NCBI RefSeq assembly: GCF_028737315.1
Contig: NZ_JAQZAO010000002.1
Span: 558,001 to 622,000, forward strand
From: Actinomycetospora lemnae
GTDB lineage: Bacteria > Actinomycetota > Actinomycetes > Mycobacteriales > Pseudonocardiaceae
DNA length: 64,000 nucleotides
Direction: 5' to 3'
How positions within the stretch are numbered: position 1 is the first letter of the stretch; the number at the start of each line of letters is the position of its first letter. Shown piece by piece: positions 1-64,000 of this stretch. A program made the position numbers and the translations under genes. The notes under the pieces are model-generated. The model did not search any database. It was not told where the DNA came from and saw only the letters and a list, made by a program, of their open reading frames with translations.

Positions 1-494
1 ACGACGACGAACATGACGCCCACGAGCACCGTCATGATCTTCTCGAACAGCGGGTACGAGCCGAACCACACGAGCACCAGCCCGACCAGGCCGCACGGGA
101 TGCCCCATGCCGGGATCGAGCCGCCGAACATCGCCGCCAGCGGCAGCGCCGACGACGTCATCGCCGTCGCGCCGTAGACGAACCCCCAGATCGCGACGTA
201 GACGACGAAGTAGACGGTCGTCCACGCGCCCAGCGAGCGCCAGCCCGCGAAGATCGTCGAGCCGGTCGCGAGGTGCCAGCGGCCGGTGGCCTCGGCCAGC
301 GCGATCTTGACGACGACGCCGAGCACCACCGCCCACAGCAGGGTGTAGCCGTACTCGGCGCCGGCGACGAGGGTGGCGACGAGGTCGCCCGCGCCCACGC
401 CGGTCGCCGCGACGACGATGCCCGGTCCGACGATGCTCCAGCGCCGGCGGGGCTGCTGGCCCGCGACGACGTCCTCGGTCCCCCGATCGGTCAT
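1..494 (-). CDS. Nramp-family divalent metal transporter, C-terminus beyond window
   Basis: The first 164 codons are visible; the 3' end lies outside the window. The protein opens with a short cytoplasmic arm and then a glycine-rich first helix reading GPGIVVAATGVGAGDL, followed by about three more hydrophobic helices. This pattern is typical of Nramp-related proton-coupled metal permeases. The classical DPGN metal-binding motif of helix 1 is replaced by GAGD, so it belongs to the divergent Nramp branch and its substrate (Mn, Fe, Mg or Al have been described in that branch) cannot be read from sequence. The start is the ATG at 492-494. The next gene downstream in the same direction lies at 514, only 19 bases before this start, so the two may be co-transcribed. 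Confidence 0.75.
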   Translation of the reverse strand, partial: MTDRGTEDVVAGQQPRRRWSIVGPGIVVAATGVGAGDLVATLVAGAEYGYTLLWAVVLGVVVKIALAEATGRWHLATGSTIFAGWRSLGAWTTVYFVVYVAIWGFVYGATAMTSSALPLAAMFGGSIPAWGIPCGLVGLVLVWFGSYPLFEKIMTVLVGVMFVV

Positions 495-513
495 GCGGGG
501 CAGTCCACCACGA

Positions 514-1242
514 TCACCCCTCGCGTCGGGAGACCTGCGTCACGGCCTCGGCGGGCGTGCCACGCCAGGCCGGTCCGTGCCCGGGGAGCAGCACATCCGC
601 CGCCAGCCCCGCCAGGGGCTCGAGCGGGGCGCGCGCGTGGTCGAAGAACGCGGGTAGGCGCTGGGGTCCGTGGTGCGGGCTGGTGGGGTGCCCGGTGACG
701 AGCACGTCGCCGGTGACGAGCACGCCGGCGTCGGGGAGCAGGTAGGCGGTGTGCCCGCTGGTGTGACCGGGCGTGGCGACCGGGACGGGGCGGCCGGGCA
801 GGTCGAGCGGTGCACCCCCGGCGATCCCGCGGGCCTCCGACAGCGCGACCTGGCGCAGGGCCCCGAGCCGCGCGGCGTGCACCGCCCACGTCAGCACCCG
901 TGGACGCCAGGCGTTCCGGACGACGTCGGCCGGGCCCGCCTGCTCGAGGAACTCGCGGCGGGCGTGGCGTGCCTCGACCGGGCTGGTCAGCACCGGGATC
1001 CCGTGGCGCGCGACCAGCGGTGCGAGCCCGCCGACGTGGTCGACGTGGGCGTGGGTGACCAGGGCGGCGACCACGTCGCCCGGCGCGCGCCCCACGGCCG
1101 CGAGCGAGGCCTCCACGGCTGCGGCGTCGCCCGGGTAGCCGCCGTCGACCAGCGTCACCGCCTCGCCGTCGACGACGAGCACCCAGTTCACCGCCGACCC
1201 GCGCACGAGGTGCACGCCGTCGGCGACCTCCTCGATCCTCAC
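514..1242 (-). CDS. Metallo-beta-lactamase-fold hydrolase
   Basis: A 242-residue soluble enzyme of the metallo-beta-lactamase superfamily. The zinc-binding signature THAHVDHVGG lies near residue 60, followed by a PGHTSGH histidine and a C-terminal LLPGHGP block, so both metal sites look intact. Members act as thioesterases, lactonases or glyoxalase II-like hydrolases; the natural substrate is not deducible. The start is the GTG at 1240-1242, which overlaps the TGA of the preceding gene (GTGA), indicating translational coupling to the damaged hydrolase relic upstream. No signal peptide is seen, so it acts in the cytoplasm. Confidence 0.85.
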   Translation of the reverse strand: MRIEEVADGVHLVRGSAVNWVLVVDGEAVTLVDGGYPGDAAAVEASLAAVGRAPGDVVAALVTHAHVDHVGGLAPLVARHGIPVLTSPVEARHARREFLEQAGPADVVRNAWRPRVLTWAVHAARLGALRQVALSEARGIAGGAPLDLPGRPVPVATPGHTSGHTAYLLPDAGVLVTGDVLVTGHPTSPHHGPQRLPAFFDHARAPLEPLAGLAADVLLPGHGPAWRGTPAEAVTQVSRREG

Positions 1243-1844
1243 GGCGTGCGGGTCCCCACGTGCTCGGCGAGGAACGCGGCCACCTGCGGCCGCGTCGCCT
1301 GGGCGCCCGGGCTGCCGAAGGGGAAGTCGAAGACGTGGTCGGCGTGCGGCACCTCGACCAGCCGTCCCGGCACGCCCGCGGCCCGCAGCGCGCGGTGCAC
1401 CCAGACCACCACCGGGTGCGCGCCGGGCCCGGTGGGCCGGTAGAGGTCGAGGACCAGGGGCCGGCCGAGCTCGTCGACGGCGTAGGGCTCGGTGCGGTCG
1501 GGTCCGCCGTCGGGCTGCCCGGTGACGGTCAGCGCCTGCCACCAGTCGATCCGGGTGTCCGACGCGCGGGCCTGCGTGACGAGGACCCCGACGAGGGCGA
1601 CGACGGCGACGAGCGCCACGCCGGCGACGACCGCGCCGTCGGTCCGCGCCCCGAGCACCCGGGCCAGCACGCCCAGCCCGACCCCGGCGAGCGCCGCCAG
1701 CGCCGCGTGCAGCGGGTACTGCCCGGTGACGAAGGACCGGAGGAAGCCGACGACCGGCAGCCGCGGCGCGTACGTGCCGACCGCGACGACGAGCACCCCG
1801 AGCAGCCACACCACCGCCAGCACGCGCACCAGCCACACCAGCAC
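1239..1844 (-). CDS. Membrane protein with internally deleted alpha/beta-hydrolase domain (likely relic)
   Basis: A 201-residue protein with three predicted N-terminal membrane helices (about residues 5-25, 45-62 and 70-92), then an extracytoplasmic start of an alpha/beta hydrolase. The strand leading to the oxyanion region (HPVVVWVH, about residue 145) runs directly into the last part of the fold (RALRAAGVPGRLVEVPHADHVFD), where the catalytic His would sit. The nucleophile elbow GxSxG and the acid are absent. The simplest reading is an in-frame deletion of roughly 150 residues that removed the catalytic core while keeping the reading frame and translational coupling to the next gene. Start: GTG at 1842-1844 with an AGGAGG ribosome site upstream. 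Catalytic activity is not expected. Confidence 0.65.
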   Translation of the reverse strand: MLVWLVRVLAVVWLLGVLVVAVGTYAPRLPVVGFLRSFVTGQYPLHAALAALAGVGLGVLARVLGARTDGAVVAGVALVAVVALVGVLVTQARASDTRIDWWQALTVTGQPDGGPDRTEPYAVDELGRPLVLDLYRPTGPGAHPVVVWVHRALRAAGVPGRLVEVPHADHVFDFPFGSPGAQATRPQVAAFLAEHVGTRTP

Positions 1845-1915
1845 CCGCGTGCCCTCCTCCGCTCGGTGATCCCCTCACCACGCGGGGCGGGGCGTCGCAG
1901 CGAGGGCGGACCGCG

Positions 1916-2716
1916 TCACCCGAAGGCCGCCGCCACCCGCCGACCCCGCGGCGCGGCGAGCACGCGCCGGGCCGCCACGGCCACGACGGCGACCAGGGCC
2001 ACGAGCGCCGCGACGGTCACCGCGAGCGGCGGGCCCATGACCACGATCGCCCCGAGCGCCCAGACCACCGACGCCGCGTAGGGCAGCGCCCCGGCCGTGC
2101 GGGCGACGACGGCGGCGGCGATCGCCCCGGTCACGAGCAGGACCAGCGCACCCAGCACCGTCGCGACGCCGCCGGTGCCCGGCGCGCCGAGGAACGTGCC
2201 CGTGGTGGCCGCGCCGACCACGGTCGCGACGCTGACCCAGCCCGCGTAGAGCGCCACGGGGCCGTGGAGCATCCAGCGGTCCGCCGCCCCGTCCGCGGGG
2301 TGGGCGGTCAGCCGCGCCAGCGCCACCGCGAGCACGACGAGCAGCGCGACGATGACCGCCTGCGCGAGCAGGACCGCCTGCGCAGAGAAGGCGAGGATCC
2401 AGCCGGCGTTGAGCGCCGCCGACGCGACCAGCCACCAGCCCGTGGCCCGCTGCACCGGGCGCTCGGGCTGGCCGGGCAGCACGCCGCGCACAGCGAGCAC
2501 CAGCAGCGCCGCGTAGATCACGCCCCAGATCGAGAACGCCGCGGGCACCGGCATGACGACCGTGGTGTTCTCCTGCGCCACCTGGCCCACCGACAGGCCG
2601 AACGCACCCGAGCCGCCCAGCCCGCCCGCGACCACCTGCACCAGCGCGCCGAGCAGCAGCGCCCCGGCCCGCACCCGGTCCGCCACCGTCACCCGCGACC
2701 GCACCGACGTCGTCAC
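1916..2716 (-). CDS. TspO/MBR-like integral membrane protein
   Basis: About 266 residues, almost entirely hydrophobic, with six or seven predicted helices. The segment VPAAFSIWGVIYAALLVLA matches the hallmark of tryptophan-rich TspO/MBR-like proteins, which bind porphyrins and related small molecules in the membrane; true ligand unknown. I favour the GTG at 2714-2716 because GGAGGAG lies 7 bases before it; an ATG at 2729-2731 in the same frame contains that ribosome site and is less likely. It is divergent from a MarR gene across a short interval carrying a perfect palindrome, which suggests direct repression by that MarR protein. Confidence 0.6.
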   Translation of the reverse strand: MTTSVRSRVTVADRVRAGALLLGALVQVVAGGLGGSGAFGLSVGQVAQENTTVVMPVPAAFSIWGVIYAALLVLAVRGVLPGQPERPVQRATGWWLVASAALNAGWILAFSAQAVLLAQAVIVALLVVLAVALARLTAHPADGAADRWMLHGPVALYAGWVSVATVVGAATTGTFLGAPGTGGVATVLGALVLLVTGAIAAAVVARTAGALPYAASVVWALGAIVVMGPPLAVTVAALVALVAVVAVAARRVLAAPRGRRVAAAFG

Positions 2717-2739
2717 CCGGAACTCCTCCATCGTCGAAC

Positions 2740-2756
2740 CTCTCGATTGTCGAGAG
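2740..2756. promoter_or_regulatory. Perfect palindromic operator between MarR gene and TspO-like gene
   Basis: CTCTCGA-TTG-TCGAGAG: two perfect 7-base arms around a 3-base spacer. It lies about 29-45 bases before the MarR start, which I take as its transcription start, and just upstream of the divergent membrane gene. Size and position fit a MarR-dimer site that would control both genes. Confidence 0.75.
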
Positions 2757-2771
2757 TACAGCGATCGCCGC

Positions 2772-2777
2772 TAGGCT
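2772..2777 (+). promoter_or_regulatory. -10 box (TAGGCT) of leaderless marR-type gene
   Basis: TAGGCT ends exactly 7 bases before the GTG at 2785 and there is no Shine-Dalgarno sequence, so transcription probably starts at or next to the start codon. A TTGTCG at 2747-2752 inside the operator could be the -35 box (19-base spacing). Confidence 0.65.
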
Positions 2778-2784
2778 GCACCCC

Positions 2785-3267
2785 GTGACGGACGGTGGCC
2801 GGGAGCAGCGCGAGCACCTGGTCGAGCTGCTCCAGGCCTACGCCGACGAGGCCGGGCGGCTGGGGCACGCCTTCGCCGCCGGGCAGGGGCTGCACCGCAC
2901 CGATGCCGCGGCGCTGCTCGCCGTCCTGCGCGCCGAGCGCGACGGCGACCCGCTGACGCCGGGGCGGCTCGGCGAGGAGGTCGGCCTGTCATCGGGGGCG
3001 ACGACCGCCGCGGTCGACCGGCTCGAGCGCCTCGGGCACCTCCACCGCCGCCGCGACGGCGCCGACCGCCGCCGGGTGACGCTGCACCACGACCCCGCGG
3101 GCGCCGACGTCGGGCGCGCCTTCTTCGGGCCGCTCGCCGCCCGCCTCGACGCCGTGCTCGGGGGCTACACGCCCGCCGAACTGGCCGTCGTCCACCGTTT
3201 CCTCACCGAGGTCGTCGCGTCGGTGGCCGAGCACCGCGCCGAGGTGTCGCAGGGAGGGTCGTCCTGA
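2785..3267 (+). CDS. MarR-family transcriptional regulator
   Basis: A 160-residue winged-helix repressor. The centre shows a MarR DNA-binding helix pair (TPGRLGEEVGLSSGATTAAVDRLERLGHL, broken here only for description) followed by the wing RRRDGADRRRVTL, with dimerisation helices at both ends. Family members respond to small phenolic or oxidising ligands and repress neighbouring genes; the likely targets here are itself and the divergent TspO-like gene through the palindrome at 2740-2756. The start is a GTG preceded by a -10 box at leaderless spacing. The downstream transglycosylase-like gene begins within about 35 bases and may be co-transcribed. Confidence 0.88.
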   Translation: MTDGGREQREHLVELLQAYADEAGRLGHAFAAGQGLHRTDAAALLAVLRAERDGDPLTPGRLGEEVGLSSGATTAAVDRLERLGHLHRRRDGADRRRVTLHHDPAGADVGRAFFGPLAARLDAVLGGYTPAELAVVHRFLTEVVASVAEHRAEVSQGGSS

Positions 3268-3299
3268 GCTCCCCGATCGGCGCGCCGGCCCGCCTCGCG

Positions 3300-4106
3300 G
3301 TGGTCGTCGCGGTCGTCCTCGCGGTCCTCGCCCTGCTCGTCACCCTGATCGTCGTGCTCGCCCGCAGCGACATCGCCGCCCGTCCCCGCTGCACGATCAC
3401 CGCGCCGCCCGACTCCCCCGGCCTGCCCGCCACGTGGACGCTCAGCACGGAGCAGGCCGACAGCGCGGCGACGATCGTCGGGGTCGGCCGGCGTCTCGGT
3501 GTCCCCGACCGCGCCGTGACGGTCGCCCTGGCCACCGCCATCCAGGAGTCGGGGCTGGCGAACCTCCGCGGCGGCGACCGCGATTCCCTCGGCCTGTTCC
3601 AGCAGCGCCCGAGCCAGGGCTGGGGCTCCGAGGAGGAGATCCTCGACCCCGTCTACAGCACGACCGCCTTCTACACCGCGCTCCTGCGGGTCCCCGGCTG
3701 GGCGGGCATGGACGTCACCGTGGCCGCGCAGACGGTGCAGCGCAGCGGCTTCCCCGAGGCGTACGCCGACCACGAGCCCGAGGCGCGCCTCATGGCGGTG
3801 TCGCTGCTCGGGCAGGCGCCGGCGTCGTGGACCTGCACGGACCTGCCCGCCGCTCCGCCCGCCGACCCCTCGGGCGGCGCCGTCGCCGAGCTCGCCGCCG
3901 CGGAGCTGGGCACGCGGCGGCTGTCGGGCGCGCAGCCGGCCGAGGAGGGGTGGGCGATCGCGACGTGGCTCGTCGCCCACGCGGAGCGGCTCGCGCTCGA
4001 GAGCGTCACCTACGACGGGCGGACCTGGACCGTCACCTCCGGCGCGTGGGAGCAGGCCGGCCCGGCGGACGGGCGCCTCGCGCTGCGGCGGATCGGCCAG
4101 CCCTGA
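3300..4106 (+). CDS. Membrane-anchored lytic-transglycosylase-like protein
   Basis: About 268 residues: one N-terminal membrane helix, then an extracytoplasmic domain with the lysozyme-like pattern ALATAIQESGL (Glu as probable catalytic acid) followed by GLFQQRP and YSTTAFYTALL, which are typical of actinobacterial SLT-fold proteins that are often mislabelled heavy-metal transporters. A role in peptidoglycan turnover is inferred from fold only. The start is uncertain. The GTG at 3300 lacks a ribosome site, while a CTG at 3264 that overlaps the MarR stop lies 5 bases after AGGGAGGG and would add 12 residues; if CTG is used, the gene is coupled to marR. Confidence 0.7.
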   Translation: MVVAVVLAVLALLVTLIVVLARSDIAARPRCTITAPPDSPGLPATWTLSTEQADSAATIVGVGRRLGVPDRAVTVALATAIQESGLANLRGGDRDSLGLFQQRPSQGWGSEEEILDPVYSTTAFYTALLRVPGWAGMDVTVAAQTVQRSGFPEAYADHEPEARLMAVSLLGQAPASWTCTDLPAAPPADPSGGAVAELAAAELGTRRLSGAQPAEEGWAIATWLVAHAERLALESVTYDGRTWTVTSGAWEQAGPADGRLALRRIGQP

Positions 4107-4179
4107 GCCGCGCCGAGGAGTGATCGAAGTACCGATACGGACGTTGAGTGTCTGCCACGGCACTTCGCTGATACGCCGG

Positions 4180-5244
4180 TCAGCGCAGGGCCAGGAGCGC
4201 CCCGGCGCCGACGAGCACGAGCACGGCGAGCACGACCAGCGCGATCCCGAGGCGGCGGACCGCCGACCACGGCTCGCTCTCGCCCGGGTCGGGCCCCTCG
4301 TGCGGGACGTCCTGGGGCCGGGTGCCCGCCGGGCCACGCCGGGCCGGGGCGTCGGGCGCCGGCCGCGTGATCACCTCGGTGCGCCGGACGGGGTCGGGCG
4401 CGGCGAAGCGGCGCAGGTCGTCGGCGAGCTCGCGGGCGTCGTGGTGGCGCATCGCGGGCTCGAGGGCCAGGGCGCGCAGCACGACGGCGTCGAGGTCCGG
4501 GGAGATCGCCGGCTCGCGCTCGCGCGGCGGCACCGGTGACTCGCGCAGGCGCTGCGAGGCCACCTCGACCGAGCTCGGGCCGCGGAACGGGATCTCGCCG
4601 GTGAGCAGCTCGTAGAGCGTGCAGCCCACGGCGTAGACGTCCGAGCGCCCGTCGAGCGGCTCGCAGCGGACCTGCTCGGGCGAGAGGTACGCGGCCGTGC
4701 CCATGACGACGCCGGTGCCGGTGAAGCCCTCGACGTCGGCGACCTGTGCGATGCCGAAGTCCATCAGCTTGACGGTGCCGTCCTCGCAGCGCATGACGTT
4801 GCCCGGGTTGACGTCGCGGTGCACGATCCCGCGGTCGTGGGCGGCGGCGAGCGCCTCGCACACCGGCACCAGCACCGACGCCGCCTCGTCCGGCGGGAGG
4901 CGGCCGCGGTCGCGCAGCTCGTCGCGCAGGGTGCGCCCCCGCACGAGCTCCATGACGACGAAGACCTCGCCGCCCTCGGCGAACCCGACGTCGTGCACGG
5001 CGACGACGTGCGGGTGGTCGATGACCGCCGCCGCGCGGGCCTCGTCGCGCAGGCGCCCGCCGTACTCGGCGTCGCCGCGGAACTCGGCCGGCAGCAGCTT
5101 CACCGCGACCGTGCGCCCGAGCTCCCGGTCGAGCGCCCGGTGCACCTCGGCCATCCCGCCGCGGCCGATCAGCCCGCGCAGCTCGTAGCGGTCCGCCAGG
5201 ACCGGCGCGGCGCCCGACCCGGCCCCGGCCTCCGGGGCGCTCAC
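4180..5244 (-). CDS. Ser/Thr protein kinase with single C-terminal membrane helix
   Basis: A 354-residue Hanks-type kinase. Visible motifs: glycine loop IGRGGMAEV (residues 26-34), ATP-binding VAVK (Lys49), catalytic loop HRDVNPGN (residues 142-149), DFG, and the activation segment GTAAYLSPEQ. The catalytic loop is odd: the usual Lys two residues after the catalytic Asp144 is Asn146. The kinase domain ends near residue 275; a proline/arginine-rich linker leads to one membrane helix at the extreme C-terminus with no extracellular sensor domain, so no PASTA repeats. The GTG start at 5242-5244 overlaps the stop of the upstream membrane-protein gene, suggesting the two are made together. Confidence 0.87.
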   Translation of the reverse strand: MSAPEAGAGSGAAPVLADRYELRGLIGRGGMAEVHRALDRELGRTVAVKLLPAEFRGDAEYGGRLRDEARAAAVIDHPHVVAVHDVGFAEGGEVFVVMELVRGRTLRDELRDRGRLPPDEAASVLVPVCEALAAAHDRGIVHRDVNPGNVMRCEDGTVKLMDFGIAQVADVEGFTGTGVVMGTAAYLSPEQVRCEPLDGRSDVYAVGCTLYELLTGEIPFRGPSSVEVASQRLRESPVPPREREPAISPDLDAVVLRALALEPAMRHHDARELADDLRRFAAPDPVRRTEVITRPAPDAPARRGPAGTRPQDVPHEGPDPGESEPWSAVRRLGIALVVLAVLVLVGAGALLALR

Positions 5245-5804
5245 ATCCGTCGGGTCCGCGCCGCGTCCCCGCCGCCGAGCAGGGCGTCGAACAGGTAGCG
5301 CTGGTCGACCATCGCCTGGCGCATGTCCTCGGTGCCCGCGCTGCCCTCCTCGACGTCGGTGACCGTGCGGTGGGACGCCCGGTAGCGCTCGACGAGGTCG
5401 GGGTGGTCGACCGAGATCATCTTGGCGCGGTCCTCGAAACGCTCGTTGGGGTAGCCGCGCTCCCGCATCACCTGCTGGACGAGCAGGTCGGCGTCGCGCA
5501 GGCCCGTCGACGGGTTCTCGACGAAGGTCGACTGCGCCGAGTCCCACGCCTTGCCGAACCGGTCGCGCTCGCCCTCGTCGAGCTCGCGGATCTCCAGCTC
5601 CCGACGGCGCTTGAGACGGGCCCGCAGCTCGCGCTCCCCATCCCTGACGCCGTACTCGGAGACGACGCGGTCGTACTCGCCGCCGAACTGACTGCGCAGC
5701 GCAGCGCGGCGCGACCGCGAGCGGCTGCGCGCCACGACGACCAGCACGACCCCGATCACGAGGACGGCGACCGCGACGATGACGGCGATGACGACCGGAT
5801 CCAT
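5241..5804 (-). CDS. Small membrane-anchored protein with charged cytoplasmic domain
   Basis: 187 residues: one N-terminal membrane helix (about residues 3-25), a basic arginine/serine patch, then a charged helical domain (YDRVVSEYGVRDGERELRARLKRRRELEIRELD) that may form a coiled coil. I do not recognise a catalytic family; similar proteins are common in actinobacteria and are labelled hypothetical or secreted. The ATG at 5802-5804 is chosen because GGAGGGG lies just upstream. It is coupled to the Ser/Thr kinase gene by a 4-base overlap, so it could be a kinase substrate or adaptor; this is inference only. Confidence 0.75.
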   Translation of the reverse strand: MDPVVIAVIVAVAVLVIGVVLVVVARSRSRSRRAALRSQFGGEYDRVVSEYGVRDGERELRARLKRRRELEIRELDEGERDRFGKAWDSAQSTFVENPSTGLRDADLLVQQVMRERGYPNERFEDRAKMISVDHPDLVERYRASHRTVTDVEEGSAGTEDMRQAMVDQRYLFDALLGGGDAARTRRM

Positions 5805-5880
5805 GAACCCCTCCGCGCGTCCCGACGGCATGCAGGACGATCAAACCACCCGGTTCCCGGTCCGCCCGGTCCGCGATCCC

Positions 5881-5905
5881 CGTTCGGGTGAACAGTCGCC
5901 GAACG
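5881..5905 (-). terminator. Hairpin downstream of lactate permease gene
   Basis: CGTTCGG and CCGAACG form a perfect 7-base stem around an 11-base loop, 25 bases after the permease stop codon. There is no T-tract, as is common for terminators in GC-rich actinobacteria. Confidence 0.4.
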
Positions 5906-5929
5906 GTTCGTCCGGCTCCGCCGTCCCGA

Positions 5930-7639
5930 TCAGCCGGGCACGACCATCCAGCCCAGTACCGGCGTCGACTGCAGCAGTACCAGCACGCACATCCCCGCCA
6001 GGAACACGAGGCTCCACAGCAGCACCTTGCGGAAGATCTCGCCCTCGCGCCCGCTCATGGACACCGCCGAGGCGGCGATGGCGAGGTTCTGCGGCGAGAT
6101 CATCTTGCCCAGGACGCCGCCGGAGCTGTTCGCCGCCGCGAGCAGGATCGGGTCGAGACCGGCACCCCGGGCGGCGGTGACCTGCAGGGAGCCGAACAGC
6201 GAGTTGGCCGAGGTGTCCGAGCCGGTCACGGCGACGCCCAGCCAGCCCAGTACCGGGGAGAGCACGGCGAAGAACCCGCCGGTGCCGGCGAGCAGCCCGC
6301 CCAGGGTCAGCGTCTGGCCCGAGGTGTTCATGACGTAGGCCAGCGCCAGCACGGCCATGACCGTGACGATGGCGGTGCGCAGCTGCACGAGCGTCCGCCC
6401 GTAGGCGGCGACGGCGACGCCGGGCCGCACGCGCAGCACCAGCGCGGTGACGATGCCGGCGATGAGCAGGATCGTGCCCGCCGACTCCAGCCAGTTGAAC
6501 GTGAACGCCTGCGTCGACACGGGCCGCCCCGCCTCGGTGAGGACGTTGAGCCCGGGCCAGTTGAACTTCACCGTCGTGGCGCTCAGGGCGTCGTCGATCA
6601 CGGGGATCTGCTGCAGCGAGAACAGCAGGATGATGATCAGGTACGGCGCGTAGGCGAGGACGACGTCCCGGCGGGTGTCCCGGCTGTGGTCGTCGTGGTC
6701 GGAGCCCGCCGGGGCGTCGGTGCTGGCCGCACCGCCTCCGGAGCCGCCTCCCCCGGCCGACCCACCGCCGGCCACGCCCACCGACTCCCGGGCGTCCTCC
6801 GACGCGTCCGTCACCACCGCGCTGCGTCGGGGCGGGCGGGCCCGGACCAGCAGGACCACCGCACCCGCCGCGAGCAGCGCGGCGACGATGTCGGTGAGCG
6901 CGAGGGAGATGTAGTTCGACGTCACGAACTGCGCGACGCCGAAGACGACCCCGGCGACGAGCGCCACCGACCACGTCTCGCGCAGACCCCGGGCGCCGTC
7001 GACGAGCGCGACGAGGACGAACGGGACGAACAGGGCCAGGATCGGGGTCTGCCGCCCGACCATCGCCCCGAGGGCCTCCTCGGGCAGGCCGGTCACCGAG
7101 GCGAGCGTGGTGATCGGCACGGCGATCGCGCCGAAGGCGACCGGTGCGGTGTTGGCCACCAGCGCCACCACGGCAGCCTTGAGCGGGCTGAACCGCAGGG
7201 CCATGAGCATCACGGTGCAGATCGCGACCGGGGTGCCGAAGCCGGCGAGCGCCTCGAGCAGCGCGCCGAAGCAGAAGGCGATGATCACCGCCTGGACCCG
7301 CTGGTCGTCGGAGACCGACCCGAAGGATCGGCGCAGCACGTCGAAGTGTCCCGTCGACACCGTCATCTGGTAGATCCACAACGCGTTGATGACGATCCAG
7401 AGGATCGGGAAGAACCCGAAGACCGCGCCCTCGGCGCCGGCCAGCAGCGCCTGCCCGACGGGCATGCCGTAGGCCACGATCGCGACCGCCAGCGCGACGG
7501 CCAGCCCGATCAGCGACGCGAGCCACGCGCGCATCCGCAGACCGCCCAGCAGCACGAACAGCGTGAGCAGCGGGAGCACCGCGACCAGCGAGCTCAGGGC
7601 CAGGGACCCGCCGAGCGGGGTGTCGTTCTGGACGTACAC
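5930..7639 (-). CDS. lctP: L-lactate permease (LctP family)
   Basis: 569 residues with about 12-14 membrane helices, matching LctP proton-coupled lactate/glycolate permeases in length and in conserved stretches such as FGALLEALAGFGTPVAI and ANSSGGVLGKMISPQNLAIA. It imports L- and D-lactate or glycolate across the cytoplasmic membrane. A hydrophilic Gly/Ser/Asp/His-rich loop near residues 265-310 sits between the two halves and is longer than usual. I choose the GTG at 7637-7639, 8 bases after GGGAGG; a GTG three codons upstream overlaps that ribosome site. No lactate dehydrogenase is adjacent; a candidate 2-hydroxy-acid dehydrogenase begins at 62 kb. Confidence 0.9.
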   Translation of the reverse strand: MYVQNDTPLGGSLALSSLVAVLPLLTLFVLLGGLRMRAWLASLIGLAVALAVAIVAYGMPVGQALLAGAEGAVFGFFPILWIVINALWIYQMTVSTGHFDVLRRSFGSVSDDQRVQAVIIAFCFGALLEALAGFGTPVAICTVMLMALRFSPLKAAVVALVANTAPVAFGAIAVPITTLASVTGLPEEALGAMVGRQTPILALFVPFVLVALVDGARGLRETWSVALVAGVVFGVAQFVTSNYISLALTDIVAALLAAGAVVLLVRARPPRRSAVVTDASEDARESVGVAGGGSAGGGGSGGGAASTDAPAGSDHDDHSRDTRRDVVLAYAPYLIIILLFSLQQIPVIDDALSATTVKFNWPGLNVLTEAGRPVSTQAFTFNWLESAGTILLIAGIVTALVLRVRPGVAVAAYGRTLVQLRTAIVTVMAVLALAYVMNTSGQTLTLGGLLAGTGGFFAVLSPVLGWLGVAVTGSDTSANSLFGSLQVTAARGAGLDPILLAAANSSGGVLGKMISPQNLAIAASAVSMSGREGEIFRKVLLWSLVFLAGMCVLVLLQSTPVLGWMVVPG

Positions 7640-7708
7640 GGTGCTCACCTCCCGACCGCCCGGCACCGCGCCGCGCGTGGTGGCGCAGAGTGCCCGTTTC
7701 CTCGCTCG

Positions 7709-7718
7709 GTGTCGACAC
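7709..7718. promoter_or_regulatory. 10-base perfect palindrome in the lctP / peptide-transporter divergent interval
   Basis: GTGTCGACAC is self-complementary and lies inside a larger pair of arms, GCCCGTT (7692-7698) and AACGGGC. The only regulatory-looking sequence in the 144-base divergent interval; the binding protein is unknown. Confidence 0.35.
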
Positions 7719-7783
7719 GAACGGGCGTCGAATCTCGGTGAGGCTGCTGGCGATCGCGCTCCGCGAGGAGCACCCTGCTCTCC

Positions 7784-9259
7784 GTGACGACGACCCCCCC
7801 GGGTACGACAGCGACGACCGGCTCGACCGACCGCCGCTTCTTCGGCCATCCCCTGGCCCTGGGCACCGTGTTCTCGGTCGAGCTGTGGGAGCGCTTCTCG
7901 TTCTACGGGATGCAGGCCGTCATGGCCTACTACCTGTACTACGCCGTGACCGAGGGCGGGCTCGGGTTCCCCGAGGCGTCCGCGACGAGCGTCATCGGCG
8001 CCTACGGCGGCCTGGTCTACCTCGCGGCCGTCGTCGGCGCGTGGGTGGCCGACCGTCTCCTGGGCGCCGAACGGACGCTGTTCGTCTCCGCGATCGCGGT
8101 CATGGCCGGGCACCTCGCCCTCGCGGTCCTGCCCGGGGTCGCCGGTGTCTCGGTCGGTCTCGTGCTGGTCGCCCTGGGCAGCGGCGGGGTGAAGACCTCG
8201 GCGACGACGGTGGTCGGCTCGCTCTACGACCGCAACGACCCGCGCGCCGACGCCGGCTTCTCGATCTTCTACATGGGCGTCAACATCGGCGCGCTCGTCG
8301 GGCCGCTCCTCACCGGCCTGACCCAGGAGCTGGCCGGCTTCCACTGGGCGTTCGGGCTCGCCGCCATCGGGATGGCGCTCGGCCTGACGATCTACACGCT
8401 CGGCCGGCGCGGCCTGCCCGCCAGCGCGGCCGTCGTGCCCAACCCGCTGCCGACCGGCGCCTGGGTGCGCCCGGCCGTCGTCGCGGTCGCCGTCGTGGTG
8501 CTCGTCGGCGTCGGCTTCGCCACCGGCGTCCTGTCGGCGGCCACCCTGTCGACGAGCGTCGCGATCGTCGTCGCCGTGATCTCGATCGTGATCTTCGCGA
8601 TCATGCTGACCAGCCGGGAGGTGGACGACGACGAGCGCAGCCGCGTGCGGGCGTTCATCCCGATGTGGCTCGGCAGCGTGGTGTTCTGGTCGCTGTTCCA
8701 GCAGCAGTTCACCGTCGTGACGCTCTACTCCGACACGCGGTTGGACCGGGACCTGTTCGGCTGGGAGATGCCCATCGCCTGGGTGAACTCGATCCAGCCG
8801 TTCTGGGTCATCGTGCTCGCGCCGCTGTTCGCCGTGCTCTGGACCACGCTCGGCGACCGGGCCCCGTCGACGCCGGTGAAGTTCGCCCTCGGCGCCGGCG
8901 GGATGGGCGCGGCGTTCCTGCTGTTCCTGCCCTGGGCCGGCGGCGGCGTGAACACCACGCCGGTGCTCGCGATCGTGCTCATCCTGCTGGTGTTCGCGCT
9001 CGCCGAGCTCAACCTCTCGCCGGTGGGGCTCTCGCTCTCGACCCGCGTCGGGCCCGCCGCCTTCCGCAACCTCGCGGTGGCGCTGTTCTACCTGTCGATC
9101 TCGCTGGGCTCGGCGCTGGCGGGCACGCTCGCGGGCTTCTACTCCCCCGAGACCGAGGGCGCCTACTTCGGCATCACCGGCGCCGCGGCGATCGTCCTGG
9201 GCCTCGCGCTGTTCGCGCTGAGCCCGTGGATCCGCCGCGCGATGCGGGGGGTGCGGTAG
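7784..9259 (+). CDS. POT/PTR2-family proton-dependent oligopeptide transporter
   Basis: 491 residues with 12-14 predicted helices. The N-terminal ELWERFSFYGMQAVM is the POT-family ExxERxxxY proton-coupling motif on helix 1, and the length fits DtpT-type transporters. It should import di- and tripeptides with protons through the cytoplasmic membrane. The start is a GTG with CACCCT ending 7 bases before it and no ribosome site, in line with the leaderless pattern of this region. The gene is divergent from lctP. Its TAG stop (9257-9259) lies exactly where a -10 box for the next gene would be. Confidence 0.9.
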   Translation: MTTTPPGTTATTGSTDRRFFGHPLALGTVFSVELWERFSFYGMQAVMAYYLYYAVTEGGLGFPEASATSVIGAYGGLVYLAAVVGAWVADRLLGAERTLFVSAIAVMAGHLALAVLPGVAGVSVGLVLVALGSGGVKTSATTVVGSLYDRNDPRADAGFSIFYMGVNIGALVGPLLTGLTQELAGFHWAFGLAAIGMALGLTIYTLGRRGLPASAAVVPNPLPTGAWVRPAVVAVAVVVLVGVGFATGVLSAATLSTSVAIVVAVISIVIFAIMLTSREVDDDERSRVRAFIPMWLGSVVFWSLFQQQFTVVTLYSDTRLDRDLFGWEMPIAWVNSIQPFWVIVLAPLFAVLWTTLGDRAPSTPVKFALGAGGMGAAFLLFLPWAGGGVNTTPVLAIVLILLVFALAELNLSPVGLSLSTRVGPAAFRNLAVALFYLSISLGSALAGTLAGFYSPETEGAYFGITGAAAIVLGLALFALSPWIRRAMRGVR

Positions 9260-9269
9260 ACCCGTCGGC

Positions 9270-10154
9270 GTGACCGCGGACCCGCTCGCCGAGCACCGCC
9301 CCCACCTGCTCGCCGTCGGCTACCGGCTGACGGGCTCGCGCGCCGACGCCGAGGACGCGGTGCAGGACGCCTGGCTGCGCTGGGACCGGCTCGGCGACGA
9401 GGGCCGGGCCGCGGTGCGCGACGTCCGGGCGTGGCTCGCGACGACGGTGTCGCGGCTGTGCCTGGACCGGGTGCGGTCGGCCCCCGCCCGCCGCGAGCGC
9501 TACGTCGGGCCGTGGCTGCCCGAGCCGCTGGTGACCACGGGTCCCGACGACGTGTTCGACGCCGTCGCCGCCCGGCAGGACGTGCGGATGGCCGCCCTGC
9601 TCGTGCTCGAGCACCTCACCCCCGACCAGCGGGTCGCGTTCGTCCTGCACGACGGCGCCGGCGTCGGCTTCGACGACGTCGCCGAGGTCCTCGGCTGCAC
9701 GACCACGACGGCCCGCCAGCACGCCTCGCGGGCCCGGCGCTCGGTGGCTGCAGCGACCGCGGCGGGCCGGCTCCCCGACCCGGTCCCCGCACCCGAGCAG
9801 CGCCGGGTGCTCGACGCGTTCCTCGCGGCGCTCGCCGCGGGCGACGTGCCGGCGCCGGTCGCCGTCCTGCACCCCGACGCCGAGCTGCGCACGGACGGCG
9901 GCGGGATCGTCAAGGCCGCCCGCCGGGTGGTCCGCGGGGCCGACCGGATCGCGCGGCTTCTCGTCGCGCTCGCCCAGGAGACCGGGCCGGAGCTGCTCGC
10001 GGCCGTCCGCCCGGTGACGGTGAACGGCGAGGTGGGGATGCTGCTGCCCGCCCCGGACCAGGTGGGGCCGCCGATGGTCGGGGTCCTCACCGTCGCCGAC
10101 GGCCGGGCGGTCGGGGTGCACGTCGTCATGACCCCCGAGAAGCTCCGGGCCTGA
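9270..10154 (+). CDS. ECF41-group RNA polymerase sigma factor (SigJ-like)
   Basis: 294 residues. Sigma region 2 lies at about residues 8-72 (GYRLTGSRADAEDAVQDAWL), region 4 at about 105-160 with its helix-turn-helix, then a SnoaL-like C-terminal domain. The linker carries WLPEP (residues 82-86) and the C-terminal domain has DGGG (209-212), the two signatures of ECF41 factors, which regulate themselves through this fused domain instead of an anti-sigma factor. The last motif residue is Ile rather than the common Lys. The adjacent convergent gene encodes a carboxymuconolactone-decarboxylase protein, the known ECF41 target class. The GTG start follows the previous stop by 10 bases; coding ends overlap by 29 bases. 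Confidence 0.9.
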   Translation: MTADPLAEHRPHLLAVGYRLTGSRADAEDAVQDAWLRWDRLGDEGRAAVRDVRAWLATTVSRLCLDRVRSAPARRERYVGPWLPEPLVTTGPDDVFDAVAARQDVRMAALLVLEHLTPDQRVAFVLHDGAGVGFDDVAEVLGCTTTTARQHASRARRSVAAATAAGRLPDPVPAPEQRRVLDAFLAALAAGDVPAPVAVLHPDAELRTDGGGIVKAARRVVRGADRIARLLVALAQETGPELLAAVRPVTVNGEVGMLLPAPDQVGPPMVGVLTVADGRAVGVHVVMTPEKLRA

Positions 10155-10713
10155 CGGGCACCTCGCACGACGCCGCGAACCCCTGGGCGCGCAGGCCGAG
10201 GGCGGCGTTCTCCCGGGCGCGCTGGTTCTCGACGGCCACGAGGTGGGTCAGCTCGACCAGGCCCGCGTGGCCCAGCCGGGCGTCGAGGTCGGCGACCTGG
10301 GCGTCGGTGACGGTCGGCGGCTGGGCCGTCACGGCGTCGGCGTAGGCGAGGACGGCGCGCTCGTCGGCGTCGAAGCCCGGGTCGTCGGGCGCGCCGTCGG
10401 CCGCGGCGCGCCGCAGGTGGTCGGCGTCGAGGCCCTCGCGGATCCAGAGCATCTCGCCGAAGTCGACGCACCAGGCGCAGCCCACCTGCGTCGCCGTGCG
10501 GTACACGGCGAGCTCGCGCAGGCGGGCCGGCAGGACCGTCGCGACCTTCTCGGTGAGCGACTCGGCCACCGCCGCGGTCCAGAACAGGCCCGGGTGGTGG
10601 CGCAGGGCGGCGAAGGGCTCGGGGACGTCGCCGAAGCGGCGGCGGGCGAACGCGTAGGCCAGGCGGCCGAGGACGCCGGCCTCGCGGTCGCCGACGAGGG
10701 GGATGCGGGCCAT
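10126..10713 (-). CDS. Carboxymuconolactone decarboxylase / AhpD-like protein, ECF41 partner
   Basis: 195 residues with the AhpD-fold motif VGCAWCVDFGEM, whose CxxC plus downstream acidic or His position is typical of AhpD-like alkylhydroperoxidase proteins. It probably acts on peroxides or small thiol-reactive substrates in the cytoplasm. Genes of this kind are the conserved partners (COE class) of ECF41 sigma factors and are usually their main target. Here the gene runs convergent to the sigma factor and their coding 3' ends overlap by 29 bases. The start ATG at 10711-10713 follows GGAG-like sequence (AGAGGAGTCCCCCG). Confidence 0.88.
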   Translation of the reverse strand: MARIPLVGDREAGVLGRLAYAFARRRFGDVPEPFAALRHHPGLFWTAAVAESLTEKVATVLPARLRELAVYRTATQVGCAWCVDFGEMLWIREGLDADHLRRAAADGAPDDPGFDADERAVLAYADAVTAQPPTVTDAQVADLDARLGHAGLVELTHLVAVENQRARENAALGLRAQGFAASCEVPVRPGASRGS

Positions 10714-10769
10714 CGGGGGACTCCTCTCGTGACGTGGTACCGGGAGGACGGCGCAGCCCGGCGCGACGT

Positions 10770-10780
10770 GACACGGTGTC
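10770..10780. promoter_or_regulatory. Small inverted repeat over the acyl-CoA dehydrogenase -10 region
   Basis: GACAC-G-GTGTC, perfect 5-base arms. It overlaps CACGGT (10772-10777), a -10-like hexamer ending 7 bases before the ATG at 10785. A repressor bound here would block initiation. Confidence 0.4.
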
Positions 10781-10784
10781 CGCC

Positions 10785-11972
10785 ATGGAGGCCTCCGACT
10801 TCGCCGACGTCCTGACCTCGGTCCGCGAGTTCGTCCGCGAGCAGGTGGTGCCGCGCGAGGACGAGATCGAGGCGGCCGACGAGGTCCCGGAGAAGCTGCG
10901 CGAGCAGTGCAAGGCCATGGGGCTCTACGGCTTCGCCATCCCCGAGGAGTACGGGGGCATCGGGCTGTCGATGGCCGAGGAGGTCGAGCTCGCCATGGAG
11001 CTCGGCTGGACGACCCCGTCGCTGCGCTCGATGTTCGGCACCAACAACGGCATCGCGGGCCAGGTGCTGCTCACCGGCGGCACCGCGGAGCAGAAGGCCG
11101 AGTGGCTGCCGCGGCTGGCGACCGGCGAGGTCGTGGCGTCGTTCGCGCTCACCGAGCCCGACGCCGGCTCCGACCCGTCGTCGCTGACGACGCGCGCCGT
11201 CCGGGACGGTGACGAGTTCGTGATCACCGGGGCGAAGCGCTGGATCACCAACGCCCCGCTGGCCGACGTGCTCATGGTCTTCGCGCGCACTCGGGGTGGG
11301 CCGGGCGACGACACGGTCGCGCCGGCCAAGGGCATCTCCACGTTCCTCGTGCCCACGTCGGCGGCCGGGGTCTCGTTCTCCGAGCACGACGCGAAGATGG
11401 GCCAGCGCGGCTCGTGGACCTGCGAGGTCTACCTCGACGACGTCCGGGTGCCGGCGTCGCACCTGGTCGGCGGAGACCATGAGGAGGGGGGAGGTGGCCT
11501 GCACCGCGGCTTCGTCACCGCGATGCGCTGCCTCGCGCACGGGCGCCTGCACATCGCGGCGCTGTGCACGGGGATGTCCGCGCGCCTGGTCGAGGAGATG
11601 CGCCTGTTCGCCACCGAGCGCGAGCAGGGCGGGCACAAGATCGCTGCCTACCAGCTCGTACAGGGCCTCGTGGCCGACTCGGTCACCGACTGGCACGCCG
11701 GGCGCGCGCTGGTCCGCGAGGCCGCGCGGGCCTACGACGACGGCTCGGACACCACGATGGGCCCGTCGACGGCGAAGTACTTCTGCTCGGAGGCGGTCGG
11801 GCGCATCGCGGACCGGGCGGTGCAGGTGCACGGTGGCTCGGGCTACATGCGCGGCGTGCCGGTGGAGCGCTTCTACCGCGACGCCCGCCTGTTCCGGATC
11901 TACGAGGGCACGAGCCAGATCCAGCAGGTGATCATCGCCCGGGGCCTGCTCGGGTCGGCCGCCCGCGGCTGA
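10785..11972 (+). CDS. Acyl-CoA dehydrogenase
   Basis: 395 residues, normal length for the flavin-dependent family. Signature blocks FALTEPDAGSDPSSLTTRA and QVHGGSGYMRGVPVERFYRDAR, with FRIYEGTSQIQQ near the C-terminus, define FAD and substrate binding. It oxidises an acyl-CoA to the trans-2-enoyl-CoA and passes electrons to ETF; chain-length preference cannot be read. The base-supplying Glu of many members would be the EGTSQ Glu here. The ATG at 10785 has a -10-like box at leaderless spacing and no ribosome site. The CoA-transferase gene follows after 101 bases, suggesting linked acyl-CoA metabolism. Confidence 0.9.
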   Translation: MEASDFADVLTSVREFVREQVVPREDEIEAADEVPEKLREQCKAMGLYGFAIPEEYGGIGLSMAEEVELAMELGWTTPSLRSMFGTNNGIAGQVLLTGGTAEQKAEWLPRLATGEVVASFALTEPDAGSDPSSLTTRAVRDGDEFVITGAKRWITNAPLADVLMVFARTRGGPGDDTVAPAKGISTFLVPTSAAGVSFSEHDAKMGQRGSWTCEVYLDDVRVPASHLVGGDHEEGGGGLHRGFVTAMRCLAHGRLHIAALCTGMSARLVEEMRLFATEREQGGHKIAAYQLVQGLVADSVTDWHAGRALVREAARAYDDGSDTTMGPSTAKYFCSEAVGRIADRAVQVHGGSGYMRGVPVERFYRDARLFRIYEGTSQIQQVIIARGLLGSAARG

Positions 11973-11985
11973 GCCGGCCCGCGTG

Positions 11986-12041
11986 GTGGAGCGAGAAACT
12001 CCTCGCCGCGTGCCACGCAGCCAGGGTGACCCTCGCTCCAC
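11986..12041. other. Inverted repeat between acyl-CoA dehydrogenase and CoA-transferase genes
   Basis: GTGGAGCGAG (11986-11995) and CTCGCTCCAC (12032-12041) are perfect 10-base complements with a 36-base loop. It could be a weak terminator for the dehydrogenase gene or a regulatory hairpin in the leader of the next gene. Confidence 0.4.
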
Positions 12042-12073
12042 GTGCGCGGCCCACCCTGCTTGGATCGGAGATC

Positions 12074-13255
12074 ATGACGCTCGACGGGAGCATCCTCGCG
12101 GGGCTCGTGCGGCCCGGCGCGCGCATCGCGCTGGCCGACGGCACGGGCAGCCCGCGCGCGGCGTACCCGCTGCTCTCCGAGCTCGCCCGCGAGCGCGGCG
12201 ACCTGCGCCTGGTCACCGGCTGGCTGCCCGGCGCGCCCGACGGGCTCGACCTCGAGGCCTTCGCCGACGCCCGCACGGTCATGCCCGGCTGGGGCCTGCG
12301 CCGGGCCGTCGACGCCGGTCACGTGCGCGCGGTGCCGGCGCGCCTGTCGGCGGTGCCCGCGCTGGTCGCGGGTCCGCTGCGCCCCGACGTCCTCGTGGTG
12401 GCCGCGGCGCCCGGGCCGGTGGGCCCGGTCCTCGGCGCCGAGGTCGGCTGGGTCCGCGCGGTGATCGACCTGGGCGTCCCGCTCGCCGTCGTGCTCGACC
12501 GGGGGCTGCCGCGGGCCGCGTCCGGGCCGCCCCTGCCCGACGCGCAGGTCTTCGTGCTCGGCGAGGTCGACGACGGCCCACACGTCGTCCCCTCGGGCGA
12601 GCCCAGCGCCGAGCACGCCGCGATCGGGCGGCACGTCGCGGGCCTGCTCACCGACGGGGTGCGCCTGCAGTGGGGCCCCGGGCAGCTCGGCGCGGCCGTC
12701 GTCGACGGGGTGCGGGCGGCCGGGGTGCGGGTGCGCACCGACTCGGGGCTGCTCGGCGACGGGGTCGTCGCCCTCGACGAGGCCGGGCTGCTGATCGGCG
12801 ACCCCGTCGCCACCTACCTCGTCGGCACCGCCGCGCTCTACGGCTGGGCCGACGTCCGCGGGCGCGCCGGGCGTCCGGTGCTGCACCGCATCGAGCACAC
12901 CCACGACCTGAGCCGGCTGTCCGCCGACCCGCCGCTCGTGGCCGTCAACACCGCGGTGGAGATCGACCTCGACGGTCAGGTCAACGTCGAGGGCACCGCG
13001 GACGCGCTGGTCGGCGGCATCGGCGGGCACCCCGACTACGCCGCCGCGGCGGCGCGCTCGCCCCGCGGGCTGTCGGTCGTGGCGCTGGCGTCGCAGCACC
13101 GTGGGCGCTCCACCCGCGTCGAGCGGCTCTCCCGTCCGGTGACCACGGGCGCCCACGACGTCGACGTCGTCGTCACCGAGCACGGGGTCGCCGACCTGCG
13201 CGGCCTCGACCGCGCCGAGCGCCGGCGCGCGCTCGACCCGCTGTTCCCCGGCTGA
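12074..13255 (+). CDS. Acetyl-CoA hydrolase / CoA-transferase family protein
   Basis: 393 residues. The C-terminal block VVVTEHGVADLRGL and the preceding VNTAVEIDLDGQVNVEG are conserved in the acetyl-CoA hydrolase / 4-hydroxybutyrate CoA-transferase family, which moves CoA between carboxylic acids by a Glu-CoA thioester. It is somewhat shorter than the 430-500 residues common in the family, and the N-terminal half is less conserved, so it may be a specialised transferase. The ATG at 12074 follows GGAG by only 3 bases. It lies downstream of an acyl-CoA dehydrogenase on the same strand, with an inverted repeat between them. Confidence 0.8.
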   Translation: MTLDGSILAGLVRPGARIALADGTGSPRAAYPLLSELARERGDLRLVTGWLPGAPDGLDLEAFADARTVMPGWGLRRAVDAGHVRAVPARLSAVPALVAGPLRPDVLVVAAAPGPVGPVLGAEVGWVRAVIDLGVPLAVVLDRGLPRAASGPPLPDAQVFVLGEVDDGPHVVPSGEPSAEHAAIGRHVAGLLTDGVRLQWGPGQLGAAVVDGVRAAGVRVRTDSGLLGDGVVALDEAGLLIGDPVATYLVGTAALYGWADVRGRAGRPVLHRIEHTHDLSRLSADPPLVAVNTAVEIDLDGQVNVEGTADALVGGIGGHPDYAAAAARSPRGLSVVALASQHRGRSTRVERLSRPVTTGAHDVDVVVTEHGVADLRGLDRAERRRALDPLFPG

Positions 13256-13289
13256 CCGTTTCGCGGAGATCCGGCGTCCCTCGGCCGCC

Positions 13290-13295
13290 TAGGGT
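13290..13295 (+). promoter_or_regulatory. -10 box (TAGGGT) upstream of the 13.35 kb gene
   Basis: TAGGGT lies 55 bases before the ATG at 13351. Unlike its neighbours this gene has an untranslated leader and a GGAGG ribosome site, so it is a conventional promoter. Confidence 0.45.
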
Positions 13296-13350
13296 GGGTA
13301 CGCCTGCCCGACAGCACGTGTTCACCCCGCCGACCCCCGGAGGACACCCC

Positions 13351-13728
13351 ATGGCCGACGGCACCACCGCCCTGCCCGCCACCCGCGCCCACCTCGCCGC
13401 CGTGCCGGACGGGTCGCCGACCCGCACGCCCCCGCTGCCCTCGGAGACCGCGCCGGAGCCCGGGGACGCACCGGACCTCCTGGCCGCGCTCGACCGCGGG
13501 GACGAGGAGGCCGTGAAGCTCTGGGTCCGGGCCCACACCCCGGAGACGTCGAGCCTGGTGCTCTACGGGCTCTACCTCGGCGCCGGGATCGTCGGGCTGA
13601 TCGAGTGGCCGTCCGTGCTCCTGGCGGTCGTGACCCAGCTCGTCGTCGACCGGCGGTTCGGGGGCGTCGAGGCCCTCGCGGCCGAGCTGCGGGCCCGCGT
13701 CGAGGGCACGGCGCCCGCCCGCGCCTGA
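13351..13728 (+). CDS. Small protein with hydrophobic hairpin, function unknown
   Basis: 125 residues. The first 45 are disordered and rich in Pro, Thr and Ala; the middle (LVLYGLYLGAGIVGLIEWPSVLLAVVTQLVV) is hydrophobic enough for one or two membrane helices; the tail is a charged helix. I do not recognise a family. The ATG is supported by CGGAGG 8 bases upstream and by a -10 box. The csoR-like gene converges on it with no gap between stop codons (13728/13729). Confidence 0.7.
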   Translation: MADGTTALPATRAHLAAVPDGSPTRTPPLPSETAPEPGDAPDLLAALDRGDEEAVKLWVRAHTPETSSLVLYGLYLGAGIVGLIEWPSVLLAVVTQLVVDRRFGGVEALAAELRARVEGTAPARA

Positions 13729-14010
13729 TCAGGACCGGACGAGGCGGGCGATGGCCGCGGAGGCCTCCTGGACCTTCTCGGCCGCCTGCTCGTCGCTCGC
13801 CTTCGCGGCGTCGACGACGCAGCCGTTCATGTGCTCCTCCAGCAGGCCGAGCGCGACGTTCTGCAGCGCCCGCGTCGCCGCGGAGACCTGGGTGAGGACG
13901 TCGATGCAGTACTTGTCGTCCTCGATCATGCGGGCGATGCCGCGGACCTGGCCCTCGATCCGGCGCAACCGCCGCAGGTGGTCGTCCTTGTGGTCCGCGT
14001 AGCCGTGCAT
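13729..14010 (-). CDS. csoR: CsoR-family metal-sensing repressor
   Basis: 93 residues of the all-helical CsoR/RcnR/FrmR family. The Cu(I) ligand set Cys35, His60 and Cys64 (C-x24-H-x3-C) is complete, so it is a copper-type CsoR rather than a formaldehyde or nickel sensor. Apo-CsoR tetramers bind G/C-tract pseudo-palindromes and release on Cu(I) binding. No copper ATPase or chaperone gene is next to it, which is unusual; palindromes with TACCCC...GGGGTA-like arms occur at 15870 and 23047 in this window and are candidate targets. The ATG at 14008-14010 follows GGAGG-type sequence (CGAGGAGGGTC). Confidence 0.9.
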   Translation of the reverse strand: MHGYADHKDDHLRRLRRIEGQVRGIARMIEDDKYCIDVLTQVSAATRALQNVALGLLEEHMNGCVVDAAKASDEQAAEKVQEASAAIARLVRS

Positions 14011-14040
14011 GACCCTCCTCGCGCCGGGTGTGCTCCGAGG

Positions 14041-15795
14041 CTACCGGGCGTCGGGCACCGGTCCGAGCCGCGCGCGCACGGCCCCCGCCGCGGCGTTGAC
14101 GACCTGGCGGGCCTGGTCGTACCCCGGGGGCTGGCTGGTGAGCACCGCGACCATGTAGCGCCCGTCGACGACGCCCGCCGAGTGCACCTCGGCGCGCCCG
14201 GCGATGCAGCACATCCAGCCCTGCTTGACCGGGGTGCGGCCGTCGAGGAACCCGAAGGCCTGGTCGAAGCCGTCGCCGGCGATCCGCACGGCCTGGCCCA
14301 TCGAGCCGAGCACCAGGTCGCGGTCGGGCGGCGGCAGCTCGACCTGGATGTGCCGCAGCAGCTTCGCCATGTCGCGCGCCGAGGTCTGCACCTCGCCCCA
14401 CTGCGACGTGTCCTCGGGCGGGGTGGTGTCCTCGAGGCCGATCGCCTCCGACACGCGGGTGATCGCGCCCGGCCCGTCGTACTGGGACCACAGGGCGTTC
14501 ATCGCCGGGTCGCTGCTGGAGCTCAGCGCCGCGCGCACGAGGCGCAGGTCGCGCGCACCGAGGGTCACCTCGCCGTCCCGCTGGCGCTGGAGCATGTCGA
14601 CGACGACGAAGAGCTTGGCCAGCGAGGCGGTGTCGAAGCGCTGGTCGCCGCCGGAGCCGGGGGCGAGCTCCCCGGTCGCGGTGTCGATGGCGGCGACGCC
14701 GACCGTCGCGCCGTTCTGCGCACCCGCCTCCTCGCCCGCGGCGACGGCGGCGGCGAGGTCGACCCGCGGCGCGTCCGGGGCGGTGGCGGGCCCGACCGAC
14801 TCGACGGGCTCGTCGCCGCCGGGCAGCTCGGCCAGGAGGCGGTCGGCCGAGGCCAGCGGGTCGGCGGTGCCGGTCGAGACCGTGTCCAGGGTGATCACCG
14901 TGCCCGCGGCGAGGGCGCCGACCATCGCGGCGCCCAGCCCGCGGGACAGACCGCGGCGCCGGGGGGCGGCCCCGGTGGCCGCCCCGGTGGCCGCCGCGGT
15001 GGCCGCCCCGGAGGCCGCGGTGGCCGTGGTGGTGCGTGTCGTGCCGGTGCGCGGACGCGGGCCGCCCGTTGCGCGGTGCCCGCCGGTGACGGCGCGGTCG
15101 GCGGTGTCGGCGCGCCCGCTCCGGCGCGCCTCGTCGGCGCGGCGGGGGGTGAGGGGGACGGGCAGCCCCGGCGCGGTGCCGGTCGCGGTCCGACGGCGCG
15201 GGGCCTCCCGGGGCACGGGGTCGGCGGCGCGTGCCGTCGCCGCGCGGGCCGGGGCGGGGCGGGCGGGTGCTGCGGCGGGCGCGGCGGCGGTGGCGGCGGC
15301 GGTGGCTAGGGCGGTCTCCGGGCGTCCGTGACGTCCGGACGGGCTGGGGTCGACGCCGACGGGCGGCGGCGCGGTGACCGTGCCCCCGGCGTGGCGGCCG
15401 CCGTGGCGCGGACCCGCGCGGTCGGGGGCCGGGACGGGCACCGGGTGGCCGGTGCCGGGCCGCGGCTCGGGTGCGCCGTGACGTCCCGCGGGCGGGTGCC
15501 CGCCCGGACGCACGCCCGGTCCCGCGTCGGGGGCACCCGGGCGGCGTCGCGGCGGCGGCGCCACGTGCGTCGCGTGGGCCGTCGGGACGGGGTGCCGCCG
15601 GACGGGCGGCGGCGGTGCGAGCACGGCGACACCGGCGCCGCCGGGTGCGTCCGCCCACGGGTCCGCGGGCGCGCCGTGGCCACCGTGGCCGCTGCGGTGG
15701 CGCGGTGGCGCGGCGACGGGCCCGCCGGAGCCGGGTGGACGGGGATGTCCCGGTGGTCCGTCCGGCCCCGACCGCGGCGGCCGGTGGGAGGTCAC
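14041..15795 (-). CDS. Class A beta-lactamase-fold serine hydrolase with long disordered N-terminal arm
   Basis: 584 residues. Residues 1 to about 270 are low-complexity Pro/Arg/Ala/Gly, then a membrane helix (about 277-300), then an extracytoplasmic penicillin-binding/beta-lactamase domain. The SxxK motif is Ser391-Leu-Ala-Lys394. The SDN motif reads SDP and the KTG motif reads Lys524-Gln-Gly, so beta-lactam hydrolysis is doubtful and a cell-wall role is more likely; similar actinobacterial proteins are annotated only as serine hydrolases. The start GTG (15793-15795) is the first one giving a plausible cytoplasmic arm, but the start of so repetitive a region is uncertain. The arm is encoded by DNA with 12-base repeats. 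Confidence 0.75.
   Translation of the reverse strand: MTSHRPPRSGPDGPPGHPRPPGSGGPVAAPPRHRSGHGGHGAPADPWADAPGGAGVAVLAPPPPVRRHPVPTAHATHVAPPPRRRPGAPDAGPGVRPGGHPPAGRHGAPEPRPGTGHPVPVPAPDRAGPRHGGRHAGGTVTAPPPVGVDPSPSGRHGRPETALATAAATAAAPAAAPARPAPARAATARAADPVPREAPRRRTATGTAPGLPVPLTPRRADEARRSGRADTADRAVTGGHRATGGPRPRTGTTRTTTATAASGAATAAATGAATGAAPRRRGLSRGLGAAMVGALAAGTVITLDTVSTGTADPLASADRLLAELPGGDEPVESVGPATAPDAPRVDLAAAVAAGEEAGAQNGATVGVAAIDTATGELAPGSGGDQRFDTASLAKLFVVVDMLQRQRDGEVTLGARDLRLVRAALSSSSDPAMNALWSQYDGPGAITRVSEAIGLEDTTPPEDTSQWGEVQTSARDMAKLLRHIQVELPPPDRDLVLGSMGQAVRIAGDGFDQAFGFLDGRTPVKQGWMCCIAGRAEVHSAGVVDGRYMVAVLTSQPPGYDQARQVVNAAAGAVRARLGPVPDAR
14971..15034. repeat. 12-base tandem repeat (CCGGTGGCCGCC type) in the disordered arm
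   Basis: About five degenerate copies of CCGGTGGCCGCC run through this stretch and encode Ala/Thr/Gly-rich residues just before the membrane helix of the beta-lactamase-like protein. The unit length is a multiple of three, so copy-number change would keep the frame. Confidence 0.6.
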
Positions 15796-15850
15796 GGAAG
15801 CATCACACCACTTCGCTCCGCGTGATCGACGACCACCCGCCCGGAACCAC

Positions 15851-15883
15851 CGTGTCGGTGTGACACGCGTACCCCCGGGGGTG
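15851..15883. promoter_or_regulatory. Two adjacent palindromes in the divergent interval upstream of the PLP enzyme
   Basis: CGTGTC-GGTGT-GACACG (15851-15867) is followed by TACCCCCGGGGGTG (15870-15883), whose core ACCCCCGGGGGT is a 12-base perfect palindrome. The second resembles G/C-tract CsoR-family operators, and a csoR-like gene lies 1.9 kb away. It sits between the beta-lactamase-like gene and the aminotransferase gene. Confidence 0.45.
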
Positions 15884-15949
15884 GCGATGCGCCTCCGGCG
15901 GTTCCCCCCTCGAGGAGGCACGCCGTCGCGCACCCCCGCCACCGACGCC

Positions 15950-15955
15950 TAATCT
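15950..15955 (+). promoter_or_regulatory. -10 box (TAATCT) of leaderless aminotransferase gene
   Basis: TAATCT ends exactly 7 bases before the GTG at 15963, and no ribosome site is present between them. Confidence 0.65.
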
Positions 15956-15962
15956 GAAGATC

Positions 15963-16988
15963 GTGCGTGATGCGTTCGGCACGACCTTCGACGTGGACGG
16001 CGTCTACCTCAACACCCCGTCCATCGGGCTGCCGCCGCAGCCGGTGGTCGCCGCGGTGACCGAGGCGGTCACGGCCTGGGGGCGGGCGGAGACCTCGGCG
16101 CCGCAGTTCGACGCGCCGGTCGCGACGGCACGGGCGGCGTTCGCGCAGCTCGTGGGCGTGCCGGCGTCGTCGGTGGTGCTGGGCACCGCGGTCTCGGGGC
16201 TGCTCGGGCTCGTCGCCGCGTCGCTGCCGCCGGGCGCCCGGGTGCTCACCGCCGACCGCGAGTTCACCAGCGTCACGTTCCCGTTCGTCTCGGCAGGCCA
16301 CGAGGTGGTCGAGCTGCCCCTCGACGAGCTGCCCGAGCGCACCCGGGCGGCCGACGTCGTCGCGGTCAGCGTCGTGGCGTCGGCCGACGGGGCGGTGGTG
16401 GACCTCGACGCCCTGCGCGCCGAGGTCGGCCCCGACACGCTCGTCGTCCTCGACGCGACGCAGTCGCTGGGCTGGCTGCCCGCCGACCTCTCGTGGGCCG
16501 ACGTCGTCGTCGCCGGCGGGTACAAGTGGCTGCTCTCGCCCCGCGGCGCGGCGTGGATGGCGCTCTCGGACCGCCTCGCCGAGCGGATCGCACCCGTCCA
16601 GTCCGGCTGGTACGCGGGCGGCTGGGACGCGATCTACGGGCTGCCGCTGCGCCTGCACCCCGACGCCCGCCGCTTCGACCTCTCCCCCGTCTGGCTCGCC
16701 CAGGTCGGCGCGGCCGTGGCCCTGCCGTGGATCGCCTCGCTCGACGCCGAGGCCGTGCGCGACCACTCCGTCGGCCTGGCCAACCGCGTCCGGGTGGGCC
16801 TCGACCTGCCACCCGCCGAGTCGGCGATCGTGTCGGTGCGCCACCCCGACGCCCCCGACCGGCTCGGTCGCGCGGGCGTGCGCTGCGCGGTGCGTGGCGG
16901 GGCGGCCCGGCTCGGGTTCCACCTGCACAACACCGAGGACGACGCCGACGAGGTGGTGGCGGCGGTCCGGGGTCGGTCGCGGGACTAG
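15963..16988 (+). CDS. Aminotransferase class V / cysteine desulfurase-like PLP enzyme
   Basis: 341 residues of fold type I. Lys188 in AGGYKWLL is the expected Schiff-base lysine, preceded by VVLDATQSLGW, the Asp that pairs with the PLP ring nitrogen. The protein is shorter than true cysteine desulfurases (about 400 residues) and has no catalytic Cys loop near the C-terminus, so it is more like the small class V enzymes of unknown substrate found across actinobacteria. The start is a leaderless GTG. The last 4 coding bases overlap the end of the convergent MFS gene. Confidence 0.83.
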   Translation: MRDAFGTTFDVDGVYLNTPSIGLPPQPVVAAVTEAVTAWGRAETSAPQFDAPVATARAAFAQLVGVPASSVVLGTAVSGLLGLVAASLPPGARVLTADREFTSVTFPFVSAGHEVVELPLDELPERTRAADVVAVSVVASADGAVVDLDALRAEVGPDTLVVLDATQSLGWLPADLSWADVVVAGGYKWLLSPRGAAWMALSDRLAERIAPVQSGWYAGGWDAIYGLPLRLHPDARRFDLSPVWLAQVGAAVALPWIASLDAEAVRDHSVGLANRVRVGLDLPPAESAIVSVRHPDAPDRLGRAGVRCAVRGGAARLGFHLHNTEDDADEVVAAVRGRSRD

Positions 16989-18469
16989 TCGCGGGGGTAC
17001 TGCTGCGGCGCGGTGATGCCGCAGTGCGGGCAGTCCTCGGTGCGGAAGCGGGTGGGGGGCGGCTCGGCGGTGCGCCCGGGACGCAGCAGCACCGCCGAGA
17101 GCACGGCGCCGGCGACGAGCAGCCCCGCGGCGATCGCCATGGCGTTCGCGAAGCCCTCCGCGAAGGCGGGCGGGTCGGTGTAGTCCTGGCCCGAGATGCC
17201 GGCCACGGCGGGGATCAGCGCGACGGCGAGCAGGCCCGCCGCGCGGGCGATGGCGTTGTTGACCCCCGACGCGATGCCGACGTGGCGGTCGTCGGCGGCG
17301 TCGAGGACGGTCGCGGTGAGCGGGGCGACGGTGCCCGCGAGCCCCAGCCCGAAGAGCACCACGGCGGGCAGGACGTCGGTCAGGTACGACGTGTCGGGCC
17401 CGATGCCGCGCAGCCACAGCATGCCGGCGGCCGCGAGCAGGAGCCCGATCGTCATCGGCCAGCGCGGGCCGATCCGCTGGGCGAGACGACCGGACCGCGC
17501 CGAGAGCGCGAGCATGATCACGGTGATCGGCAGCGTCGCCGTCCCGGCCGCGAGCGGGCTGAACCCGGCCACGACCTGCAGCTGGAGCACCACGAGCAGG
17601 AAGTTCACGCCCAGCGCCCCGTAGACGAGCAGCGTGATGATGTTCGTGCCGGTGAAGCGCGGGTTGGCGAAGAGCTCGCCGGGCACGAGCGGCGCCCGCG
17701 ACCGGCGCTCGACCAGCACGAACCCGATCAGCGCGACCACCCCGAGGACGCCGCCGACGATCGCCGACACCGGGGAACCGCCCTCTCCTGCGGCCGTCAG
17801 CGCCCAGGTCAGGGCGCCGAGACCCGCGACCGCGAGGACGGTGCCGGGGACGTCGAGGTGCGGGACGGCCTGCGGGTCGCGCGACTCGGGGACGTGGCGC
17901 AGCGCGACCGCCACGACGACCGCGGCCAGCGGCAGGTTGATGAGGAACACCGCGCGCCAGGTCCACTCGACGAGCCAGCCGCCGAGGAACGGGCCGACCG
18001 CCCCCGCCACGCCGCCCAGGCCCGACCACGCCCCGATCGCCGCCGCGCGGTCCTCGCCGTGGAACGACGCCGAGATCAGCGCGAGGCTGCCCGGGGTCAG
18101 CAGCGCACCGCCGACGCCCTGCAGCGCGCGCCCCGCGACGAGGAACTCGATCGACGGCGCGAGCCCGCACAGCGCCGAGGCCACCGCGAACCACACGACC
18201 CCGATGACGAAGATCTTGCGGCGGCCGAACCGGTCGCCCAGCGAGCCGCCCAGCAGGATGAGGCCGGCGAGCGTGAGCGTGTAGCCGTTCACCGTCCACT
18301 GCAGCGCCGCGAAGCTCGCGTCGAACTCGGACCCGATGCGCTCCAGGGCGATGTTGACCACCGTCGAGTCGAGCATCGCGAGCCCGGACCCGAGCACCGT
18401 CGTCAGCAGGATCCACCGGCCCCGGGCGGTGCCCATGCGGACGTCGGTCGGCCCCACGGTCTCCGTCAC
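16985..18469 (-). CDS. DHA2-family MFS drug/solute exporter with CxxC tail
   Basis: 494 residues with 14 predicted helices, typical of the EmrB/QacA (DHA2) branch. Visible motifs include GGSLGDRFGRRK (motif A) and ALQGVGGALLTPGSLALI (motif C region). It would export hydrophobic compounds with the proton gradient. After helix 14 there is a hydrophilic tail ending TEDCPHCGITAPQQ, a CxxC knuckle that is not a regular part of this family and might bind zinc or sense redox state. The GTG start at 18467-18469 has CATGCT six bases upstream. Confidence 0.87.
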   Translation of the reverse strand: MTETVGPTDVRMGTARGRWILLTTVLGSGLAMLDSTVVNIALERIGSEFDASFAALQWTVNGYTLTLAGLILLGGSLGDRFGRRKIFVIGVVWFAVASALCGLAPSIEFLVAGRALQGVGGALLTPGSLALISASFHGEDRAAAIGAWSGLGGVAGAVGPFLGGWLVEWTWRAVFLINLPLAAVVVAVALRHVPESRDPQAVPHLDVPGTVLAVAGLGALTWALTAAGEGGSPVSAIVGGVLGVVALIGFVLVERRSRAPLVPGELFANPRFTGTNIITLLVYGALGVNFLLVVLQLQVVAGFSPLAAGTATLPITVIMLALSARSGRLAQRIGPRWPMTIGLLLAAAGMLWLRGIGPDTSYLTDVLPAVVLFGLGLAGTVAPLTATVLDAADDRHVGIASGVNNAIARAAGLLAVALIPAVAGISGQDYTDPPAFAEGFANAMAIAAGLLVAGAVLSAVLLRPGRTAEPPPTRFRTEDCPHCGITAPQQYPRD

Positions 18470-18576
18470 GCCGCCAGCATGACCGCCTCACCGGGAGGTG
18501 ACGAGGTCCGGGGGCGGTGACAGGGCGAGGAGGCGGACCCGTGATCGTCGGCGGTCGCCGCTACCGTGCACCCATC

Positions 18577-19311
18577 GTGACGACCGGCCCCGCGACCGCC
18601 CTCGAGCTGCCCTTCGACGGTCTCGACCAGCTCAGCCTCGGGCAGACCCAGGCCACCCTGGTGATCCTCGGTGGTCTCGTCGCCCTGCTCGTCGTCGGCG
18701 TGCACGGCTCGTGGCGGCTGGCGCGCAACGTCGTGACGATCGCGCACGAGGGCGGGCACGCCCTGGTCGCCATCTGCTCGGGGCGGACCCTGACCAAGAT
18801 CCTGCTGCACTCCGACACGTCCGGCGTGACCGTGTCGCGGGGGCGGCGCGACGGCCCCGGCATGGTCGCGACGGCCGCCGCCGGCTACGCGACGCCGCCG
18901 CTGCTCGGGGTCGGCGCGGCGGCGCTCGTGGCCGCCGACGAGATCGCCGCGATGCTCGTGATCGCCGTGATCCTGCTGCTCGCGACCCTGATCCTCATCC
19001 GCAACGCCTACGGCGTGTTCTCGGTGGTGCTCACCGGCGCGGTGTTCGTCGTCGTCGCGGCCTACGGCTCGGCGAACGTGCAGTACGGGTTCGCGTGCTT
19101 CGTGACGTGGTTCCTCATCGTCGGCGGCCTGCGCACGGTGCTCGAGGTGCAGCGCAAGCGCTCCCGGCGCCGCGCGCCCGACTCCGACGCCGACCAGCTC
19201 GAGCGCCTCACCGGCGTCCCGGCCGGTATCTGGGTGGCCCTGTTCCTGCTGGTCGGGGTGTTCTCGCTGCTCGGGGCCGGTCGCCTGCTCGTGGTGTGGC
19301 CGCCGCTGTAG
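18577..19311 (+). CDS. M50-like membrane metalloprotease homologue
   Basis: 244 residues with about six membrane helices. His57-Glu-Gly-Gly-His61 in the first helix region is an HExxH zinc motif of the site-2 protease type, and a later polar position in helix 3-4 may supply the third ligand. The family (M50B-like, DUF in many databases) is common in actinobacteria; no substrate is known and the classical NxxPxPxxDG motif is not seen, so activity is uncertain. I place the start at the GTG at 18577, because TACCGT lies 9 bases before it; an upstream in-frame start at 18517 would put non-conserved sequence in front. Confidence 0.72.
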   Translation: MTTGPATALELPFDGLDQLSLGQTQATLVILGGLVALLVVGVHGSWRLARNVVTIAHEGGHALVAICSGRTLTKILLHSDTSGVTVSRGRRDGPGMVATAAAGYATPPLLGVGAAALVAADEIAAMLVIAVILLLATLILIRNAYGVFSVVLTGAVFVVVAAYGSANVQYGFACFVTWFLIVGGLRTVLEVQRKRSRRRAPDSDADQLERLTGVPAGIWVALFLLVGVFSLLGAGRLLVVWPPL

Positions 19312-19316
19312 ACCCG

Positions 19317-20135
19317 CTACCCGACCTGCTCTCTGCCCTGCAGCACGCAGTCGCCGCACATCCCGCCGCCGGGCACGCGGTAGTACAGGCAGCACGTGGT
19401 GCGGCGGAACCCGAGGCCGCTGGGGTGGCCGGGGTCGGCCACGAAGCCCCCGAGCCCGGCGAACGGCTCCTGGGCGAGCACCCCGCGGGCCAGGGCGAGC
19501 GCCGCGGCGTGGCGGTCGGGGCGCGCCCCGCCCAGGACCCGCACGGCCCCGCCGAGCGCCCCCGCCGCGTTGCCCCACAGCACCCGCGCCGACACCGACG
19601 CCCGCGCCCGGATGCCCGCGACGAGCGGGGCGACGTGCTCCTCGGCGAGGGCGCGCGCGAGCAGTGCCGCCGCTGCGGGGTCGTCGGGCGGGCCGAGCTC
19701 GACGCCGGTGAGCCGCTCGGGGTCGACCCACAGCGGCACCGGCCCGCCCGGCCACGGACGGGCGTGGAGCACGGTCGCCGGCGAGAGGTCGGGCAGCACG
19801 CCGGCCGCGGCCGTCGCGAGCAGCACCGACACCGACCGCGACGCCAGCGACTGCGCCAGCAGCGACGCCGCGACCCGCCGGTCGGCGCCGAGCCCGGCGG
19901 CGACCTGGTCGAGGCGCTCCCCCACCGGGTCGGGCCCCTCGTCGGGCACCGCCAGGAGCTCGGCCAGCGGGCGCCACGAGGGGTCGGCGGACTCCTCGAC
20001 GCGCGTGGAGATCGCGAAGAACCCGTCGACGGCGTCGGCCTCCGCGAGGACCGTCCGGACCCGCTCGGCGTCGGCGTCCGGAGCAGCACGGGAGGCGGTG
20101 ACGTTGCCCTGTCCGCCGGTCGTCTCCCTGTCCAC
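19317..20135 (-). CDS. FhuF-like (2Fe-2S) ferric-iron reductase
   Basis: 272 residues. The C-terminus has CCLYYRVPGGGMCGDC, matching the CC-x10-CxxC cluster-binding signature of FhuF-type siderophore-iron reductases. These cytoplasmic proteins reduce ferric iron from imported siderophores. The N-terminal 200 residues are poorly conserved but have the expected length. No siderophore uptake genes are adjacent, so it probably works with remote transporters. The start is a GTG (20133-20135); its -10 may be CAGCAT 8 bases upstream. It is divergent from a small leaderless gene. Confidence 0.83.
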   Translation of the reverse strand: MDRETTGGQGNVTASRAAPDADAERVRTVLAEADAVDGFFAISTRVEESADPSWRPLAELLAVPDEGPDPVGERLDQVAAGLGADRRVAASLLAQSLASRSVSVLLATAAAGVLPDLSPATVLHARPWPGGPVPLWVDPERLTGVELGPPDDPAAAALLARALAEEHVAPLVAGIRARASVSARVLWGNAAGALGGAVRVLGGARPDRHAAALALARGVLAQEPFAGLGGFVADPGHPSGLGFRRTTCCLYYRVPGGGMCGDCVLQGREQVG

Positions 20136-20155
20136 GAACGCCCATGCTGGCGGAC

Positions 20156-20392
20156 ATGACCGCCGCGAGCACGCGCGGCCGCGCGCCCCGCCCGGCGCGC
20201 TTCACGTTCTGGGTGGACCGGGCGGGCACGCTCGGCCCGGTCCTGCTGCGCTACGACCTGCGCGGCAGCGGCACGCGCCGGGGCGCCCGGCTCGGCGTCC
20301 TGACCACGCACCGCGTGTGCCCGGTGACGCTGCGCCACTGCCGACCCGCATCGGTGAGGTCGCTCCTCGGTCGTTCGGTCCCGTTCCGTTAG
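20156..20392 (+). CDS. Small basic protein of unknown function
   Basis: 78 residues, rich in Arg and Thr, no membrane helix, no family recognised. Evidence that it is real: the third codon positions are almost all G or C for the first 60 codons, as in neighbouring genes, and CATGCT ends exactly 7 bases before the ATG, matching the leaderless pattern here. The last 15 codons are more AT-rich. Its TAG stop (20390-20392) forms the first half of the -10 box of the next gene. It could also be a chance open frame in the divergent interval. Confidence 0.45.
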   Translation: MTAASTRGRAPRPARFTFWVDRAGTLGPVLLRYDLRGSGTRRGARLGVLTTHRVCPVTLRHCRPASVRSLLGRSVPFR

Positions 20393-20395
20393 GTT
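20390..20395 (+). promoter_or_regulatory. -10 box (TAGGTT) of leaderless membrane-protein gene
   Basis: TAGGTT ends exactly 7 bases before the ATG at 20403. The TAG is also the stop codon of the small gene before it. Confidence 0.65.
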
Positions 20396-20402
20396 CGTCG
20401 CC

Positions 20403-21905
20403 ATGCTCGACTCGGGCGCCCGCATCGCCGCCGCCTTGCTCCCCGTCGGGATCCCCGTCCTCGTGGGGCTCGTGGTGGCCGTGCTCCGCCGTCGGACGAT
20501 CCCCGCGGTGGCGACACCGGCCATCGCCGGGCTCGCGGTGCAGCTCGTCGTCACGCTGATCTCGACGTTCCTCGTGGCCGAGACCTCGCTGCACGTCTTC
20601 GGGCTGTCCGACCAGACCCTCCTGCCGGTCGCCAGCGCCCTCGGGCTCGTGCTGATCCTGCTGCAGGTCGTGTCCTGGACGCTGCTGCTCATCGCGCTCT
20701 TCCGCCGCCTGCCGCCGGCGCCCGAGGACCGCACCCCGACCGGCCGCCACGCCCTGCTCGACGACCGCGGCGACCAGGTGGTCGCCGACGCCGGCACGGT
20801 CCTGCTGCCGGTCGGCGCCGCTGCGGGGGCCGCCGGTGCCGGGGTGGGTCTCGGTGCGGCGGCGACCACGACCCCCGGCGCCCCGCCCGACCTCGCGCCG
20901 CCGACCGGTCCCCTGCCCACGTCCGGCGCCGGCCGGCCCGGCGCCCCGACGGGTGGGCCCGGCACCTCCGCGGGTGGGCCCGGCAGCTCGCCCCTGCCGT
21001 CGATCTCGCGGCCGGGACCCGTCGGCCCGCCGCCCGGTCGCGGCCCGGCCGGTCCGCCACCCTTCGCCGCGCCCGTCCCGACCGTCGGCCCGCGCGACGA
21101 GGAGCCGGTGCCCGAGGACAGGCCCGAGGACGCGGGCGACGAGCTGCCCGAGGGCCCCAACGAGATTGACGTCGCTGCTGAGACCGACGTCGCCGCCGAG
21201 GCCGACGGCACCGGACCCGCGGGGTCGACCGACGAGACCCGCGACCCCGACGAGGGGGCCGAGGACGACGACCCCGCGACCACCGAGTACCCGGGCTACC
21301 TCGAGGGCGTGGCGGGCGCCCCGGTCGCGCCTGATGCTTCGGTTTCCGGAGCATCCGCCGTCAGGGACCCCGACCCGGACCCCGACGCGGAGCCCGCGGA
21401 CGACGAGGACGACCTCGCCGGCGAGACGGGCTCGATCGCGGCGACCTCGTCGGTGCCCGGAGCATCTGCCGTCGGCGACGCCGGCTCGGACACCTCGACG
21501 CCGGCGAACGCTTCGGTTCCCGAAGCCTCGGCAGCGGATGATGGCGACACCGAGACCGTGGTCGTCGGCGAGGATGTCGATGAGGAGCCGGCGGCGGACG
21601 CCGACGACATCGACGGTGCCGACGACATCCACGGTGCCGACGAGCTCGATGAGACCGACGCGGCCGACGAGCTCGACGAGCCGGCCACGACCGCCACGAC
21701 CGCCACGACCGCCACGACCGCCACGACCGGCACGACCGGCACCGGCTCCGGCGCGGGGCCGGGCAACGGCGCGCCGGCGCCGACCGGGTCGGGCGCGGCG
21801 GCCGGGACCGGCTCCGGAGCCCCGGCCGGCCACCCATGGTTCGACCCCGACGGCGAGGCCGCCGCCCAGCGCGCCGCGCAGGCGGGCACGGGCGACGGTC
21901 GCTGA
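20403..21905 (+). CDS. Membrane protein with long acidic, repeat-bearing tail
   Basis: 500 residues. Three membrane helices fill residues 1-100 (ending LLLIALFRRL). The remaining 400 residues are disordered: first Pro/Gly/Ala-rich, then strongly acidic (Asp/Glu/Ala/Thr), then a Thr/Ala tract encoded by a 9-base tandem repeat. The acidic part has three degenerate copies of an xSVxxASAx peptide, two of which coincide with DNA hairpins and locally AT-richer codons. No family is recognised; the architecture suggests a membrane anchor with an extended cytoplasmic or surface arm. The start is a leaderless ATG. Confidence 0.75.
   Translation: MLDSGARIAAALLPVGIPVLVGLVVAVLRRRTIPAVATPAIAGLAVQLVVTLISTFLVAETSLHVFGLSDQTLLPVASALGLVLILLQVVSWTLLLIALFRRLPPAPEDRTPTGRHALLDDRGDQVVADAGTVLLPVGAAAGAAGAGVGLGAAATTTPGAPPDLAPPTGPLPTSGAGRPGAPTGGPGTSAGGPGSSPLPSISRPGPVGPPPGRGPAGPPPFAAPVPTVGPRDEEPVPEDRPEDAGDELPEGPNEIDVAAETDVAAEADGTGPAGSTDETRDPDEGAEDDDPATTEYPGYLEGVAGAPVAPDASVSGASAVRDPDPDPDAEPADDEDDLAGETGSIAATSSVPGASAVGDAGSDTSTPANASVPEASAADDGDTETVVVGEDVDEEPAADADDIDGADDIHGADELDETDAADELDEPATTATTATTATTATTGTTGTGSGAGPGNGAPAPTGSGAAAGTGSGAPAGHPWFDPDGEAAAQRAAQAGTGDGR
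21333..21355. repeat. Small hairpin element inside the acidic-tail gene, copy 1
   Basis: GATGCTTCGG-TTT-CCGGAGCATC: 10-base arms with one mismatch around TTT. Codons here use T and A at third positions, unlike the rest of the gene. A decayed second copy without its left arm occurs near 21453-21466. Confidence 0.55.
21510..21526. repeat. Small hairpin element inside the acidic-tail gene, copy 3
   Basis: GCTTCGG-TTC-CCGAAGC: perfect 7-base arms around TTC, sharing the CTTCGGTT core with copy 1 and encoding the same peptide type (ASVPEASA). Confidence 0.55.
21685..21738. repeat. 9-base tandem repeat CCACGACCG (five exact copies plus a variant)
   Basis: Five exact copies of CCACGACCG (21685-21729) and one GCACGACCG variant encode a Thr/Ala tract. 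The unit is in frame, so slippage would change tail length without breaking the gene. Confidence 0.85.
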
Positions 21906-21920
21906 CGGTCAGTCGGCGCG

Positions 21921-22430
21921 TCAGGCGTCGAGCGACAGGCCGACCGGCGCGCCGGACTCGAGGTCGAGCAGCGCCCGCTTGCGCTCGACGCCGCCGCCGT
22001 AGCCGGTGAGCGAGCCGCTCGCCCCGACGACGCGGTGGCAGGGCACGACGATGCTGACCGGGTTGCGGCCGTTGGCGAGGCCCACGGCGCGGACGGCCGT
22101 CGACTGCCCGATCGTCGCGGCGAGCTCGCCGTAGGTCACGGTCGCGCCGTACGGGATCTCCCGCAGCGCCGCCCACACCCGCTGCTGGAACGGGGTGCCG
22201 TGCACGTGCAGGTCGAGGTCGAAGGCGGTGAGCTCGCCGGCGAAGTACGCGGCGAGCTGCTCGCGGGCGGCGGGCAGCCCGTCGTCGTCGCCGTCGCCGA
22301 GGGCGTCGGCGGCGGGCCCGTGCCGGTGCTCGGTCATGAAGAGGCCGGAGAGCACGCCGTCGTCCGCGCGCAGGGTGAGCGGGCCGAGGGGGCTCTCCAC
22401 CACCGTGTGCGTGACCGTCACGCCGACCAT
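21921..22430 (-). CDS. ogt: Methylated-DNA--[protein]-cysteine S-methyltransferase
   Basis: 169 residues, usual length for the Ogt class. The active-site motif VVPCHRVVG has the acceptor Cys131, and the upstream VWAALREIPYGATVTYGELA is the DNA-binding helix-turn-helix. It removes alkyl groups from O6-alkylguanine in a suicide reaction. The ATG at 22428-22430 lies 8 bases after the stop of the upstream membrane-protein gene, so they are probably one operon, headed by the CsoR-like palindrome at 23047. Confidence 0.93.
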   Translation of the reverse strand: MVGVTVTHTVVESPLGPLTLRADDGVLSGLFMTEHRHGPAADALGDGDDDGLPAAREQLAAYFAGELTAFDLDLHVHGTPFQQRVWAALREIPYGATVTYGELAATIGQSTAVRAVGLANGRNPVSIVVPCHRVVGASGSLTGYGGGVERKRALLDLESGAPVGLSLDA

Positions 22431-22438
22431 GGAACCAC

Positions 22439-23023
22439 TCACACCAGGAACGCCAGGACCAGCACCGCCAGGCCGGCGGGCACGTCGAGCGCGACGCAGG
22501 CCTCGGCGAGCGCCGGCGGGACCTCGTCGCGGTGGCGCCGCAGGTGCCACAGGTCCCACGCCCCGTGCGCCATGAGCGTCAGCGCGGCGAGCGCGAGACC
22601 GGGGCCGGGCGGGAGCACCAGCGCCAGGAGGGCCACCAGGCCGTAGCCCACGAACCCCGCCGTCTGCCGCGCGAGCGCCGGGCGGGCGACGCCGAGCACG
22701 ACCCCGACGACCACCAGCGCGCTGCCCGCCACCGCGTTCACGAGCAGCGGCGAGACGTCGAGCACCTTGGACGCCACCACCAGCGCGGTGGCCACCGCCA
22801 CCCACCACCACGCCATCGCCGGGCGCGCGAAGGCCGCGGCGGCGACGTAGCAGGACGCGGCGATGACGACGATCAGGGAGAGGTCAGCGGCACCGTTGGG
22901 ACCGGTCAGGAGGCTCGCGCCGGCCGCGAGCAGGCCCGCGGCGATCGGCCAGCGCCGCGCGAGCGCCCGGAGCAGGGACCGGCGGACGTGGGTGGTGCCG
23001 GGTGCGGTGTCGTGGGTCGTCAT
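22439..23023 (-). CDS. Integral membrane protein of unknown function, operon with ogt
   Basis: 194 residues: a short basic arm followed by five or six hydrophobic helices. A polar His/Trp/Arg-rich loop (AHGAWDLWHLRRHRDEVPP, near residue 155) between the last two helices is the only distinctive patch. No family recognised. The start ATG (23021-23023) has CATGCT 8 bases before it, and a perfect palindrome covers the -35 region, so it is probably regulated. Confidence 0.7.
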   Translation of the reverse strand: MTTHDTAPGTTHVRRSLLRALARRWPIAAGLLAAGASLLTGPNGAADLSLIVVIAASCYVAAAAFARPAMAWWWVAVATALVVASKVLDVSPLLVNAVAGSALVVVGVVLGVARPALARQTAGFVGYGLVALLALVLPPGPGLALAALTLMAHGAWDLWHLRRHRDEVPPALAEACVALDVPAGLAVLVLAFLV

Positions 23024-23046
23024 GGCCGAGGAGCATGGCCGGGCAC

Positions 23047-23067
23047 CGATACCCCTCGGGGGTATCG
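23047..23067. promoter_or_regulatory. Perfect 9-base-arm palindrome, CsoR-type operator candidate
   Basis: CGATACCCC-TCG-GGGGTATCG. The ATACCCC/GGGGTAT arms resemble G/C-tract operators bound by CsoR-family repressors. Placed 24-44 bases upstream of the membrane-protein/ogt operon start and about 68 bases upstream of the divergent GlxA gene, it could control either. Confidence 0.65.
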
Positions 23068-23121
23068 ACGAGGTCGTGTCCGGAATCCTGCGGAAGGGGT
23101 CCGACGGGACACACTCGGCGC

Positions 23122-23127
23122 TAGGCT
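23122..23127 (+). promoter_or_regulatory. -10 box (TAGGCT) of leaderless GlxA-type gene
   Basis: TAGGCT ends exactly 7 bases before the GTG at 23135; identical hexamer and spacing to the marR-type and DUF2630 genes. Confidence 0.65.
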
Positions 23128-23134
23128 CCCGGCC

Positions 23135-24094
23135 GTGGGCGCGACGGTCATCGTGGGCTACGAGGACGCCGAGCTGCTCGACGTCGCCTGCGTGAGCTCC
23201 ACGTTCTCGACGGCCAACGACCTCGGCGCCGACCCGCCCTACGCCGTCACGCTCCTGACCCCCGGCGGGCACGCGATCACCTGCCGGCCCGGCCTGCGCC
23301 TGGAGGCGCACGGGGCGCTCGAGCAGTACACGGGCCCGGTGGACACGCTCGTCGTGGTCGGCGGCCTCGGCAGCCCCCGGGCGGCGGCCGACCCGGTGCT
23401 CCTCGCCCACGTCCGGCGCCTCGCGCGCGACGCCCGGCGGGTCGCGTCGGTGTGCACCGGGGCGAGCATCCTGGCCGCGGCCGGCCTGCTCGACGGGCGC
23501 CGGGCCACGACGCACTGGTGGTTCGCCCCCGAGCTCGCCCGCGCGCACCCCGCGGTCCACGTCGACCCCGACCCGATCTTCGTGCGGGACGGGAAGATCG
23601 CCACCTCGGCCGGTGTCACCAGCGCGCTGGACCTCGCCCTGTCCTTCGTCCACGAGGACCACGGGCCGGCCCTGGCCCGCCAGGTCGCCCGGGCGCTCGT
23701 CACCTACCTGCAACGTCCCGGCACCCAGGCCCAGATGAGCGTGCACGTCGCCGCCCCGGTCCCCGCCGACGACGTCGTGCGCGGGGTGGTCGACCACGTC
23801 GCCGGGCACCTCGACGGCGACCTCGGCGCCGCCGCGCTCGCCGCCCGCGCGGGCGTCAGCGAGCGGCACCTCACGCGCCTGTTCCGCGCCCACCTCGGGC
23901 GCACGCCCGCCGAGCACGTCCGCCGCGCGCGCACCGAGGCCGCCGCCCACCTCGCGACCACCACGGAAGTCCCGCTCGCGCGCGTGGCCGCACGCTGCGG
24001 CTTCCGCTCCACCGAGACGATGCGGACGGCGTTCCTCGAGGTCTACGGACGCACGCCCTCGGAGCACCGCCGGGCCTTCGTCACGGCCGTCTGA
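23135..24094 (+). CDS. GlxA-family transcriptional regulator (DJ-1/PfpI + AraC HTH)
   Basis: 319 residues. Residues 1-180 form a class I glutamine amidotransferase-like (DJ-1/PfpI) sensor domain with SVCTGASILAAAGLL, where the Cys sits at the nucleophile elbow. Residues about 215-315 form an AraC-type double helix-turn-helix (AARAGVSERHLTRLFRAHLGRTP and ARVAARCGFRSTETMRTAF). Such regulators often activate genes for amino-acid, glycine-betaine or carnitine use; the target is unknown. The 3' end overlaps the convergent CDF gene by 14 bases. Confidence 0.9.
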   Translation: MGATVIVGYEDAELLDVACVSSTFSTANDLGADPPYAVTLLTPGGHAITCRPGLRLEAHGALEQYTGPVDTLVVVGGLGSPRAAADPVLLAHVRRLARDARRVASVCTGASILAAAGLLDGRRATTHWWFAPELARAHPAVHVDPDPIFVRDGKIATSAGVTSALDLALSFVHEDHGPALARQVARALVTYLQRPGTQAQMSVHVAAPVPADDVVRGVVDHVAGHLDGDLGAAALAARAGVSERHLTRLFRAHLGRTPAEHVRRARTEAAAHLATTTEVPLARVAARCGFRSTETMRTAFLEVYGRTPSEHRRAFVTAV

Positions 24095-25022
24095 CGCCCT
24101 CGACGGCGGGCAGCGGCGAGCAGGCCTCCTCGTGGTCGGCGTGCTCGAGGGCCTCGATCTGCAGGGTGCTGTGGTGCAGGCCGAAGCGGTCGCGCAGCAG
24201 GGTCGACGCGCGGTCGAGGACGCCGTGCTCGCCGCAGTCGGCGGTGGCGCAGCCCTCGTCGGAGATCACGAGGTGCGCGGAGACGGCGGGGCTGCGGTCG
24301 TTGATCGACCAGACGTGCAGGTCGTGGACCTCCGCGACGCCCTCGACGTCGAGGAGCGCGGCGTGGACGTCGTCGACGTCGATGCCCGCCGGGGTGCCCT
24401 CGAGCAGGACGTGCCCGGTCTCGCGCAGCAGCCCGACGGTGCGCGGCAGGAGGATCGCGACGATGACCAGCGAGGCGACGGTGTCGGCGTAGACCCAGCC
24501 GGTGGTCAGCGTGACCACCGCGGCCGCGAGCACCGCGACCGAGCCCAGGGCGTCGCCGAGCACGTGCAGCGCGGCCCCGCGCACGTTCATCCCGCCCCCG
24601 CCACGCTGCAGCACCGCGAGCGAGACGAGGTTGCCGACGAGACCCACGAGGCCGTAGAGGAGCAGCCCGGCGCCGGGCACCTCGGTGGGCGTGGCGATCC
24701 GTTCGACGGCCTCGACGGCGACCCACACCGTCACCCCGAGCAGCAGGACGGCGTTGAGCGCGGCGCCGAGCACCTCGGCGCGCCCCAGCCCGAAGGTGCG
24801 CCGTCGGGACGGGGGCCGCGTGGCGAGGCCGGCGGCGATCACCGCCGTCGCGAGCGCGACGACGTCGGTGCCGACGTGGCCGAGGTCGGCGAGCAGGGCG
24901 AGCGAGCCCGTGACCACCGCGCCGACCGCACCCACCACCGCCACCAGGGCGGTGACGGCGAGCGCGAGGCCGAGGCGCCGGCGGTCGTCGGCGGCGCCGC
25001 CGTGACCGTGTCCGTGACCCAC
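24081..25022 (-). CDS. Cation diffusion facilitator (zinc/cadmium-type exporter)
   Basis: 313 residues, six membrane helices plus a cytoplasmic domain. Helix 2 has LLADLGHVGTD and helix 5 has HVLGDALGS, giving the HxxxD-type metal site of Zn/Cd exporters such as CzcD. The N-terminus starts MGHGHGHGG, a metal-binding histidine arm, and the C-terminus has Cys/His-rich segments (CATADCGEHG, HADHEEAC). I choose the GTG at 25020-25022 because TATGGT lies exactly 7 bases before it and the His arm then begins at once; the ATG at 25032-25034 would add four residues. An AT-rich imperfect repeat (25035-25056) just upstream may bind a metal sensor. Confidence 0.88.
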   Translation of the reverse strand: MGHGHGHGGAADDRRRLGLALAVTALVAVVGAVGAVVTGSLALLADLGHVGTDVVALATAVIAAGLATRPPSRRRTFGLGRAEVLGAALNAVLLLGVTVWVAVEAVERIATPTEVPGAGLLLYGLVGLVGNLVSLAVLQRGGGGMNVRGAALHVLGDALGSVAVLAAAVVTLTTGWVYADTVASLVIVAILLPRTVGLLRETGHVLLEGTPAGIDVDDVHAALLDVEGVAEVHDLHVWSINDRSPAVSAHLVISDEGCATADCGEHGVLDRASTLLRDRFGLHHSTLQIEALEHADHEEACSPLPAVEGVRRP

Positions 25023-25029
25023 GGCGCCG

Positions 25030-25035
25030 ACCATA
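25030..25035 (-). promoter_or_regulatory. -10 box (TATGGT on the minus strand) of the CDF gene
   Basis: Reads TATGGT on the minus strand and ends exactly 7 bases before the chosen GTG. It overlaps the alternative ATG. Confidence 0.5.
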
Positions 25036-25036
25036 C

Positions 25037-25054
25037 ATGCACGTATACGCATGC
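25037..25054. promoter_or_regulatory. AT-rich inverted repeat upstream of the CDF gene
   Basis: CATGC-ACGTATAC-GCATG with CGTATACG (25042-25049) as an inner palindrome. It stands out as AT-rich for this region and lies immediately upstream of the exporter's -10 box, where an ArsR- or MerR-type metal sensor site is expected. No such regulator is adjacent. Confidence 0.4.
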
Positions 25055-25074
25055 GACACGCGACGTGCCGCACG

Positions 25075-25097
25075 CCTCCGATACCCCCGGACGGAGG
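25075..25097. promoter_or_regulatory. Inverted repeat upstream of methyltransferase gene
   Basis: CCTCCG (25075-25080) and CGGAGG (25092-25097) flank ATACCCCCGGA, which repeats the ATACCCC half-site of the palindrome at 23047. Confidence 0.35.
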
Positions 25098-25136
25098 ACA
25101 CCACACTGCCACCACACCCGGCCCTACAGTGTGCCG

Positions 25137-25823
25137 GTGCCCGACAATCCCTGGCTCACGGTCACCGGCGGCACGGCCGGACCGGGCTACGCCGCCCGGT
25201 TCGCGGACCTCGCGGCGCAGGGCGAGGACCTCGACGGCGAGGCGCGCCGGGTGCACGCGCTCCTGGGCGGCCGGCCGAGCGACGTCCTCGACGCGGGCTG
25301 CGGCACCGGGCGGGTCGCCATCGCGCTCGCGCGGCTGGGGCACCGGGTGGTCGGCGCCGACCTGGACGCCTCGATGCTCGACCAGGCGCGGGCCGCGGCT
25401 CCGGAGCTCGACTGGCGCCTCGTCGACCTCACCGAGCTGCGCCTCGACCACCCCGTCGACGCCGTCGTCGCCGCGGGCAACCTGTGGCCGCTGCTCACGC
25501 CGGGCACGCACGCCGCGGTGATCGAGGTCCTGGCCCGTCACCTGCGCCCCGGCGGCCTCCTGGTCGCCGGGTTCGGGCTCGACGCCGAGCACGTGCCCTT
25601 CACGCTGCCCGACGGCGTCCCGTTCCCGACCCTCGCCGCCTACGACGACGGGTGCGCCGCCGCGGGCCTGCGCCCGGTGACGCGCACGGCGGACTGGGAG
25701 GGCGAGGAACCCTACGAGGGCGGCGGCTACGCCGTCAGCGTCCACGAGAAGCCCACCAGGAGCGAGCTCGACCTGCTGCGGTCGCGGGAGGACACCTCGG
25801 CCCCGGAGCCCTCGACCCCGTGA
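25137..25823 (+). CDS. Class I SAM-dependent methyltransferase
   Basis: 228 residues of the Rossmann-like methyltransferase fold. Motif I reads VLDAGCGTGRVAIALA, then VGADLDASML (acidic ribose-binding residue) and the motif RPGGLLVAGF. It uses S-adenosylmethionine; the acceptor molecule is not predictable. The GTG start has TACAGT 6 bases upstream and no ribosome site. The stop overlaps the GTG start of the antiporter gene (GTGA), so the two are translationally coupled. Confidence 0.87.
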   Translation: MPDNPWLTVTGGTAGPGYAARFADLAAQGEDLDGEARRVHALLGGRPSDVLDAGCGTGRVAIALARLGHRVVGADLDASMLDQARAAAPELDWRLVDLTELRLDHPVDAVVAAGNLWPLLTPGTHAAVIEVLARHLRPGGLLVAGFGLDAEHVPFTLPDGVPFPTLAAYDDGCAAAGLRPVTRTADWEGEEPYEGGGYAVSVHEKPTRSELDLLRSREDTSAPEPSTP

Positions 25824-27415
25824 CCGAGACCGACCCGCGGGCCCTGCTCGTCGTCTTCGTCGTCGCGCTGGGCGTCTCGGCGATCGCCCGCCGCTTCTCG
25901 GTGTCCGCGCCGCTGCTGCTCGTCGTCGTCGGACTCGCGGTGTCGTTCGTCCCCGGCGTGCCGTCGGTGCCCCTGGACCCCGACCTCGTCCTGTTCCTCG
26001 TCCTCCCGCCGCTCCTGTACTCGGCGGCGCTGGAGAGCTCGACGCTGCGGCTGCGGGAGAACCTGCAGCGCATCAGCCAGCTCGCGGTGGGGCTCGTCGT
26101 CTTCACGACGGCGGTGGTCGGCGTCGTCGCGTGGCTGCTGGTGCCCGAGCTGCCGTTCGCGAGTGCCCTGGTGCTCGGGGCGGTCGTCGCGCCCCCGGAC
26201 GCCGTGGCCGCGGCGTCGATCGGGCGCCGGCTCGGCCTGCAGCGGCGGATCATGACGATCCTCGAGGGCGAGAGCCTGCTCAACGACGCGACGGCGCTGA
26301 CCCTGTTCCGGGTGCTGCTCGCCGCGGCGCTCGCGACGACGACGGTCGGCACCGGGGCGACCATCCTCGCCGGGCTCGAGGAGTTCGCGCTGGCCGCGGT
26401 CGGCGGCGTCGCGATCGGTGCGGCGGCGGGCTGGCTGCTGCACCGCGTGCGCATGGCGCTGCACGACGGCGTGCTGGAGAGCTCGGTCGGCCTGCTCGTG
26501 CCGTTCGCCATCTACCTGCTCGCCGAGGAGCTGCACACCTCGGGGGTGCTCGCGGTCGTCCTCGCGGGCCTCTACCTCGGGCACAAGGCCCCCGAGGCGG
26601 GCTACGCCACCCGCCTGCAGGACCAGGCCGTGTGGAAGGCGCTCGACACCCTGCTCGAGGCGCTGGTGTTCGCGCTCATCGGGCTGCAGCTGCGCATCGT
26701 CGTCGACGGCCTCGGGGACGACGCCGGGCGGATCCTGCTCGTCTCGCTGGCCCTGCTCGTCGTGACGATCCTGGCCCGCTTCGCCTGGGTCTACCCGACG
26801 ATCTACCTCCCGCGCCTGCTCCCGAAGGTGCGACGACGAGGGCCCGCCGTGTCGTGGCGGGTGCCGTTCGTCATCTCCTGGGCGGGGATGCGGGGCGTGG
26901 TCACGCTGGCCGCGGCGTTCGCGATCCCCCACGGCGGTGACACCGGCCCGGCGATGCCCGGCTACAACGTCGTCGTCTTCGCCGCGTTCGTCGTCACCGT
27001 CGGCACCCTGCTGCTCCAGGGCCTCACGCTGCCGACGCTCATCCAGCGCCTGCACGTGCGCGACAAGGGCGCCCAGCGCGACGTCCTCGACGAGGCCCAG
27101 GTCAAGCAGGCCGCCGCCGAGGCCGCGCTGCACCGCCTCGAGGAGATGAGCGACGACAGCACGCCGGCGCACGTCACCGAGCAGCTGCGGACCTGGGCGC
27201 AGCACCGCGCGAACGAGCCGTGGGAACGTCTCGGACGCCCCGACGAGGAGATCGGCGAGGCGCCCTCGGTCGTGTTCAACCGCCTGCGCCGCGGCATGCT
27301 CAGCGCCGAGCGCGAGACGTTCGTGCGCTTCCGCGACATGGGCCGCATCGACGAGGGCATCCTGCGCGACATGCTCCGCGGGCTCGACTACGAGGAAGCG
27401 ATGCTGGACCGGTAG
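25820..27415 (+). CDS. CPA1-family Na+/H+ antiporter
   Basis: 531 residues with 12-13 membrane helices followed by a cytoplasmic tail of about 120 residues. The ion-binding region GAVVAPPDAVAAASIGRRL and the following LEGESLLNDATAL are the conserved CPA1 motifs with the transport Asp and Asn/Asp. It exchanges Na+ or K+ for protons in pH and salt homeostasis. The charged tail (EAALHRLEEMSDDS to the end) is probably a regulatory domain. Start GTG is coupled to the methyltransferase. The last 28 bases overlap the convergent LuxR gene. Confidence 0.92.
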   Translation: MTETDPRALLVVFVVALGVSAIARRFSVSAPLLLVVVGLAVSFVPGVPSVPLDPDLVLFLVLPPLLYSAALESSTLRLRENLQRISQLAVGLVVFTTAVVGVVAWLLVPELPFASALVLGAVVAPPDAVAAASIGRRLGLQRRIMTILEGESLLNDATALTLFRVLLAAALATTTVGTGATILAGLEEFALAAVGGVAIGAAAGWLLHRVRMALHDGVLESSVGLLVPFAIYLLAEELHTSGVLAVVLAGLYLGHKAPEAGYATRLQDQAVWKALDTLLEALVFALIGLQLRIVVDGLGDDAGRILLVSLALLVVTILARFAWVYPTIYLPRLLPKVRRRGPAVSWRVPFVISWAGMRGVVTLAAAFAIPHGGDTGPAMPGYNVVVFAAFVVTVGTLLLQGLTLPTLIQRLHVRDKGAQRDVLDEAQVKQAAAEAALHRLEEMSDDSTPAHVTEQLRTWAQHRANEPWERLGRPDEEIGEAPSVVFNRLRRGMLSAERETFVRFRDMGRIDEGILRDMLRGLDYEEAMLDR

Positions 27416-28227
27416 GTGGCCGAGCCCAGGGCCGGCGGTGGGAGCAGGCCCAGGAGCTGGGCGCGCTGCACGGCGGCGAGGCGGTCGGCGACGCCGAGCT
27501 TGGCGTAGACCCGCTGCAGGTGCTTCTGGACGGTCCGCTCGCCGACCGTGAGGCGCCGCGCGATCGCCCGGGCGGTGGCGCCGGTGGCGAGCATGTCGAG
27601 GACCACGCTCTCCCGCGGCGTCAGCCCGACCTGCTCGGCGGTGGGGGCGGCGAGCGCCCCGGTCCGCGCCGCCCACCGGGCGTGCGCGCTGATCTGGCGG
27701 TCGAGGCCGACGAGCACGCGCTGCACCCGGCGCAGCAGGCCCATCTCCTGCGGCGAGTACTCGTCGGCACGGCCGACGAGGAACGCGCGGTGGGTGCGCT
27801 CGTCCAGGCACACGGGCAGCGAGACCTGGGAGACGACGTCGCTGCCGAGCAGGTCGTCGCACACGGCCCGCCAGCGCTGCTGCACGCGGTGGTCGGCGAC
27901 GCGGTCCGGAACGTCGGCGACCTGCATGACCTCGGCCCGCCCGGTGGCGAGGTAGTAGCGCAGCAGCGGGTGGTCGGTCGCGGCGTGGAGCCGGCTCCAG
28001 CACTGGACGTCGGCGAGGCGGTCGTCGTAGAAGTCCGGTGGCCACGGTCGTCGTTCGACCGGACCGCACGCCTCCTGCCCGTGGTAGGCGCCGGCCGGGG
28101 CGTCGAACGACCGCGCGAGCAGCGGGAGCACGCGGTCCACCGGCCAGGTGGTGAGCGGCCGGGCGACGAGGTCGGCGACGAGGTCCAGCCACTCCCCCTC
28201 CCGCGTGGCCGTGCCCCCGACACCCAT
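27388..28227 (-). CDS. LuxR-family transcriptional regulator
   Basis: 279 residues. The C-terminal 65 residues are a LuxR-type helix-turn-helix (LTPRESVVLDMLATGATARAIA and the recognition helix VGERTVQKHLQRVYAKLGV). The N-terminal 200 residues resemble a degenerate GAF-like sensor without a recognisable ligand site and with no receiver domain, so it is a stand-alone regulator. I choose the ATG at 28225-28227, preceded by GGGGGGCG; a longer reading frame to 28287 lacks a ribosome site. Confidence 0.85.
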   Translation of the reverse strand: MGVGGTATREGEWLDLVADLVARPLTTWPVDRVLPLLARSFDAPAGAYHGQEACGPVERRPWPPDFYDDRLADVQCWSRLHAATDHPLLRYYLATGRAEVMQVADVPDRVADHRVQQRWRAVCDDLLGSDVVSQVSLPVCLDERTHRAFLVGRADEYSPQEMGLLRRVQRVLVGLDRQISAHARWAARTGALAAPTAEQVGLTPRESVVLDMLATGATARAIARRLTVGERTVQKHLQRVYAKLGVADRLAAVQRAQLLGLLPPPALGSATYRSSIASS

Positions 28228-28314
28228 GACGCCCCCCGTCCGACGCTCGCGCGCGCGAGGATCCACCCGGAGCGACACCGCCTGCACCCCGCCTCACCCG
28301 AGCGGCGGCTGGAG

Positions 28315-28881
28315 TCACTCGCGTGGGGCAACCTCGCGGACACGGACCTCGACCGGCATGGCGAGCAGCGCGTCCAGCACCCGGTGCTCGCGGCGCAGCG
28401 GCAGGCGCGCGAAGAAGAACAGGTCCAGCGGGTACCAGAGCCCGACCCACGCGATGACGAGGAAGACCCCGTTGCCCAGCACGTCCTGGAGGAACGCGGG
28501 GACGTCGGGCTCGAGGAAGCCGGTCGAGAACAGCAGGCCGATCAGGAACAGCGGGATGCCCGGGCGCAGCGAGTTCAGGCCCTGGCGCCACAGCACCGCG
28601 CCCTCCCGCTCGCCCCGCTCGTTGCGACGCACGCACCAGCGGCGCAGGACGGTCTGCAGGTGCGCGGCCGTCGCCGCCGGGTCGGGTCCGGCCGTCGCGG
28701 GCGGCAGCGTCACCACGACCCGGTCGTGGCGCCCGGGCCGCCCGCGGGCCAGGAGCTCGTCGACGATCTCCTCCGCGCCCGGGACGCTGCGGGCGTCGGG
28801 GTCGTCGTAGAGGCCCGCCGGATCGACCGTGACCAGGTCCTCGGGGCGGGTCAGGTGCACGACGACCTCGCGCCCGCTCAC
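28315..28881 (-). CDS. Membrane protein coupled to CDF-family gene, function unknown
   Basis: 188 residues. The first 100 form a soluble charged domain (REVVVHLTRPEDLVTVDP onward); the second half has two membrane helices (GIPLFLIGLLFSTGFL and GNGVFLVIAWVGLWYPLDLFFFA) and a short basic tail. No family recognised. The start GTG (28879-28881) overlaps the stop of the CDF gene by 4 bases, so it is probably a subunit or accessory of that transporter. Confidence 0.72.
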   Translation of the reverse strand: MSGREVVVHLTRPEDLVTVDPAGLYDDPDARSVPGAEEIVDELLARGRPGRHDRVVVTLPPATAGPDPAATAAHLQTVLRRWCVRRNERGEREGAVLWRQGLNSLRPGIPLFLIGLLFSTGFLEPDVPAFLQDVLGNGVFLVIAWVGLWYPLDLFFFARLPLRREHRVLDALLAMPVEVRVREVAPRE

Positions 28882-29789
28882 AGGGCCCACCGCCGGTCGG
28901 TCGTGAACGCGACGACCACCGAGCGCTCGTGGCCCAGCGCCGCGAGCCGGTCGTGCAGGGCCTGCCGGACGACGTCCCCGTCGGCGACCGTGTGCACCGA
29001 CGACCCCTCCCCCACCACGTAGTCCACCTCCACGTCGACCCGCGCGCCGACCTTCGATGCCCGCAGGAACGCCTCGGCCAGCCCGAACTCCTCGCGCACC
29101 GCCTCGACCGCGTCGTCGAGCTCCGCCTGGGTCTGCGCCGGCGGCGCCATCGCGAGGATCTCCCGCATGCCCCCGCCGATGAGGCGCGCCGGGATGCGGA
29201 GGAACGCGAGCGACACGACGACGACCATGGCCGGGTCGACGTAGGCGGCGAGGTCGGGACGCCCGCTGGCCACGAGCACCACCGCGATGACGAACCCGAG
29301 GAGCACGCCGACCGAGAGCAGGGTGTCGCCGAACCACTCGGCGGCCTCGGCCCGGACGAGGTCCGACCGGCCGCCCCGGCGCATGAGGACCGTGACGACG
29401 ACGCCGGCGACGGTCGCGACGATCGCGTAGGCGAGGGCCCACCCCGTGGCGACCTCGCGGCCGCCGGCGACGAGGTCGGTGATGCCGCCGACCACGGCGT
29501 ACACGCACAGGGCGGCCAGCGCGACGGCCTTGACCACCACGACGACCGGCTCCCACGACTCCCGCCCCCACGGGTAGCGCTCGTCGGCCCCGCGCCGCGA
29601 GGTGCGCAGCGCGAACACCGCCAGCATCGAGAGCCCGATGCTGGCGAACGACGAGAGCCCGTCGAACACGATCATCGAGGAGCCGCTGAGCACCCCCCAC
29701 ACCGACGAGATCAGGGCGAACGCCGCCGACGCCCACACCGACAGGAGCAGCAGGCGCCGGTCACGGCCGCCGGTCTCGCTCGTCTCCAC
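28878..29789 (-). CDS. Cation diffusion facilitator-like transporter
   Basis: 303 residues, six membrane helices and a C-terminal cytoplasmic domain, of the CDF superfamily. The metal-site positions are non-classical: helix 2 has VFDGLSSFASIG and helix 5 has EWFGDTLLSVG, so one Asp is kept in each but the usual HxxxD pairs are missing. This argues against a standard zinc exporter and suggests Mn, Fe or another substrate. The GTG start has CACGAT exactly 7 bases upstream. It is co-transcribed with the overlapping membrane-protein gene. Confidence 0.8.
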   Translation of the reverse strand: METSETGGRDRRLLLLSVWASAAFALISSVWGVLSGSSMIVFDGLSSFASIGLSMLAVFALRTSRRGADERYPWGRESWEPVVVVVKAVALAALCVYAVVGGITDLVAGGREVATGWALAYAIVATVAGVVVTVLMRRGGRSDLVRAEAAEWFGDTLLSVGVLLGFVIAVVLVASGRPDLAAYVDPAMVVVVSLAFLRIPARLIGGGMREILAMAPPAQTQAELDDAVEAVREEFGLAEAFLRASKVGARVDVEVDYVVGEGSSVHTVADGDVVRQALHDRLAALGHERSVVVAFTTDRRWAL

Positions 29790-29949
29790 GCCGGTGATCG
29801 TGACGGTCGCGCGCGCCCACGTCGAGACGTTCGATCACCCAGAGGATTGTCATCGGCAGGCTCCCGTCGGACACTCGTCGCACGCTCACCCGTTCAGCCG
29901 CACCGAGCGAGCGGGACATCGCGCTGTGTGACAGCTCAGGAGATCGCCG

Positions 29950-32205
29950 ATGACGGTCACCGCCCCGCGGGAGCCGGCGAACCCGGCCGGCCCCGCCGAC
30001 TCCTCCGACTCCTCCGACTCCTCCGACGGCCGGGAGTCGCCGAAGCGGCTGGGTGCCGCCCGGGCGCGGGTCGAGGGCGTCGCCCGCTGGCGGCCGGTCA
30101 CCGCGACAACGGTGCTCCTGCTGCTGGTCACCGGCATCGCGACCGGGGCGTTCTGGAGCCCCGCGGCCGACCGGTCCTGGGCGTCCTCGGTGCTCACGGG
30201 CGTGCCCGCGCTCGCCGAGGGCCACGTGTGGACGCCGCTGTCGGCCGCGCTGGTCGGCGCGCACCCGGTCGGCGCCGTGCTCGGGCTCCTGGTCGCGGCG
30301 GTGGGGCTCGGGTGGGCCGAGGGACGCCTCGGCTCCGGGCGCACGGCGCTCGTGCTCGTCGTCGGCCAGCTGGCCGCGGTGCTCGCCGCGACCGGCCTGG
30401 TGGCCCTGCTCGCGGCGTCCGGCTGGGTCTGGGCGGTGGCGCTCGCGGGTGCGCTGACCGGCGGCGTCTCCACCGGCGTGCTCGCCGTGCTCGCCGTCGC
30501 GTCGGCGACCCTCCACGCGCCGTGGCGGCTGCGGCTGCGCCTCGTGCTGGCCGGGATCGCGCTCGTCGGGCTGCTCTTCCTCGGCCACCTCGCCGACGCC
30601 GCCCACACGCTCGCGCTGGCCGTCGCGCTGCCGCTCGGCCGCCGGCTCGCCGGGCCCGCCGCGGTGCCGTCACCCGCCGGGCGGCCGGGCCGCCGCGAGT
30701 TCCGCCTGGTGGCCGCCGCGGGCCTCGTCGTCATCGCCGTGATCCGGGTGCTGACCCTCGTCGTGCCGGTCGTCGGGCCCCTCGGCAACACCGCCTCGGA
30801 CTCGACGGTCGTCGAGACCCTGGTGTCGGTGGCGATCGCGCTGCTGCTCGCCGAGGGACTGCGCCGCGGGCGCCGCCCGGCGTGGGTGGCGGGCTTGCTG
30901 CTCGGCGCCTTCTACCTGCTCCTGGGGCTCGTCGTGGTCGGCGTCGTCGTGTACGCGCAGGCCACCGAACAGATGGACCAGGTCGAGCTCGTCGGCCTCG
31001 CGGTCTTCGTGCCGAACGCGGTGCTGTGGTCGGCGCTCGTGGTGTGGCTGGTCGTGGGCCGCCACGCCTTCGCGGTCCCGTCGCGCCGGCGGCTGCGCCG
31101 TCGCTCCGGAGCGGCGGCCAGTGGCCCCGAGGTCGCCCGCGAGGCGCTGCACCGCCACGGCGGGTCGACGCTGTCGTGGATGGCGACGTGGCCGGAGAAC
31201 CGGTACCTCGCGCACACCGGAGACGCAGCGGAGCGGGCCTCGACCACGGGGACCGACGGGGTCACCGCCTACCGCGCCCACGCCGGGGTGGCGGTGGCCC
31301 TCGGCGACCCGATCGTCGCCCCCGCCGACCGGTCCGCCGCGCTCGAGGACTTCCGGGCGATGGCCGAGCGCTCCGGCTGGGTGCCGTGCCTGTTCTCGAC
31401 CACCGAGGCGCTCGCCGACGTCGCGCGGGCCGACGGCTGGCGGGCGCTGCAGGTCGCCGAGGACACGCTGATCGACCTCGAGGGCCTCGAGTTCAAGGGC
31501 AAGCCCTGGCAGAACGTGCGCAGCGCCTTCAACCGCGCCGGCAAGGCGGGCATCGAGCACCGGATGGTGCACCTCGCCGAGGAGCCGCGGTCGGTCGTGG
31601 CGCAGGTCCGGGCGATCTCCGAGGAGTGGGTCGGCGACAAGGGCCTGCCCGAGATGGGCTTCACGCTCGGCGGGGTCGAGGAGGCCCTCGACCCGGAGGT
31701 GCGCACCGGCCTCGCCGTCGACGCCGAGGGCACCGTCCACGGCGTCACCTCGTGGCTGCCGGTGTACGGGCCCGCCGGGAGACGGAGTGGAGCGGAGCTC
31801 GACCCGTCGGAGCGCGTCGTGGTCGGCTGGACCCTCGACGTCATGCGCCGCCGGCAGGAGGGGTTCCGGGCGGTCGTCGAGTACCTCATCGCCTCGGCGT
31901 GCCTGACGTTCCAGGCCGAGGGCGCGCGGTTCCTGTCGCTGTCCGGAGCGCCGCTGGCCCGGGCCGAGGGGGAGGGCGACGCGCAGGTGCTCGACCGCGT
32001 CCTCGACCGCATGGGCGAGCTCCTCGAGCCCTACTACGGCTTCCGCTCGCTGCACACCTTCAAGGCCAAGTTCCAGCCGCGCTATGAGCCGATGTTCCTG
32101 CTCTACCGCGACGAGGCCGACCTCCCGCGGGTCGGGATCGGCATCGGGCGCGCCTACCTCCCCGACGCCCGCGTCCGCGATCTCGTGGCGCTGGTGCGGG
32201 GCTAG
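29950..32205 (+). CDS. MprF-like phosphatidylglycerol aminoacyltransferase (DUF2156) with rhomboid-like N-terminus
   Basis: 751 residues. Residues about 40-380 carry ten or so membrane helices whose first part (GHVWTPLSAALVGAHPVGAVLG) resembles rhomboid-like membrane domains but lacks a catalytic GxSG. Residues about 400-745 form the DUF2156/LPG-synthase GNAT-fold domain (KGKPWQNVRSAFNRAGKAGI, EEWVGDKGLPEMGFTLGG, SLSGAPLA). It probably transfers Lys or another amino acid from tRNA to phosphatidylglycerol, lowering surface charge; no lysyl-tRNA synthetase domain is attached. The ATG at 29950 follows AGGAG by 7 bases. Ser-Asp-Ser repeats near residue 20 come from a TCCTCCGAC tandem repeat. Confidence 0.82.
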   Translation: MTVTAPREPANPAGPADSSDSSDSSDGRESPKRLGAARARVEGVARWRPVTATTVLLLLVTGIATGAFWSPAADRSWASSVLTGVPALAEGHVWTPLSAALVGAHPVGAVLGLLVAAVGLGWAEGRLGSGRTALVLVVGQLAAVLAATGLVALLAASGWVWAVALAGALTGGVSTGVLAVLAVASATLHAPWRLRLRLVLAGIALVGLLFLGHLADAAHTLALAVALPLGRRLAGPAAVPSPAGRPGRREFRLVAAAGLVVIAVIRVLTLVVPVVGPLGNTASDSTVVETLVSVAIALLLAEGLRRGRRPAWVAGLLLGAFYLLLGLVVVGVVVYAQATEQMDQVELVGLAVFVPNAVLWSALVVWLVVGRHAFAVPSRRRLRRRSGAAASGPEVAREALHRHGGSTLSWMATWPENRYLAHTGDAAERASTTGTDGVTAYRAHAGVAVALGDPIVAPADRSAALEDFRAMAERSGWVPCLFSTTEALADVARADGWRALQVAEDTLIDLEGLEFKGKPWQNVRSAFNRAGKAGIEHRMVHLAEEPRSVVAQVRAISEEWVGDKGLPEMGFTLGGVEEALDPEVRTGLAVDAEGTVHGVTSWLPVYGPAGRRSGAELDPSERVVVGWTLDVMRRRQEGFRAVVEYLIASACLTFQAEGARFLSLSGAPLARAEGEGDAQVLDRVLDRMGELLEPYYGFRSLHTFKAKFQPRYEPMFLLYRDEADLPRVGIGIGRAYLPDARVRDLVALVRG

Positions 32206-32208
32206 GCT
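32203..32208 (+). promoter_or_regulatory. -10 box (TAGGCT) of leaderless DUF2630 gene
   Basis: TAGGCT ends exactly 7 bases before the ATG at 32216. Its TAG is also the stop codon of the MprF-like gene. Confidence 0.65.
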
Positions 32209-32215
32209 CGCTCAC

Positions 32216-32443
32216 ATGGCGGACGACGACACCCTGGGCACCATCCACGCGCTGGTCGACGAGGAGCACCGGCTGCGGGGGCACGGGGAGGCGATCAACG
32301 ACGAGGACCGGGCCCGCCTGGCGCAGATCGAGGAGCAGCTCGACCAGTGCTGGGACGCCCTGCGACGCCGTCGCGCGGGGCGGGACTTCGGCGGCGACCC
32401 GGGCTACGCGACCGAGAAGCAGGTGCACGACTACCTGCAGTAG
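32216..32443 (+). CDS. DUF2630 family protein
   Basis: 75 residues, predicted helical, matching DUF2630 with IHALVDEEHRLR near the start, the LDQCWDALRRRRA block and a C-terminal VHDYL. Function is unknown; the family is nearly restricted to actinobacteria and close relatives. It lacks a signal peptide or membrane helix. The ATG is preceded by a leaderless promoter box that shares bases with the upstream stop codon. Confidence 0.88.
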   Translation: MADDDTLGTIHALVDEEHRLRGHGEAINDEDRARLAQIEEQLDQCWDALRRRRAGRDFGGDPGYATEKQVHDYLQ

Positions 32444-32544
32444 GCGCCGCCTCCCGGCGCAGGACGAGGCGAGGGGGCACGGCGCGCAGGTCGCCGAGCC
32501 TGCCGATCACGCTGAACGCGCTCCTCGGCCGGCGCCTCGAGCTG

Positions 32545-32591
32545 GCGAAGGGCGCCCCTCGCTGGTCTATCCGAGCGAAGGGGCCCTTCGC
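32545..32591. terminator. Long hairpin between DUF2630 and amidase genes
   Basis: Arms 32545-32563 and 32574-32591 pair over about 18 bases with one bulged G (32553) and one mismatch, around a 10-base loop. The genes either side converge, so it can end both transcripts. The AAGGGGCCCTTCG portion recurs in the hairpin at 47755. Confidence 0.7.
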
Positions 32592-32611
32592 TCAGGAACC
32601 CCGGCGCGCCC

Positions 32612-34171
32612 TCAGCCCGCCGGCACCGCCGCCCGCGCCTCGAGCCCCGGCGGCGAGGGGAAGCCCCCGACCGCCTGCTCGAACGCGTGGGCCACGCGTA
32701 GGCAGGTGGCGTCGTCGAAGCGCCGACCGATGATCATCATGCCGACCGGCAGCCCGTCGACCGGCGAGGCCGGGACCGAGGTCGCGGGGTGACCCGTGAC
32801 GTCGGTGGGCGCCGTGTTGATGATCATCTCCAGCGCCCGGGTCACGCTCTCCGCCGCCGGCGCACCCTCGGCGACCAGCGTCGTCGGCAGGATCGGCACG
32901 GTGGGCATGACCAGCACGTCGTGCTCGGCGAGCGCCGCGTCGTAGGCCGCGCGGGCCGTCGGGACGAGGTTGCGCGCCATCGCGTAGTGCCGCCCGTGCT
33001 CGCGGGCCAGCGCGTGGCGCCCGGCCATGGTCACCATCTTCACGGTGTCGGAGAAGAGGTGCCCGCCCTCGGCCCGGCGCCCGCCGTAGTGCGCGATGAG
33101 GTCCGGGTCGTAGAGACCCTCCCAGTTCATGCCGTAGCCGTTGCCCTCGATCATCTGCGCGACGACCCCGTCGGTGGCGACGACCGTCCACACGTCGAAG
33201 GCGTGCCGGTGCCACGGCACCGAGACCTCCTCGACCGACAGCCCGGCGCCCGCGAGCACGTCGAGCGCCGCCCGCACGCTCGCGTCGACCCCGGGCACCG
33301 AGAGGCCCTCGTGCCCGAACCCCTCGGTGACGACGCCGACCCGCAGGCCCTCGGCGCCGCGGGCGATCTGGGCGAGGAAGTCGACCGGCGCGAGGGCGTC
33401 GGGCTGGCGGGGGTCGAGGCCGTCGGGGCCGGCCATGATCCCGAGGGCGAGCGCCGCGTCGCCGACCGTGCGGGTCATGGGCCCGAGGTGGTCGATCGTG
33501 GCCTCGATCGGGAAGGCGCCGGTGTAGGGCACGAGGCCGTGGGTGGGCTTGTGCCCGACGATGCCGCTCATGGCCGCGGGCATGCGCACCGAGCCGCCCT
33601 GGTCGCCGCCGGTGGCGAGGTCGACCTCGCCGGCCGCCAGCAGGGCCGCGCTGCCGCTCGACGAGCCGCCGGTGGTGCGGGTCGGATCCCACGGGTTGCG
33701 CACGGGCCCGGTGTGCGAGGTGTGGCTGGCCCCGGAGAAGCAGAGGTCCTCGCAGACGGCCTTGCCCGTGACGGTGGCGCCGGCCTCGAGCAGGCGCGTC
33801 ACGACCGTCGCGTCGCGCTGGGGGACGTACCCGTCGACGAGGCGCGAGCCGTTGGCCATCGGCACGCCGGCGACCGCGGTGTTGTCCTTGACGGCCACCG
33901 TGCGCCCGGCGAGCGGGCCGTCGGGCGCCCCCTCGACGCGGCAGCGCACGTACCACGCACCCCAGCGGTTCTCGCCCTCGGCGGGCCACGACCAGGCGCG
34001 GTCCGGCGCGGTCGGCGCCTGGGCGGCCCACAGCTCCTCGACGCGGTCGTAGGCGCCGAACGAGCCCTCGACGAGCGGGGCGAAGGCCGCGAGTCCTTCG
34101 GGGTCGAGACCGAGGCGGTCGCGCTCGGCCAGGGCGGCGAGCTCTTCGGGCGTGGGAGGGGTGACGGGCAC
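32612..34171 (-). CDS. Amidase-signature family enzyme
   Basis: 519 residues with a complete Ser-cisSer-Lys triad: Lys95 in VAVKDN, the cis-Ser in GGSSSGS (168-174) and the nucleophile Ser194 in GGDQGGSVRMPA. It hydrolyses a carboxamide to acid and ammonia in the cytoplasm. An N-terminal helical extension of about 60 residues precedes the signature core. It is not GatA, because no gatB/gatC is near and the length and N-terminus differ; a nitrile- or aryl-amide hydrolase is more likely. Start GTG at 34169-34171 follows AGGAG. Confidence 0.92.
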   Translation of the reverse strand: MPVTPPTPEELAALAERDRLGLDPEGLAAFAPLVEGSFGAYDRVEELWAAQAPTAPDRAWSWPAEGENRWGAWYVRCRVEGAPDGPLAGRTVAVKDNTAVAGVPMANGSRLVDGYVPQRDATVVTRLLEAGATVTGKAVCEDLCFSGASHTSHTGPVRNPWDPTRTTGGSSSGSAALLAAGEVDLATGGDQGGSVRMPAAMSGIVGHKPTHGLVPYTGAFPIEATIDHLGPMTRTVGDAALALGIMAGPDGLDPRQPDALAPVDFLAQIARGAEGLRVGVVTEGFGHEGLSVPGVDASVRAALDVLAGAGLSVEEVSVPWHRHAFDVWTVVATDGVVAQMIEGNGYGMNWEGLYDPDLIAHYGGRRAEGGHLFSDTVKMVTMAGRHALAREHGRHYAMARNLVPTARAAYDAALAEHDVLVMPTVPILPTTLVAEGAPAAESVTRALEMIINTAPTDVTGHPATSVPASPVDGLPVGMMIIGRRFDDATCLRVAHAFEQAVGGFPSPPGLEARAAVPAG

Positions 34172-34232
34172 GGCGTCTCCTGTCGGCCGCGGGGCGGGAG
34201 CCCCACCGTAGGGAGCGTGACGGGCGCGCAGG

Positions 34233-35858
34233 TCACGCTGGGGTGACGGTGCCTCCCGGTCCGTCGCGGGTGCCGTCCTCGCCCCACGCCACGTCGGGCG
34301 TCTCCTCCTCGGTGACCGCCGTGTCGGGGTCCGGGGGCCGGCGCACGAGCCAGGCGGAGGTGACGATCCCGATCACCGAGAGCACCGTGACCGCGAGGAA
34401 CGCGACGACGTAGCCCTGGTCCGACGCGCGTTCGGCGACCTCGAGGTACTCGACGACCCGCGGGTCGAACGTCGAGGGCCGCAGCCCCGTCTGTTCGGCG
34501 TTCTCGATCGCGTCGCGCAGCTCGGCCCCGGATTCAGGACTCAGCGGCGGCAGGCCGCGGGCGGCGGCCCCATCGGCCAGCGCCTGCAGGTAGGTCAGGT
34601 GCAGCAGGGCGTAGAGCAGGGCGATCCCGATCGCGCCCCCGCCCTGCTCGGCGGTCGCCGACACCCCCGAGGCCTGGCCGTGCGCGTGCTCGGGCACGGT
34701 GTCGAGGCTCACCGGGTCGTTGACCGTGAGCACCACCGCGAGCCCGACCCCGTAGACCACCAGCCCCGGGAGCAGCCACCAGAACGCGTTCTGCGGCATC
34801 CCGAGCGCGAGCAGGACCCCGGAGACGGCGAGCAGCCCGAACCCGACGACGAGCGGCGGCCGCCCGCCCGCGGCGTCGTACCAGCGGCCGACCAGCGGCG
34901 CGATGACCACCATCGGCACCGTGGTCGCCAGCAGCGCGAGGCCCGCGAGTGCCGGGTCCAGCCGCAGGTTGAGCACCAGCGCGAGGGGCAGGATCAGCCC
35001 CAGGCCCATCTCCGCCATGCCGGCGATGCCCTGCGAGACCGTCGCACCGCGGTAGTCACGGCTCTCGCGCAGCAGGTCCAGGTCGAGCAGCGGGTCCGCG
35101 GTGCGCCGCTCCCACCACACGAACACCACGGCGGCGACGACGGCCACGGCGAGCGAGACGACGACGTCGGGCGCGGTCCACCCCTCGGTGGTCGTCTGCG
35201 CGAACCCGAACACGAGCCCGACGAGGACGAAGCCCAGCAGCGCCGCCCCGACCAGGTCGACGTGCACCCCGCTGCGCCGCGGGCCGTCGGGCGGGACCGC
35301 GCGCAGCGTCGCCCACAGCGTCACCACCAGGAGCGGGAGGTTGATCAGGAGCACCGCGCGCCAGCTCACCCCCGAGGTGAGCAGGCCGCCGATGGTCGGG
35401 CCGAGGGCGCCGGCGGTGGCCGCGACGCCGCCCATCGTGCCGAGCGCCTGGCCGCGCTCCTTCGCGTCGAAGGCGTCGCTGAGGATGGCCACGGTCGCGG
35501 GCAGCATCAGCGCGCCGCCCGCGCCCTGGCACACCCGCGCCGCGAGCAGCACCGCGAAGTCCGGCGCCAGGCCCCCGACCGCCGAGGCACCGGCGAACAC
35601 CACCGAGCCGAGCAGGAACACCCGCCGGCGCCCGAACAGGTCGCCGAGCCGCCCGCCGAGCACCAGCAGCCCCGCGAGCGGCAGCAGGCTCGCGGTGAGC
35701 ACCCACTGCACGAGCTGGGAGCTCACGCCGAAGTCCTGCGCGATGTCGGGCAGCGCGAGCGGCACCGCCGTCTGGTCCACGAGGATCATCGCGTTGGCGA
35801 CCGTCATCGCCGCCAGGACCGTGCGCCGTCGGGCGCGCGGCGCGGTCGCCGTGCTCAT
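34233..35858 (-). CDS. DHA2-family MFS multidrug exporter
   Basis: 541 residues with 14 predicted helices. It has LLVLGGRLGDLFGRRRVFL (motif A) and the DHA2-type VCQGAGGALMLPATVAIL (motif C). It exports drugs or metabolites with the proton gradient. The extra loop near residue 400-450 before the last helices is normal for the family. ATG at 35856-35858 follows GGGGGAGG. It lies 61 bases upstream of the amidase gene on the same strand; a functional link is possible but unproven. Confidence 0.9.
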   Translation of the reverse strand: MSTATAPRARRRTVLAAMTVANAMILVDQTAVPLALPDIAQDFGVSSQLVQWVLTASLLPLAGLLVLGGRLGDLFGRRRVFLLGSVVFAGASAVGGLAPDFAVLLAARVCQGAGGALMLPATVAILSDAFDAKERGQALGTMGGVAATAGALGPTIGGLLTSGVSWRAVLLINLPLLVVTLWATLRAVPPDGPRRSGVHVDLVGAALLGFVLVGLVFGFAQTTTEGWTAPDVVVSLAVAVVAAVVFVWWERRTADPLLDLDLLRESRDYRGATVSQGIAGMAEMGLGLILPLALVLNLRLDPALAGLALLATTVPMVVIAPLVGRWYDAAGGRPPLVVGFGLLAVSGVLLALGMPQNAFWWLLPGLVVYGVGLAVVLTVNDPVSLDTVPEHAHGQASGVSATAEQGGGAIGIALLYALLHLTYLQALADGAAARGLPPLSPESGAELRDAIENAEQTGLRPSTFDPRVVEYLEVAERASDQGYVVAFLAVTVLSVIGIVTSAWLVRRPPDPDTAVTEEETPDVAWGEDGTRDGPGGTVTPA

Positions 35859-35937
35859 GCGCCTCCCCCACCGACCGTGACCCGTCGAGCCTGGCCGGTG
35901 CGGAGGCCGCCGACAAGGGCGTGGTCAGCCGGAGGGG

Positions 35938-36594
35938 TCAGCCGGAGGGGGGACGCGCGAGGCGGCGCTCGACCAGGGGCCCGAGCACGCGCTCGATCGG
36001 CGAGGTCAGGAAGAGCAGCAGCAGCGGCCAGTAGCCCAGCGACGGCGCCACGAGCGTCACCACGAGCACGAGGAGCAACAGCAGGGCGGTGCCGCCGGCT
36101 GCCGTGTTGCGCAGGCCCTGGGCCTCGTCGCCCGGCAGCGAGCGGCGCACGAGCACCGCGGTCACCGTGAGCAGGGCGCTGCTCGCGAACAGGGTCGCGA
36201 CGTAGAAGCGCAGCGTGAACGGGTCCTCGGGGAACGAGGCGATCATCTCGGTGGGGAACGGCAGCACGACGATCGTGAACAGCCACGCCGTGTTGACCCC
36301 GACCAGGGTGTGGCTGACCCGCCGCGCCCGGTCGAAGACCCGGTGGTGGGCCGCCCAGAAGCGCGCGATGACCGCGAAGCTCAGGACGAAGCTGCCGATC
36401 GCCGCGAGGTTGTCGGTGATGACCGTCAGCCCGGAGGTCTCCGGCTCGGCGACCTCGGGGACGAGCTCGGCCAGGGGCAGCACGAGCAGGGTGAGCGCGA
36501 TGGCGACCACACCGTCGCTGAACGCGAGCAGGCGCTCGGGCCCGAGCCAGTCGCCCTGCTCGTCGACCTGCGCGTCCTCCCCCGCCTCGGCCAT
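35938..36594 (-). CDS. TMEM175/DUF1211-type membrane protein
   Basis: 218 residues, six membrane helices. The first helix holds RLLAFSDGVVAIALTLLVL, the FSDGVxAIA hallmark of bacterial TMEM175-like K+ channels. Half-size bacterial forms assemble as tetramers; selectivity for K+ is a family property and not shown here. The start ATG lies 7 bases after the phosphatase stop, so it is the third gene of the HIT - phosphatase - TMEM175 operon. Confidence 0.88.
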   Translation of the reverse strand: MAEAGEDAQVDEQGDWLGPERLLAFSDGVVAIALTLLVLPLAELVPEVAEPETSGLTVITDNLAAIGSFVLSFAVIARFWAAHHRVFDRARRVSHTLVGVNTAWLFTIVVLPFPTEMIASFPEDPFTLRFYVATLFASSALLTVTAVLVRRSLPGDEAQGLRNTAAGGTALLLLLVLVVTLVAPSLGYWPLLLLFLTSPIERVLGPLVERRLARPPSG

Positions 36595-36601
36595 CAGGAC
36601 A

Positions 36602-37213
36602 TCACAGCAGCCCGGCGAGGTGCTGGGTCTCGTTCACCGAGCTCACCCGGCGGGCGCCCGACCGCGAGACGAGCACGCGGGTCACCGACGTGTGGTGCAG
36701 CGGGAAGGTCAGCGGACGGTCGATGCCGAGGATCCCGGTGACGTAGGTGTTGATCACGCCGGCGTGACAGACGACCACCGCGGTGGCCCGCGGGTCCTGC
36801 CGCGCGACGACCGCGTCGAGGGCGCCGACCAGGCGCGCGGTGAACGCCGGGCCGTCGACGTACGACGGGAACACCCCGGACCGGATGGCCTGCCAGTCCT
36901 CGTCGGCGTCGTCGCGCAGGTGCACCGGGCGGTAGGACCCGCGCCCGCGGTCGAACTCGCACAGGTCCTCGACGGCGGCCGGCTCCGGGGTGCCGAGGAG
37001 GCGCACGGCCGGGGCCGCCGACTCCCGGGCACGGAGCATCGTCGAGGTGACGATCTCGGCGACGCCGTCGCGGTCGGGGCCGCCGGCGAGCCACGTCGCG
37101 AAGCGGTCCGCCTGCTCCTGCCCGCGCGCGGACAGGGCCGGGTCCGCGCCCGCCGCCCCCGGCTCGGCGGTCGCCGCGAGGGGCTCGGCGTGGCGGACGA
37201 GCAGCAGCTGCAT
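36602..37213 (-). CDS. Histidine-phosphatase (phosphoglycerate mutase-like) family protein
   Basis: 203 residues. LLLVRHAEP at the N-terminus is the RHG/RHE catalytic motif with the phospho-accepting His, and VVCHAGVINTYV supplies the second catalytic His. Such enzymes remove phosphate from small molecules or proteins; the substrate is unknown. Start ATG at 37211-37213 lies 7 bases after the stop of the HIT gene, in the middle of a three-gene operon. Confidence 0.9.
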   Translation of the reverse strand: MQLLLVRHAEPLAATAEPGAAGADPALSARGQEQADRFATWLAGGPDRDGVAEIVTSTMLRARESAAPAVRLLGTPEPAAVEDLCEFDRGRGSYRPVHLRDDADEDWQAIRSGVFPSYVDGPAFTARLVGALDAVVARQDPRATAVVVCHAGVINTYVTGILGIDRPLTFPLHHTSVTRVLVSRSGARRVSSVNETQHLAGLL

Positions 37214-37220
37214 CGGGCGG

Positions 37221-37649
37221 TCAGGCGTCCGGGACGGCGGCGCCGTGCCCGGCGGCGCGCAGCCCGGCGCGGATCGCCTCGGCGTGCCGGTCCATCTCCG
37301 CCGGGTCCGGGTCGCTCTCGGCCCGGGAGAAGTCGAACGCCTCGAGCCCCCAGGCGGGGTGGACGTGCACGTGGAGGTGCGGCACCTCGAAGCCCGCGAC
37401 CATGAGCGCCACGCGCGGCGGCGACCAGGTGTCACGGATCACGGTCCCGATCGTCTTCGCCACCCCCATGGCGTGCTCGAACAGGCCGTCGGGGGCGTCG
37501 ATCCACTGGTCGACCTCCTCCCGAGGCACGACCAGCACGTGACCGGGCCCGAGGGGGTTGATGGACAGGAACCCGACCACCTGCTCGTCCGACCAGACGA
37601 ACCGTCCCGGGATCTCGCCGTTGATGATCTTGGTGAAGACGGTGGCCAC
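37221..37649 (-). CDS. HIT-family nucleotide hydrolase/transferase
   Basis: 142 residues of the histidine-triad family. The triad HLHVHVHP and the upstream INPLGPGHVLVVPREEV are intact. HIT proteins act on nucleoside phosphoramidates or dinucleoside polyphosphates in the cytoplasm. The GTG start at 37647-37649 has TACGAT exactly 7 bases upstream and no ribosome site. It heads the operon with the histidine phosphatase and the TMEM175-like protein. Confidence 0.92.
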   Translation of the reverse strand: MATVFTKIINGEIPGRFVWSDEQVVGFLSINPLGPGHVLVVPREEVDQWIDAPDGLFEHAMGVAKTIGTVIRDTWSPPRVALMVAGFEVPHLHVHVHPAWGLEAFDFSRAESDPDPAEMDRHAEAIRAGLRAAGHGAAVPDA

Positions 37650-37656
37650 GGCGGGG

Positions 37657-37662
37657 ATCGTA
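37657..37662 (-). promoter_or_regulatory. -10 box (TACGAT on the minus strand) of leaderless HIT gene
   Basis: Reads TACGAT on the minus strand and ends exactly 7 bases before the GTG start. Confidence 0.6.
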
Positions 37663-37771
37663 GCGATGCCGGCGTCGCCCGGGTCGGGTCGTCGGCCCCG
37701 CCCGTATTCTCGGCGGGCACGTTCGGGCACCCCGTCCGCGTTTCACCCCCCACCCCCTCGGAGGAAGCCCG

Positions 37772-39985
37772 ATGCAGCCCTGGCCCGGCACGTCCTATCC
37801 CCTGGGCGCGACCTACGACGGCGCCGGGACGAACTTCGCCCTGTTCAGCGAGGTCGCCGAGGGTGTCGAGCTCTGCCTGTTCGACGAGGCGGGCCGGGAG
37901 ACCTGCGTCCCGCTGCCCGAGCGTGACGGCTTCGTCTGGCACGGCTACCTGCCCGGCGTCGTCCCCGGCCAGCGCTACGGCTACCGGGTGCGCGGCCCGC
38001 ACGACCCGGAGCAGGGGCTGCGCTGCAACAGCCACAAGCTGCTCATCGACCCCTACGCGAAGGCGCTCGACGGCACGCTCGGCACCACCTACGCGTGGGA
38101 CGAGGCGCTGTTCGGCTACCACTTCGACGACCCCGACGAGACCAACCACGACGACTCGGCACAGCACGTGCCGAAGTCCGTGGTGGTCAACCCGTTCTTC
38201 GACTGGCACGAGGACCGCCCGCCGCGCACGCCGTACCACGACACCGTCATCTACGAGGCGCACGTCAAGGGCCTGACCAACCTGCACCCCGAGGTCCCCG
38301 AGGAGATGCGCGGCACCTACTCGGGCGTCTCGCACCCGGCGGTGATCGCCCACCTGCAGCGGCTCGGCGTCACCGCCATCGAGCTCATGCCCGTGCACCA
38401 GTTCGTGCACGACGACGCGCTGGTACAGCGCGGACTGCGCAACTACTGGGGCTACAACACCATCGCGTTCTTCGCGCCGCACTACGGCTACGCGAGCGTC
38501 GGCATCACCGGCGCGCCCGCACCCGGCGCGCACGTGCAGGAGTTCAAGGCGATGGTGCGCGACCTGCACGCGGCGGGCATCGAGGTGATCCTCGACGTCG
38601 TCTACAACCACACCGCGGAGGGCAACCACCAGGGCCCGACGCTGTCCATGCGCGGCATCGACAACCAGGCGTACTACCGCCTCGTCGACGACGAGCCGCA
38701 GTACTACATGGACTACACGGGCACCGGGAACTCGCTGAACGTCCGGCAGCCGCACACGCTGCAGCTGATCATGGACTCGCTGCGCTACTGGGTCACCGAG
38801 ATGCACGTCGACGGCTTCCGGTTCGACCTCGCATCCACCCTCGCCCGGGAGTTCTACGACGTCGACCGGCTGTCGACCTTCTTCGACCTCGTCCAGCAGG
38901 ACCCGGTGATCTCGCAGGTGAAGCTCATCGCCGAGCCGTGGGACGTCGGCCCCGGCGGCTACCAGGTGGGCAACTTCCCGCCCGGCTGGACCGAGTGGAA
39001 CGGCAAGTACCGCGACACGGTGCGCGACTTCTGGCGCGGCACCCCGGGCACGCTCGGCGAGTTCGGGTCGCGCCTGACGGGCTCGTCGGACCTCTACCAG
39101 GACGACGGCCGCCGGCCCTACGCGTCGGTCAACTTCGTCACCGCGCACGACGGCTTCACCCTCAACGACCTGGTCTCCTACAACGAGAAGCACAACGAGG
39201 CCAACGGCGAGGGCGGGCAGGACGGCGCCGACGACAACAACTCCTGGAACCACGGCGTCGAGGGCCCCACCGACGACGCGGCGATCCTCGAGCTGCGCCA
39301 GCGCCAGCGCCGCAACTTCCTCGCGACGCTCTTCCTCTCGCAGGGCGTGCCGATGCTGCTGCACGGCGACGAGATCGGGCGCACGCAGTACGGCAACAAC
39401 AACGGCTACTGCCAGGACTCCGAGATCTCCTGGATGGAGTGGTCGCCCGAGAAGTCGGACTCCGAGCTCATGGACTACACGAGCAAGGTCTCCGAGCTGC
39501 GGGCGTCGCACCCGGTCTTCCGCCGGCGCCGCTTCTTCAACGGCCGCCCGATCCGGCCCGCCGCCGGCGAGCCGGAGGTCCAGCGCGACATCGCCTGGTT
39601 CACGTCGTCGGGCGAGGAGATGACCGACCAGGACTGGGAGTCGGGCGAGGCCGCCGTGCTCACCGTGTTCCTCAACGGCGACGGCATCCTCGAGAGCGAC
39701 CCGCGCGGCCAGCGGGTCGTCGACGACACCTTCCTCCTGATCTTCAACGCCCACCACGAGGACGTCGAGGTCACGCTGCCCGGCGAGGGCTTCCCGCACC
39801 GCTGGGCCACCGTGCTCGACACCACCACCGGCGAGGTCGTCGTGGGCACCACCCGCACCACCCAGACCTGGAACACCCCGCCGCTGCCGGACGACCTGGA
39901 CGACCGCGTGGGCGGCGACGTCCTCACGGTCACCTCCCGCTCGATGCTCCTGCTGCAGCGCACCGACGTGACGGAGCAGGCGTGA
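37772..39985 (+). CDS. glgX: Glycogen debranching enzyme
   Basis: 737 residues. An N-terminal CBM48-type domain ([18 protein letters not shown]) leads into a GH13 barrel with [10 protein letters not shown], the nucleophile region [12 protein letters not shown], the acid IAEPWDVG and the transition-state motif [12 protein letters not shown]. The order and [15 protein letters not shown] mark GlgX/TreX isoamylase-type enzymes, which hydrolyse alpha-1,6 branches of glycogen and release linear maltodextrins. A TATTCT box (37704-37709) and CGGAGGA ribosome site precede the ATG. The stop overlaps the treY start (GTGA), so the debranched product would pass to TreY. Confidence 0.95.
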
Positions 39986-42312
39986 TCCCGGCGTCCACCT
40001 ATCGGCTCCAGCTCTCGCCCGACCAGCCCTTCGCCGCCGCGCGCGACCTCGTCGGCTACCTCGACGGGCTGGGCGTCGGGGCGCTGTACTGCTCGCCGAT
40101 CCTGCAGGCCTCCCCCGGCTCGATGCACGGCTACGACGTCGTCGACCCCACGCGGGCGAACGACGAGCTGGGCGGCGAGGAGGGCCGGCGCGAGCTGGTC
40201 GCCGCGCTGCGGAGCGCCGGGCTGGGCGTGCTCGTCGACCTGGTGCCCAACCACATGGGCGTGGCGGTGCCCGAGGCCAACCCGTCGTGGTGGTCGTTGC
40301 TGCGCGAGGGCGCGGACTCGCCCTACGCGGACTGGTACGACGCCGACCTCACCCAGCCGCTGCTCGTCCCGGTGCTCGGCTCGCCCGAGGACGTCGAGCA
40401 GCTGACGCTCTCCGACGACCGCTCCGAGCTGCGCTACTACGAGCACCGCTACCCGGTCGCCCCGGGCACCGGGGAGGAGGGGACGCCGCAGGAGGTGCAC
40501 GAGCGCCAGCACTATCGGCTCGTGCACTGGCGGCGCGGCAACGCCGAGCTGACCTACCGCCGCTTCTTCGACGTCTCCGACCTCGCGGCGGTGCGCGTCG
40601 ACGACCCGGCGATCTTCGACGTCACCCACGCCGAGGTCCTGCGCTGGCGCGCGGCGAACGAGCTCGACGGCCTGCGCATCGACCACCCCGACGGGCTGAC
40701 CGCGCCCGGCGCCTACGTCCGGCGGCTGCGGGCGGCGCTCGGTGAGGATGCGTGGTTGCTCGTCGAGAAGATCCTCGGGCCGGACGAGGCGCTGCCGCTG
40801 TCGTGGCCCGTCGACGGCACCACGGGCTACGAGGCGCTGCGCGAGGTCCAGGGCCTGTTCGTCGACCCGCGGGGCGAGGCGCTCATCGACGCCGTGACCG
40901 CCCAGCACACGGGGTCCCGCGAGGGCCTGTCCGTCACCGAGCACGTCGCGAAGCGGCTGGTCACGGACGAGATCCTCGTGGCCGAGGTCAAGCGCATCGC
41001 CGCGCTGGTGCCCGGTGACGACGACCCGGAGAAGGTGCAGGACGCGGTCGCCGAGCTGCTCGGCGCCTACCCCGTCTACCGCTCCTACCTGCCCGAGGGC
41101 CGCGCCGACCTCGACCGCGCCGTCGACACCGCGGCCACCGCGCGGCCCGAGCTCGCCGAGATCCTCCGGCGGATCCACGCGGCGATGACCGCGGAGCCCG
41201 ACGGCCGGCTCACCCGCCGGGTCGAGCAGACCAGCGGCATGGTGACGGCCAAGGGCGTCGAGGACACCACGTTCTACCGCTGGAACCGCTTCGTCGCGCT
41301 CAACGAGGTCGGCGGGGCCCCGGACCGCTTCGGGGTCTCCCCCGTCGAGTTCCACACCAAGGCCGCCGCCCGCGACGCGGCGACCCCGGCGACGATGACC
41401 ACGCTCTCGACCCACGACACCAAGCGCAGCGAGGACGTCCGGGCCCGCCTGGCCGTGCTCAGCGAGCTCACCGCCGAGTGGGGCGCGTTCCTGCGCATCG
41501 CGGCGGCGCGTCACCCGCTGCCCTCGCCGTCGCTGGAGCTGCTGGCGTGGCAGTCGGTGCTCGGGGCCTGGCCCCTCACCGAGGAGCGCCTCCAGGGCTA
41601 CCTGACCAAGGCGTCCAAGGAGGCCAAGCTCGTCACCGCACACGTCGACGCGGTGCCCGAGGTCGACGAGGCGATCGCGGCGTGGCCCGCCCAGGTGCTG
41701 GGCGACGCGGACGCCGTCGCCGAGATCGAGGCGTTCGTCGCGAGCATCGACCGCCACGGCCGGTCCAACGCGCTCGGCCAGAAGCTGCTGCAGCTGGCCG
41801 GGCCCGGCATCCCCGACGTCTACCAGGGCACCGAGCTCTTCGAGTACTCGCTGGTCGACCCGGACAACCGGCGCCCGGTCGACTTCGACCTGCGCCGGCG
41901 GCTGCTCGAGCGCCTCGACAGCGGATGGTCGCCGGCGGTCGACGCCGACGACCTCGAGGAGGTCGCGGCGACGAAGCTCGCGGTCGTCACGGCGGCCCTG
42001 CGCCTGCGCCGGTTCCGCCCCGAGCTGTTCGACGGCTACGCGCCGCTGCCGGCCTCCGGGGAGGCGGCCGACCACGCGCTCGCCTTCGCGCGGGGCGGCC
42101 CGGCGGGGCGCGAGCGGCTGGTCGCCGTCGCCACCCGGCTGCCGGTCGGCCTGCAGGCGGCGGGCGGCTGGCGCGACACCGTGCTCCCGCTCCCCGGCGG
42201 CGCCGACGACTGGACCGACGTCGTGACCGGACGTGCCGTCGACGGCGCTGCGCCGCGTCTCACACAGCTCCTCGACCGCTACCCCGTGGCGCTGCTGGTC
42301 CGACCTGCCTGA
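39982..42312 (+). CDS. treY: Maltooligosyltrehalose synthase
   Basis: 776 residues. Starts [16 protein letters not shown], then [34 protein letters not shown], the nucleophile [10 protein letters not shown] and LVEKIL acid, all typical of TreY. It turns the reducing-end alpha-1,4 bond of a maltodextrin into alpha-1,1, making maltooligosyl trehalose. The GTG start is coupled to glgX. The usual partner treZ is not next in the operon but lies at 56.7 kb on the same strand. Confidence 0.95.
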
Positions 42313-42323
42313 GACTGCCCCGC

Positions 42324-44216
<1,893 letters not shown>

Positions 44217-44361
44217 GGCTCGCCGGGATCGCAGCGAACGCGCTGTTCGCGGCTTCTACGCGCGCGAACTCCCCGTTCACGCGCGCTGGCGGCTCGCCCG
44301 GATCGCAGCGAACGCGCTGTTCGCGGCTTCTAGGCGCTCGAACTCCCCGCTCGCTGGTGCC
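44217..44361. repeat. Tandem pair of about 72-base hairpin repeats
   Basis: Unit 1 (44217-44290) and unit 2 (44291-44361) share GGATCGCAGCGAACGCGCTG and then TTCGCGGCTTCTA; they diverge towards the 3' end. Each contains GCGAAC-GCGCT-GTTCGC (in unit 1 at 44234-44250) and a second hairpin over GAACTCCCCGTTC or its variant. They fill the gap between the convergent nhaA and ferric-reductase-like genes. No coding capacity is supported. Confidence 0.8.
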
Positions 44362-44372
44362 AGCGGGCCGGC

Positions 44373-45233
44373 TCAGCGGCGGCGCGGGCGCGGGGGCAGG
44401 GCGACGGTCGGGGCCTCGGGGCCGCCGAGGGTGTCGGTGCGCGCGTCGGCGTCCGCGCCGTCCCCGGGGTCCGCGGCGTGCCGCCCGGCCGACGAGCCCT
44501 CGTCCTCGCCCGCGTGGTCGTCGAGCTGCGCAGCGAACGGCGCGGTCGTTCGCAGAGAAGCAGCGAACCGCGCGTTCGCTGCATCCTCGCTCGCCGGCTC
44601 CTCGCCGCCCACCGCGGGCTGGGCTCCGGTGGCGTGGTCCGCGGCCTTCCGGGCCTCGGCGGGGTCGGTGCGCCCGCGGTCGGCGAGGGGCACCGACGAC
44701 GGGCGGCGGCGCGCGGCGCGGCGGTGGAGCAGGGCCGCGACGACCAGCGCGGTCGCGACCAACGGCACCACGAGCGTCCACCACGTCCCGCCGCGCAGCG
44801 AGGCGTTGGCGACGGCGTGGGCGACGGCCACCGGGAAGCAGACGTAGGACGTCCAGTGCACGACGAGCCAGGCGCGCTTGGACAGGTACTTCCGCAGGCT
44901 CGACGAGATCACCACGGCGAGCAGCAGGTCGAGCGCGAGCGCCCCGAACCCGACCGGCCACGGGTTGAACGACGCCGTCCCCGGGACCACGACGTGGTAC
45001 CAGCGCAGCGGCAGGTACGGCGTGACCAGCACGGTCACGACGTGCAGCACCACGAACACGACGGTGATCAGCGCGAGGTTGCGGTGCAGCGCGACGAGCA
45101 CGAACCGCGGCAGCGCCTGGCCGAGGAGCGTGGTCAGCGAGGTGTTGTGCAGCGCGCCGAGCGCGAGCACGACGCCCAGCATCAGGAGCGCGACGAGGCC
45201 GAGCGCCCGCGAGATGTTCCAGAGCTCGATCAC
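44373..45233 (-). CDS. Ferric-reductase-like transmembrane (cytochrome b type) protein
   Basis: 286 residues with six membrane helices in residues 1-170. His residues at HRNLALITVVFVVLHVV and VVHWTSYVCFPVAVAHAV are positioned as bis-heme ligands of the ferric-reductase-like domain. It has no FAD/NADPH domain, so it needs a partner for electrons. The cytoplasmic C-terminal 110 residues are acidic and disordered, and residues about 215-236 are encoded by two hairpin repeats that match the intergenic ones downstream. Start GTG at 45231-45233 is 7 bases after the stop of a 59-residue membrane protein. Confidence 0.78.
   Translation of the reverse strand: MIELWNISRALGLVALLMLGVVLALGALHNTSLTTLLGQALPRFVLVALHRNLALITVVFVVLHVVTVLVTPYLPLRWYHVVVPGTASFNPWPVGFGALALDLLLAVVISSSLRKYLSKRAWLVVHWTSYVCFPVAVAHAVANASLRGGTWWTLVVPLVATALVVAALLHRRAARRRPSSVPLADRGRTDPAEARKAADHATGAQPAVGGEEPASEDAANARFAASLRTTAPFAAQLDDHAGEDEGSSAGRHAADPGDGADADARTDTLGGPEAPTVALPPRPRRR
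44533..44582. repeat. Two further GCGAAC hairpins, inside the ferric-reductase-like gene
   Basis: GCGAACG-GCGCGGT-CGTTCGC (44533-44553) and GCAGCGAAC-CGCGC-GTTCGCTGC (44560-44582, perfect 9-base arms). They share the GCAGCGAAC/GTTCGC arms of the intergenic tandem pair 170 bases away and encode ANARFAASLRTTAPFAAQ. Confidence 0.75.
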
Positions 45234-45240
45234 GCGCCGC

Positions 45241-45420
45241 TCAGCGGTACTCGGCGGTCGTGACCCGCGGGACGTCGGCCGCCGTCGAGGACGCGGAGAT
45301 GCCGGCGTGCAGCGCCACCACGAGCATCGCCGCGGCGACCGTGATCCACGCGGTCAGCTCGACGATCGTGCGCTTGTTCTCCTCGTGCTGGACGGCCTTC
45401 GCCGTGCGTCGACCGGGCAC
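45241..45420 (-). CDS. 59-residue single-pass membrane protein
   Basis: GTG start at 45418-45420 after a strong GGAGGGAGG ribosome site, ending TGA at 45241. It has a basic N-terminus (PGRRTAKAVQHEENKR), one membrane helix (about residues 22-43, ELTAWITVAAAMLVVALHAGIS) and a short polar tail. Codon third positions are nearly all G/C. It lies 7 bases before the ferric-reductase-like gene, so it may be a small subunit or assembly factor. No family recognised. Confidence 0.7.
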   Translation of the reverse strand: MPGRRTAKAVQHEENKRTIVELTAWITVAAAMLVVALHAGISASSTAADVPRVTTAEYR

Positions 45421-45733
45421 CGGCGCCTCCCTCCTCGTCGCCCGTCCAGGATGGACGATCGCGGAGTGTGACCCGGATCAGGGGGCGCCACCGATCAGTG
45501 CCCGGACAGGAGCGGCACGCCACCGGCGTCGGCTTCGGCGTCCAAGGCCCGCATGCACGTCGAGACACACGATCTCCGGCCGACCCTGCGCCGCAGATCA
45601 CCGGCGGCGGTCCGCCCGCACCCACGCGCCCTGGTCGACGTCGCGGTCCCGCTCGCGGCCCACCGTCGCCACGGCGACCGGGATGCTGCTGACGCCACGG
45701 AGCATCCCGGGTCCAGACCTGACCCGGAAGCCG
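45421..45733. other. 313-base interval without a supported gene
   Basis: Short open frames exist on both strands but none has a ribosome site, conserved motif or normal codon pattern. It holds the promoter region of the 59-residue protein gene on its left and hairpins on its right (45678-45727). Confidence 0.6.
45678..45727 (-). terminator. Overlapping hairpins after the frameshifted hydrolase gene
   Basis: CCGGGATGCT (45678-45687) pairs perfectly with AGCATCCCGG (45701-45710). CCGGGTC (45707-45713) pairs with GACCCGG (45721-45727). They share bases 45707-45710 and cannot form together. They lie 7-56 bases after the hydrolase stop. Confidence 0.55.
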
Positions 45734-46530
45734 TCAGAGATGCCGCCGGAGGACATCCGCCACGAGCGCCGGCGCCGTCTGCAGCGCGGTGTGCCCCTGG
45801 CCCGGCAGGTCGACGACCTCGACGTCCGGCAGGGCGTCGGCCACCGCTGCGGTCGAGCGTCGGAGATGTTCGGGACTCTGCTCCCCGAGCAGCATCACGG
45901 TGCGCAGCCGCACGTCACGCAGGACGTCGGTCCCCGCCGGCATGCGTTCCAGCTCCCGCCCCTCGCGGGGCCAGGTGTGAGCGTTGGCGACGCGCTCGGC
46001 CCAGCCGGGGGCCTGCTTCATCCCCGCCGGCGCGGGCTCCGGCACCCCGACCAGGCGCAGCAGGCCGATCTCCAGCGCGCCCTCCGGGTCGCCGGCGGCG
46101 AGCCGCGCCTCCATCGCATCGAGGGCCCCGGTCGGGTCGTCGCGGCCGCCGAGCGGCCACGGCGGTTCGTCGACGACGAGCGTCGACGCGGGCAGCCCGT
46201 CCGCCGCCGCCCCGAGCAGGCAGACCGCGGCCGAGGAGTGGGCGGCGAGCACCGCCTCGCCGTCGAACCAGATCGCGATCGCGCGCAGGTCCTCGTGCTC
46301 GCGGTCGAACGAGTACGGCTCCGTGTCCCCCGAGTCGCCCTTGCCGCGCCGGTCGGCGAGCCACACCGCGAAGCGGCCGTCGAGCTCCCGGGCGGTCCCC
46401 GCCCAGACCGCCCTGCCCGTCGGCCGCCGGCGAAGGTCACGAGCGGGCGGGGTCCGTCGGTGACCCGTTCGAGCGCGAGGCGCGTGCCGTCGGCGGAGGT
46501 GACGTGGTGGAGCGTCGGTGGTGCGCGCAC
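45734..46530 (-). pseudogene. Alpha/beta hydrolase broken by a one-base frameshift
   Basis: The first 35 or so codons (GTG at 46528-46530, RAPPTLHHVTSADGTRLALE, ending LVTFAGG) are in one frame; the rest (AVWAGTARELDGRFAVWLADRRGKGDS to the end at 45734) is in another. The switch lies near 46415-46430, in the run GCCGGCGGCCGACGGGC (minus strand), and needs one added base. The total of 797 bases is one short of a multiple of three. Downstream, the nucleophile region AAHSSAAVCLLG and the final His in GQGHTALQ look intact. So it is either a recent pseudogene or a sequencing error. The start has GGAGGA upstream. Confidence 0.8.
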
Positions 46531-46668
46531 GGCGTCCTCCAGGCGGGTCGGCGGAGCGGCCCTCCCAGCGTCCCGCCCCGAACCGCCCGAGGGACAGGGG
46601 CGCGACCAGGACGGATCGGGCCGGCGGTCCCGGGACACCCCGGCGGTGCGGGGTGTCCCGGGGACCCG

Positions 46669-47709
46669 TCAGGCCAGCAGCGACGCGTCGGCCGGCGAGA
46701 GCCGGTCGGTGATCGTGTTCTTCTGGTGCCAGTAGGGGTAGAGCAGCGGCATCGCCGAGACCTCGTCGAGGCGGCGCACGTCCTCGTCGGTGAGCGCGAG
46801 CTCGGCGGCGGCGAGGTTGTCGGTGAGCTGCTCCTCGGTCCGGGCCCCGATGACGAGCGAGGTGACCCCGGGCTTGCGCAGCAGCCACGCGTTGGCCACC
46901 TGCGCGACCGAGACCCCGTGCGCGTCCCCGATCTCCGCGGCGACCTCGATGATGTCGTAGAGACGCTCGCGGTCGTGGACCGGCGGCTCGGACCACTCGC
47001 CGAGGTGCCGCGAGGTCTCCGGGTCGTCCTGGCCGCGCCGGAACTTGCCCGAGAGCAGCCCGCCCGCGATCGGGCTCCAGACGAGGATGCCGAGGCCCTG
47101 GTCGATCGACACCGGGACCAGCTCGTTCTCGGCCTCGCGGGCCTGCAGCGTGTAGTGGATCTGCTGGGAGACGAAGCGCTGGTACTCGCGGCGCTCGGAC
47201 ACCCCGAGGGCCTTCATGATGTGCCAGGCCGAGTAGTTCGAGCAGCCGATGTAACGGATCTTGCCCTTGGAGACCAGCGTGTCCAGGGCCTCGAGGGTCT
47301 CCTCGAGCGGCGTCACGCCGTCCCACCCGTGCAGCTGGTAGAGGTCGATGTGATCGACGCCGAGGCGGCGCAGGCTGTCCTCGCAGGACCGGACGATGCG
47401 GGAGCGCGAGGCGCCGCCGTCGTTCGGGCCGTCGCCCATCGGGAAGCGCATCTTGGTGGCGAGGTAGAGGTCGTCGCGGTGGTTCTTCGTCGCCTGCCCG
47501 ACGATCTCCTCGGACACGCCGGCGGAGTACATGTCCGCGGTGTCGACGAGGTTCACGCCGTGGTCGACGCACAGGTCGATCTGGCGGGTGGCGCCCTCGA
47601 CGTCGGTGCTGCCGAGCTTGGAGAACCCGCCCTTGCCGCCGAAGGTCATCGTGCCCATGGTCATCGTCGAGACCCGCAGGCCCGACCGTCCGAGAGTGCG
47701 GTACTCCAT
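46669..47709 (-). CDS. Aldo/keto reductase
   Basis: 346 residues, full length for the NAD(P)H-dependent AKR barrel. The catalytic tetrad is visible as Asp and Tyr in DTADMYSAG, Lys in LATKMRF and His in DLYQLHGWD; LVIGARTEEQLTDNL near the C-terminus binds cofactor phosphate. It resembles the AKR11/12-like group (YghZ/Tas type) that reduces aldehydes. The ATG is at 47707-47709 and no clear ribosome site is seen. It lies upstream of the frameshifted hydrolase on the same strand. Confidence 0.93.
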   Translation of the reverse strand: MEYRTLGRSGLRVSTMTMGTMTFGGKGGFSKLGSTDVEGATRQIDLCVDHGVNLVDTADMYSAGVSEEIVGQATKNHRDDLYLATKMRFPMGDGPNDGGASRSRIVRSCEDSLRRLGVDHIDLYQLHGWDGVTPLEETLEALDTLVSKGKIRYIGCSNYSAWHIMKALGVSERREYQRFVSQQIHYTLQAREAENELVPVSIDQGLGILVWSPIAGGLLSGKFRRGQDDPETSRHLGEWSEPPVHDRERLYDIIEVAAEIGDAHGVSVAQVANAWLLRKPGVTSLVIGARTEEQLTDNLAAAELALTDEDVRRLDEVSAMPLLYPYWHQKNTITDRLSPADASLLA

Positions 47710-47754
47710 GCCGATCGATTGCCCCTGATCGGTCGCCCGGGAACGTGAGATGAG

Positions 47755-47799
47755 CGAAGGGCCCCTCCGCTCGACTAGATCGAGCGGAGGGGCCCTTCG
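47755..47799. terminator. Perfect 20-base-arm hairpin, probable terminator
   Basis: The left arm CGAAGGGCCCCTCCGCTCGA (47755-47774) and its exact complement (47780-47799) flank CTAGA; pairing resumes two bases further out after one mismatch. It follows the stop of the membrane-protein gene at 47819 by 19 bases on the minus strand. It shares CGAAGGGGCCCTTCG-type arms with the hairpin at 32545. Confidence 0.8.
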
Positions 47800-47818
47800 G
47801 TCGGCACCGAGCGAGCGG

Positions 47819-48511
47819 TCAGCGGCGGGTGAGGCCCGGGCGCACGGCCAGCAGGACACCGAGGGTCGCGTAGCCGACGAGGAAGTGCGCGCCGGCGACG
47901 ATCGAGCCGACGACCGGGCCGAACAGCATCATCGCGGGCAGGGCGACGACGATCCACGTCTCGGCGACGACCGGCCACGCCCGCAGCGCACCGCGCCACC
48001 GGCCGGCCACGGCCACCTTCACCCCGAGGATCGCCATGCCCAGCATCGACAGCGGCCAGAACGGGTCGAGGACCGTCGCGAGGGTGCTCCACTCGCCGCC
48101 CATCGCCGGCAGCGTCGTCAGGGACTGCACGGTCGCGAGCCCCAGGACCACCGACTCCACGATGATCATGGTGCGGGCGAGCCGCGACGTGCCCGCGGCC
48201 TGCGTGCGCCACATCGCCGCCAGCAGGCAGAACACGCCGAGCTGGAAGAACACGCCGGTCAGGTCGATCACGAAGCGGCCGAGGCCCGCCTCCTGCGCCC
48301 CGAACAGCATGAACGGGATGCCGTACGCGGTGGCGCCGACGGCGAGGCCGGCTCCGAGGGCCCGCAGGGCGCCGTCCCCGGGGGTGCGCACCCCCGGGCT
48401 CCCGGAGCCGGGCGCGGCGCCGGGGGCGGGCACGGCCTCGGTCGGCGTCGCCGCAGACCCGGCGGCGGCGTCGGTACGGACACGGGCGGGCGTGGTGCGG
48501 ATCGTCGTCAT
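47819..48511 (-). CDS. Integral membrane protein of unknown function
   Basis: 230 residues: a disordered Thr/Ala/Pro/Gly-rich N-terminus of about 45 residues, then six hydrophobic helices. No catalytic motif or family recognised. The start ATG (48509-48511) follows GGGAGC. It is divergent from a sensor-kinase/response-regulator pair and could be its target; this is inference from position only. Confidence 0.75.
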   Translation of the reverse strand: MTTIRTTPARVRTDAAAGSAATPTEAVPAPGAAPGSGSPGVRTPGDGALRALGAGLAVGATAYGIPFMLFGAQEAGLGRFVIDLTGVFFQLGVFCLLAAMWRTQAAGTSRLARTMIIVESVVLGLATVQSLTTLPAMGGEWSTLATVLDPFWPLSMLGMAILGVKVAVAGRWRGALRAWPVVAETWIVVALPAMMLFGPVVGSIVAGAHFLVGYATLGVLLAVRPGLTRR

Positions 48512-48717
48512 GGCGGGCTCCCGGGTGAAACGGTCGGTGTCGCGGCGGGCGGCCGGTGGCATGGCGAGGACTCTGCGCGCCGGCCGTCCCGCCCCGGCAG
48601 GGCCGCGCGCCCCGTGATCGTCCCGACGATGTCCCGAGCCGCCGGGACACGACTCGGGACGCACGACGGGACCGCGGCGCGGGGACACGGGGCCCCCGAC
48701 CTGGAACGATCAGTCGC

Positions 48718-50820
48718 GTGCGACCGACGACCGAGCAGCGCGCGAGCGCGGAGGTCGTCGACGAGCCCGAGGCCCCGCCACCGCTCGTGACCGCCGAGGA
48801 GACGGGACGCGCCCGCGACCTCCTCCTCGGGCTCATCGCGCTGGCCGGGCTGGTCGTGCTCGCTCTGTGCGTCGCCCTCGCCGTCCGCCACCGCGACGTC
48901 GTCACCGGGCCGGACGAGGGCGGCGGGATCATCGAGATCCTCGCGGGCCCGGTCCTGCTCGCCGCCGGCCTGCTCGTGCTGCGCGGCGCGGACCCGCGCG
49001 GGCGGCCCGTCGGGTGGGTCCTGACCGCGGCGGGCGCGGGCTGGTTGCTGACGGGCCTGGCGTCGGCCTGGATCGTCGAGGGGCTCTACGTCACGCCGGG
49101 CCTGCCGGGCACGTCGTTCGCCTACGCCGTCAGCGCCCGCTACGGCGCGTTCCTGCTGCTCGCGCTGCCACTCGTGATCCTGCTCTTCCCCGACGGCCGG
49201 CTGCCCCGCGGGCGGATCGGGCGTCCGGTCGCCCTCGCGAGCCTCGCGGGCACCGCCCTGCTGCCGCTGGTGCTGCTCGTGGTGCCGTCCCGCGAGGTCG
49301 AGGCGCGCAGCGGCATGCCGTTCACCCCGCGCGTCGCGGCCCTCGACCTCGACCCCCACTCGATCCCGCTGCCGTTCTGGCCGCAGCTGCTCGGCGTCGC
49401 CTTCGCGCTCGTGCCGCTGGGGATGGTCGTGCCGTTCGTGGTGGTCGCCGTCCGCCACCACCGCGCGCGCGGGCGGCGGCGTCTCCAGCTGCGCTGGCTG
49501 GTCTGGGCCGGTCTGGTCGACGTCCTGCTCGTCGGGGTCGGCGTCCTGCTGCCCGCACCGTGGCCCACGCTCTCCCTGCTCGTCGCGATCACCGTGACCT
49601 CCGGGGCGATCGCCACCGCGGCCGTGCGCGAGCGCCTCTACGAGATCGACCGGCTGCTGCCGACGACGGTCGTCGCCCTCGCCCTCGGCGTGCTCGTGCT
49701 CGCCGTGGACGGGCTGGTGCTGCTGGTCGCCGGCGCGGCCTTCGGCGGGCGCGACTCGGCGCTGCTCGCGGTGGCCGTCGTCGCCGTGCTCTACACGCCG
49801 CTGCGCAGCCGCCTCTGGCGCGCCGCCCGCCGCCTGACCCGCGGCTCCCGCGACGACCCGTACGCCGCCGTCGCCACCCTCGCCGGGCGGCTCGAGACCG
49901 CGGCCGCGCCGGGCGAGCAGCTCGCGGCGCTCGCCCGCTCGGTGGCCGAGGCGTTCCGCCTGCCCTACGTGCGCGTCGAGATCGACCGGGCGGACGGCGC
50001 CCAGGCCGTCGTCGAGCACGGGCACACCGACCGCCCGACCGTCGCCCTCCCGATCCGCTACCGCGACGAGACGATCGGCCGGGTCGCGGTCGCGGAGGGC
50101 CGGCGGCTCTCCGAGGCCGACCAGCGCCTGCTCGGCGACCTGCTGCGCCAGGCCGCGGGCGCCGCGCGGGCCGGGGCCCTGTCGGCGTCGCTGCAGCAGG
50201 CGCGGGTCGACCTCGTCACCGCGCGCGAGGAGGAGCGCCGGCGGCTGCGTCGCGACCTCCACGACAGCGTCGGCCCCGGGCTCGGCGCGGTGACCCTGCG
50301 CATCGAGACCGCCCGCGGCCTCGCCGCGACGGACCCCGCGGCCGCCGACGGGGTGCTCGCGCAGGCCGTCGCGGACGTCGGGGCCCTGCTCACCGACGTG
50401 CGCCGCCTCGTCCACGACCTGCGCCCACCCGCGCTGGACGAGCTCGGGCTCGCGGGCGCCCTGCGGGCCCAGGCCCGGCGGCTCTCGGACGACGGGCTCG
50501 AGATCGTCGTGGATGGCGAGCCGGGCGAGCTGCCCGCCGCCGTCGAGGTCGCCGCCTTCCGCATCGCCTCGGAGGCCGTCACCAACGTCGTGCGCCACGC
50601 CGGGGCGAGCCGAGCCATCGTCCTGCTCGAGCGCCGGCCCGGGCGGCTCGTCGTCACCGTCACCGACGACGGGCGGGGCATCGGCGCCGACGTCGTCGCC
50701 GGGGTCGGGACGCTGTCGCTGCGGGAGCGCGCCGCCGAGCTCGGCGGACGCACGAGCGTGTCCTGCCCACCCGACGGCGGCACGGTCGTCGCCGCCGAGA
50801 TCCCCCTGGAGGACCCGTGA
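48718..50820 (+). CDS. NarL-type sensor histidine kinase with multi-helix membrane sensor
   Basis: 700 residues. About ten membrane helices occupy residues 30-390, a GAF-like region follows (about 395-480), then HisKA_3 with the phospho-acceptor His515 in RRDLHDSVGPGLGAV, then an HATPase domain with NVVRHAGASRA and TDDGRGIG. It phosphorylates the response regulator encoded next, whose GTG start overlaps its stop. The signal sensed is unknown. The GTG start has AACGAT exactly 7 bases upstream and no ribosome site, so it is probably leaderless; longer in-frame starts upstream lack signals. Confidence 0.9.
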   Translation: MRPTTEQRASAEVVDEPEAPPPLVTAEETGRARDLLLGLIALAGLVVLALCVALAVRHRDVVTGPDEGGGIIEILAGPVLLAAGLLVLRGADPRGRPVGWVLTAAGAGWLLTGLASAWIVEGLYVTPGLPGTSFAYAVSARYGAFLLLALPLVILLFPDGRLPRGRIGRPVALASLAGTALLPLVLLVVPSREVEARSGMPFTPRVAALDLDPHSIPLPFWPQLLGVAFALVPLGMVVPFVVVAVRHHRARGRRRLQLRWLVWAGLVDVLLVGVGVLLPAPWPTLSLLVAITVTSGAIATAAVRERLYEIDRLLPTTVVALALGVLVLAVDGLVLLVAGAAFGGRDSALLAVAVVAVLYTPLRSRLWRAARRLTRGSRDDPYAAVATLAGRLETAAAPGEQLAALARSVAEAFRLPYVRVEIDRADGAQAVVEHGHTDRPTVALPIRYRDETIGRVAVAEGRRLSEADQRLLGDLLRQAAGAARAGALSASLQQARVDLVTAREEERRRLRRDLHDSVGPGLGAVTLRIETARGLAATDPAAADGVLAQAVADVGALLTDVRRLVHDLRPPALDELGLAGALRAQARRLSDDGLEIVVDGEPGELPAAVEVAAFRIASEAVTNVVRHAGASRAIVLLERRPGRLVVTVTDDGRGIGADVVAGVGTLSLRERAAELGGRTSVSCPPDGGTVVAAEIPLEDP

Positions 50821-51470
50821 CCGGGCCCATCACGGTCGTCCTCGCCGACGACCACCCCGTCTACCTCGACGGCCTGGCCGGGCTGCTGGCCACGGTCGAC
50901 GGGCTCGAGGTGGTGGGCACCGCGACCGACGGGGCCGCGGCCGTGGAGACGGTGGCGGCGCTGCGCCCCGACGTCGTCGTGATGGACGTCCGCATGCCCG
51001 AGCTCGACGGGATCGCCGCGACCCGGCGCATCGTCGACGCCGACCCCTCGATCGGCGTCGTCGTGCTGACGATGAGCGAGGAGGACGAGACCGTCTTCGC
51101 CGCCCTGCGCGCCGGCGCCCGCGGCTACCTGCTCAAGGGCGCGACGAAGGACGAGATCGTGCGCGCGGTGACCGCGGTGGCCGAGGGCGACGCGATCTTC
51201 GGCCCGGCGCTGGCCCGGCGCGTGGTCGAGTTCCTCGCGCCGCGGCAGGCCACGGTCGAGGTGTTCCCCGAGCTCACGGCCCGCGAGCGCGAGGTGCTCG
51301 ACCTCGTCGCCGCGGGCCGGGCCAACCCGCAGATCGCGTCGGCGCTGTTCCTGTCGCCCAAGACCGTCCGCAACATCGTCTCGGCGATCTTCACGAAGCT
51401 GCACGTCGCGGACCGCGCCGAGGCCATCGTGCGGGCGCGCGAGGCCGGACTGGGGCGGACGGGCGGCTAG
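50817..51470 (+). CDS. NarL/FixJ-family response regulator
   Basis: 217 residues. Receiver domain with Asp11, Asp12 and phospho-acceptor Asp57 in VVVMDVRMPELDG, plus Lys in YLLKGATKDE. The C-terminal LuxR helix-turn-helix reads LTAREREVLDLVAAGRANPQIA. It is coupled to the kinase gene by GTGA. Its TAG stop overlaps the stop of the convergent giant signalling gene in a shared CTAG (51467-51470). Confidence 0.95.
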   Translation: MTGPITVVLADDHPVYLDGLAGLLATVDGLEVVGTATDGAAAVETVAALRPDVVVMDVRMPELDGIAATRRIVDADPSIGVVVLTMSEEDETVFAALRAGARGYLLKGATKDEIVRAVTAVAEGDAIFGPALARRVVEFLAPRQATVEVFPELTAREREVLDLVAAGRANPQIASALFLSPKTVRNIVSAIFTKLHVADRAEAIVRAREAGLGRTGG

Positions 51471-54400
51471 ATCCCGGTCTCGCCGGGCAGCGCCAGGGCG
51501 AGCACGCGGGCGGCCGGGCTGCCCGGCGCGGTCCGCAGGCGGGCGACGGCGCCGCGCCCGCGCGCGTCCTGCAGCGCGTGCAGCACCATGCCGACCCCGG
51601 CGCTCGCGAGGTGCCCGACGTCGCGCAGATCGATCACGACGGTCGCCGCGTCGACGAGCGCCGCGTCCACCGCGTCGCGACACGCCGCGACCCCCACCAG
51701 GTCGAGGTCGCCGCGGAGCACCACGTGCCGCCCGCCGTCGTCGTCGCGGACCTCCAGGTGCGCCGGCCGGCCGACGACCCGCTGCTCGGACCCCCGCGGC
51801 TCGGACCCCCGCGGCTCGGACCCCTGCGACTCGGACCCCTGCGACCCGGTGACGTCCTCGTCCTCCTCGTCGGGCGGGACCCGGAAGACGACCTGGGTGC
51901 CGCCGCCGGACACGGGCGTGACGGTGGCGTCGCGCGTCACCTCGCGCAGCAGCGTCAGCCCCCGTCCGCGGAAGCCGGGGTCGTCGGGCACGGGACGCCA
52001 CGAGCCGTGGTCGACCACGCGGACCTCCACGGACCCGTCGTCGCAGCGCGCGAGGCCCACCTCGACCTGGCCCGAGCCCTCGTCGTCGCGGTAGCCGTGC
52101 TCGATGGCGTTGGTGGCGGCCTCGCCGAGGGCGAGCTGGAGATCGCCGAGCGGGACCTCGCCGACCCCGGCGGCCCGCGCCCACCGCGCGGTGCGGCGGC
52201 GCAGGACGGCGAGCGAGTCGGGGCGCGCGACCAGGACGAGCTCCAGCGGCGGCGGCACGAACCGGGCGACGACGAGGGCGACGTCGTCGGAGCGCGTGCC
52301 GAGATCGGCGAGCAGGGCGCTCGCGAGCGTCGACGGGTCGGCGTCGCGATGGCGCTCCGCCGAGGTCACCAGGCGGTCGAACCCCTCGTCGAGGGTCTCG
52401 TCCCGCCGCTCGACGAGCCCGTCGGTGTAGAGGACCAGCACCGTGCCGGGGTCGATCGTGGTCACGGCCTCGCCGTGGTCGCGCAGGCCGGGCGGCAGGC
52501 CGAGCAGGGGGCCGTGGCCGGCGGGGTCGTCGAGGAAGTGCACCGGGGAGCCGTCGGCCGGCGCGAGGAGGGCCGGGAGGTGCCCGGCACGGGCGTGGCG
52601 CAACTCGCCGGTGACCGTGTCCAGGATCAGGCACATCGCCGTCGACGCCTGCGAGCCGGGGATCCGCGAGGTCAGGCCGTCGAGCAGGCCGAGGGCCTCG
52701 GCGGGGCCGTGGCCGGCGAGGAGGTAGCCCGACAGCGCGGTGCGCAGCTGGCCCATGACCGCGGCCGCGGCCGTGCCCTGCCCGACCACGTCGCCGACCG
52801 CGACCGCGATGCGGTGCTCGCCGAGGTCGACGACGTCGTACCAGTCGCCGCCGGCCTGGGTGCCCGTGGCTCCGGGCAGGTAGCGCACCGCGAGCCCGAT
52901 GCGGTCGAGGGTCGGCAGGCCCTGCGGCAGCAGGCTGCGCTGCAACGTGTCGGCGATCTGGTGCTCGGCGCGGTAGAGGCGCGCCCGGTCCAGCGCGATC
53001 CCGCACGGTTCGGCGAGCGCGACGAGGGCGCTGCGCTCGGTGTGCGAGATGCGGGCGCGGTCGGGCAGCCCGATGCCGATCGCGCCGACGGTCACCCCCG
53101 CGGCCACGAGCGGCAGCGCCATCGCGCCCCGGATGCCCCGGTCGCGCATGAGCGCCCGCAGCACCGGGTGGTCGCTCGACGCCCCGTCGTGCCCGCCGAC
53201 CAGCCACAACGGCTCCCCGCCGTCGACCGCGGCGCCGACGAGCGTCGGGTCCGAGCGGTCCGGGCCGACGACCGGCGGGTCGCCGTTCTCCGCGGCGAGC
53301 GGGGCGAGGGCGCCCGTGCGCGGGTCGTACTCGAACACCGCGACGCGGGCGGTGTCGCCGAAGAGCGCCCGGAGGTGCCCGACGGTCACCTCGGCGACCT
53401 CGACCGGCGTGGCCGCCGCGGAGAGCTGGGTGCTGGCGCGCTGCAGCAGCGAGAGGCGCGCGGCGGTCGCGCGCTCCTCGGCGAGCAGCAGGGCGTTGTC
53501 GAGCGCCAGGGCGGCGCGTGCGGCGATCTCCTCGACGAGGTCGCGGTCGTCGTCGCTCCAGCCCGGCGCGCCGTCGCCGCGCTCGAGGGTGACCAGGGCG
53601 ACCGGGTGGTCGCGGACCACGAGCGGCAGGTGCAGCACGCCCGCCTCGGTGGCCGCGGACCGCCGCTCCAGGGCCCGTCGCTCGCCGTCGCCGAAGGTCC
53701 CGGCGGGCAGCGGGACGGCGGTGGCCTCGGACGGCGCGGCGACGTCGGTGGTGCTGTCCGGCCGCCGCGCCTCCCGACCCTCGCCGGGCTCGCCCTCGTC
53801 GTCGAGGGGACGGGCCGCCGCGCGGGCGGCGAGGCCGACCTCGACGAGCAGGAGGACCAGGCGTTCGAGGCGGCCGGCCACCTCCGGCTCGGCGTCGAGC
53901 TCGGCCCCGACGCGGGCGAGCAACCGCTGGCGCTCGGCCTCGAGCCAACGCGCGTGGACGTCGACGCAGCTGCCGACGAAGCCGGTGACCCCGCCGTCGC
54001 CGGGCAGCGGGACGGCGTGCTCGGAGACCCGCCGGTACGCCCCGTCGCCGCGACGCAGGCGGTACTCGGCCTCCCAGCCCTCCCCCGCGCGGATCGCCCG
54101 GTCGCGCAGCGCGCGGTAGCGGCCGCGGTCCTCGGGGTGGACGCCGGCGAGCCAGGCCGTCCCGCGGTCGTCGGCGTCGGCGCGCCCGGTGAAGCGCCGC
54201 CAGCCGGTGTTGTGGAAGGTGCGTGCGCCGTCGGGGTCGGCCACCCAGATCATCGCCGGCGCGAGGTCGGCCATCGCGGTGAACCGGGCCTCCGCGCGGC
54301 GCCGCGCCCGGCCCAGCTGGAGGTGCGCGTCGACGCGGGCCAGCAGCTCCGGGGCGGTGAAGGGCTTGACCAGGTAGTCGTCGGCCCGTGCGGCGAGACC

Positions 54401-56572
54401 CTCGACGGCGGCCTCCTGCCCGGCACGCGCCGAGAGCAGCAGCACCGGGACCCGCGCGGTGCGCTCGTCGGCGCGCAGGGCCGACAGCAGCTCGAGGCCG
54501 TCGCGGCGGGGCATCATCACGTCCGAGACGACGAGCTCGGGCGGGTCGGCCAGCGCCGCGGCCAGCGCCTCCTCGCCGTCGGCCACCAGGCGCACGGCGT
54601 GCCGCGGGGCGAGCAGCCGGTGCAGGTAGGAGCGCATGTCGGCGTTGTCGTCGGCGACGAGCACCCGGCCGCGCGTGGCGTCGGGGGCGCCGGCCGGGGG
54701 CTCGGACTCGCCGTCGTCGTCGCCCTCGGGCAGCCACCGCATCGCCTCGGCGACGAACGACTCCGCGTCCGCGGACGGCGGGGCGGGCGCGTCGGGCACG
54801 GGCTCCAGCACGTCGACGACCCGGTCGGCCGGTAGGTGCGCCCGCCCGAACGGCAGGCGGACGGTCATCGTGGTGCCGGCGCCGAACTCGCTGCTCGCGG
54901 TGACCTCGCCGCCGTGCAGCCCGACGAGCTCGCGGACGAGGGCGAGCCCGATGCCGCTGCCCTCGCCGGAGCGCCCGCCCGCGCCCTCGACGCGGTGGAA
55001 GCGCTCGAACAGCCGGGGCAGCTCGTCGGCGGGCACCCCGACGCCGGTGTCGGCGACGTGGAGCACCGCGGCGTCGTCCGCGGTCTCGACCCGCACCGAC
55101 ACCCGGCCGGCCGTCGTGAACTTCAGCGCGTTGGAGACCAGGTTGAGCACGATCTGCTCCCACGCGGCCCGGTCGAGCAGGACCGGGCGCCCCGTGGACG
55201 GACAGTCGACCACGTACTCCAGCCCGGCCCGCTCCATCGCCGAGCGGAACAGTCCGGCGAGCTCCTCGGTGGCGGGGCCCAGGTCGGTGGGCACGTACCG
55301 CGCCTGGCGCCGTCCCGCGTCGAGGCGCGAGAAGTCGAGCAGGCTGTTGACCAGCCGTCCCAGGCGCCGGCCGTTGCGGTGCACCACCTCGAGCTCGGCG
55401 CGCCAGCGCTCGGGATCGACCGTCGGCGCGGCCCGCAGGTCCTCGACCGGTCCCATGATCAGGGTCAGCGGGGTGCGGAACTCGTGGCTGACGTTCGAGA
55501 AGAACTCGGTCTTCGCGCGGTCGAGCTCGGCGAGTGCCTCGGCGCGGCGGCGCTCGGCCTCGAACCCGCCCGCGTGCGCGAGCCCCGCGCTGATCTGGCC
55601 GCCGAGCAGCTGCAGGAAGCTCGCGGTCCGCTCGTCGTAGGGCCGGTGCGGGTTGACCCCGACGACGAGGAACCCGGCGAGCCCCGCGGTCTCCTCGTCG
55701 GGCCCCGTGCCCGGTGCCGCCGCGAGCGGGACGAGCACGGCCTGCCCGGGCGGCCGGTCCCAGGCCCCGCGGGGCACGGCGTCGCCGAAGCGGGCGGCGA
55801 GGTCGTCGATGACGACCGACTCCCCCGACAGCCCCGCCGCCCAGGGCCCCGCCCCGTCCGCGAGCACCCGCGGCGCGACGGGCGAGCCGGGCGTGGCGCC
55901 GGCGCTCGCGGCCAGGCGGGCCTCGCCGGTGTCCTCGTCGAGCAGGTAGACCAGCGCGAACGGGAGGTCGCGGTCGTTCTCCCCGAGCGTGCCCTCCACC
56001 GCCTGCAGCACGTCCCCGCGCGACCGCGCCGGGCCCATCGCCGTCGCGAGGTCGCGCATCGTCGCCATCCGCCGGTCGCCGATGACGCGCTCGGTGGTCT
56101 CGGTGACCACGCACAGCATCCCGGCCACCGAGCCGTCGGCGTCGGCGAGCGGGCTGTAGGAGAACGTGTGGTACGTCTCCTCGGGATAGCCGGAGCGCTC
56201 GAGGAAGAGCAGCAGGTCCTCGTCCCACGTGGCGACGCCGGTGTCGAGGACCGAGGCGATCCGCGGGCCGATGTCGGGCCAGATCTCCGACCACATGACC
56301 CGCGCGGGCTTGCCCAGCGCCCACGGGTGCTTGGCCTGCAGGGTGTCGCGCCAGTAGGCGTCGTTGTAGAAGACGGTGAGCTCCGGGCCCCACGCCATCC
56401 ACATGGAGAACCGCGAGGTCAGGAGCATGCGCACGATCGTGCGCAGCGGCGTCGGCCACTCCTCGGGCGTGCCGACCGGGGTCGCGGCCCAGTCGACGCC
56501 GGCCATGTCGGCACCGACCCGGCCCCCACCGGCGAGCAGGTCGGACGTGCCGGAGCGGGGCTCCGTGCTCAT
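51467..56572 (-). CDS. 1701-residue hybrid histidine kinase / PP2C phosphatase / anti-sigma kinase / STAS protein
   Basis: Domains in order: PAS (about 45-160), GAF (165-335), HisKA with His363 in SNVSHEFRTPLT, HATPase (460-575), receiver with Asp684 in VVSDVMMP, PAS (760-880), two GAF (905-1035, 1040-1200), SpoIIE-type PP2C (1225-1440; metal Asp1243, Asp1246, Asp1261), RsbW-like HATPase (1450-1565; NAIEHGY) and STAS (1600-1700; HLASAGVG). A two-component relay and a full partner-switch (phosphatase, anti-sigma kinase, antagonist) are in one chain. It has no membrane helix. ATG at 56570-56572 follows GGGAGG. The linker 1574-1598 is a 15-base tandem repeat. It probably controls a general-stress sigma factor encoded elsewhere. 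Confidence 0.9.
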   Translation of the reverse strand: MSTEPRSGTSDLLAGGGRVGADMAGVDWAATPVGTPEEWPTPLRTIVRMLLTSRFSMWMAWGPELTVFYNDAYWRDTLQAKHPWALGKPARVMWSEIWPDIGPRIASVLDTGVATWDEDLLLFLERSGYPEETYHTFSYSPLADADGSVAGMLCVVTETTERVIGDRRMATMRDLATAMGPARSRGDVLQAVEGTLGENDRDLPFALVYLLDEDTGEARLAASAGATPGSPVAPRVLADGAGPWAAGLSGESVVIDDLAARFGDAVPRGAWDRPPGQAVLVPLAAAPGTGPDEETAGLAGFLVVGVNPHRPYDERTASFLQLLGGQISAGLAHAGGFEAERRRAEALAELDRAKTEFFSNVSHEFRTPLTLIMGPVEDLRAAPTVDPERWRAELEVVHRNGRRLGRLVNSLLDFSRLDAGRRQARYVPTDLGPATEELAGLFRSAMERAGLEYVVDCPSTGRPVLLDRAAWEQIVLNLVSNALKFTTAGRVSVRVETADDAAVLHVADTGVGVPADELPRLFERFHRVEGAGGRSGEGSGIGLALVRELVGLHGGEVTASSEFGAGTTMTVRLPFGRAHLPADRVVDVLEPVPDAPAPPSADAESFVAEAMRWLPEGDDDGESEPPAGAPDATRGRVLVADDNADMRSYLHRLLAPRHAVRLVADGEEALAAALADPPELVVSDVMMPRRDGLELLSALRADERTARVPVLLLSARAGQEAAVEGLAARADDYLVKPFTAPELLARVDAHLQLGRARRRAEARFTAMADLAPAMIWVADPDGARTFHNTGWRRFTGRADADDRGTAWLAGVHPEDRGRYRALRDRAIRAGEGWEAEYRLRRGDGAYRRVSEHAVPLPGDGGVTGFVGSCVDVHARWLEAERQRLLARVGAELDAEPEVAGRLERLVLLLVEVGLAARAAARPLDDEGEPGEGREARRPDSTTDVAAPSEATAVPLPAGTFGDGERRALERRSAATEAGVLHLPLVVRDHPVALVTLERGDGAPGWSDDDRDLVEEIAARAALALDNALLLAEERATAARLSLLQRASTQLSAAATPVEVAEVTVGHLRALFGDTARVAVFEYDPRTGALAPLAAENGDPPVVGPDRSDPTLVGAAVDGGEPLWLVGGHDGASSDHPVLRALMRDRGIRGAMALPLVAAGVTVGAIGIGLPDRARISHTERSALVALAEPCGIALDRARLYRAEHQIADTLQRSLLPQGLPTLDRIGLAVRYLPGATGTQAGGDWYDVVDLGEHRIAVAVGDVVGQGTAAAAVMGQLRTALSGYLLAGHGPAEALGLLDGLTSRIPGSQASTAMCLILDTVTGELRHARAGHLPALLAPADGSPVHFLDDPAGHGPLLGLPPGLRDHGEAVTTIDPGTVLVLYTDGLVERRDETLDEGFDRLVTSAERHRDADPSTLASALLADLGTRSDDVALVVARFVPPPLELVLVARPDSLAVLRRRTARWARAAGVGEVPLGDLQLALGEAATNAIEHGYRDDEGSGQVEVGLARCDDGSVEVRVVDHGSWRPVPDDPGFRGRGLTLLREVTRDATVTPVSGGGTQVVFRVPPDEEDEDVTGSQGSESQGSEPRGSEPRGSEQRVVGRPAHLEVRDDDGGRHVVLRGDLDLVGVAACRDAVDAALVDAATVVIDLRDVGHLASAGVGMVLHALQDARGRGAVARLRTAPGSPAARVLALALPGETGI
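51785..51844. repeat. Four in-frame 15-base repeats between RsbW-like and STAS domains
   Basis: Two CTCGGACCCCCGCGG units followed by two CTCGGACCCCTGCGA units. On the coding strand they give a GSEPR/GSESQ-type pentapeptide. Copy number sets the length of the tether between the kinase and its STAS partner. Confidence 0.92.
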
Positions 56573-56691
56573 CGCCTCCCCTTCCTGCCCGTCGTGCCCG
56601 TCCCGCGCGCGTGAGCGTCGTCGCACCCGGCGACCATCATGGTCGGCCGCGAGTGCGCATGCGCGACCGGCCCGTCGGGAAGCATCGGGCC

Positions 56692-58434
56692 GTGACACAC
56701 GAGTTCGCGGTCTGGGCCCCCGACCGTACGACGGTCGGGCTGGTCCTGAGTGGGCCGGGCGGCCGGACGGAGCCGATGACGGCGGGCACCGGCGGGTGGT
56801 GGCACGCGAGCGTGCCCGACGCCGGGCCCGGCACCGACTACGCGTTCTCCCTCGACGGCGGTGACCCGCTGCCCGACCCGCGCTCGCGCTGGCAGCCGCA
56901 CGGGGTGCACGCCGCGTCGCGCCTGGTCGAGGTCGAGCCCTCCCCCGCCGACGCGGCCTGGACCGGACGGTCCCTGCCGGGCTCGGTGATCTACGAGATG
57001 CACGTCGGGACCTTCACGCCCGAGGGCACGTTCGCCTCCGCCGAGGAGCGCCTCGACCACCTCGTCGAGCTCGGCGTCGACTTCGTCGAGGTCCTGCCGG
57101 TCAACGCCTTCGACGGCACGCGCGGCTGGGGCTACGACGGCGTGCTCTGGTACGCGGTCACCGAGAACTACGGCGGGCCCGCGGCCTTCCGCCGGTTCGT
57201 CGACGCCTGCCACGCACGCGGTCTCGGCGTCGTGCTCGACGTCGTCTACAACCACCTCGGGCCGTCCGGGGCCTATCTCGACCGGTTCGGGCCCTACTTC
57301 CTCGGCGAGAACGTGTGGGGGCCCTCGCTCAACCTCGACGGGCCCGGCTCGGACACCGTGCGGGCCTACATCCTCGACAACGTCACGATGTGGCTGCGCG
57401 ACTACGGCGTCGACGCGCTGCGCCTCGACGCCGTGCACGCCCTGCGCGACGCCCGCGCCACCCACCTGCTCGAGGAGATGGCCGACCACGTCGCGTCGCT
57501 CTCGGCCCACCTGCGCCGCCCGCTGACACTCATCGCCGAGTCCGACCTCAACGACCCGCGGCTGATCACCTCGCGGGAGGCCGGCGGCTACGGCCTGGAC
57601 GCGCAGTGGTGCGACGACATCCACCACGCCCTGCACTCGACGCTCACCGGCGAGACCCAGGGCTACTACGTCGACTTCGGCGACCTGGCCACGCTGGCCG
57701 AGGTCCTGCACCACCCGTTCCACCACGCCGGCACGTGGTCGACGTTCCGCGGCCGCCTCCACGGGCGGCCCGTCGACCTGCTGCGCACACCCGGGCACCG
57801 GTTCCTGGCCTACCTGCAGGACCACGACCAGGTCGGCAACCGCGCCTCGGGCGACCGGCTCTCGGCGACGCTCTCGCCCGGCCTGCTGGGGTGCGGGGCC
57901 GCGCTGGTGTTCTGCTCGCCCTACACGCCGATGCTGTTCATGGGCGAGGAGTGGGGCGCCCGCACCCCGTGGGCGTTCTTCGTGGGCTTCGAGGACCCGG
58001 ACCTGCAGGTCGCGGTGCGCGAGGGGCGGACCAAGGAGTTCGCCGAGCACGGCTGGGGCGCCGAGGAGGTGCCCGACCCGACGGCCGACGCGACGTTCGA
58101 GGCGTCGAAGCTGGACTGGTCGGAGCCGACGCGCGAGCCCCACGCCGGACTGCTGGGGGTGTACCGCGAGCTCATCGCCCTGCGCCGCGCCCACCCGGAG
58201 CTCACCGACCCGCACCTCGACCCGGTGCGCGTCGACCACGACGCGCAGGCCCGCACGCTCGTCGTGCACCGCGGGACCCTGCGCCTGGCGGTGAACCTCG
58301 GCGGGGCACCGGCGACCCTGCCGGTCCCGGCCCGCGAGGTGCTCTACGCCCCGTCCGGGGTGGACGTCGGCGACGGGTCGCTGACCCTGGCGCCGGAGTC
58401 GTTCGCGCTGACGCGGGTGGATCAGCAGCGGTAG
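56692..58434 (+). CDS. treZ: Malto-oligosyltrehalose trehalohydrolase
   Basis: 580 residues. N-terminal FAVWAPDRTTVGLVL beta domain, then GH13 motifs SVIYEMHVGTFTPEGTF, DVVYNHLGPSGAYL, DALRLDAVHAL, IAESDLNDPR and LQDHDQVGNRA, which identify TreZ. It hydrolyses the alpha-1,4 bond next to the trehalose end of maltooligosyl trehalose, freeing trehalose. The GTG at 56692 is divergent from the giant signalling gene across 119 bases. It is on the same strand as glgX-treY but 14.4 kb away. Its last 13 bases overlap the convergent acs gene. Confidence 0.95.
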   Translation: MTHEFAVWAPDRTTVGLVLSGPGGRTEPMTAGTGGWWHASVPDAGPGTDYAFSLDGGDPLPDPRSRWQPHGVHAASRLVEVEPSPADAAWTGRSLPGSVIYEMHVGTFTPEGTFASAEERLDHLVELGVDFVEVLPVNAFDGTRGWGYDGVLWYAVTENYGGPAAFRRFVDACHARGLGVVLDVVYNHLGPSGAYLDRFGPYFLGENVWGPSLNLDGPGSDTVRAYILDNVTMWLRDYGVDALRLDAVHALRDARATHLLEEMADHVASLSAHLRRPLTLIAESDLNDPRLITSREAGGYGLDAQWCDDIHHALHSTLTGETQGYYVDFGDLATLAEVLHHPFHHAGTWSTFRGRLHGRPVDLLRTPGHRFLAYLQDHDQVGNRASGDRLSATLSPGLLGCGAALVFCSPYTPMLFMGEEWGARTPWAFFVGFEDPDLQVAVREGRTKEFAEHGWGAEEVPDPTADATFEASKLDWSEPTREPHAGLLGVYRELIALRRAHPELTDPHLDPVRVDHDAQARTLVVHRGTLRLAVNLGGAPATLPVPAREVLYAPSGVDVGDGSLTLAPESFALTRVDQQR

Positions 58435-60338
58435 TCCGCGGCGAGGGCGGCGAAGCCCTCGGGGTCGACGAGCGAGGTCGTGTCGCCCGGTTCCTCGCCA
58501 CGGGTCAGGCCGAGCAGGAGCCGTCGCAGGATCTTCCCGCTGCGGGTCTTCGGCAGCGCGTCGACCACCACCACCCGCGACGGGCGGGCCACGGGCCCGA
58601 GCTCGCGGGTGACGTGGGCGCGCAGGTCGTCGGTGGGATCGGCGGTGTCGCCGTCGCGCAGCACGACGAAGGCGACGATCGTCTGCCCCGTGGTCGCGTC
58701 CGGCGCCCCGACGACGCCCGCCTCGGCGACCCGCGGGTGGCTGACCAGCGCCGACTCCACCTCGATCGAGGACAGCCGGTGCCCGGAGACGTTCATGACG
58801 TCGTCGACCCGCCCCTCGAGCCAGACGTACCCGTCGCCGTCGATCCGGGCACCGTCGCCGGCGAGGTACCAGCCCCGGTCGCGGAAGTCGGCGAAGTAGG
58901 AGGTGACGAACCGGTCGGGGTCGCCCCACACGGTGCGCGCCATCGCCGGCCACGGGCGGTCGACGACCAGCAGGCCGCCCTCGTCGGGGGCGCACGTGCT
59001 GCCGTCCTCGTGGACGACCCGCACCGACAGGCCCGGCAGCGCCCGGGTCGCCGAGCCGGGCTTGAGCGGCGTGGCCCCGGGCAGCGGCGCGACCATCGCC
59101 GCGCCCGTCTCCGACTGCCACCACGTGTCGACGATCGGGCACCGCCCGCCGCCGACGTGCGTGTGCAGCCAGCGCCACGCCTCGGGGTTGATCGCCTCGC
59201 CGACCGAGCCGAGCAGCCGCAGCGACGACAGGTCGTGGGCCGCCGGGACGTCCTCGCCCCACTGCATGAACGTCCGGACCAGCGTCGGCGCCGTGTAGTA
59301 CACGGTGACGCCGTACTTGGCGACGATCTCGAAGTGCCGGCCGCGGTGCGGGGCGTCCGGCGCGCCCTCGTAGAGCACCTGCGTGACGCCGTTGGCCAGG
59401 GGCCCGTACACCTCGTAGGTGTGCGCGGTGACCCAGGCGAGGTCGGCCTGGCACCAGTAGACGTCGTCGGGGCGGTGGTCGAAGCAGGCCCAGGCGGTCC
59501 AGGCGGTCTGGGTGAGGTAGCCGCCCATGGTGTGCACGAGGCCCTTCGGCTTCCCCGTGGTGCCCGACGTGTAGATGAGGAAGAGCGGCGTCTCGGCGGG
59601 GAGCGCCTCGGCCTCGTGCTCGGCCGGCTGCCCGGCCACGACCTCGTCCCACCACACGTCGCGCCCGGGCGTCCACGCCACGTCCTGGCCGGTCCGGCGC
59701 ACGACGAGGACGTGCTCGACGCTGTCGACCCCGTCGACCGCGGCGTCGGCGTTGTCCTTGACCGGCACCGTCCGCCCGCGCCGGTACTGGCCGTCGGTGG
59801 TGACGAGGAGCTTCGCGGCGCCGTCGACCACCCGGAAGCGCAGCGCCTCGGCCGAGAAGCCGCCGAAGACCATCGAGTGGACCGCGCCGATCCGGGCGCA
59901 GGCCAGCATGACCACGACGGTCTCGACGAGGACCGGGAGGTAGACCACGACGACGTCGCCGCGCCCGACGCCCAGCGCCGTCAGCGCGTGCGCGCAGCGG
60001 GCGACCTCGGCCTGCAGGTCGGCGTAGGTCAGGCGGCGCTCGTCCCCGGGCTCGCCCTCCCACAGCAGCGCCGTCTTCTCGCCGTGCCCGGCGTCGACGT
60101 GCCGGTCGACGCAGTTGCGCGCGACGTTGAGCGTGCCGTCGGCGAACCAGCGGACGAAGGGGAAGTCGGCGCCGTCGTAGGCCTCGGTCGGCGGCGTCGT
60201 CCACTCCAGCCGGCGGGCCTGCTCGAGCCAGAACGCCTCGGGGTCCGCGGCCGCGCGCTCCCGCAGCGCCGGGGCCTCGGCGGCCGGGACGTTGGCGTCG
60301 GCCGCGAGGCCGGGCCGGGGAGGGACGACGTCGCTCAT
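58422..60338 (-). CDS. acs: Acetyl-CoA synthetase (acetate--CoA ligase)
   Basis: 638 residues of the ANL superfamily. YTSGTTGKPKGLVHT is the AMP-binding P-loop, DTWWQSETGAAM a core motif, YLAGDGARIDGDGYVWLEGRVDDVMNVSGHR the hinge region, and TRSGKILRRLL holds the acetylation-regulated catalytic Lys. Length and DTWWQSETG fit Acs, though close relatives use propionate; the acyl pocket cannot be judged by eye. It makes acetyl-CoA from acetate, ATP and CoA. ATG at 60336-60338. The 3' end overlaps treZ by 13 bases. Confidence 0.93.
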   Translation of the reverse strand: MSDVVPPRPGLAADANVPAAEAPALRERAAADPEAFWLEQARRLEWTTPPTEAYDGADFPFVRWFADGTLNVARNCVDRHVDAGHGEKTALLWEGEPGDERRLTYADLQAEVARCAHALTALGVGRGDVVVVYLPVLVETVVVMLACARIGAVHSMVFGGFSAEALRFRVVDGAAKLLVTTDGQYRRGRTVPVKDNADAAVDGVDSVEHVLVVRRTGQDVAWTPGRDVWWDEVVAGQPAEHEAEALPAETPLFLIYTSGTTGKPKGLVHTMGGYLTQTAWTAWACFDHRPDDVYWCQADLAWVTAHTYEVYGPLANGVTQVLYEGAPDAPHRGRHFEIVAKYGVTVYYTAPTLVRTFMQWGEDVPAAHDLSSLRLLGSVGEAINPEAWRWLHTHVGGGRCPIVDTWWQSETGAAMVAPLPGATPLKPGSATRALPGLSVRVVHEDGSTCAPDEGGLLVVDRPWPAMARTVWGDPDRFVTSYFADFRDRGWYLAGDGARIDGDGYVWLEGRVDDVMNVSGHRLSSIEVESALVSHPRVAEAGVVGAPDATTGQTIVAFVVLRDGDTADPTDDLRAHVTRELGPVARPSRVVVVDALPKTRSGKILRRLLLGLTRGEEPGDTTSLVDPEGFAALAADYRC

Positions 60339-60378
60339 GCCCACCCGGGTGCCCCCGCGTGGTGCGCTCCGCGCAGGT

Positions 60379-60414
60379 GAGCAGAAAAGCGTGCTGTAGC
60401 ACTCTTTTCTGCTC
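60379..60414. terminator. AT-rich near-perfect hairpin after the pcm gene
   Basis: GAGCAGAAAAG (60379-60389) pairs with CTTTTCTGCTC (60404-60414), and inside it GTGCT pairs with AGCAC across a GT loop, with a single C/T mismatch between. It is 18 bases after the pcm stop. The AAAAG/CTTTT steps give it unusual AT content for this chromosome. Confidence 0.65.
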
Positions 60415-60432
60415 GCCAGCACGCAGTGCACG

Positions 60433-61044
60433 TCAGAGCAGCGGGACGAACGACACCGCCATGAGCCGCTCCTCGCGGCCGTCCGCGAACACGCGGAGCA
60501 GGTCGCCGTGGCGGCCGTGGCCGACGGGGCAGACGAGGACGCCGTCGTCGGTGAGCTGCTCGAGCAGCGCGGCGGGCACCTCGCCCTCGGCCATGGCCGC
60601 CACGGAGATCGCGTCGAACGGCGCCCGGTCGGGGGCGCCGAGGCGGCCGTCGCCGTGGCGCACCTCGACGGGGTGCCCGGTCGCGGCGAGGGCGGCGCGG
60701 GCCGAGGCCGCCAGCGACGGGTGGTACTCGATCGCGACGACCTCGGCGGCGAGGCGCGAGAGCACCGCCGCCGCGTAGCCGCTGCCCGCGCCCACCTCGA
60801 GCACGCGCTCGCGGCCCGTGAGCCCGAGCGCCTCGGCCATCGCGGCGACCATCGCCGGCGCCGAGATCGTCTGCCCGCAGGCGATCGGCAGCGGGCCCGA
60901 CCCGTACGCCTCGTGCGCCCGGTGGGCCGGCACGAACCGGTGGCGCGGCACCGCGGCCATGGCCGCGAGGACCCGCTCGTCGCGGATGCCCTGGCGGCGC
61001 AGCTCGGCGACCATCGCGTGGCGGCGCCGCTCGTGGACGCTCAT
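60433..61044 (-). CDS. pcm: Protein-L-isoaspartate O-methyltransferase
   Basis: 203 residues. IACGQTISAPAMVAAMAEAL is the PCMT substrate-side motif, VLEVGAGSGYAAAVLS is SAM motif I, and VVAIEYHPSL contains the ribose-binding Glu. It methylates isoaspartyl residues in damaged proteins so that they can be repaired. The ATG start overlaps the TGA of the gene before it (ATGA), and that gene is in turn coupled to a CoA-binding protein gene; the three form one operon. Confidence 0.93.
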   Translation of the reverse strand: MSVHERRRHAMVAELRRQGIRDERVLAAMAAVPRHRFVPAHRAHEAYGSGPLPIACGQTISAPAMVAAMAEALGLTGRERVLEVGAGSGYAAAVLSRLAAEVVAIEYHPSLAASARAALAATGHPVEVRHGDGRLGAPDRAPFDAISVAAMAEGEVPAALLEQLTDDGVLVCPVGHGRHGDLLRVFADGREERLMAVSFVPLL

Positions 61045-61556
61045 GCGTCGTCCGGGCGCAGTGCCTGCAGGTCGGCGGCGAGCTCCTCGGCGGGCACCGG
61101 CAGCACCGTCGGCGGCAGGACGACGGGGCTGCCCAGGCGCCCGGCCTGCGCGCGGCCGACCTTCGCCCGGGCCGGGGTCGTGCGCGCGAGCACCGCCTCG
61201 GGGTCGCGCACGCCGATGACGAGCATCCCGCCGCCGCGGGCGGGCAGGACGTCGATCGACCCGAGCTCCGACCAGGGCAGGAAGCCCGCCGCGACGATCG
61301 ACCCGCCGTCGTCGATGCCCTCGGCGGTGGCGACGAGCAGCGGGCGCGAGCGGACCAGGCGCATCGCCGCCCGCACCGCGCCGATCCCGAAGAAGACGAC
61401 GAGCACGACGCCGACGACGTCGCTCGCCGTCCCGCCTCCGAGCACCAGCCACACACCCGCGGCGAGCCCGACGACGGCGGTCGCGAGCGCCACGGCGGGC
61501 GCGGTGCGGGGCGCGCGGACCTCGAGGCGGCCGGGCTCACGGACGACGTCGCTCAT
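61041..61556 (-). CDS. STM3941-like membrane protein (two helices plus PH-like domain)
   Basis: 171 residues: two membrane helices (about 22-62), then a beta-rich domain (SRPLLVATAEGIDDGGSIVAAGFLPWSELGSIDVLP) with the layout of bacterial PH-like domains in STM3941-type proteins. Function unknown. Both ends overlap neighbours by ATGA junctions: the CoA-binding gene before it and pcm after it. Confidence 0.75.
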   Translation of the reverse strand: MSDVVREPGRLEVRAPRTAPAVALATAVVGLAAGVWLVLGGGTASDVVGVVLVVFFGIGAVRAAMRLVRSRPLLVATAEGIDDGGSIVAAGFLPWSELGSIDVLPARGGGMLVIGVRDPEAVLARTTPARAKVGRAQAGRLGSPVVLPPTVLPVPAEELAADLQALRPDDA

Positions 61557-61969
61557 GCGCACCACCGCTTGTGCTCCGCGCGCACGTCGCGGTCGGCGAC
61601 GGCCGCCACGCCGGCGGCCCGAGCGCGCGCGACCGTCCGGGCCGTCGTGTCCGCGTCGGCGACCCCGCCGGGCAGCCACACCGCGCCCGCCCCGGCCGCG
61701 GCGGCCTCGTCGACGACCGCGTCCCAGGCCTCCGGCGCGCGGAAGACGACGACGAGGTCCGGGGTGGGGACGTCGGCGAGGGTCGGGGCGCAGAGCCGGC
61801 CGAGCGTCTCGACGACGTGCGGGTTGACGAGGTCGACCGTCCACGCCGTGCGGTCGAGCAGGTAGGCGGCGATGCGGAAGCTGGGGCGGGTGAAGCGGTC
61901 GGAGACGCCGACGACCGCGACGCGCTGGACCTTGCCCAGCAGCGCACCGACGGCCTCGTCGCTCTCCAC
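61553..61969 (-). CDS. CoA-binding (Rossmann) domain protein
   Basis: 138 residues, the small stand-alone CoA-binding fold (VAVVGVSDRFTRPSFRIAAYLL, then VDLVNPH, VVVFRAPEA and GAVWLPGGV). These YccU/YneT-like proteins bind CoA or nucleotides; no enzymatic role is established. The start is the GTG at 61967-61969, 8 bases after GGGAGG. It is the first gene of the operon ending in pcm. Confidence 0.88.
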   Translation of the reverse strand: MESDEAVGALLGKVQRVAVVGVSDRFTRPSFRIAAYLLDRTAWTVDLVNPHVVETLGRLCAPTLADVPTPDLVVVFRAPEAWDAVVDEAAAAGAGAVWLPGGVADADTTARTVARARAAGVAAVADRDVRAEHKRWCA

Positions 61970-61988
61970 GCCGTCATCCTCCCGCACC

Positions 61989-62034
61989 CTCGTGAGCACT
62001 TTCGCCGCCCATGGCCGTGGAAAGTGCTCACGAG
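61989..62034. promoter_or_regulatory. 15-base-arm perfect inverted repeat in divergent promoter interval
   Basis: CTCGTGAGCACTTTC (61989-62003) and its exact complement (62020-62034) flank a 16-base loop centred on CCATGG. It sits between the CoA-binding-protein gene (minus) and the FAD/Fe-S dehydrogenase gene (plus), where a regulator or an RNA hairpin could act on either. Confidence 0.6.
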
Positions 62035-62078
62035 AGGGAGAACTTGCGCCGGGGACGAGGGGCGCCCAAGGTCGGACG

Positions 62079-64000
62079 GTGGCCACGGTCGACCTGCCCT
62101 CCCCGCGCACGCGCCCGCAGAGCCCTCCGTCGGGCCCCGAGGAGGCGCTGGCCCGGGACCTCGCCGCGCGGGTCGACGGCGAGGTCCGCTTCGACGCCGG
62201 CTCGCGCGCCGCCTACGCGGTCGACGCCTCGAACTACCGCCAGGTCCCGATCGGCGTCGTCGTCCCGCGCACGATCGACGCCGGCGTCGCCGCGCTCGCG
62301 GTGTGCCGCGAGCACGACGTGCCGGTGCTGTCCCGCGGCGGCGGCACGAGCCTCGCCGGCCAGTGCTGCAACGCCGCGGTGGTGATCGACTGGTCGAAGT
62401 ACTGCACCCGGATCGTCTCGGTGGACGAGCAGCAGCGCACCTGCGTCGTCGAGCCCGGCATCAAGCTCGACGACCTCAACGCCGCCCTGCCCGGCCGCCT
62501 CATCTACGGCCCGAAGCCCGCGACGCACGTCAGCTGCACGCTCGGCGGGATGATCGGCAACAACTCCTGCGGATCGACCGCGCAGGTGTTCGGCAAGGTC
62601 GCCGACAACGTCCGGCGCCTCGAGGTGCTCACCTACGACGGCCTGCGGATGTGGGTGGGGCCGACCTCGGCGGAGGAGTACGCGGCGATCCAGGCCGCCG
62701 GCGGGCGCCGCGCGGAGATCTATCGGGGCCTGCGGGCGATCGCCGAGGACCACGCGCAGCTCGTCGCCGAGCGCTTCCCCGACATCCCGCGGCGCGTCTC
62801 GGGCTACAACCTCGACGACCTCGTGCCCGGCTCGTCCTTCGACCTCGCCAAGGCGCTGGTCGGGTCGGAGTCGACGCTGGTCACGGTGCTGCACGCCGAG
62901 CTCGACCTCGTCACCGAGGCGCCCGAGACCGCGCTGGTGGTGCTCGGGTTCGACGACGTCGTCGCCGCCGCGCGCTCCGTCGACACGATCCTCCCCCACG
63001 CCCCGCACTTCCTGGAGTGCATCGACCGCAACATCGTCGAGTTCGAGCGGGCCAAGGGCGTGCACCAGCGGGCGATGGCCGCGATGCCCGCGGGCCACAG
63101 CTGGCTGATGGCCCAGATGCGCGACGACGACGCCGGCCGGGCCCAGGAACGCGCGCGGGCCCTGGCCGCCGAACTGGAGGGGACCTGCTCCGTCCTCACC
63201 GTCACCGACCGCGCCGAGCAGGCCGAGCTCTTCGCGATCCGCGAGTCGGCGCTGGCGGTGTCCGCCCGCGATCCGCGCACCGGGATCGACAACTACGAGG
63301 GCTGGGAGGACGCGGCCCTGCCCACCGACCGGCTCGCCGACTACCTGGCCGAGTGGGTCGCGCTCGTCGACGAGTACGGGTTCACCGAGGGCACCGCGAT
63401 CTACGGGCACTTCGGGCACGGCTGCATCCACACGCGCATCCCGTTCGACCTCGGCTCGCCCGCCGGGATCGCGGCCTACCGGTCGTTCATGGAGCGCTCG
63501 GCGGACCTGTGCGTGAAGTACGGCGGGTCGCTCTCGGGCGAGCACGGCGACGGCCAGTCCCGCGGCGAGCTGCTCGAGCGCATGTACGGCCCCGAGCTCG
63601 TGCACGCGTTCGAGTCGGTGAAGGCGGTGTTCGACCCGCGCAACCGGATGAACCCCGGCAAGGTCGTGCACCCCTACCGCCTCGACGAGCACCTGCACGT
63701 CGGCGCCGACTACGACCCCGCCGACCCGCCGTCGGCGTTCGCCTACCCGTCCGACGACGGCCGCTTCACCCGCGCGATCGAGCGCTGCATCGGCGTGGGG
63801 CGCTGCCGGCGCACCGAGGGCGACGTCATGTGCCCCTCGTACCGGGTCACCGGCGAGGAGCACCACTCCACCCGCGGACGCTCGCGGCTGCTGTGGGAGA
63901 TGCTGCGCGGCCACGCCGACTCGCCCATCCACGACGGCTGGCGCTCGACCGAGGTCCGCGACGCCCTCGACCTGTGCCTGGCGTGCAAGGGCTGCCTGTC
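62079..64000 (+). CDS. FAD-linked oxidase / Fe-S dehydrogenase (D-2-hydroxyacid type), 3' end beyond window
   Basis: 640 codons are visible and the frame is still open at the window edge. Residues about 20-260 form the FAD_binding_4 domain (VLSRGGGTSLAGQCCNAAVVID, GGMIGNNSCGSTAQVFGK). About 270-540 is the FAD-oxidase C-terminal domain with YGHFGHGCIHTRI and the metal-binding GSLSGEHGDGQSRGELL. Then DPRNRMNPGKVV leads into a ferredoxin-like domain, with CIGVGRCR and CLACKGC cysteine motifs visible before the end. Full-length relatives are about 950-1000 residues, and oxidise D-lactate, glycolate or similar acids. The start GTG at 62079 has no ribosome site. Confidence 0.88.
   Translation, partial: MATVDLPSPRTRPQSPPSGPEEALARDLAARVDGEVRFDAGSRAAYAVDASNYRQVPIGVVVPRTIDAGVAALAVCREHDVPVLSRGGGTSLAGQCCNAAVVIDWSKYCTRIVSVDEQQRTCVVEPGIKLDDLNAALPGRLIYGPKPATHVSCTLGGMIGNNSCGSTAQVFGKVADNVRRLEVLTYDGLRMWVGPTSAEEYAAIQAAGGRRAEIYRGLRAIAEDHAQLVAERFPDIPRRVSGYNLDDLVPGSSFDLAKALVGSESTLVTVLHAELDLVTEAPETALVVLGFDDVVAAARSVDTILPHAPHFLECIDRNIVEFERAKGVHQRAMAAMPAGHSWLMAQMRDDDAGRAQERARALAAELEGTCSVLTVTDRAEQAELFAIRESALAVSARDPRTGIDNYEGWEDAALPTDRLADYLAEWVALVDEYGFTEGTAIYGHFGHGCIHTRIPFDLGSPAGIAAYRSFMERSADLCVKYGGSLSGEHGDGQSRGELLERMYGPELVHAFESVKAVFDPRNRMNPGKVVHPYRLDEHLHVGADYDPADPPSAFAYPSDDGRFTRAIERCIGVGRCRRTEGDVMCPSYRVTGEEHHSTRGRSRLLWEMLRGHADSPIHDGWRSTEVRDALDLCLACKGCL

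Follow-up and report, generated by a model that had tools for sequence, protein, structure and literature searches.

TANNNT boxes ending 6 or 7 bases 5′ of an ATG or GTG codon at eight genes of the window (the whole 64-kb stretch of Actinomycetospora lemnae DNA analysed) are best explained, with high probability, as −10 elements of sigma-70-type housekeeping promoters for leaderless messages, and at some gene pairs the box would be fused with the stop codon of the upstream gene. RNA polymerase would use the box, the start-codon purine would be the first base of the mRNA, and ribosomes would load on the leaderless 5′ end. By its sequence features, the box is the leaderless promoter described for actinobacteria, an ordinary one for the phylum. 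Actinobacterial leaderless genes are reported to carry TANNNT approximately 12 bases 5′ of the start (PMC3160421; S. lividans, PMC8079986, PMC6742748; C. glutamicum, PMC3890552; M. tuberculosis, PMC3898074), and the same papers report leaderless shares of 17–33% of transcripts. The genes described here resemble these reports in the box, its distance, the ATG or GTG start and the lack of a Shine-Dalgarno site. In contrast to the published systems, they are known from sequence alone. Leaderless promoters are already known, and the fusion of a stop codon with a −10 box is proposed in this analysis.

The window contains 16 TANNNT sites, seven of which end exactly 7 bases 5′ of an RTG codon that begins an ORF of 70 or more codons (lengths 75–500 codons). 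These are the seven strict boxes of an earlier sequence-only reading, each found at the position given there. On the plus strand, TAGGCT (2772–2777) precedes a MarR-family gene (2785–3267) and TAATCT (15950–15955) a class-V aminotransferase gene (15963–16988). TAGGTT (20390–20395) lies before gene 20403–21905, which had no Pfam or NCBIfam match and was assigned to no family. A second TAGGCT (23122–23127) belongs to a GlxA-type regulator gene with DJ-1/PfpI and AraC HTH domains (23135–24094), and a third (32203–32208) to a DUF2630 gene (32216–32443, 75 codons, PF10944). On the minus strand, TATGGT (25030–25035) precedes a CDF cation exporter gene (24081–25022) and TACGAT (37657–37662) a HIT-domain gene (37221–37649). 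One further gene, with a strict box at spacing 6, completes the eight. A comparison box, TACTCT (2753–2758, minus strand), is located 21 bases 5′ of the ATG at 2731 and was read as a leadered promoter. All spacings of 0–30 other than 7 together yielded 13 TANNNT-RTG matches, while spacing 7 yielded seven, all opening ORFs. Dinucleotide shuffles of the whole window gave a mean of 2.62 TANNNT-N7-RTG matches and reached seven or more in 2 of 100 cases, which makes the count by itself only moderately unusual. The part beyond chance is the combination: 7 of the 16 sites lie at spacing 7, and every one opens an ORF.

Two samples of the own genome (1.26 Mb of Actinomycetospora; 809 and 384 genes, 1,193 together) were searched with gene starts from our own codon-usage caller, which is wrong at the CDF gene. 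Distances from TANNNT to the called starts form a clear peak, an enrichment expected by the sequence-only reading, and this peak covers spacings 6–8. Counts at spacings 6/7/8 were 29/50/29 in sample 1 (mean of 3.3 at 28 other spacings) and 19/19/13 in sample 2 (mean of 1.5). The rule of exactly 7 bases is therefore rejected; 7 is the mode, and 6 and 8 are common. Judged from the other spacings, about 14 of the 158 own-genome box genes are expected by chance. Other actinobacterial samples gave 17/23/4 in the same genus, 14/23/14 in the same family and 22/14/7 in the same order. The S. meliloti pSymB control had no peak (6/2/2). TANNNT-N7-ATG exceeded its reversed control in all six genomes reached via named actinobacterial loci, from 148 vs 119 up to 243 vs 49. 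Eight control hexamers were tried. ATNNNA, TANNNA, AANNNT and TTNNNT had no comparable peak, with AANNNT reaching 10 at spacing 6; TANNNC, TANNNG, CANNNT and GANNNT were drowned there in the three-base periodicity of coding sequence and are little informative. Among divergent genes of the own-genome samples, 80 of 416 had the strict box; it also preceded 30 of 310 same-strand genes at gaps above 60 bases, and 23 of 145 genes at same-strand gaps of 1–25 bases. The first two shares leave the view of leaderless messages as the normal form for unlinked regulators and single genes unsupported.

Further features agree with the assignment of the boxes to leaderless genes, which the sequence-only reading had put forward and which holds on four grounds: the spacing peak, a near-absence of Shine-Dalgarno sites, C before the start purine, and retention of the box in close orthologues. 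A strong Shine-Dalgarno motif was present in 1 of 158 box genes vs 301 of 1,034 others (own-genome samples). The base at −1 was C in 56/69 box genes at spacing 7, 35/41 at spacing 8 and 32/48 at spacing 6, compared with 560/1,034 (54%) in other genes; the excess is small at spacing 6. GTG outnumbered ATG as start (102/158), whereas 67.8% ATG is given for S. lividans. A −35 element, including TTGACn, was sought in the 158 box genes and occurred in at most 3/158 at any offset. A conserved −35 motif is likewise reported absent for M. tuberculosis (PMC3898074), while TTGACn is reported for S. lividans; a −35 element is thus not a required feature.

Across seven genes, the box lies beside the start in 74 of 77 close loci and accompanies the start codon where this slides. 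Gene 20403–21905 has it in 17/17 genus loci (spacing 7 in nine, 6 in eight), the HIT gene in 16/16 (spacing 7 in 13, 6 in three) and the GlxA-type gene in 10/10 close loci (spacing 6 in four, 7 in five, 8 in one). Ten CDF loci were given, of which three gave no row; the box is present in 7/7 readable ones (spacing 7 in six, 8 in one). For the MarR gene, it stands at spacing 6–7 in 7/9 close genus loci, counting that of the window, and is absent at spacings 6–8 from two. The aminotransferase gene carries it at spacing 6–8 in 7/8 Actinomycetospora loci and in 40/59 other loci. Beyond the close groups, a box at spacing 6–8 was found in only 3/10 MarR-type loci, 5/20 distant GlxA-type loci and 2/20 DUF2630 loci.

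At 32203, the first three letters of the box, TAG, double as a stop codon (32203–32205), a point absent from the sequence-only reading, and the arrangement recurs elsewhere. This stop closes gene 29950–32205 (plus strand, 751 codons, coding score 381), which contains an LPG_synthase_C domain (PF09924); the DUF2630 gene starts 10 bases past this stop. In the fusion as proposed, the TAG or TAA of a solid upstream gene forms the first half of a TANNNT at spacing 6–8; the box at 32203 fits this, as do 20 pairs in five samples. The fusion was first spotted in sample 1 and tested afterwards. In five actinobacterial samples, TAG or TAA stops occurred in 35/56 pairs at gaps 9–11 vs 87/390 at other gaps of 0–60 (Fisher, 3e-9). 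The effect of the box was split from a general TAG effect by demanding T at its sixth position: TAG or TAA plus this T was present in 20/56 pairs vs 12/390 (2.5e-12). Fresh samples only gave 22/32 vs 54/240 for TAG or TAA (3e-7) and 10/32 vs 6/240 with the T (6e-7). Fusion is infrequent, with 12 solid cases in 1,193 own genes. In the S. meliloti control, none of the pairs at gaps 9–11 was fused, with only eight such pairs; 300 kb of S. clavuligerus pCLA1 had no fusion, with only one pair at these gaps.

At two loci the box stays by the start, and the stop shifts into or out of it. The DUF2630 box keeps spacing 7 in 10/10 genus loci; it is fused in five and preceded by a TGA 4–5 bases 5′ of it in the other five. 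At a pseudouridine synthase locus, the box is located at spacing 6–7 in 10/10 close loci, with a fused TAA in three and a separate stop in at least five; not counted as fused were L340 (by eye, a TGA five bases earlier) and L336 (a short upstream frame only). At a PIG-L locus, 2/10 close loci keep a TAG stop without the T, and one lacks the box. The case at 20390 was not accepted as a fusion. An ORF of 82 codons ends there, but it scores only 18 and is poorly conserved, homologues matching mostly its beginning and any match being found in 8/17 loci; the overlap is probably coincidence. The letters common near the end of this ORF belong to the promoter at 20390.

Messages starting a few bases off the start codon, with a very short leader and another signal for the ribosomes, would also make the boxes promoters. 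The use of three spacings (6, 7 and 8) is compatible with this, as is the box-to-transcription-start distance reported for S. lividans, which averages 6.3 (range 4–9) and would allow a start just 5′ of the codon. C before the start-codon purine is, however, strong at spacings 7 and 8 (91/110), and a leader of 1–3 bases is too small for a Shine-Dalgarno site. Such short leaders are quite unlikely. At the fused pairs, the excess of TAG and TAA at gaps 9–11 might merely reflect an overlap between the stop and a Shine-Dalgarno site (TAGGAGG), as in B. subtilis, a pattern reported for genes 10 bases apart (PMC2784483). Fifteen of the 35 TAG/TAA pairs lack the T, and seven of these look by eye like such overlaps (TAGAGGAG, TAGGAGG). 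The remaining 20 of the 35 carry T at the sixth box position; among TGA stops at gaps 9–11 the share is 3/21. No AGGAGG-like motif is made with the stop codon at 32203, which reads TAGGCTCGCTCACATG, and by eye no Shine-Dalgarno motif follows the stop there or at the PIG-L and pseudouridine synthase genes. The box also holds its spacing of 6–7 at the DUF2630 and pseudouridine synthase genes when the stop is elsewhere. As an account of the excess, Shine-Dalgarno overlap is unlikely.

Gaps of 9–11 bases allow re-initiation, and the fused pairs resemble operons. Translation of the downstream gene from the upstream message, with a coincidental TANNNT match, would leave unexplained both the 10/32 vs 6/240 of the fresh samples and the same box spacing in orthologues with a separate TGA stop, and is very unlikely. 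Re-initiation and an own promoter may act together at fused pairs.

With the fused box taken as a promoter, the downstream gene would own a promoter inside an apparent operon, and one sequence would close one protein and open the next message. With few TA-containing hexamers at 75% GC, the T-A pair would readily be supplied by a stop codon; a box adjoining a lost stop codon would easily yield a new stop. It is fairly probable that −10 box and stop codon are interchangeable in GC-rich actinobacteria, a stop serving the leaderless gene after it as promoter, and a box becoming a stop once the old stop is deleted. The choice of TAG over TGA would therefore depend in part on how the next gene is transcribed, and a leaderless promoter would lie hidden at many apparent operon joints. 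Overlap of stop codon and Shine-Dalgarno site in short intergenic spacers is described as a cause of TAG choice, with spacer deletion as the proposed route (PMC2784483). There, as here, the signal of the next gene steers the choice of stop codon at short fixed gaps; the described case concerns a translation signal, whereas here a promoter box is involved, marked by a T three bases past the stop and lacking a Shine-Dalgarno site. Two signals of neighbouring genes also share letters in four-base ATGA/GTGA overlaps (130 candidate start/stop pairs at gap −4 in sample 1), but these join a stop with a start codon, while the fusion joins a stop codon with a promoter. Fusion would add a cause of TAG choice in GC-rich genomes and a simple route for one signal to replace the other, and gaps of about 10 bases can signal a new promoter instead of an operon joint.

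Relaxed boxes were counted at the 742 called starts that have 45 free bases on their 5′ side. CANNNT was above neighbouring spacings (28/16/13 at 6/7/8). GANNNT (15/12/3) was clearly above its neighbours at 6 and 7 only. AANNNT (1/3/2) had no excess and was rejected as a relaxed box. Five relaxed boxes had been proposed in the window, and all are present as text. Three are of the enriched CANNNT type at spacing 7: CACCCT (7771–7776, plus strand; POT transporter gene at 7784), CACGGT (10772–10777, plus; ATG 10785 of an acyl-CoA dehydrogenase) and CACGAT (29797–29802, minus; second CDF gene, 28878–29789). CATGCT, proposed for the small protein (20143), goes with a small ORF at 20144 that is itself doubtful. 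AACGAT (48705–48710, plus; kinase GTG 48718) is statistically unsupported, since AANNNT is not enriched.

The proposal that spacing can decide start codons is borne out at the CDF gene. The caller placed its start at 25592. This long form is disfavoured by the score of the added stretch (6.9 vs 168 for the remainder), by the CDF domain, which begins at residue 209, and by a methyltransferase gene (25137–25823, plus strand; coding score 112, Pfam PF13649) antisense to the extension and divergent from the CDF gene. The box rule is strong enough to fix this start codon and to uncover one overlooked gene: the methyltransferase gene, missed by the sequence-only reading, is the eighth box gene. Its box, TACAGT (25125–25130, plus), stands at spacing 6 in the window and in 7/7 readable loci (10 given, three of which gave no row).

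The hexamer TANNNT occurs 16 times on both strands of the window. Seven of these sites lie exactly seven bases before an ATG or GTG, at 2772, 15950, 20390, 23122, 25030 (minus strand), 32203 and 37657 (minus strand), and re-reading confirmed all seven positions reported by the sequence-only reading. All seven open reading frames of at least 70 codons, while the 30 other spacings (0 to 30) yielded 13 matches combined. Dinucleotide shuffles of the whole window gave a mean of 2.62 matches and reached seven in 2 of 100 runs, presumably because shuffled sequence contains more TANNNT than actual coding DNA does. Across the host genome (6.06 Mb, 30 contigs, GC 75.5%), TANNNT-N7-GTG, the only start codon counted there, was found 258 times versus 136 for the reversed control. 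TANNNT-N7-ATG exceeded its control in all six genomes reached via named loci (185/99, 243/49, 148/119, 231/77, 362/171 and 205/108). In the window, the box TAGCCT at 14038-14043 (minus strand) is located 27 bases before the ATG (14010) of a gene for a CsoR-type metal repressor (PF02583), with GAGGAGG in between, and looks like an ordinary leadered promoter. A Peptidase_M50B-like gene of uncertain start (model start 18541) has the box TACCGT at 18562-18567, nine bases ahead of its in-frame GTG at 18577.

Together with the window, 1.2 Mb of the host genome were analyzed as sample 1 (864 kb, 809 genes) and sample 2 (400 kb, 384 genes). Genes were called with a codon-usage model blind to the box, and any ATG or GTG lying no more than 90 bases from the model start was counted as a candidate. 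Boxes at spacings 6/7/8 numbered 29/50/29 in sample 1 and 19/19/13 in sample 2. The 28 other spacings held 0-9 boxes each (mean 3.3) and 0-4 (mean 1.5), respectively. Among eight control hexamers, four lacked such a peak and four were swamped by the coding rhythm. Box genes amounted to 158 of 1,193, with about 14 expected by chance. The enrichment at spacing 7 therefore holds on called genes and is the mode in the host, but the proposed exactness does not, since the peak spans 6-8. This peak recurs in three other genomes sampled at 400 kb apiece, one from the same genus, one from the family and one from the order, the last with 6 as commonest spacing. It is weak in Streptomyces clavuligerus pCLA1 (6/7/3) and absent from Sinorhizobium meliloti pSymB (6/2/2).

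Transcription starts prefer a pyrimidine before a purine. A C at position -1 was present in 56/69 genes at spacing 7, 35/41 at spacing 8 and 32/48 at spacing 6, and in 560/1,034 other host genes. A strong Shine-Dalgarno motif preceded 1/158 box genes versus 301/1,034 others. A -35 motif was sought among the box genes and not found. In spacing, scarcity of Shine-Dalgarno motifs and C at -1, the host boxes bear the hallmarks of the leaderless promoters that have been described for Actinobacteria (PMC3160421), with maps available for S. lividans (PMC8079986, PMC6742748), Corynebacterium glutamicum (PMC3890552) and Mycobacterium tuberculosis (PMC3898074), in agreement with the initial remark that leaderless mRNAs are well known in this phylum. 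Given the observed sequence, spacing, conservation and stop-codon statistics, RNA polymerase would bind the box and begin transcription at the start codon's purine, and ribosomes would load on the bare start codon.

Leaderless genes are frequent by strict-box count, yet not the normal form. Strict boxes precede 80/416 divergent genes; among same-strand genes they precede 30/310 at gaps above 60, 20/114 at 26-60 and 23/145 at 1-25 bases, and among overlapping genes 5/204. The shares at divergent genes and wide gaps do not support the view that leaderless transcription is usual for unlinked regulators and single genes. Relaxed CANNNT and GANNNT boxes add further genes, unlike AANNNT, which adds none.

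The spacing can decide start codons, as had been suggested for the CDF exporter. The caller extended this gene to 25592. The extension scores 6.9 versus 168 for 24081-25022, and in the long form the CDF domain starts only at residue 209, so that the start indicated by the box, 25022, is the better fit. The extension had hidden a methyltransferase gene (25137-25823, plus strand; coding score 112, PF13649), which overlaps the Na/H exchanger gene (25820) by four bases and has similar proteins in 98 plasmid records. The two genes are divergent, each with a leaderless-type box, conserved in 7/7 readable loci of 10 given for CDF and, at spacing 6, likewise in 7/7 of 10 for the methyltransferase.

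Orthologue counts scored boxes at spacings 6-8 and include the window's own locus where fetched. The box was present in 16/16 HIT loci and in 17/17 loci of gene 20403, the protein of which matched no known family. The promoter of the latter (20388-20397, GTTAGGTTCG) is unusually conserved, with one or two changes in 5/17 loci. The aminotransferase, whose 96% identity to its Actinomycetospora straminea counterpart places the host most likely in Actinomycetospora (Pseudonocardiaceae), has the box in 7/8 Actinomycetospora and 40/59 other loci, out to Acidimicrobiaceae. In the GlxA-type gene it occurs in 10/10 close loci, the start codon shifting along with it, and in 5/20 distant ones. DUF2630 has it in 10/10 genus loci and 2/20 outside the genus. 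For MarR, 19 of 20 loci gave a row, with boxes in 7/9 close and 3/10 distant loci. In the two close exceptions (L170, L173), reading by eye places a box farther upstream and, after it, a GGAGGT that is 5 or 6 bases from the GTG, so that a leaderless gene appears to have become leadered within the genus. A palindrome with perfect arms (CTCTCGATTGTCGAGAG, 2740-2756) lies between the MarR gene (2785) and its divergent neighbor, which starts at 2731 (minus strand). It overlaps a minus-strand box (2758-2753), has related sequence upstream of close orthologues and may be a MarR operator.

At 32203, the TAG ending the 751-codon LPG_synthase_C gene (29950-32205) also opens the DUF2630 box. Twelve box genes of sample 1 are fused in this manner, 1/6/5 at spacings 6/7/8, and no other spacing up to 40 has more than two. 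In five samples, counts were then limited to gene pairs whose upstream member is solid and whose starts are those of the model. TAG or TAA stops made up 35/56 pairs at gaps 9-11 versus 87/390 at the remaining gaps in the range 0-60; for stops with the box's T the counts were 20/56 versus 12/390. Per sample, pairs, TAG or TAA stops and those with T at gaps 9-11 were 24/13/10, 4/3/2, 9/7/3, 6/3/1 and 13/9/4. Sample 1 gave rise to the fusion idea, so the test is provided by the four fresh samples: TAG or TAA ended 22/32 pairs versus 54/240 at other gaps, and 10/32 versus 6/240 had the T. The small pSymB control gave 3/8 and 0/8 at gaps 9-11. A TAG stop forming a Shine-Dalgarno site at such short gaps is already known (PMC2784483), and some TAG stops at gaps 9-11 form this site, not a box. 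At fused pairs, a read-through upstream message would present the downstream start 9-11 bases past the stop, and re-initiation may supplement the leaderless route. The literature, as far as seen, holds many reports on leaderless genes and on Shine-Dalgarno/stop overlap. No description of a stop codon as part of a -10 box was found, with thin search coverage of subscription journals, so that novelty is unproven. PMC6319747 was considered as precedent; it concerns a start/stop codon overlap.

Stop and box trade places across loci. A pseudouridine synthase gene (PF00849) has the box at spacing 6-7 in ten close loci, three fused via TAA and at least five whose upstream frame ends at a stop of its own, 5-13 bases ahead of the box (TAG in L334; TGA in L335, L338, L339 and L341). 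The PIG-L gene (PF02585) is fused in 7/10 close loci; two keep TAG without the T, and one has neither. The box is absent from seven distant loci in each case. In the ten DUF2630 genus loci, all at spacing 7, the TAG of the box is the stop in five, and the other five have as stop a TGA that starts 4 or 5 bases upstream of the box. One change of state suffices on their tree. The likelier direction is a deletion of four bases, TGAC (by eye), that would have left the frame to end at the box's TAG, because rows with a separate stop stand on both sides of the midpoint root, which serves for drawing only.
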